From: Ulva prolifera
Lineage: Eukaryota; Chlorophyta; Ulvophyceae; Ulvales; Ulvaceae
Reading direction: 5' to 3'
Assembly (NCBI GenBank): GCA_023078555.1
Contig: CM041202.1
Coordinates: forward strand, 1,360,022-1,424,021
Length of the DNA stretch: 64,000 bases
The notes under the pieces are model-generated. The model was not told the DNA's origin, made no database searches, and was given only the letters and a program-made list of their open reading frames with translations. This document shows positions 1 to 64,000 of the stretch, piece after piece (positions within the stretch are counted from its first letter, which is position 1; every line of letters starts with the position of its first letter). Both the position numbers and the translations under genes were made by a program.

Positions 1-1892
1 GCGATCGGTATGCTGGGTGTGAGGCACCCCCGTGACGTCACAGGCACTGCAGCTCGCGATGGAGCTCCTAGGCCGAACACGCGCCGCTACTCAAGTCTGT
101 TACAGAAGAGCCGCGACTCAATTCGATTTCTGTCAGTCTGTGGTGTAGAGTAGCGGTGGACAGATTGACGCTTGTCGCGACTGATGAGCCGCGAGCCCGG
201 GCCGGCCGCGGGACCAAGCTTTGCAATCTGGATGAGCGGCGTCGTACGCGCTGTGCGTGCCAGCTCGTAGCTGTGCGTGCCACGATATCAATATACGCCG
301 CGTCTCACAGTCGCCTCCAGAGCAGCCCTCCACGACCGTTTTATTTGTGGAGGGGTCTCCGATGCCGTCACCTTTGCGTGGCCTTCTGTTTTCACTTTCG
401 AGCGGAGTCTGGAGACCGGCCTGAGCTCTGCTCTTCTGGCAACTCTACGGCCTGTGTTCACTGAGATGTTGCCATCGGCCTGGGAGACAACAAGTATGGC
501 CAGGTGGGTGCGTACGACCACGCGAGCACCCTGAGATCATTGGAAGTCAGCTGACTGGCCATACATGGCGCGTGAAGCCATGCTCCACCTTTGTTCGTGT
601 CGGGGACTTTATGCCGGTCGAAAGCGTCGACGTGTCAGAGCCCCAGGGCTGCGAATCACGATAGATGTAGCCGCTCCAGCAAAGCATTAAGTTTCTCGGG
701 AAGCCGACGCCCATATCCACACTTGTTCATGCTCCCGGCCGGTGGTGGATAATCAGCGCTGGCGCTCCAGGCTACGTCGCGACGCGTTGAAGCGGGTCAC
801 ATCGCGCCGCATGCGGGCGCACGTGACTGCACAGTCTACCATGAGCTTCTACAAAAGGAAGATCATGCATGAGATCCGTGACGCATCTGTCCAAGCTCAG
901 CTGCAACGTGCGCGTCATGTATGCCGCATTTGTGGCCGCCGCCACTGCAGATTCAGTTTTGCACACACGGCAGCGGCTCGAGACGACATTATAAATGCAA
1001 GCGCACGCAGTCCAACGGGATTTCACGCCAGTGTGAACATCTGGATATTCTTGCTACGATACTCCCTAATTTGTCGATTGGGGCGCGCATTGTTTGGAAT
1101 TGAGTTTGATCATGCCAGTGGCCGTGCGCTCCGAGTAGCAAGCGTGAAGGCGACTACGGAAAACCGACGGTTCTGTTTTTTCTTACAGACAGCGGTGCTC
1201 TCCCTCTCCTTGCCATGCTTAGATCGACTCGAAGTTTCCATAGCTTGCCGTGCCGCTGAAACAAGCCCTTCAACGTCGCATCCGCGTCTCGGGCCGGACA
1301 CTTGGTACTGCGCCAATGCACCCTCCAATGTTCCGAGTCGACAAACTGCGGATATACAACAGCGAGTTGGTGATATTTGTCTTCTCTTGTTCCACTCTTT
1401 GATGACTTGAGTTGGTGCAGAAAGAGCCCAGATAGCACGAGTATCTCGTCCGTATCAGGGGTCAGCCGTGTCGACAAACTCGTTCGAACATTGCGATGTC
1501 CATCACAAGGGCAACGTCCGCTGTCCTGAATGCTCTGCCGCTGATATTTGGGAATGTTTTCGGTGCACAGCTGCACCGCACCGCAGATTAAGCCAAGGTT
1601 GACAAAAGCTAGCTGCCAGCTTATCCTGCAGTAGTGGCGACAGCTGCGCCACGTGTATTTTCCACAGCAGTGACTTTCGCGATCCAGATTTTCGTCTTGT
1701 TGTATGCATGGCGCCGTACTGACTTCGCGACGGGTGTCCGTATGTGCTCAGTGCGGGCAGCTGCAGTGGGCGCGCAGGTATGACAGATGCGTTCCGCGGT
1801 GTAAATACATTGCTTCGCAGTCGTGCATCTGGCGGCGCACGCGCAGCCGCAGGTCCACGTGTCCGCTGTGTATACGCTCGTGTGTTGCAGCA
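1..1892. other. No recognisable gene
   Basis: Short overlapping frames occur on both strands, but none shows a recognisable motif, a consistent exon pattern or a signal peptide. I see no tandem repeat or mobile element end here either. The downstream neighbour is a retroelement 3' fragment, so part of this stretch may be older, decayed element sequence. Confidence 0.5.
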
Positions 1893-2134
1893 GCGCTACC
1901 GTGTCAGCAAGGGTCGGGTCGTTGCAGTGGGGCAATGCGGAGATGTATCGAAAGTTGGGGCATGTCATCTTGCGTGAGCAAGGGTTGCGGTACGATGCGG
2001 GCCTGCAGGATGCGGGCCTCCACGGTGCACCACACGTGTGGCCTCGGTCGTGGTGTCACCGTGTGTGTGCGGCTGTTGTTTCGGATGAGATTCTTTTCTG
2101 GCGTTTCCCTTCTCCCGTTTACTTTTTCTGAACA
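1893..2134 (+). mobile_element. 5'-truncated family-1 retroelement 3' end
   Basis: This stretch aligns base by base with the end of the long retrotransposon reading frame at 16638-19841: the region coding LRVLSVSLQRGNADMYRK, then the AGCAAGGGTTGCG segment, then the GTGTGTG tract, GGATGAGATTC and a degenerate CCCGTT(C/T)ACT tail. The frame is broken and the tail lacks the usual TTTTGTAA (it reads TTTTTCTGAAC), so this is an old, dead copy. It is in the same orientation as the intact copy. Confidence 0.75.
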
Positions 2135-2348
2135 GGCCGCACCGCATCTTGCGATGCCGTGCGGCCGGATGGTTGCGCCGTATTGCGCACACCCCGGGCA
2201 CAAAGCTACCATACGTCAGCAGGCGGCGGACGCCGCGAATTCCTAGGCGGTTGTGCATCCATCGCTGCGACCCTGGGCAAAGCAATAGCTATGCATGCGT
2301 GATGACTGAAATTTTCGCGTCGGCAGTTTGCACTGGTGTTGACAGTGG

Positions 2349-2430
2349 TTTACGTGGTACAAAAACAAAGCGAGCAAGGCAGGTAGCAACGCGGGCAAGA
2401 ACAAGGGGAATCGCACACACGCAATTAGCA
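2349..2430 (-). mobile_element. Family-3 retroelement 3' fragment
   Basis: The segment matches the ends at 21077-21160 and 54132-54212 over the run ACAAAG..GGCAGGTAGCA..CGCAAGCAAGAA and the following GGGGAA.CGCACAC. Read on the minus strand it ends in a degenerate form of CTTTGTCCTTGTAA. It is more diverged than the other two copies and I cannot define a target-site duplication. Confidence 0.6.
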
Positions 2431-3086
2431 ACACTTGGTCCAGACGCATAGCTCGCGGACGCTGCGCATGCAGCGGGGGCCACTCTGCGTCTGCGTCCAC
2501 GTGGATGCACCCTGTGCATGACCTATAGCTGCATACGGATATGTACATCAAGTCCAGCCACATCATTGCACAGAACATCATAGACCATATTACAGGAGAG
2601 GTGAACAGGAACAGACAACCACAAACAATATACATGTGTATATATTAAATCTCAGATCTCGAGCTCAGTTGTTGAGCTAACGCTCACTGCATGCATGCCA
2701 TGAATGAATGCCCTGAACGAATCCCGCATTTCGCATCCCGCATTCTGCAGACTTGGCCACCCATGGCCACCCATGGAAGGGGCCAAAACTGCATGTATTC
2801 AGCTGTATCCTTTTGTCAAAACTCCGGATGGTAGGCTTTGTCAGGAATGTAGTGTACACGTGGTCAGAGTGACTGGTCATGCTTTTAGTGGACCACTCAG
2901 GAGGTGGACAGTAAAGTAAATCTAAATTTTCAGAGCCGTATCATATTGGACATTGACAACGGGACCACATATGCCGAAGGAGTATACCACCTGGAAACCC
3001 CCCTCAGACGACCGTACGCATGCAGTGTCCAAATGGATACGGCTATGAAATCATGCATACACTAACTACATACATACATAGGACGG
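2431..3086. other. No gene seen; short tandem repeats and CATA target
   Basis: Nothing coding is supported. There is a 10-bp direct repeat (GGCCACCCAT, around 2755-2776) and, at the right edge (3064-3080), an ACTACATACATACATA tract that matches the sequence following each family-2 retroelement end. Confidence 0.4.
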
Positions 3087-3206
3087 CTGGCATCACCGGC
3101 CGAGCTGTGGTACGTGCTCGTGCCCGGCCTAGTGCCATGACTGCGTGAGTGGATTTGCGTGTGTATTCCTGGCAACGGCTCGCTGCCCGGCCTCTGTCCT
3201 TTGTAA
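3087..3206 (+). mobile_element. Family-2 retroelement end, copy a (5'-truncated)
   Basis: This copy begins at CTGGCATCACCGGCCGAG and ends at CCTTTGTAA, followed by CTACATACATA. It is nearly identical to the last part of copy b (3224-3609), so it is a separate, shorter 5'-truncated insertion of the same element. The preceding bases repeat ACATACATAGGACGG, the sequence also found directly before copy b. Confidence 0.7.
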
Positions 3207-3223
3207 CTACATACATAGGACGG

Positions 3224-3609
3224 GGGTGCTGCAGAGACGCGGGACGTGCAGAAACGCACTGCTTATCGTTTGTACGACCCTGATGCGTATAGTTTCGTGC
3301 CGTTGTCGCATGAGACGCATGGTCGCTTGGGGCGGCCTGCCATGAATCACTTGAATCGGCTGGCGGAGGTTGCGTCTCGGTGTGGTCAGGTGAACCGTGC
3401 TTTGTTTGTGACGAATGCTCTGCGCCGGTTGAGTGTGGTGTTGTGCAAGGGGAATGCTCTTGTGCTCTGTGCGGGGCTTCAATCTTTGGCTGGCATCACC
3501 GGCCGAGCTGTGGTACGTGCTCGTGCCCGGCCTAGTGCCATGACAGCGTGAGTGGATTTGCCTGTGTATTCCTGGCAACGGCTCGCTGCCCGGCCTCTGT
3601 CCTTTGTAA
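3224..3609 (+). mobile_element. Family-2 retroelement end, copy b, with endonuclease C-terminus
   Basis: The reading frame from about 3246 to 3551 codes the C-terminal end of a restriction-like endonuclease retrotransposon protein. The stretch FVPLSHETHGRLGRPAM followed by a helix-rich region and LRRLSVVLCKGNAL is collinear with FVPFAVESCGFMGKAAV..LRVLSVSLQRGNAD in the intact family-1 protein. It stops at TGA and is followed by a short 3' untranslated stretch ending CCTTTGTAACTACATACATA. The upstream domains are missing, as expected for 5' truncation during target-primed reverse transcription. It is a different family from the 16.6-kb element: the 3' untranslated region is unrelated. Confidence 0.75.
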
Positions 3610-3621
3610 CTACATACATAC

Positions 3622-3686
3622 ACCGTGCTTTGTTTGTGACGAATGCTCTGCGCCGGTTGTTTGTGACGAATGCTCGGCGCAGTAAC
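3622..3686 (+). mobile_element. Family-2 retroelement fragment, copy c
   Basis: A third head-to-tail fragment, starting directly in the CATA tail of copy b. It matches the region coding NRALFVTNALRRL in copy b, and the segment TTTGTGACGAATGCTC is present twice within it, so it is rearranged and dead. Confidence 0.6.
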
Positions 3687-3799
3687 ATCAGATTTACTTC
3701 ACTATACACAACCGACCCCTGTGCCTACTGGTAGTTGCGTGCAGGGACCCACTCCAGAGGACCCGCTCGTGGGACTTGGTATCCTTGAGTCATCCAGCC

Positions 3800-6700
3800 A
3801 TGAACCAGGCAAGGATGATGTATCTGCTGGTGGCAGGCGCCATCGGCCTTGCCACTGTCCAGGCACAGCCGGGTAAGGCACACTCTGCCAACTGCTCTTT
3901 TGAACCTCCCCTGAATTTAGGCAGTGGCGTTCGGAAGAGAATATGCATTAGATCATGCGTGCATGTGCCCGCCTCCCTGCCAGGTGCCTGGTGCCTGGTG
4001 CATGTGCAGCAAGTGACCTCCCGCACCGGGCTGGCTCTTCCAATGCTGTGCCTGTTTCAAGAACACACTGCAATGCATGTGGGGAACTGTAAATGGATTC
4101 TGGGTTCTTCACGATGTATGGTGTACTGAGTTCGTCATGCTCTCACCCCTCTGTGTGTTCTGGACCCCAGCGCTTGAGACCCCCGGCGTGCGATCGATGA
4201 TATTTACGCGAGGCTTTGAGCCTCCCTGAGTGAACTGTCAGCTCTCTTGCTCTGAGCCCTCCCTACAGGAAGTCTGCTGCTCTGAGCCTCAAGTGGAGTG
4301 CAGGTGGAGCGTGCAACGGCGTGGTCGGCAGCCTCCTCGATCAATGTGACGTTGACAACAGCTGCTTCAATCTGGAGTCAGGGCAGATGGTGCTCCAGCC
4401 AGGCACACCTCTGGGTGATTGGACGATCGGCATCAAGCAGTGCATCAAGGTGTGCTTCTCCTGACCGACGCCGGCTGTCTGCAGTCGTCGCCGGGTCCCT
4501 GCTCTGCTGGTAGGTCTGACAGGTTTTGGAGGTGCATGTGTTGTGGTCGCTGTGAGCGCTTTCTGCCTGCGCTGGTTGCGGCTGTGCCATGCATATGGGT
4601 GCGTTGGTCAGGGTCGATGGCTGTGTTCATGTGATGCGCGTTGTTTCATAATTAGCAGCGCTGCTGGCCTCGCTGCCTGTATCCGTGTGAAACATCACTG
4701 CTCCGCCTGTAGGGGTCCACGATCTCCTTCATCACCTGGGGTCCGTCTGTAGACGGCAGGTGCGATGTCGATCAAGTCGTCTGCGACAGCAAGCGTGAGA
4801 ACATCACCGCAGGCGACACCTTCGCCAGCGCCACCGTCCCGTACGGCTCATGCACGGGCGAACCAATCTGTGTGTACGTGCACGACGGCCAACTGAGCAA
4901 GGGCAAGGGTGGCGTCCCTGAGTCAGACATCCCTGGCTCGTGCTTCTCGTCAGACAATCAGCTCTGTGCGATGTGTGGGCCCTTCCTAGTCACGGTGCGC
5001 TGCCGCCTGGGGATGTGATCGAGTGGTGCATGCTGGAGGGCAGACTGCCAAGCCACTGGAAACATCGCATGGCCTGCGACGGTCCCGTGCTGCTGCAATC
5101 ATATCACTGGGTCCAGGCTCTCACAGTATATGCACGTATGCCCACGCATCAGTGGCTGTGGGGCTGCATCTCTGGATATGTCCTATCACACCACCAGTTT
5201 GCGGCAGATTAACATATCTGTACAATGTTGAACCTGCTCAGGCCAACGTCCTGCATGTCTGCGCATGTTTTTGGGTACTCGTTGGCACACAATCGTACAG
5301 TATGCTCGCACAAGCGTTGGGCATCGGTGTGTTCAAAGTGGTGGGCGTAACAGCACCACGCTGCTGCAGCCTACGCTTCCCGACAACTCCTTCTGCGACG
5401 ATGGCTTCACCTGCACCGAGGAGACCTGCCAGGGTGGCGTGTGCATGCCGAGCAACATTCCAGATGCCTGTAACGATAACACCACATGCACTGACGACAT
5501 CTGTGTCGCTGGCGGGAATGATCCCACTATCACCGATGCTGGGCCGGCAGGATCAGGTTGCGGCTACAAGGACAATGGTAGCTGCGAGTGCGTTTCGGCG
5601 AATTATGTGGTGGGCACGCATGAGATTCTGGCAAACGCCCTTGCTTTGTCGGATTTGATCTACTATGACTTCCAGCACTATGATGAGCATGTGGATTCAA
5701 TTTGAGTAGCCAGGCCCTGCCAGTGCTAGTCAGCACCACTGACACATGCCCGTCCATGGACATGGTGGACTTGACACCGAGCTCGTACCACAGCCCTACC
5801 CGCAATACCTGCCTTAGAATTCTAATGAATCGAGCCCCATGTTGTGTATGTTGGTATGCATGGTTACATACGTCCTGAGCCCGGAATCATCACGAGGCTC
5901 CATATTTGCATATTTAACATGACTATCGACCAGGTGGCTGTGTGCAGCGATGGTTTCACGTGCACGGCGGACCTGTGCGTGGCTCTTCCGAGCGTCGGCA
6001 CACCCGCTGGCAACCCTGAGCCGGACGCCAACGGCTGCTTCTTTGACAAGGACGGAGGAATTCCCTGCACTGAGCCACGCGAATGCGCCGTGGTCGAGTG
6101 TGTAGCGGACGCCTCGATGACCCCCGGGACCGGCTGTGTGTACACCGAGAAGGACTCGGGGAACTACTGCAAGTGCGTCGTGCCTGCTGTTGCCACTTGT
6201 TGTGCCGCCTTCCGTAAGCATGCATGTTGGCGTGATCATGAGAAGCGTTGCTGCGTATACGATCAGTGGGTGTGCCGCTGCTTTCTCAACCCCTGCACCA
6301 TGCTGCACCTTTGCTGTTGAAGTCCCGTGAGTAGATGTTGCCGTGCACATGTAGTGTCTGCGAAGATCGCAGGACAGCGGCCGTGGGCTGTACACTTTGC
6401 AGGAGGTCAAATCTGCTATGTGCAATGTGCAGAGAGACCTTCACCGACACTACCTGCCTGGTGGACGGCAATAGGCCAACACTGCTATGTGCGCTAGTGT
6501 GTAGCCAGTTCCTGTCGCGTGCGCATCAACTTGCAAGCAACGGGCCATCAACCCCAGGCACGGTGACCCTGCTGTACTTTGCGATCCCCCATACGTTTCG
6601 GCTGTGCTGCCTGGTTACACACAGACGCTAACTACTGCTCGAGTAGCACTATGCATCCCGAACTCGAGTCGTCATTTGACAATCAAATCTCTTGAAATTG

Positions 6701-9700
6701 ACAGTATTAGCTCAATTGCAACACCGTCCTCTGGCGGTGTTCGGTCCTCATCTTTGTGAAGCGGTTGCGCAGGAACAAGTATGGTGCATGCGCACAGGCA
6801 GTGTGTGTCGACGCCGGCGCGCCTGGGTATGGAGAGGAGACAATCGGGGATGATGGCTGCAGCATTGACCCTGCTGCTGATGCATTCTGTGATGATGCAA
6901 AAACTTGCACAGAGGATATCTGCTTGGCTGGCAGGACAGCTTTGAGTCTTGGAATCAATGACATGGATGTGAAAGCCAATGGCTGTGGGTACAAGACGAC
7001 GCCAGACGCGTGCAAGTGCGCCCCCCTCATCTGCGCTGAGCTGCTGTGCCATACGAGCCATGACTGTCGGCTTGAATCGGCGTCCCCTCCCAATTGTAAG
7101 GCCATCTGAACGTAAGTGTGCCACCGCCAGCAACCTGCTTTGATATGGACCAGCAGGCAACACAACTTCCACAGCCTCTTGTCCTTGCATCACAGCCATG
7201 AAATTGCTTACGCACGCCACCAGCGTATATATCTCAATGCTTTCTGCATCCGCCAGGTGCTGATCATTATTGACAGTCTAAATTCGAAATACGTAAATCT
7301 GAATACGTACGTAAATATGTAAATCTGAATTCACTGATCAATCTTGTGATCATTTTGAGTGGCAGCTGTGCAATTCGGGCTTTGAGCACGCCCAATGCAT
7401 CGAGGCTGTGTTTGTCCTTGCAGTGACGGCTTCTCATGCTCTGATGACCTGTGTGTTGCGCTGCCCAGCGTGGCAGCCACTGCGCCAGCCGGCGCAGCAG
7501 GCGGTGAGACCACCGGCTGCTTCATCAACAAGGTGGACACAAAATGTAATACACCAAACTGCGCGACCGCAGTGTGTGTTGCTGCCATGCCTTTTGTTGG
7601 CGACGGCTGCGAGTATACAGAGAAAGAAAATTTCTGCAAGTGTGGCTCTCTTCCAAGCACATGAGTCGTGTGACATGTCCATTCAACATCCACCGGGCCC
7701 GTCTTCGAATGCTGTGTTCCCCGACATGTCGTGCTGAGGATGTGCACTTCGTTGTACATCCGAGGCAGGCGGAGCGTTGTTTCTTTAGTTTGATGACCCA
7801 CCATTGTGCCTCTGCTGCTGCATTCAGCTATGGGGACCATGTGTTCTCAGCCCATACAGTTTCCCAACTGCACACCCCACGAAGAAGCCTCTGCGGCTAC
7901 CCGACTTGGTGACCTTGACTCCAACTTTAAGATGTCTGCAGGGCTAATTACGGTGGGTGTGTCAATCCAGTTTGTGCCGCCGCCGACGGCATAATGTACA
8001 CAGACGGCGCCGTCGACTTTGATGGGTGTAACATCCCAACAGAAACGACTGCAAATGAGGCATGTGTTGAACCTCTAGTACCGGATCTCGACTGCGGATC
8101 GTACCAATGCGATCGTACGCCTGGCGTGACTGGCACCGGTTGTGATGTGAATGCCGGACCTGACTTCAATGCGGGCTGCGACGACGGCAAAGCCTGCCAG
8201 ACTCCCACCTGCAGTGCGACGGGAGTGTGCTCGTACCCACCGAACCCAGATTTTTGCCCGTGCGCTCCTCATGCCGTGTGTCCTCCTGCTCTGCGACTGG
8301 GGCCTCGTGATGCAACGCCGTATGCTGCATGCATACATCCCTACAAGGCCACCTGCTACGCTGTCTTCCATGGTGCATGCATGCACATCACTTGATGGAA
8401 GGCTCTTTAGACCTGGAGGAGAGGGCGCACTGCACAGCGCAGGGAGCTCAGAGGAGCCAGCAACCTGTGAGCTTTAACCCTTTGTGGACATGCACATGCA
8501 TGCGCCATCACATGCATGTAGTCTCGTGAGTTCAATGTGACACCGCTTTGCAGTGCCAAGTACAATGAATGTGCCAACCCGGCCTGTGACCCGACGGGCG
8601 TTTCGCCAGATCCCGATGGCTGCACCATCGACCCCGCTACAACAGCAAACGCGTACTGCACACCTGCCGACCTTCAGTGTGGAGATGCTGCGTGTGACAT
8701 CAGCCCCCTGGCCCAGCCAGGCACAGGGACTGGACCACTTGGCGATGGGTGCTCGCTGACCCCGGACTCCAACGACTGTGACGACGGCAAAGCCTGCCAG
8801 ACTCCCACCTGCAGTGTGACGGGAGTGTGCTCGTACCCAACGAACCCAGATTTTTGCCCGTGCGCTCCTCATGCCGTGTGTCCTCCTGCTCTGCGACTGG
8901 GGCCTCGTGATGCAACGCCGTATGCTGCATGCATACATCCCTACAAGGCCACCTGCTACGCTGTCTTCCATGGTGCATGCATGCACATCACTTGATGGAA
9001 GGCTCTTTTGACCTGGAGGAGGGGGCGCACTGCACAGCGCAGGGAGCTCAGAGGAGCCAGCAACCTGTGAGCTTTAACCCTTCGTGGACATGCACATGCA
9101 TGCGCCATCACATGCATGTAGTCTCGTGAGTTCAATGTGACACCGCTTTGCAGTGCCAAGTACAATGCATGTGCCAACCCGGCCTGTGACCCGGCGGGCT
9201 TTTCGCCAGATCTCGATGGCTGCACCATCGACCCCGCTACAACAGCAAACGCGTACTGCACACCTGCCGACCTTCAGTGTGGAGATGCTGCGTGTGATAT
9301 CAGCCTGGTAGCTATGCTGTTGCAAAGTGGGGCACAGACTCTGCCCCTGAAAGGCAAACACGTGAACATGCTGACACCGACCTGTGCTGCTGCAGCGCGA
9401 ACAATCCCTTTGGCGCATGCGTGACATCAGTGTGTGCTCCCGGGACAGCAAATGTTGACGACAACGGCTGTGCTCCTGGCGATGAGGTGCTGAATGCATG
9501 TGGTCTTGCCAATGGTGAGGACTGTGGAAGTTCCACGTGCGATACAGCCACAGGCAACTGCGAGAAGAGCAGTGTAGAGGTGGGAGCGCAGTGCTCCGGT
9601 TGCGACGTGTGTGAAGAAAACGTCTGCACAAGTGCGTCCTAAACATCCGCTACCTCGGCATCGTGCACACTGCCAGCCTCGTCACCTCATTAACTTTTGT

Positions 9701-12204
9701 GCCTTACACACGACCTCTGTTTGAACAGAGATCGCTGTTGTCATCAGAGTCTCTGCAGAAACTGATCCGTCCCGCATATGCATGGCTGTGCATTCCAAAG
9801 CCTCACTACTCTGTTGCAGGCTCTTGCGATCCGAGTTTGTGCCAGACATGCAACTTCAACGTCGACCCTCCTCAGTGCGAAGGTGTGCCCCCTCCTCACA
9901 CTCGGTCCCAACGCTGTCGTCGATGCTGGCAGCCGGTGGTGGTGGAGTCACTGGGCCTGCTCGTCTTAGAAGCAGCGTCGCAGCTGGCCGTGCATGTGAA
10001 TGCCTGAAGCACTGTTACAGCAGTAACAGCTGACGTTTCGGGAACGTTTGTCCATCATGGCGTGACCAGCCTGTTCAGAGCCTTCACTCATGCGCTGCTG
10101 GCACAGCAATGCAGTAGAACCATCGTGCACGGCATACATATGAAGGATTGTCATCTTTTTACCTTTTGACAGTGTGGCTACCGGCTTTTACCCATCTGAG
10201 GCACAAAGCAGAAGATCTTTAGCAGCCTGTTTCTTCTGGGGGAGACTGCGAACTGATTCTTGCACATTAACTGGTCACAGAATCGCCATCAAGCCATTGA
10301 ACTCCGGTCCTTGTGCCCACATGTGCAGATCCTGAATTTCCACACATCAGTACATCACTCCTGCGTGTGAAAAGCAGCTTTGTAATCCTCAAGATATGAT
10401 GATGGTTGTACGACTCTGCAAAGCGGTGCCCAGCAGTGTTGCTAGGTCATGATCCCGGAGCATGCGATGCCTGTTCATGTACATCCAAGCTGACAGATAC
10501 AAGCTCTCACTCACAAATGGCAGGACCGTTTGCAGCTATCGACCCGGTGCCAGCAGAATGCCAAGTTGGACCACCTGTGTGCCCTTCAGCATGCAGTAGC
10601 TGCCAGACATGTAAGACGATCAACGGGCAGCCGACTTGCGTCGGTGCGCTCCCCGCAATTACATATCCTTTCTGTTTCTGACTTCGTACGTTTTTTACAT
10701 CGGCATGTACCCGCTGTTGCCAATGCCATCTGCAACCCCTGAGTCCCCCATCTATACTCATGTGTCGGGGTTGAGATGGCCCAACCACCACCTGCATCCT
10801 CCATCTAGATAGCTATGAGGATTTCGAATTCTCAAGTCTAGGAGAATTGAGTTTCTCCCAATGTGCAGGGTCCCTGTACATAGAGTACCTATATATATGG
10901 GATCCTGTGCAGTGTTTGGATCGGGTCACTTCCTTTGCAGTGCCACGTAGAAGCCCGTGCGGGGTCCTTGTCCTGTGCGTGCATGGCAGCTGATGAGGCG
11001 TCTTAAGATATATACAGTTTGATAGTGTGATGCTGCTGGTGTGGCCTTTGTCCAGTCTTCAGGCATGCCCCTGGATGGTATATGACAACGTTGGCTTCGT
11101 AGTCCGTGTGCTGGGCATGCACTGTAGCACACACATGTTGTTTGTGCATGCATATGATCATCTTCGGAATATCGGGGCTCTCGTCCAGTGAGTCTCCAAT
11201 CCTGTGCCCTGGTGTGGGCTGCATCTACATACTTGTGTGTGTGTTTGTTTTGGGCTGGTGTTCGCAGCTCTGGCCAGAGCTGCAACCACCTGACAGGTGC
11301 TGCCTAGCTTGCAAACAGTGTCCGATTTGCAGACGACACGTATGATATGATCTGCTACAAGTGCGGGACAGACATCACATGTGCGATCGATGCTCCCGAT
11401 GGCATAGACACTGCCGCGATCCAGGCCCAATTCTCAACAGACTGCACAGCGGCTGGCGGCTCTACATGCCACAACCAGAAGTGCACTACAGCAAACCTCT
11501 TCATTTACGAGTCGTCATGCTTCCCTAATCCCGGCGATCCTGGTACACTTGGTGCGCTCTGTTGAATCTCTCCGTATTGTAGGTGCACACTATGAATTTG
11601 TTGCTCAAAGATGCAGACTGCGCAATGAAATAACCAAAGACGGGTTCGTGAATGTGAAGTGCGCACTTGGTTGCAGGTGGGGTTTGTCCTTGCATCAAGC
11701 AAGCGGTGTCCAACTATGGGGGCTACAGAGTATGCACCCACTTCAACCCCTGTTCAGCTTTGTCAACACATTTTGGCTGTGTCCTGTATGCATACACTAT
11801 GAAGTGCTCGTTGTTACCTCAGGCACTGTGCGATGCTTCTGCTCGCACGCTGACAACAAGAGCATGCGGTTGAAGTGACACATGAAGTGAACGACACAAT
11901 AGAAGCGGCATGTCTTGAACTTGTATGTGTGTGTGCACACTCTGTTGTTGCAACACTTGTTCACCCATCCAGGCACGCAGTGCAACACTCGCGGTGAAGG
12001 CATAAGATACGCATGCTTGTGCAGGTCACGATTGGTGGTGCCACGTGCAGCACCGTCTCCATCACTTGTGACAATTCTTTGACAATCAAGTGTGAGGCGG
12101 GGCAGCTTGGCTGCCCACCAGCAAATGTCTTTGGTGCTAGTGGAACATGCCCGGCTCCGGCTGTAGGTGTCGCTGAATGTGGCGCAGGGGTCATGATCCC
12201 TTAG
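3800..12204 (+). CDS. Gene A: secreted modular cysteine-rich protein, 15 exons, 961 aa
   Basis: Function unknown; the product should be secreted. Exons: 3800-3872, 4304-4449, 4713-4994, 5370-5587, 5948-6172, 6773-7015, 7424-7639, 7942-8259, 8554-8859, 9396-9631, 9820-9882, 10536-10643, 11333-11551, 11677-11729, 12025-12204. All phases agree and the joined frame is open to TAG. Exon 1 codes a signal peptide (MNQARMMYLLVAGAIGLATV..QA). Exons 2-3 (residues about 25-167) form the domain shared by all four genes (CDVDNSCFNLESG, then CTGEPICVY and GPFLVT). Exons 4-10 (about 168-754) are seven cysteine-rich modules; several contain C-D-D/G-x-x-C-T-x-D/E-x-C, resembling CTDC-type repeats. Exons 11-12 are small CxxC modules. 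The last three exons code CYKCGTDITC, CPC...SNYGGY and VTIGGATC. Nine of 14 donors are GTGCG. The start was chosen by homology with gene B. An extra acceptor-bearing exon at 9154 is excluded because it lacks a usable donor. Exon edges come from homology and phase, not transcripts. Confidence 0.85.
8180..9301 (+). repeat. 600-bp tandem duplication across exons 8-10 of gene A
   Basis: Positions 8180-8701 and 8780-9301 are nearly identical, offset by exactly 600 bases and separated by 78 unique bases. Each copy holds the C-terminal half of one module exon (from DDGKACQTPTC), a whole intron, and the N-terminal half of the next module exon (AKYN(E/A)CANPAC..GDAACDIS). The boundaries fall inside exons, so exon 9 is a chimera. 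This is the signature of unequal crossing over between neighbouring homologous exons rather than retroposition. Confidence 0.9.
9154..9307 (+). pseudogene. Truncated exon 10 of gene A
   Basis: The acceptor (CTTTGCAG) and the first half of a module exon are intact, nearly identical to exon 9, but homology ends after GDAACDIS. The only nearby GT (GTAGCT after 9307) would leave phase 0, whereas the next exon (9396) needs phase 2. Skipping this exon from 8859 to 9396 keeps the frame. It is therefore read as a dead or skipped exon left by the 600-bp duplication and a following deletion. Confidence 0.65.
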
Positions 12205-14054
12205 GAGTGTGATGGGGGGAAAGACAGGCATCCAAGACCGTTGGTAGATTATGCAATACGCAAGTTCTGCTGCATGTTTTGCATGTGTGGCCATTTTGGC
12301 TTTATGCGCTTGATGGGCATGTGGTTTTGTCAGCAGCTAGGCCATTGGCTTATTAGGCTGAACAAGGCTACATCCGTGTGAAGCAGGACCATGGGGTGCA
12401 GTTGCAGTGGGGGGTGATACCCCCCCCCCCCCCACAGCAGCAGGGACCTGTGGCCCTCCTTGCGTAGCAAGATGGATTGGGCCTGATTGAAATGCTTGTC
12501 ATTGTGATATGTTGTCATGAACATGCTACACAATGCTGCAAGCAAGCACACATCATATGTGTTCATAAAAGGAAGCACGTTTACCATATGTCATGTGGAT
12601 TGTAGTCACGAATCATCTTCACCACAACCAAATTGTGCACTATCAAGGCTGCAGGCATTGTGTCCGGAGGAACTTAGTCATGGGGCGTACCATGACGTGC
12701 CATGGCATGTTGCAATGCAGCGCCAATGATGAATCTGTGGCAGAATCATGAAGGTTATTCGAATGATCATGTCACATGAATCCTTAAGCATGTGCACTGC
12801 CTGCCCCTTCATGCAAACCCAGAGCCTATGCGGTACACCGGTTGGAGTGTGCTTTGCCTTCTAGGCGTGTCTCCCTGGTGACCCGCTAGCCCGCTCTCCG
12901 ATGGAACGGTAAAGCTTGGGCAAGGACTGAGAGCTACTCGCGAGCTGCAAGCCATGGGGCATACCTGTAGCTACTGCGGGATCCGCCCTGTGAGGATGAG
13001 GTTGATGTACCTCCGAGTGGCCTCCCCAGTGCGCTCTTCTTGAGACCGCCGCCGCGGATGTGTTCATACGTTTACCCGCTCGGCCCCGCGGCTTTGCCAC
13101 ACTTCAGACTGCGCAGAATAGCCTAAAACTGCTCAGCCCCGATCTGCGCTGGCGGCGCCGCGGCGGGTTCGACGATGCCCGCAAGCGGGGGCGCGCGTGG
13201 GTGCAGGATCCGGAGGTGCCGGACGGTGCCCTCATCAACATCCATCATGGGGGCCTGGTGCAGACAGCGGTCAGCTTTGCTGATGATGCCGTTACAATAG
13301 TTGCGATACATGCGATCGGCAGAGCCATGCCCGCGACGGCTTGCGTGGCGGTACTCCCCGGATGAACATTTGGGTGGCACAGACCCAGGATCATCGCTCT
13401 GCGCGACGGTGAGAATGCAGTTCACGCTGCCGAGCATTCACTCTGCGGCCTCGGCCATTGCTGGCTTTCTTGTCCGCCAAGCAGGGTTATTCCAGCCTCC
13501 TTTTCTCTGGTGAGGCTCCCCGTCACAGTCTGCCCTGTTCATGGGGATTCCCCCGGCGACCGTCGCCGCTGAAGCGGGACATCCCGGGGATGAGCTGTAT
13601 GTCTACAGGGGATCAAAACTTTTTGGCTGTGCCATTATCTACAGTGCGTGGCCATGAGACATCTGTCGCATACCTTGCACAAAGGACAAATGTCCGGTGG
13701 GCTTCACGTCACCTGCTGTGCGGTTCAACGGGATCGGCCCGGTGAACGCAAAAACACTCTCGGGGACAATCCTAATGCCGGCTTCGCCGGCATCAGGATT
13801 TCCCCAAACTTTGCCAGTTTTGACGGGACCCCGTCAAGTGGTGCACGCCTGCCGCCAAGGCGTATACTGACAGGCCGAGCAGGTCATCTTCATCAGGCAC
13901 GATTGTGTGTAACAAGGGTAAAGCCGGTAAGGCGCACTAGGAGAATGGTGACATTCCGGGGCGGTTCCGAAGGCGTTCCGCTGACAGAGGAACGTTCCTA
14001 CGAGGCTCTTGACCTTCCGCCCGCGTGCGTATGCTTCACAAGGAACGATGGTGG
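12205..14054. other. Intergenic stretch after gene A
   Basis: No gene is supported. It contains a 14-base C run at 12421-12434. It also contains two adjacent hairpins near 13768-13850: one around ATGCCGGC with the loop TTCG-like CTTCG, and GACGGGACCCCGTC. Scattered open frames lack motifs. I see no clear TGTAA polyadenylation signal close behind the gene A stop. Confidence 0.45.
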
Positions 14055-14174
14055 CGGAATGTCCAATGGCTTCCTCGGTGGCCGCGGAATGTCCGATGGC
14101 TTCCTTGGTGGCCGCGGAATGTCCTATGGCTTCCTTGGTTGCCGCGGAATGTCCTATGGCATCCTGGGCAACAG
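14055..14174 (+). repeat. 30-bp minisatellite, four copies
   Basis: Four units of 30 bp start at 14055, 14085, 14115 and 14145, each containing GCGGAATGTCC(A/G/T)ATGGC. Because the unit is a multiple of three, every frame stays open; the plus-strand reading gives GGRGMSxGFL repeats within a 251-codon frame (13648-14403). With no other support this is listed as a repeat rather than a gene. Confidence 0.8.
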
Positions 14175-14500
14175 CGCTGACCGGAACGTACGCGTGTGCT
14201 CTTTCCATAGCGCGAGACCAGGCCAAGCAGTCTCCGCAGATGAAGAACACTGGAAAGCCATTGCAAGCTGTTGCGAAAGCTACAGCGCACATGCAGGTCC
14301 GGCAGACCGAGCTTGGAAATGTGTTGACACATTATGTTGGAGAGGAGTGAGCACAGCAGGATTTAAATGCGACGCACATATGCGTCGAGGATTCGCCTTA
14401 TAGGCTGGTCTGGTGCAACGCTGGATTGTCTGGGTAAGATATGGACCTCATTCGTAATTTGGATCTGGCCTGCTAATGGTCGGTGTGGCACCTTCCATGG

Positions 14501-15940
14501 CAGCGCCTGTGTGCCCAGTCAGCACCTTCGTGGAATGGTCGGTGCCTCACCAACCATTCTGTATGCGAGCAATGCATGTGCCCCTTCCAGTCCGCTCTGG
14601 GGCAGCGCCCGTGTGCCCAGTCAGCACCTTCGTGGAATGGTCGGTGCCTCACCAACCATTCTGTATGCGCCCAATGCATGTGCCCCTTCCAGGGCGGCGC
14701 CCGTGTGCCCAGTCAGCACCTTCGTGGAATGGTCGGTGCCTCACCAACCATTCTGTATGCGCCCAATGCATGTGCCCCTTCCAGGGCGGCGCCCGTGTGC
14801 CCAGTCAGCACCTTCGTGGAATGATCGGTGCCAGAGTTGCATTAATACGCGTATCTTTCGATTTCGGTACGTTTAATACGCGTATTTTATTCCAACGTAC
14901 TTTATCAGCGTATAGTACGCGCGTACGTGTCGGACTTGCGCGTTTTGAGAGAGCCTAGAGCTCTGCACTGTGGTGCACCTCTAGCCACAAGGCCAAAGGA
15001 GGTTTTTAACATCCCTTGCATTGCATGATGAACCTGAGTAACCTGATAAACTAATTGACTGTGAGTATATTGTACTGTTCTCTGCAATAGTGTGCCTGAG
15101 CATAGATGACAGTGACCGTTGCACTACCAAGTCTGGCCATCACCGGCTTGGCGCCTAAGGCGCCAAGCCAGTGATGTAGCCTATACAGCGTACTTTTCAA
15201 CCCCCCAAGATTGGAGCCAACGTACCATACGCGTATTTTTACTTAACGTACTTTATCACGAAACGTACTAATGCAACTCTGATCGGTGCCTCACCAACCA
15301 TTCTGTATGCGCCCAATGCATGTGCCCCTTCCAGTCCGCTCTGGGGCAGCGCCCGTGTGCCCAGTCAGCACCTTCGTGGAATGGTCGGTGCCTCACCAAC
15401 CATTCTGTATGCGCCCAATGCATGTGCCCCTTCCAGTCCGCTCTGGGGCAGCGCCCGTGTGCCCAGTCAGCACCTTCGTGGAATGGTCGGTGCCTCACCA
15501 ACCATTCTGTATGCGACCAATGCATGTGCCCCTTCCAGGGCAGCGCCCGTGTGCCCAGTCAGCACCTTCGTGGAATGGTCGGTGCCTCACCAACCATTCT
15601 GTATGCGCCCAATGCATGTGCCCCTTCCAGGGCGGCGCCCGTGTGCCCAGTCAGCACCTTCGTGGAATGGTCGGTGCCTCACCAACCATTCTGTATGCGA
15701 GCAATGCATGTGCCCCTTCCAGTCCGCTCTGGGGCAGCGCCCGTGTGCCCAGTCAGCACCTTCGTGGAATGGTCGGTGCCTCACCAACCATTCTGTATGC
15801 GACCAATGCATGTGCCCCTTCCAGGGCAGCGCCCGTGTGCCCAGTCAGCACCTTCGTGGAATGGTCGGTGCCTCACCAACCATTCTGTATGCGAGCAATG
15901 CATGTGCCCCTTCCAGGGCAGCGCCCGTGTGCCCAGTCAG
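14501..15940 (+). repeat. Satellite array of 92/102-bp units interrupted by an inserted element
   Basis: Units start at 14501, 14603, 14695, 14787, 15347, 15449, 15541, 15633, 15735, 15827 and 15919 (last one partial). The core is GTGTGCCCAGTCAGCACC..TCGGTGCCTCACCAACC..ATGCATGTGCCCCTTCCAG; the 102-bp form carries an extra TCCGCTCTGG. Units are almost identical, so the array is young. Neither 92 nor 102 keeps a simple shared phase across units, and the long open frames across the array are by-products of a low-stop repeat, not a supported protein. Confidence 0.9.
14832..15281. mobile_element. hAT-like non-autonomous element (450 bp) in the satellite array
   Basis: The ends are inverted repeats: left CAGAGTTGCATTAATACG, right the reverse complement of CAGAGTTGCATTAGTACG. 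The 8-bp target duplication ATCGGTGC lies at 14824-14831 and 15282-15289. Removing the element plus one ATCGGTGC restores a normal 102-bp satellite unit (14787 to 15347 minus 458). CAG-starting ends with an 8-bp duplication are the hAT superfamily pattern. The interior has TACGCGTATT-rich subterminal repeats and a TTGGCGCC..GGCGCCAA hairpin but no transposase, so it must be mobilised in trans. Confidence 0.9.
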
Positions 15941-16473
15941 GCCACTACCGCCCGTGGCCCAGGACGCAACGGGCTGGGGTCCCGCGCGCCCTGGCCGCTG
16001 CCCGACGCTCGGTGCACCAAAGCGGCGTCGGAGCGCGTCGGCTCGTGTCGGCAATGATTCCCCCCCGCCTGCTGGGCAAGGGCCGCGGCTGGAGAGGATC
16101 CTGGTGGTCGCTGCTCTTGCTGGTTGGGCTGGCCCTGACCCCCGAGTTGCAGTGGCTGCCTTGGCGGCTGTGGCCTGAGCGGGCAGAGTGTCAGGTGTCG
16201 CAAGTACCCCGTCTCCCTATTGCACGTGAAGAAGGGGAGGCTGCAGTACTCGCAAGGCTTCCAGCCGCGTCTCAGCAGCTGCTCCGGGGTGTACTTGTGA
16301 CCGGGATGCTGCTTGCGGCAGTGCTCTGTGTGATTTCAGTAATGACAGTAAGAGCTGGGGAACCCGAGAACGGCGGTTCGATCCCTGCCTTGCACATGGT
16401 GTCGCGGCCACTCGAGTCACGTTGTGAGGTCACCTCAGGAACCAGTGAGAGTCTGGTTGAATTGGTGATATAA
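15941..16473 (+). other. GC-rich stretch with an open frame of unknown status
   Basis: The frame that runs out of the satellite stays open to TAA at 16471-16473 and codes two hydrophobic segments (WWSLLLLVGLALTPEL and GVLVTGMLLAAVLCVISVM). It has no start of its own and no recognised domain. It could be the end of a membrane protein exon or chance in GC-rich DNA; I do not call a gene. Confidence 0.25.
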
Positions 16474-16528
16474 ACGGGCCGGGGAAGATGTGGATTGACC
16501 TGCCTCAATCTCAGAGGACCCAGCTTTT

Positions 16529-16571
16529 GTGATAGTCCAGTGGTATAGCGGTCTTATCACTGGACTATCAC
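16529..16571. repeat. Perfect 14-bp inverted repeat (hairpin)
   Basis: Arms 16529-16542 and 16558-16571 (GTGATAGTCCAGTG and its reverse complement) flank a 15-base loop. The left arm and loop contain TAGTCCAGTGG, which fits the tRNA A-box consensus, but no complete tRNA can be folded. It lies just upstream of the retroelement tail at 16588. Confidence 0.6.
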
Positions 16572-16587
16572 ACTCTGCCACGCGATC

Positions 16588-16620
16588 AGTGTTTGTTTTC
16601 TCCCGTTCACTCTTTTGTAA
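16588..16620 (+). mobile_element. Family-1 tail directly upstream of the long element
   Basis: This is an isolated copy of the last bases of the family-1 3' end (AGTGTTTG then CCCGTTCACTCTTTTGTAA). The long element at 16638 begins 17 bases after this TGTAA, so that copy seems to have inserted at the end of an older copy's tail. Confidence 0.75.
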
Positions 16621-16637
16621 ATACATTCACACTCTAG

Positions 16638-19600
16638 ATCCGCCGACACCCCTCCGCCGACACCCCTTCCCCGCCTCTTCCCCCGCCTCCTGGCCTCGCA
16701 GGCGCAGCAGCCAAGAAGTCTGCTACCCGCCAGCCACATCGCCAAGCCGCAGCAGCCGCCGGCGCACCCCCCCCTGCGCAGGCCAGTGGGGGCACGGGCG
16801 GCAACGCCAAGCAGCAACGTGCCCGGCGGGGAGGTAAGAAGAAAGGCAAGGGACGGGGAGCAGGTAGCCAGTCGCAGCGGGCGGGCCCCCGCAGACAGGC
16901 CGGGCTCCGTGCGGCTGCATCTGCCCCGCCAGTGCAGCGGGCCAACGCGGCCCCACGGCTGCGCCTGCCGCAGCATGTCCCCCCAGCCGCCCGGCTGGGG
17001 TGGGCCGAGTCGTGCACAAGGGTGTGGGAGCTGGTGGCCGACGCGTGCACGCATGCGCGCGGCGACAGCGCGCGAGAGGAGGTTGTTGCCGCTTTCGAGG
17101 AGATCATGCGCCTGCCCATGCGCCTACTAGCGTACAGCAGGGGGCGGCGCTCTGGGAAAGCGGCGGCAGGGCGGTGCCGCGACTACGCCCTCGGGCTGCC
17201 TGTGGAGATGTGGGAGGACACGCCGCCCGGCCGCTGGCCCGGGAGGCGCAAAGCTCCCATGTCTGCAGATCAGCTGCGGGCGCAAAACATCGACAGATGC
17301 TTTCGCATCAAGCGCTCCATTCACAAAGCTGGCCGCGGATTGCAGGATGGCAAGCCCGCAGATGCACGGTCCCCGGAGGTCCAAGCCGGTCTGCGCGCAT
17401 TGTTCCCGCCAGCAGATCCGCCGGTCCCTCTGGAGCCGAACCCGGATGTCCCCGCTCTGTGCCTGGCACGGGAGGCGCTGGTGGCGGCGGTGGCCGCCGT
17501 GAGCGCACACCATCGAGGGTCGTCGGCCGGCCCGTCCGGCTGGACGTTCGAGATGATCTGCGCAGCATGCCAATCCTCGGACGCAGCCACCGACGCGCTG
17601 CTGGCGGTCGTCAACCACATGTTGTCCGGCATGCTGCCACGGGAGACGTTCCTGCTGGACGGGCTCCTCATCGGCCTGGAGAAGCCGGACGGTGGCACGC
17701 GGCCGATCGCGGTGGGGGAGACCTGGTACCGGTTCGCGGCAGTGTGCGCCCTGCGCGAGTACGGCCGCGGCATCGGAGAGAGCCTGGCGCCGCTGCAGGT
17801 CGGCGTTGGCACACGGGGCGGGACCGAGACAGTCGTGCACGGCCTGTCTTCTGCTCTGGCCGAGGGCGCTTCGGTGTTCTCGGTCGACATGAAGAACGCC
17901 TTCAACTATATCGACCGCGCGGCCATGTTCGCTGCCGTGAAGGAGCGTGCCCCGGCGCTGCTGCCCTTCACGCAGTGGGCGTACGGCGCCGGGACCCGGC
18001 TGCACATCGCGGGCGCTCCGGAGGACGTCGAGCCGGTCCTCTGCCAACGTGGCGTCCGCCAAGGTGACCCCCTGGGCCCCCTCCTGTTTGCGTTGACCCT
18101 GCAGCCTGTCTTGGAGCGCGTCGACGCGTCAGGCGTCGGCGCACCTGTGGTGGCGTACCTGGACGACATCAGCATTGCGGGCGACCTCGCGGCTGGAGCT
18201 GCCGTGTTCCGGCGGCTGTGCGTGGAAGCTGACGGCGTGCGCAGCATTGGGCTTGAGGTGAACCCTGCAAAATGCGGCGTCCACAGCGCCGACGCCGAGG
18301 CGGCGGCCGCCGTGGCCGCAGAGCTCGGCATTCAGGATACTCACGCGGGCTTCAAGGCTGTCGACACGCCGCTGGGCACCCCGGAGTACGTCGCCGAGGT
18401 GCTGGACACGCGGGCGCGTGAGGTCGAGGGCCTCGTCGAGACCCTCGTGCGCATCCCGCTCTTAGTGCAGGCGCAGTTCCTCCTGTTGCGTGTGTCTTTG
18501 AGTGTGCGCATGACGCACCTGATGCGGACGGTGCCGTATGCCCTGCTCGAGCCGCACATGCGCAGGGCGGAGGCCGCTGTGTGGCGCGGTGCCGCCGCAA
18601 TCCTGTGCCTGCCGCCGGAGGTTGCGGAGGCTGCTGCCGCGTCTGACAACTCGGCCACTGACGCTGAGACGCGGCGGCTTGCTTACCGGCTGATGTCCCC
18701 TGTCAGGCATGGCGGGCTCGGACTGACGATGCTGGTGGACAGCGTCGCTGACGCGGCTTTCCTGTCGGGGGCCGGCACGGCCAAGCGCAACCTCGCCGGC
18801 TGCCCGGACCTGCTCCGCCCCCTCTGCGGCCACAGCCGGGGCAGTCTGTTGCAGCGCTGGCAGGGCTTGTTCGACGAGCTGCATGAGCTGCTGGGGTTGG
18901 AGGCGGAGGCCCGTGACCTGCCGGACGAGTTCGTCTCGGGCAAGCTGCTAGCGGCCCAGCGCGAGGTGGGGCGCGCGGTCGCGGAACATGCGGCCTCACT
19001 CGTGCTACAGGGCATCGACCTCGACACGCCGGCCGGCAGGCGGGAAGCGGCGTGGCTCAGGAGCGCTTCGGGGGGGCCTGCAGGCGCCTTCCTCTCCGCT
19101 CTGCCGGGCGGCGTTCTCACCATGGGCGACGACATGTTTGTCCTGGCGGTGTGGCACCGCCTGCGATTCCGCGTCCCGACGGACGTCCCCCCCCCTCCGT
19201 GCAAATGCAGTGCAGGTGTTGCCGCCGAACCAGACCACGCCATGGTCTGCAAGAAGGTGGCAAAGGAGACCCAGATGCGCCATGATAACCTGGCTCGTGC
19301 CTTGCGCCTGGTCGCCTCTTACGCCGGACTGCAGTCTGCCCTGGAGCCGCTCTACCGTGCCCTCGCGAGGGGCGCGGGTGTTGAGCTGAATCGCTACGGG
19401 GACGTCGTCGTGGACATGCCGCGCCTGGAGATGGCGGCCGTGGACGTCGTGGTCACGCATGCGCCATCGGCCTCATACGTGGCCGCTGCGGCGCGGGAGA
19501 CGGGTGCGACGGCGGAGCGGGCGGAGCGGGCGGACAGGAAGCGGGGCCACTTCCGGCGGGACGTGCCTGACCATGCCGCGTTCCGGTTTGTTCCGTTTGC

Positions 19601-19841
19601 GGTCGAATCGTGTGGCTTCATGGGCAAGGCTGCCGTGAGGTTCGTCGGTCAGTTGGGGGATGTGGCCGCTGCCAGTGGGCGCATCTCCAAAGGCGCGTTT
19701 GTCCAGTGTGCGCTGCGGGTGTTGTCGGTGTCATTGCAGCGCGGCAATGCGGATATGTATCGGAAGTCTGGGCTTGTCATCTCTCGGGAGCAAGGGTTGC
19801 GATATGATGCGGGCTTGGAGGACGCGATCCTGCCGGACTGA
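16638..19841 (+). CDS. Non-LTR retrotransposon protein: reverse transcriptase and restriction-like endonuclease
   Basis: It copies its RNA into DNA at a nicked target. The frame is open from just after an in-frame TAG (16635) to TGA at 19841, about 1067 codons. It has no ATG near its beginning (first in-frame ATG near 17105), so it is either 5'-truncated or starts differently. Order: a K/R-rich nucleic-acid-binding region (16740-16900); reverse transcriptase with GGTRPIAVGETW (about 17690), FSVDMKNAFNYID with the first catalytic Asp (about 17880), RQGDPLGPLLFALTLQPVL (about 18058) and YLDD (18157-18168); a C-x-C-x(9)-H-x(3)-C knuckle (CKCSAG..DHAMVC, about 19200); then RHDNLARAL, DVVVTHAP, an E/K-rich helix and FVPFAVESCGFMGKA, the layout of restriction-like endonuclease (R2/CRE-type) elements. 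Both YLDD and the endonuclease motifs look intact. High GC and no introns set it apart from genes A-D. Confidence 0.85.
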   Translation: MRRHPSADTPSPPLPPPPGLAGAAAKKSATRQPHRQAAAAAGAPPPAQASGGTGGNAKQQRARRGGKKKGKGRGAGSQSQRAGPRRQAGLRAAASAPPVQRANAAPRLRLPQHVPPAARLGWAESCTRVWELVADACTHARGDSAREEVVAAFEEIMRLPMRLLAYSRGRRSGKAAAGRCRDYALGLPVEMWEDTPPGRWPGRRKAPMSADQLRAQNIDRCFRIKRSIHKAGRGLQDGKPADARSPEVQAGLRALFPPADPPVPLEPNPDVPALCLAREALVAAVAAVSAHHRGSSAGPSGWTFEMICAACQSSDAATDALLAVVNHMLSGMLPRETFLLDGLLIGLEKPDGGTRPIAVGETWYRFAAVCALREYGRGIGESLAPLQVGVGTRGGTETVVHGLSSALAEGASVFSVDMKNAFNYIDRAAMFAAVKERAPALLPFTQWAYGAGTRLHIAGAPEDVEPVLCQRGVRQGDPLGPLLFALTLQPVLERVDASGVGAPVVAYLDDISIAGDLAAGAAVFRRLCVEADGVRSIGLEVNPAKCGVHSADAEAAAAVAAELGIQDTHAGFKAVDTPLGTPEYVAEVLDTRAREVEGLVETLVRIPLLVQAQFLLLRVSLSVRMTHLMRTVPYALLEPHMRRAEAAVWRGAAAILCLPPEVAEAAAASDNSATDAETRRLAYRLMSPVRHGGLGLTMLVDSVADAAFLSGAGTAKRNLAGCPDLLRPLCGHSRGSLLQRWQGLFDELHELLGLEAEARDLPDEFVSGKLLAAQREVGRAVAEHAASLVLQGIDLDTPAGRREAAWLRSASGGPAGAFLSALPGGVLTMGDDMFVLAVWHRLRFRVPTDVPPPPCKCSAGVAAEPDHAMVCKKVAKETQMRHDNLARALRLVASYAGLQSALEPLYRALARGAGVELNRYGDVVVDMPRLEMAAVDVVVTHAPSASYVAAAARETGATAERAERADRKRGHFRRDVPDHAAFRFVPFAVESCGFMGKAAVRFVGQLGDVAAASGRISKGAFVQCALRVLSVSLQRGNADMYRKSGLVISREQGLRYDAGLEDAILPD

Positions 19842-19947
19842 GTTGTGAGTGCGGTTGTAGTGTTCGTGTGTGTGTGAGTGTATGTTGAAGTTGATTCGGA
19901 TGAGATTCGGTTTCAGTGTTTGTTTTCTCCCGTTCACTCTTTTGTAA
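19842..19947 (+). mobile_element. 3' untranslated region and tail of family-1 element
   Basis: After the stop come GTGAGTGCGGTTG, a GTGTGTGTGTGAG tract, GATTCGGATGAGATTCGG, then CCCGTTCACTCTTTTGTAA. The same order recurs in all family-1 copies in the window. The terminal TGTAA is the polyadenylation signal of many green algae; there is no poly(A) tail here. Confidence 0.8.
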
Positions 19948-19963
19948 CAGGCATTGTTCACAG

Positions 19964-20072
19964 GGGGATGTGGCCGCTGCCAGTGGGCGCATCTCCAAAG
20001 GTTCGTTTGTCCAGTGGGCGCTGCGGGTGTTGTCGGTGTCATTGCAGCGTGGCAGTGCGGATATGTATCGAA
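19964..20072 (+). mobile_element. Family-1 coding fragment
   Basis: This repeats the part of the reading frame coding GDVAAASGRISKG(A/S)FVQ.ALRVLSVSLQRG. It starts 16 bases after the preceding tail and stops abruptly near the ATGTATCG codons. It lacks a 3' end and is a dead fragment. Confidence 0.75.
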
Positions 20073-20217
20073 ACTTCCGATTCGGAAGTCAGCATTGTTT
20101 ACAAAGATACAAGTCAGCTGATTTGCGCTTCGTGCCAGCTGCAGCCAAGGTGCAAATTAAATATTGATGGCGTCAACGCGGAGTCTGTTCGGATCGTCAA
20201 CAATCTGGGGCTGCGGG

Positions 20218-20539
20218 TTTTCTCCCGTTCACTCTTTTGTAAAACCAGAGTGTGCAATATTACAAAAGAGTGTGCAATATTGTGTTCGCAAGAGTGAACG
20301 GGAGAGGACACCAAAACAATTACAAGAGCTTACAAAAAAGTTAACGGGGGAAGAGGTTACAAAAGAGTTTCTTTTTACAAATTTAAAAGAGTGAACGGGA
20401 GAAGACAAACACCAAAACCGAATCTCATCCGAATCAACAGCAACACATACACGATCACACACTTCCACACCTCACGTCGGCAACATTGTGTTCGCAAGGA
20501 ATCGCCGTAACTACCGTGTCTTCTCCCGTTCACTCTTGT
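20218..20539. mobile_element. Family-1 tails in opposite orientations
   Basis: Plus-oriented tails lie at 20218-20242 and 20519-20539; minus-oriented ones lie at 20288-20310 and 20384-20483 (the latter running into the GTGTGTATG region of the 3' untranslated region). The facing copies create long imperfect hairpins around TTACAAAAGAGTG. All lack coding sequence. Confidence 0.75.
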
Positions 20540-20546
20540 GTGGTAT

Positions 20547-20674
20547 TTACAAAAGAGTGAACGGGAGAAAACAAACACTGAAACCGAATCTCATCCGAAT
20601 CAACTGCAACATACACTCACACACACACGAACACTACAACCGCACTCACAACTCAGTCCGGCAGGACCGCGTCC
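20547..20674 (-). mobile_element. Family-1 3' end, minus orientation
   Basis: The whole 3' untranslated region is present in reverse complement: TTACAAAAGAGTGAACGGG, the GAATCTCATCCGAATCAA segment, a CACACACA tract, then CAGTCCGGCAGGACCGCGTCC, which is the end of the reading frame. It is cut off just inside the coding part. Confidence 0.8.
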
Positions 20675-20873
20675 TTCACTCTTGTGTAAACCGTAATTAC
20701 CGTGACGTCGAAGCAGGTCACATCGCGGCCCGGGCCCGGGCGGCCAGGCAAGGCAAACATGTACACAGCAAAAGGACCACTTCCGAATAAAGAGCCGCAC
20801 ATCATGTATGATACACGGCCGCACTACAACAGCGCAAGCACACACGCCTCAGTCCGGCGGGACCGGCTCCAGG

Positions 20874-20970
20874 TTTTACAAAAGATTGAACGGGAGAAAA
20901 CAAACACTGAAACCCAATCTCATCCGATTCAACATCAACATACACTCACAGTCCGGCGGGACCGGCTCGA
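20874..20970 (-). mobile_element. Family-1 3' end, minus orientation, variant
   Basis: A diverged reverse-complement copy: TTTTACAAAAGATTGAACGGG, CAATCTCATCCGATTCAAC, a shortened CACA tract, and AGTCCGGCGGGACCGGC. A similar AGTCCGGCGGGACCGGC fragment precedes it near 20852. Confidence 0.7.
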
Positions 20971-21012
20971 TACTCCAGGCCCGCGAAAACTCGCATAGTA
21001 GCTATAGGCAAC

Positions 21013-21780
21013 GCGATCCTGCCGGACTGAGTTGTGAGTGCGGTTGTTGTGTTCGTGTGTGTGTGTGTGTGAGTGTTACAAGGACAAAGGAAGCGAGGCA
21101 GGTAGCACCGCAAGCAAGAACCAGGGGAACCGCACACCACGCAGCAAGCCACACGAAGCGCACACCAAAACTCCCACGCAACGGCAGCACCCGCGCCAGA
21201 CACAGCCACACAGCCACACAGCCACACACACGCCAACACCCACACGCCCACACCCAGCCGAACCCCGCCCTCCAGCCAGGCGCACGAGACCCGGAAGCAC
21301 AAGCCGCCAAGGCCGCCCAGCAAACAAACAGCGAGACCGCAACAAAAATCCCCAACCCGGGGAGGCCCCCGCCTCCCCCAGCGCAACCCCCCAAGCCCAG
21401 CCCTCGCACACCAACCCGCCCGCCCGCAAAACCACACCCGTAACCCCCAAAGTCCAGCCCAGCCCGCCCAAACTACCCGGCTATGTCCCAGCGGCGGGCC
21501 ACAAGCAGGCGCACGGGGAAGACACCAGAGAAACGCGGCACGCCTAAGCCGCCATCACAACAAAGCGGACGAGGCTGCGAGCGCGCACGCAGCGGTGACT
21601 GCCCACCACGCAGCCCGGGCGGGCGCGCAGCGCCGCTCAGGCCGGGTGGCCTGTGAGCGGCGTGAGGTCATCGGACGGGACTGCCAGCCCCGTCAAAACA
21701 GTGTGTGTGAGTGTGTGTTGATGTTGATGCGGATGAGATTCGGTTTCAGTGTTTGTTTTCTCCCGTTCACTCTTTTGTAA
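21013..21780 (+). mobile_element. Family-1 3' end split by a family-3 insertion
   Basis: The left part (21013-21076) runs from the last codons (GCGATCCTGCCGGACTGA) to the GTGTGTGAGTGT tract; the right part (21715-21780) continues with TTGATG..GGATGAGATTCGG and ends CCCGTTCACTCTTTTGTAA. The two halves join cleanly once the insert at 21077-21700 and one copy of the duplicated GTGTGTGTGAGTGT are removed. Confidence 0.8.
21077..21700 (-). mobile_element. Family-3 retroelement fragment (624 bp) nested in family 1
   Basis: The insert is flanked by GTGTGTGTGAGTGT at 21063-21076 and 21701-21714. On the minus strand it ends CTTTGTCCTTGTAA next to the CA repeat of the target. Its terminal 85 bases match 54132-54212. 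The rest is GC-rich and proline/arginine-rich in every frame, and I do not recognise a domain. It is probably the 3' end of a third non-LTR element. Confidence 0.7.
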
Positions 21781-21968
21781 AAGCTATAGGCAGTAGCGTC
21801 TCGCGCATCGCGCGGCTGGACGCCAAATCTTCACACGAGCCTCTACGAAGAACAGCCGATGCATCATTGCGATGACGCATGTCATCTCGGAGATATTCGA
21901 TCAAGTTCGCGCGCAGCTGTCGCATGCTCATCATGCATGCTCCGCATGAATACTGCACAACGGGAGAC

Positions 21969-22027
21969 TGTTGATTCGGATGAGATTCGGTTTTTGTGTT
22001 TATCTTCTCCCGTTCACTCTGTTGTAA
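21969..22027 (+). mobile_element. Family-1 tail fragment
   Basis: Only TGTTGATTCGGATGAGATTC to CCCGTTCACTCTGTTGTAA remains, with a T-rich variant in the middle. The 190 bases before it show no element homology. Confidence 0.75.
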
Positions 22028-22462
22028 CATGGTGATGCCGGATGCCACCGCCCTTGCTGTCTTCGGCACCCCTGCGCCAGGCGCGTCAGCGGTATGATGC
22101 GACAGGATAAAAGTCACCTCACCCGGTCTGCGTGCTGTAGCCAGCATCTACGCCTCTGCACATGTCAACGGCTGAACGCTCATCAGTGTTGCTCTCCGTA
22201 TCGAAAGCAAACGTCGATTGCGGCACGGATTGTGTGCGTGAGCGCTTGCCGAACTAGTGGATTGTAAGGTTAACTCTGTGCGGCGCCAAGCTTAAGGCGA
22301 TCACGGCGAAGACCCTGGGCCGGCATCTGCCTTCACCTGCCGGTGCTGCTCCTCTTCTTGCCATCCTGATTCGTTGGCATCATTCCAACGGCCATGATGG
22401 TCTCTGCTCGCCGCTCTGGCGTCAAATTTTGAATAGAGTCGTCGCGTCTGCCGGCCAGACGT

Positions 22463-22538
22463 CTCCGCACAGCTGTACCACCGCTGTGCGGAATGCCGTC
22501 GACGGCATTCTGCACAGCGGTGGTACAGCTGTGCGGAG
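22463..22538. repeat. 76-bp near-perfect palindrome
   Basis: The two 38-base arms are complementary with one mismatch pair and meet at GTCGAC. The outer arm reads CTCCGCACAGCTGTACCACC. There is no loop, so it would extrude as a cruciform or fold into a full hairpin in RNA. Confidence 0.9.
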
Positions 22539-22706
22539 TGCACAGCGTCCGCCTGGTTGTCGTGCCATCAAATGTGCTTGAACATTGTGATTTGAAACAT
22601 AAACTCGGCACATGGACCATCTCCGAGTCATGCTATGAGGCATAGCATGACCCATAGCCTATGCGTGAATGTACAACGTTCTATGTTACACTCCCGTTCT
22701 ATGTGG

Positions 22707-22886
22707 TTTACAAAAGAGTGAACGGGAGAAACCAAACACTGAAACCGAGTCTGTGGTTTACAAAAGAGTGAACGGGAGAAAACAAACACTGAAACCGAGT
22801 CTTATTCGCATCAACACCAACATACACACACACGGTCACACTACAGCCGCGCCCACACTTCAGCTGAACTCAGTCCGGCAGGATGA
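22707..22886 (-). mobile_element. Two head-to-tail family-1 3' ends, minus orientation
   Basis: The segment TTTACAAAAGAGTGAACGGG to GAAACCGAGTC occurs at 22707-22752 and again from 22757. The second copy continues through the CACACA tract and ends at CAGTCCGGCAGGAT near 22886. The first is therefore a very short insertion beside the tail of the second. Confidence 0.8.
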
Positions 22887-25800
22887 TCACTACAGGAAAC
22901 TCGTGAGGCCTAGGGACAGGGCATCTGGTCCTTCTCGGCTTGGGCCTTCACTCGGAGGGCACATTTTGCCATTGTGTTCACAAAGGGCAGATCGCGGGTC
23001 TGGCGCTCACGTGGAAAGCTGACCTCAGATTCGAGAAGCTGGAAAGGGGTGGATTGTCTGGCGTGTGCATGAGGCCTGCTTGATGCAAGCCGTCTAAAAA
23101 GGTGACATATTGGATCGTGTGCATCGGGCGGCCTGTCGTGTGAGGTTGACCCATACGTACACAGCTTACTGTTGAAGACAGTTGACGTCAAAATCGGCAA
23201 CAGCAGTGTGGGAACACTGGTACACCTGCACCAAATGTCAGCAATTGGAACGAATTCGTGAAGTGTCACGAGTGTCCAACATTCTATTGCAGTGCAGGCG
23301 CTCGTGCGTTGGCTTGGATTGCACAGCATTCCGCAGTCACTCATACACGTATACATCAACGTCCATGATCTGCGGCGCGCAGTGACGGCATATCTTGTGG
23401 CATATCAGAGGACATGGCCATTCAGCCCGCGGGGCCTTGTCGACACACCCGGGAGAAAGCGTGGCGTCTACGTCTTCCGTTCAAGATGCAGCACATCGAG
23501 GGAACTAAACATATATTTCACATGTGGAATGTTGTAACCTTGTCCGTCGCAGGAACTGTATATGGACTGCTGGTAGACTTACTCTTGCGATGCGATCAGT
23601 GCTGCAACTTCTCAACTTGCGAAGAGTCTGGCCACGACCAGGTTGATCAATGCCAAACAAAAAACCTCATTGCAGACCACTTGCTGACGAGGTTGCCAAA
23701 TACATAGCCCTATCGTCGCACAGTAGTACCGCAGCGATCATCGTTTGAGCGTAGCGACCTTGCCTTCAGCAAGAAAAGACGTCGTACGATGGTGCACACG
23801 CCCCCCCTCAATGGTAAATTTTCGAATTCATCATGGAGTTACTACATGCTGTCCTCAAAACATGTGTTCCTGGGGGCCGTGTGGTTGCCCAGTTGTTCCC
23901 ACTGCGCTGGTCTCGTTCAACATTGCATATAGCAGCGGCGAGCTCTCCTACGCTCTATCAACGCACGCAAAGCTATTCGGCTACGTCTATCAGCGCATTC
24001 AACGTGCAGGGCGGTCAAACAAGCAGATTCACCTCCTTTTCAAGGACACACCGCGTTGCTGGCACTTCAGCATAGGTCCCTCCAGCAACAGATCTCTCAA
24101 ACGCCTCAGCAATATTGTTGAAGCGTTTCAGGTATTGCATTTCAGGGGTCTATACCCCTGAATTTGCAGATACAGACATCACTGACCTGCCACAACAATT
24201 GCGAGGTGAGAACTGGTCTCCTCTGTGCCGTCTTTTGGCAACCACTTTTGGCAACTGTGCACTAGTGCACAGTTGCCACTATTTATACTCATCTCAAGCT
24301 TGAGATGAGTATAAATCCATTGTGCTGGATGCTCTATCTAAGAGGATGTCCCAATTTCAGGCAACAACTGGAGACAGCACAACATCATGAAGTCGTGAAG
24401 TACCAACCCCCACAATCGACCGACTGCGGCTCACAGAAAAGGTCAAGTGGTTGTGCTTGATATGTACTGTCGGCTCTAAGTCTGCGCTCCGGAGGCATAG
24501 CTGCAGTGTCAGCGCTAGCACAGGTAAGTCAATTATACCTGTCTCTCTTACAAGTCTGGCGCCAAGCAAATATCAAAGCTGCTGATACTGTGACGGTCCG
24601 TTCACTAACGGTCCGTACACTGACGGGTTTCGGACATTTCGAGCCAACAGGTTTGCATGTACTGGATATGAGAGGTGCAGCAGGGGCATGTGTGGCATTC
24701 ATGACCTTTAATCTGATCACGCATTGCAACTATCTCACATCCTTTCTGTGCAGGGTGTTTTGCGATCCGTGGCCAACCAAGAGAACCAGATGCAAGGAGC
24801 TCACAAGAGTGATTGCAATAGAAAGCGGCTAGCAACAACTGCTCAACCATCCAAGTGTAGTAAGCGGCCTGCGCCAAAGGTATGATACCACACAGTCGAC
24901 CCGAGGAGATCATTTGTATGCACGTGAGCAGTCTATGACTGGATGAAACATACAAGTATGGATACAGATTTGCAACGTATGTTACTGGCCTGCAGCACCA
25001 GCAACGCTGCACAGCGTACAGTTGAACTGACACCTAGAGAACATCTCAGCATACTCATACATGCAGGTTGTGCCTGGCAGGCACTGGTCCCATGCAGAGA
25101 GCATCCCATCAGCTGCAACAGAAGTGAGGATGGCTAGCAAGCACACAAAGACTCACCAGAGGCAGCCTCGTCCGAGCAGTAGGCTCCCTAGCTATTCCAC
25201 CTCCTTTCTAGTGAGCATGAGCCATTGCATCGCAGTGTACTTACCTTGTGTGTTGTGAGGGATCCCTGGGGAGCCGTGGGGTTGCAGGAGCAGAGTGCAG
25301 TGGACCAGTAGACGCTGTCATCATGGATATAATATGATCAGGAGTAACTTGTGATTGATTACTGCTGCACAGCCACTGATCTACCGTGCATTCTGCCTGG
25401 GACGCATGGCCTCCCGCCAGCATACGGAATCTGCCCTTTTCGCAAAGCAGGCAGAATCTGCCATCCAAATTCTCGAACTGGTCCTAATTTGGTGGAATCT
25501 GCTCGTGGACGTACGGCAAATTCTGCCTGTTGTGGCAACAGGGGCAATACTGGCGCACTTCGGAGCGGCATGTGTGCAAGGACTGTAACATCGCCATACA
25601 GCCCGCGGCTAGCCAATCAGGGAATGTAGAAGGGCACACACGGTATAGTATCTACGAGCTAACAAATATGTGAAGGCGCGCTTGTAATCCAGCGTGTTTT
25701 GGAGCTGTATAGCAGACGCGCGCAACAGCCACTGTGCCGATCGCTGTTGTCGTGGAATGTCTTTCTCAGGCTCCACGGTCCGCCAACACCCCAGAGTGCA

Positions 25801-26344
25801 GTCCAATGTGATCAGCATCACTTTTGCACCAACTTCGACGAAATTAGTGTGCAACTGAAGCCGACATGTACAGGCTGAACCGGCCTTGCACTGCATTGTC
25901 CAAATAGGGCAGTTTGCATGAGATCACCACAGCGATGCGGCTTTGGCGCACTTGCCAACATGTCGATAGACTAAAATATATGAATGATATTGACGCCGGC
26001 GGCATGGCAAATAACCTTTCAAGGACTCTGAACCAGCTGTTTCCAAGTGGTCTGCCTTTCCAACATCAGCCCCAAACCTAGCCAAATGTGCCCCAGTTGC
26101 CCTCACCAAATTCAGCATAGTGGCATCTGAAATTTGGCCCTTTCGCCCTCAGGGACCAGCCGAGTTTCCTGTAGTGTGACGTGACCAATGTTGATGTCGA
26201 CTCGGAGCGCTGAGCTCAGCTGAGCGCCACGACTAGCATGCGACGTAACAACTTTCGTCTGTACTCTTGAGATGTCGCTCACTCACACCCGCGCCGTACT
26301 TCACAGTCGAACCGGGGCTACCGGACTATGGCCTGCGCGGTTGC
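22887..26344. other. No gene recognised; contains palindromes
   Basis: Both strands have only short frames without motifs, no exon series like those of genes A-D, and no retroelement end. The notable structures are the paired palindromes at 24249-24316, a TTCAGGGGT..ACCCCTGAA hairpin around 24147-24165 and repeated AATCTGCC words at 25430-25530. Confidence 0.4.
24249..24316. repeat. Two adjacent perfect palindromes (30 and 36 bp)
   Basis: 24249-24278 is a perfect palindrome centred on CTAG (arm TGGCAACTGTGCACT). Two bases later 24281-24316 is another, centred on AAGCTT (arm ATTTATACTCATCTCAAG). Neither has a loop or mismatch. They are not related to each other in sequence. Confidence 0.9.
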
Positions 26345-26590
26345 AGTGTGATCGTGTGTATGTGTGTGTTGCTGTTGATTCGGAAGAGATTCGGTGTTTT
26401 AACAATATTTTGTTTGTCTTCTTCCGTTCGCTCCCTTGCAGTATATCTCGAGATAAATCGCATGGGCGCTGCTGTAGTGCGGCCGTGCGTGTGTGGCTGT
26501 TGATTCGGATGAGAATCTTTCGTGGAGTTTGTATCGTGTTGTTTGTGAGTCACAAAAGAGTGTGTGCAGTTCCCGTTCACTCTTCTGTCA
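26345..26590 (+). mobile_element. Two diverged family-1 3' ends in tandem
   Basis: The first (26345-26440) has GTGTGTATGTGTGTTG, GATTCGGAAGAGATTCGG and a degenerate CTTCCGTTCGCTCCCTTG tail. The second (26485-26590) has GTGTGTGGCTGTTGATTCGG, GATGAGAATC and CCCGTTCACTCTTCTGTCAA. Both are old copies with substitutions in the tail. Confidence 0.65.
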
Positions 26591-26965
26591 AGTGTTACAA
26601 AAGAGTAGTCGCTCATGCGTCAATCCAGGGTGTCGGTCACACGACGCACATCCGGCGGAGCCGAACTTGACGTAAACGTGCCGTCGAGCGTTATCATCAG
26701 GGGGCAAGTATGTTTCATTCACCATCGCGTTTCGGGGAACACACACAGCCCGCAGAAGGCAAGCCGCTTGCGGCAGCGCGAAGTGCGCACTCCCAAGCCA
26801 GAGAAGGCAGACACGCAGATACCCACACGCACGCCCGGCCCGGCATGATCGCAGCTTCACGCCCTGATGATTGTGTTGTGCAGTCTCTGTATTTGCCTAT
26901 GGCCGTTCATTCTTCTGTAACAATACCCTCTGTCGCCCTGGCACGTGTGCTGTTTGTAAATGTTG

Positions 26966-27012
26966 TTCACAAAAGAGTGAACGGGAGAAAGCAAACACTG
27001 AAACCGAGTCTC
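26966..27012 (-). mobile_element. Family-1 tail, minus orientation
   Basis: TTCACAAAAGAGTGAACGGG followed by AAACACTGAAACCGAGTC. It stops there; only about 45 bases are recognisable. Confidence 0.7.
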
Positions 27013-28493
27013 TGTAAATGAAACGGGCTGTCTTTGCAAGCGCAGGCGTGTACCCCTGCGCTTGCGGTCGTGCACATATGCCCGACCGCAGCAACCGATC
27101 GCGAGGAATCTGCACGCCCGCAGCAAGCATCTGCCATGGCAACCAAAAAAATAAATTATGCTGATTGTGAATGCATCCGCGCGCGGCGTCCTTATGCAGC
27201 CATTCGGTGCAAAGTCAGGATGGCGGAGGCCGAAGCTCTCTCTCATGTGGCCACAATTGAGTCACACCACGAGACGCAACAGAGTGCTGAACCGTGACGC
27301 GTCATAATGTCGTCGAAAATAGTACAGAGTCATGTCGATGTCGCGCAGCGCCAGGACGCGCACGACGTCGCATGAGCAGCTGCTTCAAGCGCTCACACAT
27401 TGCGAGCTGGTGTGTGTATGGCTGTTGTCGGGCCGTTTGTGTGGGGCTGTGGAATTGGACAAGTTTCTTTAGTTGTGTGCGACTGTTCCAGTTCAATCTT
27501 CTGTAACAAATTTACAGCTGTTGGCGGGGTGCATGCTGGCGCGCATTGGTGTAAGTGTGCCGGTCTGTGCAGCGTGCTGGTCGCTGCTCCAGCGTTTTGT
27601 GTCCTTCAGTGTCACGTAGGTGTACCTGCCACTCCAGCTTTTTTCTTAAGCGAGCAACACGTGGCGAGCCGTTGCAGCGCTGCCCCACGAACCCGCATGC
27701 ATGTGTAATGACCATGCAAGGCAACGGTCTCGGAGTGAGCTTGCGGTGGGCTTGACAATCTGGCACACGCACGAGACGCAGAGTGCCGAGACGCACACGC
27801 GGCCGCGGCGAGGCGACGTCACGCAGCTGCTACGTGGAGGTGCCTGTGGCCATGACCGTCAGCTGCCTCCCAATGTTCATCGAAAGTCAAGCCGTGTAAT
27901 CTCACATCACAATGCACCCCTATCCTAGCGAAATGATAGCTTGCCTTCGAGCTCGGCTATGATCCTTCTCAGAGCTGAGATGGATTAATTGACAGCTGGC
28001 AGCCCTGTAGTTGCACGAATTCTGAAGGCCGTGAATGCCATCACAGTGGTGTGCCCTGCAGAGATTGTGCCATCACAGTGGTGTGCCCTGCAGAGATTGC
28101 ACGCATGGAGCATCCACCTGTGATGATGCATGGACTGCGCGGCGCTGAGATGGTGGCCAGCTGTATTGCTGTACTACTAGTTGGGCTGTATCGGTGGCCA
28201 AAAACCAAAGCAGCACTTCTGGTATTTTCAGGGCTGCCATACAGCGATTATACCTGAATACTCAGCATTTTTACGTATGATCCGGGTGGACGATCTGCCA
28301 CCGACACACATGCCCCCGTCCGGCAGGATCGGGTCCTCACGCAGCATTCTACTGGTTGCGCAACCCCTGCCCACACGTGCTTCTGCGGAGTCGCACTGTA
28401 ACTAGGCAGCATGTGCCTGACACTGGCTCGGTGCATGCAGGGATATCTCGGAGCAACCACCCGTGGCCACTACTGTCCATGAGGCAGTCAGCC
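27013..28493. other. Intergenic stretch before gene B
   Basis: No gene is supported. A hairpin (CAAGCGCAGG..CCTGCGCTTG, 27037-27067) lies at its left side, a strongly diverged family-1-like 3' end may lie at 27405-27508 (GTGTGTGTATGGCTGTTG to TTCTGTAACA), and a 32-bp direct repeat is at 28036-28099. Confidence 0.4.
28036..28099 (+). repeat. 32-bp tandem duplication
   Basis: The 32 bases starting TGCCATCACAGTGGTGTGCC at 28036-28067 are repeated exactly at 28068-28099. Confidence 0.9.
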
Positions 28494-41707
<13,214 letters not shown>

Positions 41708-44700
41708 AGTTGATGTTTGTCTGACAGCCATGCTCCGCACTGGACCGATGAGATTAATCGTTAGCCACTGGCGTGAACATTCACCTGGGGATCTGGCATA
41801 TGGTATCATTTCTTTGGAACTTGAAGGTGCATGTACATGTTGAGGCCTCCGGGTATCTAGGGACCAGGGCAGGACATGCCAATGGTCGTCTGAGCATAGC
41901 GGGCAGTTGTGCTGATGTTGTGATTCATAGAATGTGCCGCTCCGTCCATGACTCATGGAGCTGCAACACACCCACAATTGTGGCTCGTGGTCGTTGTGCA
42001 AGAGTCTATACCGCCCTGTCGTAGGCAGCGCAGGCTTGGGTCCAACCCGAGTGTTTGTCACCTTCAAGCTGGGCAGGTGCAACAAGTGCCTCTTCTGCAC
42101 CGTTGGTGTGAGCGAAGGGGCAGCAGCTTGGATTGCTTTCTTTTTTGGGCTGCTGTGTGAGCAGCTGCGGTTGGTCAGCTCGCGTGCGCATGCATGTATT
42201 GTGTTTTGATGCATTGTTCTGAGTGGTCGTGATGTATCCACATCTCTGTAGGCAATGGTGCTCTCCCTTGTGATGTGTGACACTTGTAAGCATCCGCAGA
42301 TTGATGGAGGATTGGTTGTGAACTTGGAAAACAAAGTTATCACTGGTTTGCTGTTGCCACATTCCTACCTACCTTGTCATCATGCACAATGTGGCAAATG
42401 CGGCATCTCCTGAATGGTATACATTTGCATATATCGAGCTGGAACACCACTGTGTGTATTAATTTAATTGCAGCCTCCTACCAATGGCATGTCAAATGGA
42501 GGACGCATCCGTCGCAACTGACACCCACTGGCACTCGTTCTCAATGCTGTGGACTCCACCCCTCCTTACGTGCCACCTCCAATTTGTCTGTCGTGACTGA
42601 CTGTCGTGATCAACTGTCGTGATTGACTGTTGACAACGCCCAGCACTATCGAGTACAAAATGCAGCAGCCAATCTGCCCAGGCAGACCCACAGAGAGCAA
42701 GCACTAGTCTCGCCAGACCCAAAAAGACATCTCTTAACAACCGGTAACAATTCTGTGCGTGCCAGCTCCTAGGGACGCGGTCAATGGCGTCCCAGGGAAG
42801 CAAACATGGCAGAGCATGCGCTGTACCGCCCGCAGCAACACTACAGACCATTTATGACGCATCAGGATGCAGAAGAGGCATATTAAGGGTGTTCTGGGGC
42901 CATCAGGCATGCTTCCGGTACCGCTGGGCGCGTTTTCGTGCTCGCTGGGCACAATGGGGCTTTTTGCAGTTTCTCTTTTTGCCCAGCCATGCACGCGGAT
43001 TTCGGGCCAAAGGTCGACTTCGCCTAGCGACTTAATACAAAGATACAGCAGCATTAAGGAAGATGCTGCGAGTCTATAGACGTTCCCAGCGCTATCTGGA
43101 GCTTCCTGAGGTGCTCGCGGTTCAATTGGACGTGCAGGAGGCCTGAGTGCCGACCCCCCTTTCCCGTGCTTGCAAGCACGGGATGGCCTGTTCCAGATCG
43201 CGCATGCTATTTGGCAAGCATGTATTTTGCAGGTGATGGAAGTTGCTTTCACGTTGGCGCCGCTGAAGGGATGAAGCGGTTCACATATGCATGGGTTTTC
43301 AGAGCTGGCCCGACAATGAAGAATGGCACGGTTGTGTGTAGGTTATGTCGTCAGATATGCAGCCCGTGGTGGTTTCCAAGTTCAATGCAGAATTTGCGAT
43401 ATGCCTGGGATCTTGGAGAGCCTGCAATCAAGGATGTTGCGGCTCATGGCATTATTGCGCCAGGCGCCACTGTCTCGCGAATTGCCAGACCGCATTCACG
43501 AGGCGCCGTGTCGCGCAAGTCGTGCAATAACTCCCATTGCGACCCATTGTTGAATATGCGAAAATTCATCTACTGACGATGACTCAGGTTACCGTTCATT
43601 CCGCACGGCCCAGTACAGTCTGTCGTGCATGCGCAGCGGTGCAGGACTCTGCGTGCCTTGCTCTTCGTAGTCCAGTACTTACTTAGCTGAGGCCCTTTGC
43701 AGTTATTCAATATTTTCGTGCCTTGCGTGGCAATGGGCGTTCCGGCCGCTGAGGATGATCTGATCACGTTGTTGCGTTCCTGCTCAGACCTAGAGTCCGG
43801 CTGTCGCTTTACGTACTGCTATAAAATTTTGCACCATGGCAATTCGTCTTCGGACGGGCTATTGCGCGAGGCTACATGCCGCTGCCACGTTCTCGCAGGT
43901 GCCATCTGAGCTAGGTACCTATTGATGACTTGATGACACTTACAGTGGCCCTCTCGTGAAGTGGCGTTGGAAAAAGCACCAATGTGGAGACATTCAGTAC
44001 GTTCATGGCTGCATTCAGGTGCTCATGGTCAGGGAATGTGGGGCCTCAGGCGCAGCGCTGGCAGAACATGTCGCAGAGCACCACATGCTGTTAACAGCAA
44101 ACACTGAAACCCCATCTGTAGGTAGACATACGACTTGATGACCTGTAGCTTTGGGCATCTGTTTCAGGAAGTCCTACTGGGCATTCGAAGCAAAGTCACC
44201 CAATGAGCAGATCCTGACCCCCAATTTGTTGCGAACTGTCACCAGTACTCCATTGAAGCCACTGCCCTGTCTGGAAGCAAGGCTGCTAGACGTTGTCCAC
44301 ATAGCTAGCTTTGCACATGCTGGGTCGGAGTGTCCCATGCTGGCATGTGCACCTGACAGCATCATACAAGGCTATGCTGGCCCAACTGCTCTCAGCATCG
44401 ACTCAAGCTGAAGTGCAATGGCCTGCTGAGAGGTACATTCCATCTACTTCCATCATATCTAATAAGCTCTATGATCACTGCTGCCGCCCACTGCCTGGAG
44501 ACCTGTCGGGGCCCCACTGCCACGTTGAGAGCAGCATCGGTCTCTGGTGCTTCAGAATCATGCTCCTTCTGCAGATTTAGGAGCCTCCGGGCATCTGATG
44601 GACAATCTGTTAAGCCCGATGCCCTGGCTTACGCCATATAGGGCAATCCTGGCATCCCGGCTCATATCATCATGGGAACTGCCTGCTCCACAGCTCTGTA

Positions 44701-46126
44701 AGGGTTGCAGGCATGTGCTCCTCATGGTTCCATACATTGGGCACCCCACAAGGTGCCAAGAACATGCTCCAAAGCGGAGTGTCCGTGGCAGGAGTGGTTC
44801 TCCATGTGCGCTGCCTGCCCCTCGTGCAATGCCAGAGCCTATGTGAAGCATAGACTGGAGCATGTGACGTTGCAGTTCTTGTAGCTGTGCAGCCGTGATG
44901 CCCCGCTAGAGCGAGGCGCAGGCCTGAGTGAGCATGTAGGGCACCTTCAAGCCATGGTGCACACCTGTGGCCATTACACACTCCCTGCCCCACATGCACC
45001 AATGGTGAGTCGCCATTCAGCACAGCTCCGCATAGACAGTTGCAACGCTGACTGCAAGTAAGCGCGTTCGGCATAAGCAATTTAGACCCATAAGTATACT
45101 TGATCGACCGTCGCGTCCGCGCGTCTTGAACCCAGTCCAATATAGCATGTTCATCTTCTGCCAGGTGGCAGCTTCATTGCCGATGCATGCGCGTACATGC
45201 ATGGGGCTTGGATTTGTGATGCATCCGAGCATCACGGTGCATTACTGTTGCTCTTGCGACGCGTGGGCGATCAGTGCTCTGCAAGGTGGGCAGTACGTAA
45301 TGACGCTTAAAGACGATCGGCGTTGCAGCAACTTGTCGGCCAAGCACAACGCCTCCTGCCACAGTACATATATAGTCGCGGCGCACCACGATGACATCAA
45401 GCTAGACCGAGAATTCCATCCGTCGGTGCTGCAGACACAGCTATAGCTTGGCTTTGGACATATATAGTCATCTTTCCGTGAATTCTGTGAACTGCTTCGG
45501 CTTAAGCTTGCGACATCGCCAGTAGCGTTCCGGAGTCCTTATTGCCGGTGTGCTTCCCTCATTGTTCGCCACAGGCCATGTTGCATCGTCCCAGCGACCA
45601 TGGTACTTGAGAACTACATGATTGGACGAGTCAGCTGGTGCTGGAAATATGAGAGGTCGAGATCCATCGTGCATGTGTGTCTGGATCTGGCATCTCACGA
45701 CGTGGCGACCACCGTGAACATTCACGCACATGCATGCGTATGCACCCGCCTTCATACTGTCAGTAGCTGCTTCGCGCTGTACGACCTTGTGCCTCGATGA
45801 ACCTCTGCCGCGAAATCAGTCCGATTGGCCCTGTCAAATACATGACAATATGTGATGCATTTTAATCTGATGGCGCCGTAACCTGCAAACCTACTATCAT
45901 GGCAGCATAGCTCGGCATTGTGACAGCCGAGATCGCAATGCTGCACTTGCTATAACAAAACGGAGACCGTGTTCTTTCCATAGCTTGCATGTGTCTGGGT
46001 GGGATTAAATCTCGGGAAGACAACCTTGTGTTTTTTTGTGTCGTTGCCTGTACAGGCCTGTACGTGTTCACTCTTTGGTATGAAACGTCTTGTGGCCGGC
46101 ACAGAGCCCCACAGCTTGAGTCCGCC
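41708..46126. other. Intergenic region between genes B and C
   Basis: No gene is supported. The region contains a 20-bp palindrome CCCGTGCTTGCAAGCACGGG (43163-43182). A minus-strand frame at 45468-45755 (containing HVVLKYHGRWDD) and a plus-strand frame at 45126-45446 are both kept open in copy 2, but neither has recognised motifs. A TGTAA 580 bases after the gene B stop (near 42286) might end its transcript. Confidence 0.4.
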
Positions 46127-49100
46127 ATGGCTCGACCCTCACTGTCTGCAACATGTAGGCAGCTTGGCTGGAAGATGGTGTCTCGAGTGACATCTGCGGC
46201 CTCGGTGCTAGTGGTCGTCATCGGCACCCTCTGTGCCGTGGGTGCGGATCCGCTGCCTACGTCCACCCTTTTGCCCTGCGCCCTCCCTCTGTCATTGGCA
46301 TGTCCAACCCCTGCCCACATGTTGCGCGGAATGCATGGCCATATGGATGCTGCAGATCTACCACTGGCAGTAGTGCTGCCTTGTGCACAGTTGATCTGCC
46401 ACATGCATGCAACTGGGGCAACCCACGTATGAGCTGTCTCAGCACTACTGCGAGTAGCAGCACTGTGTACTCGGGCCCACGAGTTGCACAGATCCATCAC
46501 TGCTGTGGCCCCCACATGCACGTGCATGTTTTCCACACGTCTCCACACAGAGGAACAACTTAAATCAGCTCAAGCCGTTGCACGGCAGAAGACAACAGTA
46601 GACTTTGTACTACTAGTGCTATGTGTGTGAGACAACATGTTGGTTCCGGGTGATTGGGCCTGCCAGCAGCAGCCTGCCACCGCTGCGTCCTTGCAGTCGC
46701 ATGACACGAGCGTGAGGCCTACATCGCCAGCTCGCCAGTGTCAATCGATGCCTTGATGTTGTAATTGTGGGCACTGCTGCAGGTGACGCGTCGGCCGCGT
46801 TCGCCTCGCGCTCCCACGACTACCCGAGCGCCTGGAGAGACCTGCCCAGGCCTGACCCCCACTACAAGCCGCACCCCGACCACGAGCGCCCCTGCGGCGA
46901 GAAGGTCTGCCACCCGAACGGCGTGTGCGAGTGGTCAGGCTGCGGGGACTGCGAGACGTGCAAGTGGGGCAAGTGCGTGGAGAAGGAGTGCCCCCCATGC
47001 CACACGTGCGACGGCGGGGAGTGCACACCCGACTGCGACGAAGGTGAGTGCGTGCGTGACCGCTGGCACGGGTACACGTGCAAGCCGGAGACTCCGGATG
47101 AGAAGGAGTGCAAGCACGACTGGCACTGCCACAAGCCCGGCGAGAAGTGCGTGGACGGCGTGTGTGTCGGTGCGCCCCTGCTGCGTGCTGCGTGCTGCGC
47201 TCCACGGTCGTGTCTGAATCCATGATCAAGAGGTGATCGACCACGTGTGCAACCGGGGTTGGGGGTTCTGCAGCGTGCCCAATGCATTGAGTGCGCCGGC
47301 CGGCTGCCCTCCGCCAGTGTTGGGTCGCTTTGCAGCAACTCCAGGGCTGCCATCCAGAAAGTGGACCTGCATATTCGGAACGGTTCTATGTAATTGGGCC
47401 CGATGACCCAACACTGCCCTCCGCAGTGTGTGGCGCTGCAGTCTTGCGGCCATGCATGCATGCGGACTCTCGCGTGTGACCGCCCCTGACTGTACATGTG
47501 ATAATCTGCTCCGTGAGGCATGCATGCGCAGCGAGATGAGATGCTTGTGTGCTCGTGTCGGTGACTGCTTCTGTTGACTTGCTGCCCCTGTCGTTTGTGT
47601 CAGACGCTGTGGGGCATGCCGCATGCGCATGACCGGGCAACCGGATGCCGTACGTGCTGAGGCCGTGGTGCCTGCTGTGGCGCTATATGGCGCGGCAGCG
47701 TGTGCATCTGCATTGCAACCGGCGGCATATGCATGCCGGGTGTGCATGTAGCGACTGGCCTCATGTGCGCCGCGGATCGCTGTACACCGTCTTGCGCTGT
47801 GTCCATCCGGGTGCAGCCCATCCACTAGTAGCCACAATCCTGCATTGCGAAGCTGCTGTACATGTGCTGTCAATCGGTATGTGTCACAGCGCGGAGACAG
47901 CGTTCGTGATGATGTGATCGCATGCTGCAGCAGCGCGTGGCAGGGCATGTGTGTATTGCTGCAGCTTGCCGCTGTGATGCCTGACAGCGAGAGCACTGCT
48001 GTCCCCCCAGGTGACATGACCTGCGAGGGCAAGCCAGGCAAAGCCCTCGAAGAGGACGGGAGCTGCCCGGAGGCCGAGTGCTTCAACGACGCACACCTCG
48101 GCCAAGTGGTACTGGCCAGCGGGTCACTAACGACCGGAGCGCACTGGACCGTCGGTATCAAGCAGTGCCTGCAGAAGGTGTGCTGCTCTTGCCCCTCAAA
48201 AACAATCTACTGCAGGGCCTGCCCCCGGCCGCCTCTTGGCTCCCGATTTCCTGAGGGTCAAGGTCCTGACACACGGGGCTGTGATCATGCATATAAAAAT
48301 AACATGTGCCACTTACTATAGTATTACATCTTGTTTTCACGTATTGTTATTACATATGATATGTGACAACGTGGCACGCGGACCCCCGTACGCAGGCTGG
48401 GCTTCAGAGCAAATGCGCATGCATGTGCACGGATCCTCTCAGCACCGTATTATTGATTTTTGTTTCCAGCGGAGCTCCGAGGTGATTTTTATACGGGCTT
48501 GTTCAGCACAACGTCTACTCGTATCTGACTTGTGTTCTTAGGCCGCACCATTTCATATGCTTTGCAGCGACGGTCAGGACAGACCGACGCGTGTGTATGA
48601 GAATGTACCTTGCACGTACCAAGGAGGAAGAGGCGCACTCCTGTAGCATCCCCCTGCCATGCTTGACCCGCCTGCAGATTTATTCGTATGTGCAACACTG
48701 TCGCCACAACACTGCCACAACTCTGCACATGTACGGCCATGCCACACCAACTGTCATCTAGATGCGCTTGTGTCCTGCGACGCCTGGATACAACAACTGA
48801 GTTGCCGCGAGCTCGCTGCCGCTCAATCGCCACCAGCGCCAGAGTGCGCAGCGTTGTGGTCGTGACTTGACACCCCATGCGGCTGCCACAGCATCACTGA
48901 TGTGGCACATCATCGTGGTGCCATCGTAATCAGGACTGGCGCGCTCGTGCAGGCCGGCAAGATCGGAACAATCACCTGGGCCTACGCGGAGGATGGCATG
49001 TGCCCCGATACAGTGGACTGCGCAGGCAACAAGGCCAAGAAGGTGGAATTCCACGATACATTCATCGAAGACCTGACAGTCCCGGCTGGCATGTGCTCTG

Positions 49101-52100
49101 GCACGCCCATCTGCGTGTACCTGCGCGACGGCGCCTTCCGCAAGGGCGACCACGGCACCCCCCAGCCCGGGATCCCCGAGATGTGCTACTCCAAAGACGA
49201 GCACCTCTGCAAGACGTGCGGGCCGTATTTGGTCACGGTGCGCCGTACCTCCAGCGTTTGCCGCGTGCATTGAATAAGCATCGATAGCAAATTGTCCCAA
49301 CCCGTCCTGCCCTGGAATGTGGACTGCTTCAAGCAAGACGTTCTCGTGCAATCTGCGGCATCACATATCGCAGTGAATGCCACCAGTGAGGAAAGTACTT
49401 GACAGTGTACATGGATAGCAACGTCAATTCCTGGCTGGTTGTGTATGTAGCCGTATAGTTGCGCCAGCATCAGCTCGGGTGTGCAGCTATGTGCATTAGG
49501 GCCTGGCTTCGGTGTGGCCTTCAAGGAAATATAACAGAATTCTGTTCTATGAGCCCTTGCTTTATTAAGATCTTGCCCAGTGTCTCCATGAGGACATTGA
49601 TTCCCTTTGCCAGTGGCAAGGCTGAAAAGAGAAGCGGCGTGCTTAAGTCGGCATCAAACTTCCGCACCGTGAGCCCGATGACGGTGGTCCTATGGAAGAT
49701 GTTTGTTGCTGCAGCCCAAGCTTCCAAAGGATGCGGAGTGCACACCTGAGGCCACCATAGCTGCTCATGAATGCGCAACGGGCACATGTGCCAAGGATGG
49801 CGAGTGCTCTGTGCTGCTCCTGGATGATAACCTATGCGATACGACCTGCGAGGAGTGCAAGTTCAACACCATGGGCGTGGCACAGTGCATACGTGCGTTC
49901 TCAATGCGGCGCTGGCCCTGTGCTACCAAGTTTTTTACTGCTGTGGTGGTGTCCGTGCTGTTGTCGCTGGCCTCGCTGTGTTGAGCTGCGCGCACCTCGC
50001 AGAGATGTTTCGGGTGAAACAGGCCCTGGTTCTGGCAGATGCATGATACATCTGCTCATGGTAGGGCATTTCTCATTCAACCTTCAGCTCGCTTCTTGTA
50101 AGACGTGACTTGTGTGCAGCCAAGGCCGACGCCCCCCCTACCTGTGACGATCCGGTCTGCACTGAGCCGGAGTGCGATACGACCTGCGAGGAGTGCAAGT
50201 TCAACACCATGGGCGTGGCACAGTGCATACGTGCGTTCTCAATGCGGCGCTGGCCCTGTGCTACCAATTTTTTAACTGCTGTGGTGGTGTCCGTGCTGTT
50301 GTCGCTGGCCTCGCTGTGTTGAGCTGCGCGCACCTCGCAGAGATGTTTCGGGTGAAACAGGCCCTGGTTCTGGCTGATGCATGATACATCTGCTCATGGT
50401 AGGGCATTTCACATTCAACCTTCAGCTCGCTTCTTGTAAGACGTGACTTGTGTGCAGCCAAGGCCGACGCCCCCCCTACCTGTGACGATCCGGTCTGCAC
50501 TGAGCCGGAGTGCGATACGACCTGCGAGGAGTGCAAGTTCAACACCATGGGCGTGGCACAGTGCATACGTGCGTTCTCAATGCGGCGCTGGCCCTGTGCT
50601 ACCAATTTTTTTACTGCTGTGGTGGTGTCCGTGCTGTTGTCGCTGGCCTCGCTGTGTTGAGCTGCGCGCACCTCGCAGAGATGTTTCGGGTGAAACAGGC
50701 CCTGGTTCTGGCTGATGCATGATACATCTGCTCATGGTAGGGCATTTCACATTCAACCTTCAGCTCGCTTCTTGTGAGACGTGACTTGTGTGCAGCGAAG
50801 GCCGACGCCCCCCCTACCTGTGACGATCCGGTCTGCACTGAGCCGGAGTGCGATACGACCTGCGAGGAGTGCAAGTTCAACATCATGGGCGTGGCACAGT
50901 GCATACGTGCGTTCTCAATGCGGCGCTGGCCCTGTGCTACCAAGTTTTTTACTGCTGTGGTGGTGTCCGTGCTGTTGTCGCTGGCCTCGCTGTGTTGAGC
51001 TGCGCGCACCTCGCAGAGATGTTTCGGGTGAAACAGGCCCTGGTTCTGGCTGATGCATGATACATCTGCTCATGGTAGGGCATTTCACATTCAACCTTCA
51101 GCTCGCTTCTTGTGAGACGTGACTTGTGTGCAGCCAAGGCCGACGCCCCCCCTACCTGTGACGATCCGGTCTGCACTGAGCCGGAGTGCGATACGACCTG
51201 CGAGGAGTGCAAGTTCAACACCATGGGCGTGGCACAGTGCATACGTGCGTTCTCAATGCGGCGCTGGCCCTGTGCTACCAATTTTTTTACTGCTGTGGTG
51301 GTGTCCGTGCTGTTGTCGCTGGCCTCGCTGTGCATGAACATGTCTATGTTGAGCAACACTGAGCAACTGCGGTGTTTCAGGCCGTTTGTGGCCCCATGCT
51401 TGACCATACCCTCACACCCTGCTCATATCCGTCCACAGTACAAGAGCTTTCAGCAGTGCTGTATCTCACAGATGCAAGGGGTGTGTGCAGCTAAGCCAGA
51501 CGCGCCGCTGAGCTGCAAAGACGGACCAATATGCAACCCACCATGCCAGGGCTGCACGACTTGTCGGCTCAATGGCGAAGACTTGGTGTGCATGGGTGTG
51601 GCTCACGCACTTAACCCTGATTCATCATGACTTGCGTCCTTACCGCAACTTTGCAAACTCTGCATTTGCAGCAGCAGCCATGCGCGTGCACACCCTCTCA
51701 CGCACACCCACTGGTACACATGTGTGTCTGTCATGTGTGTCTGTGAGAAGTTGCTGTGTAGTCCAGTGCACTGTGTGCATGGCATGCATGTGCATGCATA
51801 GGTCTGATTAGGTCTGTGCAGAGAGTCATGGCAGTTGGGTATTTTATTGCATATAGGTAGACTGTAGCAGGTGAACACTATCGTGTTCACTGAGCTCCCG
51901 CTGTCATGACAGTGTCTCATGAGGACCAAGTTACAGAGGCAGGTAGCACCGCAGAAGACGTACACACACATGTCCGTGTCTTTGTGTGTGCTTTCAGCGT
52001 TAGGCAGCTGCCACATTGAGCAAGCATATGTGTGGCAGAAAGGCATTCCTCTCCTTTGCTATCAGTGCACAGCTAGAGTCGGCTTTATACATGTAGCTTG

Positions 52101-53373
52101 TACACTTTGGAATTGCAGGGTCAGGCACTGCTAGCAATCTAATCTTTCATGCCATCATTTGCCAATACCAGTGTGCCATGCTGGTCAAAGCTGTTTTCTG
52201 TGTGCAGACGATGATCCCATGACTTATGATATGGTGTGCTACAAGTGCGGATTGAGCATCAACTGTGCGCTCAAGGCAGATGCTATGAAGGTCGACATTG
52301 GGAGTATCCAAACCGCGTTCGATTCGCAATGTTTACCCAACAGCGCACAGGGGAATCAGGATCAGATATTTTCATGCGCCCAACAGCGCTGTGAAGGGAC
52401 TCCTGCCATTTACACAACAGATTGCTTCCCTTACTCGGGCCCTCCTGGCATGCTCCGTGCGCCACCCCTCTCGTGCCTCTCAGGGGCAGGTCCCCACAGA
52501 ATCTTTACTGTGCTACATGCATCTGACAGAGATGCACACCTATCGTCCTGTTCACATTTATGGCCATGCCTCACAAGGCGTCTTGGCCTGGCCACAAGAC
52601 GATATACACTGCGCTGAGCAGACTTTGTATGAAGGGTGTCAGCCCTTGAACCCGACATACCCTGCTCCGTGCTTGCAGAATAGACCGTGTTCATGACGTA
52701 TTGCCACAACTTCTTAATGAAAGACTCTTTATCTGATCGGATCAGATTTTGATGGTCGGGAAGAACAGCTGGAATGCTTGGGTTGTTCGATTTCTTCTTT
52801 GCTGAATTCTGCTGTCGTGTGCAGAAGGCGACTGTCCGTGCAGCAGTAGCAGAATCTCCAACTTTGCCGAATACACGGTATGATCATATCGATATCTCTG
52901 CCCCGCAGCATCTGATTAATCTGAATGTCTTCATTTCTGTAATTGTGGTGATAGAAACGCGAGGGGCTATGCGGCAAAGACGAGCCACTTGCAATTGCCA
53001 TTATTGCTTCCATTGCCTTTATTGCTTTCATACAAACAAAACTGATGTTGATTGAAGCACTACTAGTAGTGACCAGTTCGAGTGCACTGGAGTACTCCTG
53101 CCTTGCTCTACCCCTACCAGTGACACTGGAAGTGTATTGCTCGCTATCCTGGACGGTTTCAGTGGATGAGACACTCCATGTTTCTTGTGTGTACAGGTCG
53201 TCGTGAGTGGTGGGACTGACTGCCCTGCCACGTTGGACATCACTGATTGTACAGAAGCGGACAAGTGTGATGCAGAAAGCAACCCACCCTGTTCTATAGG
53301 TTCTGAAAACACTGACTCCACTGATGACTGCATTGTCCCTGCGCCTGGTACCTGTGACGCCACCATGTCATGA
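46127..53373 (+). CDS. Gene C: secreted cysteine-rich protein with amplified short exon, 13 exons, 719 aa
   Basis: Same family as A and B. Exons: 46127-46241, 46783-47169, 48011-48177, 48953-49237, 49715-49892, 50120-50230, 50458-50568, 50796-50906, 51134-51244, 51491-51595, 52208-52456, 52825-52877, 53197-53373. The joined frame is open with matching phases. Exon 1 codes MVSRVTSAASVLVVVIGTLC, a signal peptide, with a second ATG 16 codons upstream at 46127; either start fits. Exon 2 is an extra phase-1 module absent from A and B (CGEKVCHPNGVCEWSGC..CETCKWGKC). Exons 3-4 are the shared N-terminal domain (ICVYLRDG, GPYLVT). The whole phase-2 module block of A and B is missing; exon 5 begins PKLPKDAEC like exon 4 of A but ends CDTTCEECKFN like a short module. 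Exons 6-9 are four near-identical copies of that short module. Exons 11-13 are the shared C-terminus (CYKCGLSINC, GDCPC, VVVSGGTDC). A TGTAA lies about 270 bases after the stop. Confidence 0.83.
49835..51332 (+). repeat. 338-bp exon-intron unit, about 4.4 tandem copies
   Basis: The period is exactly 338 bases (for example exons at 50120, 50458, 50796 and 51134). Each unit contains a 111-base exon coding KADAPPTCDDPVC..CDTTCEEC..GVAQC plus its downstream intron, including a conserved GTGCGTTCTC donor and TGTGTGCAG acceptor. The copies differ at only a few bases (ACC/ATC in the third exon, CCAAGG/CGAAGG at an acceptor). The first copy is partial and forms the 3' half of exon 5. Confidence 0.95.
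51920..51957 (-). mobile_element. Short family-3-like fragment in intron 10 of gene C
   Basis: AAGTTACAGAGGCAGGTAGCACCGCA-like sequence matches the terminal part of family 3 (GGCAGGTAGCACCGCA) with an internal gap. Only about 35 bases are recognisable. Confidence 0.4.
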
Positions 53374-54131
53374 CAGCTGACAAATCCTAGTGTTGATGAT
53401 GTGGTCTGAGGTCAGAGAGGCATTGATGTGGACTGTGTTGTGTCTCTGCGCCATTGTATATGTCCAGATTGCAGTGACCTTCGAAGAGTACATGTGTTGT
53501 TGTGCTGGCTCTATATGCCTTCGTGGAGAATGATGCTGGGTGCACTCTACTTGGGTCCCCGACTCACCATTTCTAATTTGGGTCGTACATGCTTCAGCAC
53601 ATAGTATTGTGTGACTTGATCCACAACCGACATCAAACCGCATGTAACCCACAACAAGCAGAGACACAATTGCGACGTGTTAGATCAGGCTGCAACAATC
53701 ATATATCATATAAGAGAAATCTGTATTCTGACTCCGCGGGCAGACCGCCACACATCATGGCAGACATGCGTATGGTACAGTGCCGTCTACCCTATCCGCC
53801 TAAAGTTGCACGACTGGTTTCTGTTGTTGCCTATGGCCGCAAGTTCAGCAGCCTGGGTTTGGTGTGAAGGCTTAAATAACCCCCAAAATTCGCCAGATGA
53901 ATCAAGCCCGAAATCACAAGCTTAAGGGTTCTTTGAGCCTTTAATCTGGGGGCGGGTCAGGGTTTTATGTTGAGGTTTTTTTCATATTTATTTTTGAAGT
54001 GTGCGCCGCTGTTGCACGCGTGATTGCGGGCACAAATCAGCTCACGTAGCACCAGAACACCAGCAAGCAAATGTATACGGCTTGTGGCTGCACATGACAA
54101 GGCGCAATGATACATGCAGCTTGCTGAAGTG

Positions 54132-54212
54132 TGTGTGTGTGTTACAAGGACAAAGCAAGCGAGGCAGGTAGCACCGCAAGCAAGAAGCAGGGGAAACGCA
54201 CACCACGCAGCA
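54132..54212 (-). mobile_element. 81-bp family-3 retroelement insertion with 14-bp target duplication
   Basis: AGCTTGCTGAAGTG flanks it at 54118-54131 and 54213-54226. Read on the minus strand the insert ends TTTGTCCTTGTAA followed by CACACACACA. It is an extreme 5' truncation. A variable-length duplication plus a simple-repeat tail is the signature of target-primed reverse transcription. Confidence 0.85.
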
Positions 54213-54466
54213 AGCTTGCTGAAGTGCATCATACTCCAATCATACCGAGGATTTAAAAATAATGTTGCGCTGTCGATGTGCCATCGGTCTGCTGTTCCTG
54301 TTCTTCTTGGCTTTAGTTTGCATATACCTTTAGAGTCTACTGTGCTAGCATTCTGTATGATATTTGCGGGAGCAGAATTGTCATCAATATTAGGAGCAGC
54401 AGCTCCCTTTGCTACGTTTGGGCTTTGAAATTCAGCTACGCTTATGCACAAAGCAAGTAGTACATA

Positions 54467-55205
54467 CCAGGGTTGGGTCGCCCCCGATCCCCCGACGTCG
54501 GGATTTGTCGGTTCGGGCTCGATAAATCGGGATGTTTTGGGCAAATCCCGACAACGAGTGTTCATCTTGGGGATGTTGCCAACCTGCAAGACTTGGGCGA
54601 GGAAAAGCCCTTCAAATACCAGGAATCCCACTTCATTGACAACAGAAAACATTAAAGTGCTACATTTAATGCATCGCGTTTGTAGTGATTAATCATGATG
54701 ACAACAGAAGAAATCCATCCAGTTGCTGCACTTTTGTGGCCGTGATCAGCTTTATGGAAGGCTGATGACACTGAAGTTCACTGCATCCGCCGCCTGAACC
54801 AACATCAAGCTTTTTCTGATATCCAAGGCAACTTGTGAACGCGATACTGCTTTCTCTCGTTGCTCACGAGCCAAGTGAGTGCGTTCGCCTGCGCGAGCTC
54901 GTCACGAGAACACGGACAGTACTTAGATACGCCGCTACATCTCGAGCTTTGCGCTCACACATTCGATTGTAACAGAATGAGCTGTTTGATATTGCGCAAT
55001 CATGCATCGCTTGGTACCTGTGGTAATGTGCCGGTCCATGGCGAGCTTTAGCCAAACATAGGAACGTCCACAGAACGAATTTTTCGACAAGAAGATGTGC
55101 CACAATCCGCAAACATACTTCTCTATCCAATGAAACCTTTAAATGCGTCAACGGACGTCGTTTTAGCTAGAAGCCAGCCAGATCGGGGGATTAATCGGGA
55201 TTTTT
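54467..55205. mobile_element. Possible hAT-like element cut at the duplication junction
   Basis: The left end CAGGGTTGGGTCGCCC has the typical hAT start, followed by subterminal GATCCCCCGA and AAATCCCGA words. The inverse words (TCGGGGGATTAATCGGGATT) occur at 55186-55205, right before the junction, but no matching terminal CAACCCTG is present. No transposase is seen. The call rests on the end motif and inverse subterminal words only. Confidence 0.35.
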
Positions 55206-55312
55206 AAAAGCATAAACCTGGGATCAAAAGCATAAACCTGGGATCACAGCCTGGAGGCTTTGAGGTGCATGGTGTATTAATATTGCTCCCTGACTGCTGC
55301 TGTGGTGTGCAG

Positions 55313-55924
55313 AGGGCGACTGCCCATGCAGCGGCCAAGGCATCTCCAACTTTGCCGGATACTTGGTGCGTTGCTCTACCTCTGTGTGGTATGAAGTATT
55401 GCTTCTCCTCGTTGACATGTGGTACACAACATTCAAGTTGGCGAGGCGGGCACTGCCACACTCGCGACAATCAAGTCATAAACACACCCAACAGCTCGCT
55501 CCAACGTTAACACACCCGCGGCGTTGTGACATCATACCCGATCCACATGTGCATTTATGACTGAAGCCGCCATGCGCTGCAGCTGGTGCAGACATTCACA
55601 CAAACACATGTAGACTGTGCACAGTCTACATTTCAGCTTGGCCGTGTTGACATGTACATGGCCCTCCGGAAACTTGAACACTGTGCTTGACGAACGTGGC
55701 CGGCCATTGATGAGCATGTGCTTGATTACAGTAGAGTACAGAAGGACGGGAGGAGACACATTGTGCATGTGCAGGTTACTGTTGCTGGTGGGTCGGAGTG
55801 TGCCGCCACCGTTGCTTGCGACACGACGCTGCCGAAGTGTGACAAAGGTGGAGGCTGCTCCTTGGGTGCCCCGAACACCTGCTCAGTCTTTGAGGGCTGT
55901 TCAGCCAAGGTGCCCCTCGGCTAG
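55313..55924 (+). pseudogene. Orphan copy of the last two exons of gene B
   Basis: Exons 55313-55365 and 55775-55924 correspond to 41141-41193 and 41558-41707, with acceptors, donor and TAG stop kept. No upstream exon lies between the end of gene C (53373) and this point, so there is no start. Several differences change amino acids (S to G, R to Q, A to G in the first; D to K in the second), consistent with lost constraint. Splicing from gene C read-through remains possible. Confidence 0.75.
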
Positions 55925-56073
55925 AGTTGATGTTCGTCTGACAGCCATGCTCCGCACTGGACCGATGAGATGAATCGTTAGCCACTGGCGTGAACATTCA
56001 CCTGGGGATCTGGCATATGGTATCATTTCTTTGGAACTTGAAGGTGCATGTACATGTTGAGGCCTCCGGGTAT

Positions 56074-56095
56074 CTAGGGACCAGCTGGTCCCTAG
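56074..56095. repeat. 22-bp perfect palindrome present only in copy 2
   Basis: The sequence reads CTAGGGACCAG followed by its exact reverse complement. Copy 1 (near 41857) has only the first CTAGGGACCAG, so the second arm arose, or was lost, after the duplication. Confidence 0.85.
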
Positions 56096-57765
56096 GGCAG
56101 GACATGTCAATGGTCGTCTGAGCATAGCGGGCAGTTGTGCTGCTGTTGTGATTCAGAGAATGTGCCGCTCCATCCATGGGTCATGGAGCTGCAGCCCATT
56201 CACAATTGTGGCTCGTGGTCGTTGTGCAAGAGCCTATACCGCCCTGTCGTAGGCAGCGCAGGCTTGGGTCCAACCCGAGTGTTTGTCACCTTCAAGCTGG
56301 GCAGGTGCAACAGGTGCCTCTTCTGCACCGTTGGTGTGAGCGAAGGGGCAGCAGCTTGGATTGCTTTCTTTTTTGGGCTGCTGTGTGAGCAGCTGCGGTT
56401 GGTCAGCTCGCGTGCGCATGCATGTATTGTGTTTTGATGCATTGTTCTGAGTGGTCGTGATGTATCCACATCTCTGTAGGCAATGGTGCTCTCCCTTGTG
56501 ATGTGTGACACTTGTAAGCATCCGCAGATTGATGGAGGATTGGCTGTGAACATGGAAAACGAAGTTGTCACCGGTTTGCTGTTGCCACATTCCTACCTAC
56601 CTTGTCATCATGAACAATGTGGCAAATGCGGCATCTCCTGAATGGTATACATTTGCATATATCGACTTGGAACACCACTGTGTGTATTAATTTAATTTCA
56701 GCCTTCTACCAATGGCATGTCAAATGGAGGACGCATCCGTCGCAACTGACACCCACTGGCACTCGTTCTCAATGCTGTGGACTCCACCCCTCCTTACGTG
56801 CCACCTCCAACTTGTCTGTCGTGACTGACTGTCGTGATCAAGTGTCGTGATTGACTGTTGACAACGCCCAGCACTATCGAGTACAAAATGCAGCAGCCAA
56901 TCTGCCCAGGCAGACCCACAGAGAGCAAGCACTAGTCTCGCCAGACCCAAAAAGACATCTCTTAACAACCGATAATACTTCTGTGCGTGCCAGCTCCTAG
57001 GGACGCGGTCAATGGCGTCCCAGGGAAGCAAACATGGCAGAGCATGCGCTGTACCGCCCGCAGCAACACTACAGACCATTTATAACGCATCAGGATGCAG
57101 TAGAGGCATATTAAGGGTGTTCTGGGGCCATCAGGCATGCTTCCGGTACCGTTGGGCGCGTTTTCGTGCTCGCTGGGCACAATGGGGCTTTTTGCCCAGC
57201 CATGCACGCGGATTTCGGGCCAAAGGTCGACTTCGCCTAGCGACTTAATACAAAGATACAGCAGCATTAAGGAAGTTGCTGCGAGTATATAGACGTTCCC
57301 AGCGCTATCTGGAGCTTCCTGAGGTGCTCGCGGTTCAATTGGACGTGCAGGAGGCCTGAGTGCCGACCAGTGTTCGAATTTTCAACTGACCGTCATTATG
57401 AGTTGTCGGAGGGCTAGCCGACAGACGAACCCCCCTTTCCCGTGCTTGCAAGCACGAGATGGCCTGTTCCAGATCGCGCATGCTATTTGGCAAGCATGTA
57501 TTTTGCATGTGATGGCAGTTGCTTTAAAGCAACCTTGAAATTTCACGTTGGCGCCGCTGAAGGGATGAAGCGGTTCACATATGCATGGGCTTTCAGAGCT
57601 GGCCCGACAATGAAGAATGGCACGGTTGTGTGTAGGTTATGTCGTCAGATATGCAGCCCGTGGTGGTTTCCAAGTTCGATGCAGAATTTGCGATGTGCCT
57701 GGGATCTTGGAGAGCCTGCAATCAAGGATGTTGCGGCTCACGGCATTATAGCGCCAGGCGCCACT

Positions 57766-58044
57766 AGGGGGTCATGCACTCCCGCTACGAGGTGGTCCCA
57801 GTGAGGGCGCGCGAAATCGCGTTTGGGCGGGAAAAGCTCAGCGAATGCCACCGTTTGGGGAGAACCGCCATTATTCGCCAAAAGGGGGGCCTGGGGTGGG
57901 GAGAGTCCCCACAGCCGAGATCGCTCACGCAGAGTCCCCAAACATTGATCACAATATTCGAAGTTGTCCCCAATTACGAAAATTCGGTCGTTTTGATGCG
58001 CGCCCACACTGGGACCACTTCGTAGCGGGAGTGCATGACCCCCT
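57766..58044. mobile_element. 279-bp inverted-repeat element with 8-bp target duplication
   Basis: The ends are 38-base inverted repeats with one mismatch, starting AGGGGGTCATGCACTCCCGC. GCGCCACT flanks it at 57758-57765 and 58045-58052. Copy 1 of the duplication has the single uninterrupted GCGCCACT (near 43460), which proves insertion. An 8-bp duplication fits hAT or P-type elements; the AGGGGG start is not a standard hAT end. There is no coding capacity for a transposase. Confidence 0.92.
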
Positions 58045-60703
58045 GCGCCACTGTCTCGCGAATTGCCAGACCGCATTCACGAGGCGCCGAGTCGCGCAAG
58101 TCGTGCAATAACTCCCATTGCGACCCATTGTTGAATATGCGAAAACTCATCTACTGACGATGACTCAGGTTACCGTTCATTCCGCACGGCCCAGTACAGT
58201 CTGTCGTGCATGCGCAGCGGTGCAGGACTCTGCGTGCCTTGCTCTTCGTAGTCCAGTACTTACTTAGCTGAGGCCCTTTGCAGTAATTCAATATTCTCGT
58301 GGCTTGCGTGGCAATGGGCGTTCCGGCAGCTGAGGATGATCTGATCACGTTGTTGCGTTCCTGCTCAGACCTAGAGTCCGGCTGTCGCTTTACGTACTGC
58401 TGAAAATTTTGCACCATGGCAATTCGTCTTCGGACGGGCTATTGCGCGAGGCGACATGCCGCTGCCACGTTCTCGCAGGTGCCATCTCAGCTAGGTACCT
58501 ATTGATGACTTGATGACACTTACAGTGACCCTCTCGTGAAGTGGCGTTGGAAAAAGCACCAATGTGGAGACATTCAGTACGTCCATGGCTGCATTCAGGT
58601 GCTCATTGTCAGGGAATGTGGGGCCTCAGGCGCAGCGCTGGCAGAACATGTCGCAGAGCACCACATGCTGTCAACAGCAAACACTGAAACCCCATCTGTA
58701 GGTGGACATACGACTTGATGACCTGTAGCTTTGGGCATCTGTTTCAGGAAGTCCTACTGGGCATTCGGAGCAAAGTCACCCACTGAGCAGATCCTGACCC
58801 CCAATTTGTTGCGAACTGTCACCAGTACTCCATTGAAGCCACTGCCCTGTCTGGAAGCAAGGCTGATAGACGTTGTCCACATAGCTAGCTTTCCACATGC
58901 TGGGTCGGAGTATCCCATGCTGGCATGTCCACCTGACAGCATCATACAAGGCTATGCTGGCCCAACTGCTCTTAGCATCGCCTGAAGCTGAAGTGCAATG
59001 GCCTGCTGAGAGGTACATTCCATCTACTTCCATCATATCTAATAAGCTCTATGATCACTGCTGCCGCCCACTGCCTGGAGACCTGTCGGGGCCCCACTGC
59101 CAAGTTGAGAGCAGCATCGGTCTCTGGTGCTTCAGAATCATGCTCCTTCTGCAGATTCAGGAACCTGGCGGGCATCTGATGGACAATCTGTTAAGCCCGA
59201 TGCCCTGGCTTGCGCCATATAGGGCAATCCTGGCATCCCGGCTCATATCATCATGGGAACTGCCTGCTCCACAGCTCTGTAAGGGTTGTAGGCATGTGCT
59301 CCTCATGGTTCCATACATTGGGCACCCCACAAGGTGCCAAGAACATGCTCCAAAGCGGAGTGTCCGTAGCAGGAGTGGTTCTTCATGTGCGCTGCCTGCC
59401 CCTCGTGCAATGCCAGAGCCTATGTGAAGCATAGACCGGAGCGTGTGGCGTTGCAGTTCTTGTAGCTGTGCAGCCGTGATGCCCCGCTAGAGCTGGGCGC
59501 AGGCCTGAGTGAGCATGTAGGGCACCTTCAAGCCATGGTGCACACCTGTGGCCATTACACACTGCCTGCCCCACATGCACCAATGGTGAGTCGCCATTCA
59601 GCACAGCTCCGCATGGACAGTTGCAACGCTGACTGCAAGTAAGCGCGTTCGGCATAAGCAATTTAGACCCATAAGTATACTTGATCGACCGTCGCGTCCG
59701 CGCATCTCGAACCCAGTCCAATATAGCATGTTCATCTTCTGCCAGGTGGCAGCTTCATTGCCGATGCATGCGCAGGCCACGTACATGCATGGGGTTTGGA
59801 TTTGTGATGCATCCGAGCATCACGGTGCATTACTGTTGCTCTTGCGACGCGTGGGCGATCAGTGCTCTGCAAGTTGGGCAGTACGTAATGACGCTTAAAG
59901 ACGATCGGCGTTGCAGCAACTTGTCGGCCAAGCACAACGCCTCCTGCCACAGTACATATATAGTCGCGACGCACCACGATGACATCAAGCTAGACCGAGA
60001 ATTCCATCCGTCGGTGCTGCAGACACAGCTATAGCTTGGCTTCGGACATATATAGTCATCTTTCCGTTAATTCTGTGAACTGCTTAGGCTTGCGACATCG
60101 CCAGTAGCGTTCCGGAGTCCTTCTTGCCGGTGTGCTTCCCTCATTGTTCGCCACAGGCGATGTTGCATCGTCCCAGCGACCATGGTACTTGAGAACTACA
60201 TGATTGGGCGAGTCAGCTGGTGCTGGAAATATGAGAGGTCGAGATCCATCGTGCATGTGTAACTGGATCTGGCATCTCACGACGTGGCGACCACCGTGAA
60301 CATTCACGCACATGCATGCGTATGCACCCGCCTTCATACTGTCAGCAGCTGCTTCGCGCTGTACGACCTTGTGCCTCGATGAACCTCTACCGCGAAATCA
60401 GTCCGATTGGCCCTGTCAAATACATGACAATATATGATGCATCTTAATCTGATGGCGCCGTAATCTGAAAACCTACTATCATGGCAGCATAGCTCGGCAT
60501 TGTGACAGCCGAGATCGCAGTGCTGCACTTGCTATAACAAAACGGAGACCGTGTTCCTTTCATAGCATGCATGTGTCTGGGTGGGATTAAATCTCGGGAA
60601 GACAACCTTGTGTTTTTTTGTGTCTTTGCCTGTACCTGTACGCGTACGTGTTCACTCTTTGGTATGAAACGTCTTGTGGCCCCACAGCTTGAGTCGTCCA
60701 GCC

Positions 60704-63700
60704 ATGGCTCGACCCTCACTGTCTGCAACATGTAGGCAGCTTGGCTGGAAGATGGTGTCTCGAGTGACATCTGCGGCCTCGGTGCTAGTGGTCGTCATCG
60801 GCACCCTCTGCGCCGTTGGTGCGGATCCGCTGCCTACGTCCACCCTTTTGCCCTGCGCCCTCCCTCTGTCGTTGGCATGTCCAACCCCTGCCCACATGTT
60901 GCGCGGAATGCATGGCCATATGGATGCTGTAGATCTACCACTGGCAGTATACTATAGTGCTGCCTTGTGCACAGTTGATCTGCCACATGCATGCAAGTGG
61001 GGCAACCCACGTACGAGCTGTCTCAGCACTACTGCGAGTAGCAGCACTGTGTACTCGGGCCCACGAGTTGCACAGATCCATCACTGCTGTGGCCCCCACA
61101 TGCACGTGCATGTTTTCCACACGTCTCCACACAGAGGAACAACTTAAATGAGCTCAAGCCGTTGCACGGCAGAAGACAACAGTAGACTTTGTACTACTAG
61201 TGCTATGTGTGTGAGACAACATGATGGTTCCGGATGATTGGGCCTGCCAGCAGCAGCCTGCCACCGCTGCGTCCTTGCAGTCGCAGGCGTGAGGCCTACA
61301 TCGCCAGCTCGCCAGTGTCAATCGATGCCTTGATGTTGTAATTGTGAGCACTGCTGCAGGTGACGCGTCGGCCGCGTTTGCCTCGCGCTCCCACGACTAC
61401 CCGAGCGCCTGGAGAGACCTGCCCAGGCCTGACCCCCACTACAAGCCGCACCCCGACCACGAGCGCCCCTGCGGCGAGAAGGTCTGCCACCCGAACGGCG
61501 TGTGCGAGTGGTCAGGCTGCGGGGACTGCGAGACGTGCAAGTGGGGCAAGTGCGTGGAGAAGGAGTGCCCCCCATGCCACACGTGCGACGGCGGGGAGTG
61601 CACACCCGACTGCGACGAAGGTGAGTGCGTGCGTGACCGCTGGCACGGGTACACGTGCAAGCCGGAGACTCCGGATGAGAAGGAGTGCAAGCACGACTGG
61701 CACTGCCACAAGCCCGGCGAGAAGTGCGTGGACGGCGTGTGTGTCGGTGCGCCCCTGCTGCGTGCTGCGTGCTGCGCTCCACGGTCGTGTCTGAATCCAT
61801 GATCAAGAGGTGATCGACCATGTGTGCAACCGGGGTTGGGGGTTCTGCAGCGTGCCCAATGCATTGAGTGCGCCGGCCGGCTGCCCTCCGCCAGAGTTGG
61901 GTCGCTCAGCAGCAATTCCAGGGCTGCCATCCAGAAAGTGGACCTGCATATTCGGAATGGTTCTATGTAATTGGGCCCGATGACCCAACACTGCCCTCCG
62001 CAGAGTGTGTGGCGCTGCAGTCTTGCGGCCATGCATGCATGCGGAATCTCTCGTGTGACCACCCCTGACTGTACACGTGATAATCTGCTCCGTGAGGCAT
62101 GCATGCGCAGCGAGATGCTTGTGTGCTCGTGTCAGTGGCTGCTTCTGTTGACTTGCTGCCCCTGTCGTTTGTGTCAGACGCTGTGGGGCATGCCGCATGC
62201 GCATGACCGGGCAACCGGATGCCGTACGTGCTGAGGCCGTGGTGCCTGCTGTGGCGCTATATGGCGTGGCAGCGTGTGCATCTGCATTGCAACCGGCGGC
62301 ATATGCATGCCGGGTGTGCATGTAGCGACTGGCCTCATGTGCGCCGCGGATCGCTGTACACCGTCTTGCGCTGTGTCCATCCGGGTGCAGCCCATCCACT
62401 AGTAGCAACAATCCTGCATTGCGAAGCTTCTGTATATGTGCTGTCAATCGGTATGTGCCGCAACGCGGAGACAGCGTTCGTGATGATGTGATCGCATGTT
62501 GCAGCAGCGCGTGGCAGGGCATGTGTGTATTGCTGCAGCTTGCCGCTGTGATGCCTGACAGCGAGAGCACTGCTGTCCCCCCAGGTGACATGACCTGCGA
62601 GGGCAAGCCAGGCAAAGCCCTCGAAGAGGACGGGAGCTGCCCGGAGGCCGAGTGCTTCAACGACGCACACCTCGGCCAAGTGGTACTGGCCAGCGGGTCG
62701 CTAACGACCGGAGCGCACTGGACCGTCGGTATCAAGCAGTGCCTGCAGAAGGTGTGCTGCTCTTGCCCCTCAAAAACAATCTACTGCTGGGCCTGCCCCC
62801 GCCTCTTGGCTCCCGATTTCCTGAGGGTCAAGGTCCTGGCACACGGGGCTGTAATCATGCATATGAAAATACCATGTGCCACTTACTATAGTATGACATC
62901 TTATTTTTCATGTTTGTTCATGTTTCCATGTATTGTTATTACATATGATATGTGACAACGTGGCATGCGGACCCCCGTACGCAGGCTGGGCTTCAGAGCA
63001 AATGCGCATGCATGTGCCGGGATCCTCTCAGCACCGATTTATTGATTTTTGTTTCCAGCAGAGCTCCGAGGTGATTGTTATACGGGCTTGTTCAGCACAA
63101 GGTTTACTCGTATCTGACTTGTGTTCTTAGGCCGCACCATTTCATATGCTTTGCAGCAACGTTCAGGACAGACCGACGCGTGTGTATGAGAATGTGCCTT
63201 GCACGTACCAAGGAGGAAGAGGCGCACTCCTGTAGCATCCCCCTGCCATGCTCGACCCGCCTGCAGATTTATTCGTATGTGCAACACTGTCGCCACAACA
63301 CTGCCACAACACTGCACATGTACGGCCGTGCCACACCGACTGTCATCTAGATGCGCTTGTGTCCTGCGACGCCTGGAAACAACTGAGTCGCCGCGAGCTC
63401 GCTGCCGCTCGATCGCCACCAGCACCGGCGTGCGCAGCGTTGTGGTCGTGACTTGACACCCCATGCGGCTGCCACAGCATCACTGATGTGGCACATCATC
63501 GTGGTGCCATCGTAATCAGGACTGGCGCGCTCGTGCAGGCCGGCAAGATCGGAACAATCACCTGGGCCTACGCGGAGGATGGCATGTGCCCCGATACAGT
63601 GGACTGCGCAGGCAACAAGGCCAAGAAGGTGGAATTCCACGATACATTCATCGAAGACCTGACAGTCCCGGCTGGCATGTGCTCTGGCACGCCCATCTGC

Positions 63701-63823
63701 GTGTACCTGCGCGACGGCGCCTTCCGCAAGGGCGACCACGGCACCCCCCAGCCCGGGATCCCCGAGATGTGCTACTCCAAAGACGAGCACCTCTGCAAGA
63801 CGTGCGGGCCGTATTTGGTCACG
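60704..63823 (+). CDS. Gene D: 5' part of a duplicate of gene C (continues beyond the window)
   Basis: Exons 60704-60818, 61360-61746, 62585-62751 and 63539-63823 correspond one to one with exons 1-4 of gene C, with the same phases and splice sites. I find four base differences in the 954 coding bases (two in exon 1, one each in exons 2 and 3) and all are synonymous, while introns and flanks carry many substitutions and indels. The coding sequence therefore appears to be under constraint. Signal peptide, extra CGEKVCHPNGVC module and shared N-terminal domain are all present. The 338-bp exon array should follow beyond position 64000. Confidence 0.85.
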
Positions 63824-64000
63824 GTGCGCCGTACCTCCAGCGTTTGCCGCGTGCATTGAATAAGCATCGATAGCAAATTGTCCCAACCCGTCCTGCCCTG
63901 GAATGTGGACTGCTTCAAGCAAGACGTTCTCGTGCAATCTGCGGCATCACATATCGCAGTGAATGCCACCAGTGAGGAAAGTACTTGACAGTGTACATGG

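Follow-up and report, generated by a model that had tools for sequence, protein, structure and literature searches.

A tandem family of exon-modular, cysteine-rich proteins in Ulva prolifera, candidate components of the extracellular matrix

We identified a family of split genes in Ulva prolifera encoding proteins with rows of cysteine modules between two conserved end regions. The four genes described here (A to D) probably encode secreted, disulfide-built structural parts of the Ulva extracellular matrix or cell wall. Studies of seaweed multicellularity use Ulva as a model, and green tides are formed by U. prolifera. The plastocyanin of this genome is identical to PDB 7PCY at 98 of 98 residues, in keeping with U. 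prolifera or a very close relative. The window analyzed is a 64,000-nucleotide stretch of assembly GCA_023078555.1 (CM041202.1:1,360,022-1,424,021, forward strand).

Gene models and their reality

Genes A, B and C were rebuilt from exon homology, splice motifs and intron phases.

Gene A, 3800..12204 (+), 15 exons, 961 aa: 3800-3872, 4304-4449, 4713-4994, 5370-5587, 5948-6172, 6773-7015, 7424-7639, 7942-8259, 8554-8859, 9396-9631, 9820-9882, 10536-10643, 11333-11551, 11677-11729, 12025-12204
Gene B, 28494..41707 (+), 18 exons, 1119 aa: 28494-28566, 29089-29246, 29497-29781, 30156-30373, 30736-30954, 31319-31651, 31926-32222, 32447-32740, 33315-33617, 33959-34200, 34452-34514, 35003-35098, 36063-36179, 39080-39190, 39958-40065, 40499-40738, 41141-41193, 41558-41707
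Gene C, 46127..53373 (+), 13 exons, 719 aa: 46127-46241, 46783-47169, 48011-48177, 48953-49237, 49715-49892, 50120-50230, 50458-50568, 50796-50906, 51134-51244, 51491-51595, 52208-52456, 52825-52877, 53197-53373
Gene D, 60704..67961 (+, whole span), a near copy of gene C with nine exons outside the window; exons 1-4: 60704-60818, 61360-61746, 62585-62751, 63539-63823

Joining the exons gives A, B and C each an open frame from an ATG to a stop. The initial annotation had joined 46 exons with agreeing phases, exactly the number found in these three genes; D adds four within the window, the last ending at 63823, where the annotated region also ends. The end of gene A exon 14 and the weak donor (GTACG) of gene B exon 8 were placed by hand for phase fit, and gene C exon 1 was picked by eye via its ATG and donor. 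Exon 7 of gene D, as read, is one base longer than that of C, so the frame of D is broken past residue 421. Among the 43 introns of A to C, 28 start with GTGCG and nine with GTGTG, and 36 finish with TGCAG.

For 39 of the 43 junctions (last exons and the first exon of gene C were left out), splice sites were sought by motif and distance near the edges of protein-conserved stretches, with no phase rule. Phases agree at 34 of the 39, with 13 expected (p ~5e-12), using a motif that was tuned, and some stretch ends that were shifted, following a first pass over the same genes. Agreement is again 34/39 with the first-pass stretch ends, and 27/39 (p ~5e-6) with a generic, untuned motif.

Genes C and D differ at 4 of 2160 exon sites and at 59 of 5068 intron sites. 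Coding exons of A and B are under purifying selection, with a pooled dN/dS of 0.38 over seven colinear exons; dN/dS is below 0.6 in 14 of the 16 exon pairs, undefined in one, and above 1 in the 24-residue signal exon only. The exon-intron contrast between A and B is uneven, as intron 4 is 96.9% identical, compared with 83-84% in the two preceding introns and ~88% in the pooled exons. It is highly improbable that the joined proteins result artificially from chance open frames or decayed repeats being stitched together: certain copies are broken and C to F are highly alike DNA copies, but exons are protein-conserved across divergent paralogues, phase agreement is far above chance even with the untuned motif, C-D introns diverge faster than exons, and dN/dS is below 1. 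The split-gene structure is confirmed for A, B and C.

Signal exons and end domains

The predicted protein plan comprises a secretion signal, an N-terminal domain of ~145 residues, cysteine modules (mostly with 4, 6, 8 or 12 Cys) and a three-exon C-terminal region.

3800..3872 (+), gene A signal-peptide-like exon (MNQARMMYLLVAGAIGLATVQA), by eye; the B counterpart is similar
28494..28566 (+), gene B signal-peptide-like exon, by eye
46127..46241 (+), gene C signal-peptide-like exon, by eye; differs from A and B
46783..47169 (+), gene C extra exon (exon 2), 129 residues, 18 Cys, 10 His
4304..4994 (+), gene A N-terminal domain, two exons (SCFN..., ICVYVHDG, GPFLVT)
29089..29781 (+), gene B N-terminal domain, two exons
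48011..49237 (+), gene C N-terminal domain, two exons
11333..12204 (+), gene A C-terminal trio (CYKCG, CPC..SN..GY and VTIGG exons)
40499..41707 (+), gene B C-terminal trio
52208..53373 (+), gene C C-terminal trio

From their signal-peptide-like N-termini, A, B and C appear to be secreted. A signal peptide common to all four genes had been proposed; A and B do share this exon, but C and D begin with another, and an extra exon of 129 residues lies between it and the N-terminal domain. The two-exon N-terminal domain and the C-terminal three-exon set, also part of that proposal, were located in all three rebuilt genes. By eye, A, B and C have no hydrophobic C-terminal tail. The two conserved end regions may bind wall glycans or partner proteins; predicted models are of low confidence (mean pLDDT 35.8, for one N-terminal-domain exon only, and 45.4) and thus lend this binding no fold support.

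Cysteine modules and exon duplication

5370..10643 (+), gene A module exons 4-12, with 9, 8, 8, 8, 12, 12, 11, 4 and 6 Cys
30156..40065 (+), gene B module exons 4-15, with 9, 8, 12, 12, 12, 12, 10, 4, 6, 6, 6 and 6 Cys
49715..51595 (+), gene C module exons 5-10, with 8, 6, 6, 6, 6 and 6 Cys
49835..51332 (+), tandem repeat of a 338-bp exon plus intron, 4.4 copies, 98% matches, bearing 6-Cys exons of gene C

Module number is variable, as initially described (nine exons in A, 12 in B and six in C). The Cys count is even in 24 of the 27 module exons, which are related and so not independent; the exceptions are exons 4 and 10 of A and exon 4 of B. Gene B has an odd total (129 Cys). One module per exon and even, patterned Cys counts are features suggestive of disulfide-rich modular extracellular proteins. 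Each module may fold as a separate disulfide-locked bead, and the row would then form a stiff, protease-resistant rod.

In both A and B, phase-2 introns flank exons 5-9, which have 8 or 12 Cys; the 4- and 6-Cys exons are flanked by phase-1 introns. Modules multiply when complete exon-intron units are duplicated in tandem; the reading frame is preserved because the flanking introns share one phase. A paralogue, G, has a tandem exon unit of 381 bp repeated 6.8 times at 99%. Similarity is not significant between exon 5 of A and exon 8 of B (850 of 1000 shuffles reach the score) or between exon 6 of C and exon 15 of B (126 of 1000).

Family size

The cluster had been described as four tandem genes. 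It is tandem but larger, as two further copies (E and F) come next at 14.6-kb spacing. The 14.6-kb gene units are 98.6% (C-D) and 99.96% (D-E) alike. The N-terminal domain is found in at least 14 places in the genome, 13 of them on this contig, and family copies lie ~20 kb from two contig ends. Paralogues G and H have in-frame TAG within exon-like stretches, and G has a (PDPPV)n spacer.

Database comparisons

No Pfam family matched joined A, B or C (E up to 10), in a search whose HMMER filters may lose weak short repeats, and none matched seven N-terminal-domain members. Gene A minus its signal had no match in NCBIfam (E up to 1) or PDB (E up to 0.1). The N-terminal-domain profile had none in PDB (E up to 10), and the CYKCG profile had a single PDB match (E 0.51). 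A pattern-plus-tblastn scan of IMG/VR and GTDB contigs found no relatives of the N-terminal domain. The initial annotation had called the family undescribed and asked for a profile search of the joined proteins; no strong full-length match to a characterised family was obtained in Pfam (A to C) or in NCBIfam and PDB (A), nor was the family found in the literature searched. "Undescribed" here means absent from those libraries and that literature, and not from all annotation.

A resemblance of some modules to CTDC-type repeats had also been suggested. A likeness by eye stands, but it is weak, and Dicty_CTDC (PF00526) matches nothing in A to C. We rejected membership of A to C in Dicty_CTDC on its curated cut-off of 27 bits. 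None of eight matches in a PF00526 genome search exceeds this cut-off; the best (21.1 bits) is on contig C1. The sub-cutoff matches outside A to C are mostly at related loci there; the gene L033 (at C1:11159372) scores 14 bits.

Relatives among proline-rich genes

Contig C1 carries a second cluster (11.09-11.43 Mb), of proline-rich wall-type genes with cysteine modules. Proline accounts for 13-42% of the five open frames read, which also have SP, TP and PPPP repeats. The extra exon of gene C (exon 2) is similar to cysteine modules in these proteins (0, 0 and 3 per 1000 cysteine-fixed shuffles reach the score against three C1 proteins), as does exon 4 of gene A (0, 4 and 3 of 1000). A C1 gene also has the CYKCG domain (in each of two comparisons, 0 of 1000 shuffles reach the score). 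The 12-Cys exon 8 of gene B has no significant similarity to a C1 module (642 of 1000), and none of the listed N-terminal-domain matches lies on C1. These relatives, together with the (PDPPV)n of paralogue G, suggest a wall link for the family.

Proline makes up 7.9% of A, 8.2% of B and 9.0% of C, with one SPPPP (B, exon 15), so these are not themselves hydroxyproline-rich proteins. Classification as extensin- or AGP-type glycoproteins, which have high proline with SP/TP/AP or SPPPP repeats, was rejected.

Proposed function and alternatives

We infer that the A to D proteins would be exported to the cell surface and have a structural role in the matrix or wall. A broader version is only tentatively put forward, in which the N-terminal domain and the CYKCG domain would count as novel extracellular domains of ulvophyte green algae, and the family as one of the matrix systems that arose in Ulva, for its multicellular body, separately from the volvocine pherophorins, including the spore adhesive or the sporulation inhibitor SI-1.

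An adhesive glycoprotein is known from the spores and rhizoid cells of Ulva through reviews whose available parts name no gene for it (PMC11966768, PMC4347444). It is rather doubtful that this family supplies that adhesive, with cysteine modules curing by disulfides after release. Signal-like N-termini, richness in cysteine, modularity and expansion in an Ulva genome would fit, but N-glycosylation sequons are few (three in A, two in B, none in C) and no link connects these genes to spores.

We consider it unlikely that the N-terminal domain is a highly diverged pherophorin domain, which would place the family among the volvocine matrix proteins as their Ulva branch. The order of landmarks (CF, KI/IS, G..IC, LC..C) is similar by eye to that of a pherophorin-type string, and the best local alignment lands on G..ICV. 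However, DUF3707 (PF12499) had no match in A to C or in seven N-terminal-domain members, in the same Pfam search in which a pherophorin-type test string was recognized as DUF3707 at 152.8 bits. A genome search with DUF3707 also gave no matches, but it was equally silent in control genomes, so this zero is no proof of absence. Cysteine-fixed shuffles reached the hhalign score in 76 of 200 cases and full shuffles in 72 of 200; in global mode the wrong ends were aligned, and 17 and 12 of 150 shuffles reached the score. This is a weak test, as the template was that single test string (N-domain alignment Neff 1.95). The test string found no pherophorin chain in PDB.

A role in defence or microbe interaction (e.g., as secreted protease inhibitors or lectins whose copy and module numbers diversify under conflict) is similarly improbable. 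Rapid copy and exon turnover, copies near two contig ends and broken copies are consistent with it, but the pooled A-B dN/dS, with only the signal exon above 1, and the absence of inhibitor or lectin family matches (Pfam for A to C, NCBIfam for A) argue against it.

SI-1 is described, in the parts of the sources available, as a cell-wall glycoprotein partly shed into the surroundings, and extracts of U. mutabilis and U. linza have yielded its activity (PMC4306291, PMC4347444). A tie between this family and SI-1 seems less likely again. The family fits a "secreted wall protein" in related Ulva, but any wall protein fits equally, and the many N-domain copies exceed the needs of a single regulator.

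Significance and comparison with known systems

The analysis provides complete gene models for a candidate matrix family with two conserved end regions. The spore adhesive and SI-1, known by activity, become testable via peptide matching to these models. The genes also illustrate clearly how tandem duplication of exon-intron units with matched phases multiplies protein modules.

Ulva wall and matrix genes include cellulose synthases, extensins, expansin, and collagen-, elastin- and fibronectin-like genes; none of those in the available part of this source resembles the A to D family (PMC9266709). Pherophorins, which have a matrix role in Volvox according to the part of the source available (PMC10762512), are cysteine-bearing proteins of the green-algal matrix, to which A to C are also provisionally assigned, with a loosely similar landmark order by eye. 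Unlike pherophorins, A to C lack a long polyproline spacer, and no profile similarity was detected with Pfam or hhalign.

The proline-rich genes on C1 share with gene C a module related to its exon 2, and are 13-42% proline compared with 8-9% in A to C. L033 has, like the family, a CYKCG domain, plus a CTDC-like module, whereas the N-terminal domain is not among the matches listed there.

Dicty_CTDC is the repeat of EcmA/EcmB-type matrix proteins of Dictyostelium. These and A to C have rows of short cysteine repeats, with modules (e.g., CDDGFTCTEETCQGGVC) that look alike by eye, and the Ulva proteins add to this arrangement conserved end regions and a build of one exon per module.

Gene models and splice sites

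The genome assembly comprises 88.9 Mb in 44 contigs, and the window lies at C7:1360022-1424021. Within the region, stop-to-stop segments were compared both among themselves and with diverged paralogues from other parts of contig C7. The segments that are conserved at the protein level coincide with the exons described in the initial annotation. A splice model using the genome's own motif (GTGYG...TGCAG) gives full-length proteins for the split genes A, B and C, and gene D is a copy of C that runs past the end of the window.

Table. Genes of the window (splice model) and cysteines in successive module exons
Gene A: 15 exons, 961 aa; 9, 8, 8, 8, 12, 12, 11, 4, 6 Cys
Gene B: 18 exons, 1119 aa; 9, 8, 12, 12, 12, 12, 10, 4, 6, 6, 6, 6 Cys
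Gene C: 13 exons, 719 aa; 8, 6, 6, 6, 6, 6 Cys
Gene D: copy of C; first four exons finish at window 63823

Last exons were located via a V(T/V)(V/I)xGG motif. Hand adjustment to suit phase or motif was applied to these exons, to the exon 8 donor in B, to where exon 14 ends in A, and to C exon 1. A first splice pass with a generic donor motif gave poorer sites; the motif was then switched to GTGYG and some exon-edge guesses were shifted, so the motif frequencies are partly by construction. When sites were chosen by motif only, blind to phase, phases agreed at 34 of 39 junctions (13 expected; the motif and some edges were tuned on the same genes), and the modelled site was recovered 77 times out of 84. 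The outcome of the phase test is unchanged with the untouched first-pass edges (34/39). With a generic, untuned motif, agreement is 27/39 (p about 5e-6) and the modelled site is picked in 64 of 84 cases.

Differences between C and D occur at 4 of 2160 exon sites and 59 of 5068 intron sites (p about 6e-6). Between A and B, dN/dS is 0.38 pooled over seven colinear exons; six of the seven have values of 0.18-0.58, and the 24-residue signal exon has 1.70. The three controls (phase, the C-D exon/intron contrast and A-B dN/dS) support the gene models. The match to the conserved N-terminal domain in gene B carries two TAGs, both upstream of the modelled exon start at 29497 and thus intronic. Intron identity between A and B is uneven, at 83-84% for introns 2 and 3 and 96.9% for intron 4 (window 5588-5947 vs 30374-30735), and local gene conversion is a possible source of the likeness of intron 4. 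No Rfam family was found within the window at the gathering threshold.

Extent of the cluster and its copies

The initial annotation proposed a cluster of four tandem genes with a shared signal peptide. The genes are indeed in tandem, but there are more than four, as the C-type unit recurs every 14.6 kb as D and, downstream of the window, as E and F (identity of the unit 98.6% for C-D and 99.96% for D-E). A common signal exon is present in A and B, whereas C and D have a different one. In C and D, the conserved two-exon N-terminal domain (N-domain) is preceded by an additional exon that encodes 18 cysteines and 10 histidines.

Full models cover five genes (A-E); F was covered in part, and the diverged paralogues G and H were examined one exon at a time, unjoined. 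Frames are open in A, B, C and E, and the E protein is identical to that of C. Compared with its counterparts in C and E, exon 7 of D (C7 about 1425065, beyond the window) carries a single additional base; gene D is frame-shifted or misassembled. An exon-like stretch is interrupted by an in-frame TAG in G, and likewise in H.

The N-domain occurs at no fewer than 14 places in the genome (13 on C7, plus one on C3), a lower bound that excludes a weak extra match on C2 (E 0.27). For four further N-domain places the reading covered the surroundings of the N-domain, and loci L022 and L023 were left out of it. N-domain copies that closely resemble one another are situated some 20 kb from contig ends, at C7:6498756-6499058 and C3:12377848-12378024, possibly as a result of subtelomeric duplication. 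Additional close copies are at C7:929440 and C7:6419391.

Repeats and a mobile element were also identified:
Window 14488-15940: minisatellite, 92-bp unit, two blocks, downstream of gene A
Window 16638-19841: open frame, 1067 aa, RVT_1 domain (E 4.7e-11), between A and B
Window 36628-38699: (GT)n microsatellite, 2.07 kb, inside the gene B intron between exons 13 and 14

The 1067-aa frame is a retroelement sitting inside the cluster.

Cysteine modules and exon duplication

The number of cysteines is even in 24 of the 27 module exons of A, B and C. Phase-2 introns flank exons 5-9 in both A and B, and phase-1 introns flank the 4- and 6-cysteine exons. Because the flanking phases match, module exons can be added with the frame kept. 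Recent tandem exon-intron units are found in C (338 bp, 98% matches) and in paralogue G (L041 4574-7153; 381-bp unit, 6.8 copies, 99% matches). By eye, the C-termini of A, B and C lack a hydrophobic anchor. The module and C-terminal features would suit a secreted, disulfide-bonded string of beads, in which both secretion and disulfide bonds are inferred. AlphaFold2 models of two single exons, from three-row alignments each, were unusable.

Relatives among proline-rich genes

A second cluster was identified on contig C1 at 11.09-11.43 Mb (L057-L061). Five long frames there combine CTDC-like cysteine modules with SP/TP/PPPP repeats and contain 13-42% proline. Such repeats with high proline are a hallmark of hydroxyproline-rich wall proteins, and the C1 genes apparently encode wall hydroxyproline-rich glycoproteins. 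No Pfam match was obtained for the single frame of this cluster that was scanned.

The score of gene C exon 2 against three C1 proteins was reached by 0/1000, 0/1000 and 3/1000 cysteine-fixed shuffles, and by this measure the exon is related to the C1 cysteine modules. For module A4 (exon 4 of gene A), 0, 4 and 3 of 1000 shuffles reach the scores against C1 modules. The CYKCG domain, encoded by the first exon of the C-terminal trio, occurs nine times in the genome, with eight occurrences on C7, and a C1 gene also has it (0/1000 shuffles in both of two comparisons). Paralogue G has a (PDPPV)n spacer. Relatedness was undetected between the 12-cysteine module B8 and a C1 module (642/1000 shuffles reach the score), and some within-family exon pairs were non-significant (C6-B15, 126/1000; A5-B8, 850/1000; A4-A5, 12/1000). 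These results count against a blanket claim of relatedness.

Probable role

We lean towards a role for the family as structural matrix proteins. The proteins would be exported from the cell, their modules oxidised in the secretory pathway to form rigid units, and these units incorporated into the wall, where the end regions would be candidate binding sites. Published work describes two Ulva glycoproteins by their activity: an adhesive (PMC4347444; PMC11966768) and SI-1, an inhibitor of sporulation (PMC4306291). With low probability, the family could supply one or the other; a structural matrix role is the reading that we prefer. A link of the C7 cluster to the mating locus, for which RWP-RK is a marker, was rejected, as the two RWP-RK matches sit on C2 and C3.

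Other genes in the genome

We identified a nuclear plastocyanin gene on C6, two exons of which were spliced by eye across a GTAAG/CAG intron. All 98 of 98 residues of the mature protein are identical to PDB 7PCY, the protein of Enteromorpha prolifera, now named Ulva prolifera. The genome accordingly belongs to U. prolifera or to a species very closely related to it. Two rhodopsin-family matches were found. L034 (C1:10205734-10206258) is a bacteriorhodopsin-family gene that resembles a green-algal channelrhodopsin, also in its tail.

Comparison with known families

The proteins had been put forward as an apparently undescribed family, and domain-database searches agree with this. Pfam gave no family for joined A, B and C at E up to 10, nor for seven N-domain members; gene A minus its signal had no match in NCBIfam (E up to 1) or PDB (E up to 0.1). 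PDB profile searches found none for the N-domain and one chance-level match only for CYKCG. The only match of a CYKCG exon of C was to a zinc ribbon, below cut-off (14.6 bits vs 29). No relatives were found in IMG/VR or GTDB contigs for the N-domain, or in IMG/VR contigs for CYKCG; a phage match (E 0.3) was regarded as chance level.

The order of landmarks in the N-domain is similar, by eye, to that in pherophorin. Pherophorin ancestry is unsupported by Pfam and by hhalign against shuffles, the latter a weak test since its template was a single pherophorin-type string (scored by Pfam at 152.8 bits as DUF3707). A genome search with PF12499 found nothing, and control genomes were also silent, so absence is not implied. 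A pherophorin chain was sought in PDB with the test string, which gave five chance-level matches (E 0.87-1.1). The likeness of some modules to CTDC-type repeats, noted initially, is weak: Dicty_CTDC profile matches in this genome are all below cut-off and most lie at the C1 relatives.

In titles and abstract openings, nothing describing such a family was found among the literature matches listed. For U. compressa, the paper on its genome names extensins, collagens and fibronectin-like genes. The family may already be automatically annotated under a generic name. Modular cysteine-rich matrix proteins are already known as a kind; the two conserved end regions and the present architecture appear to be novel.
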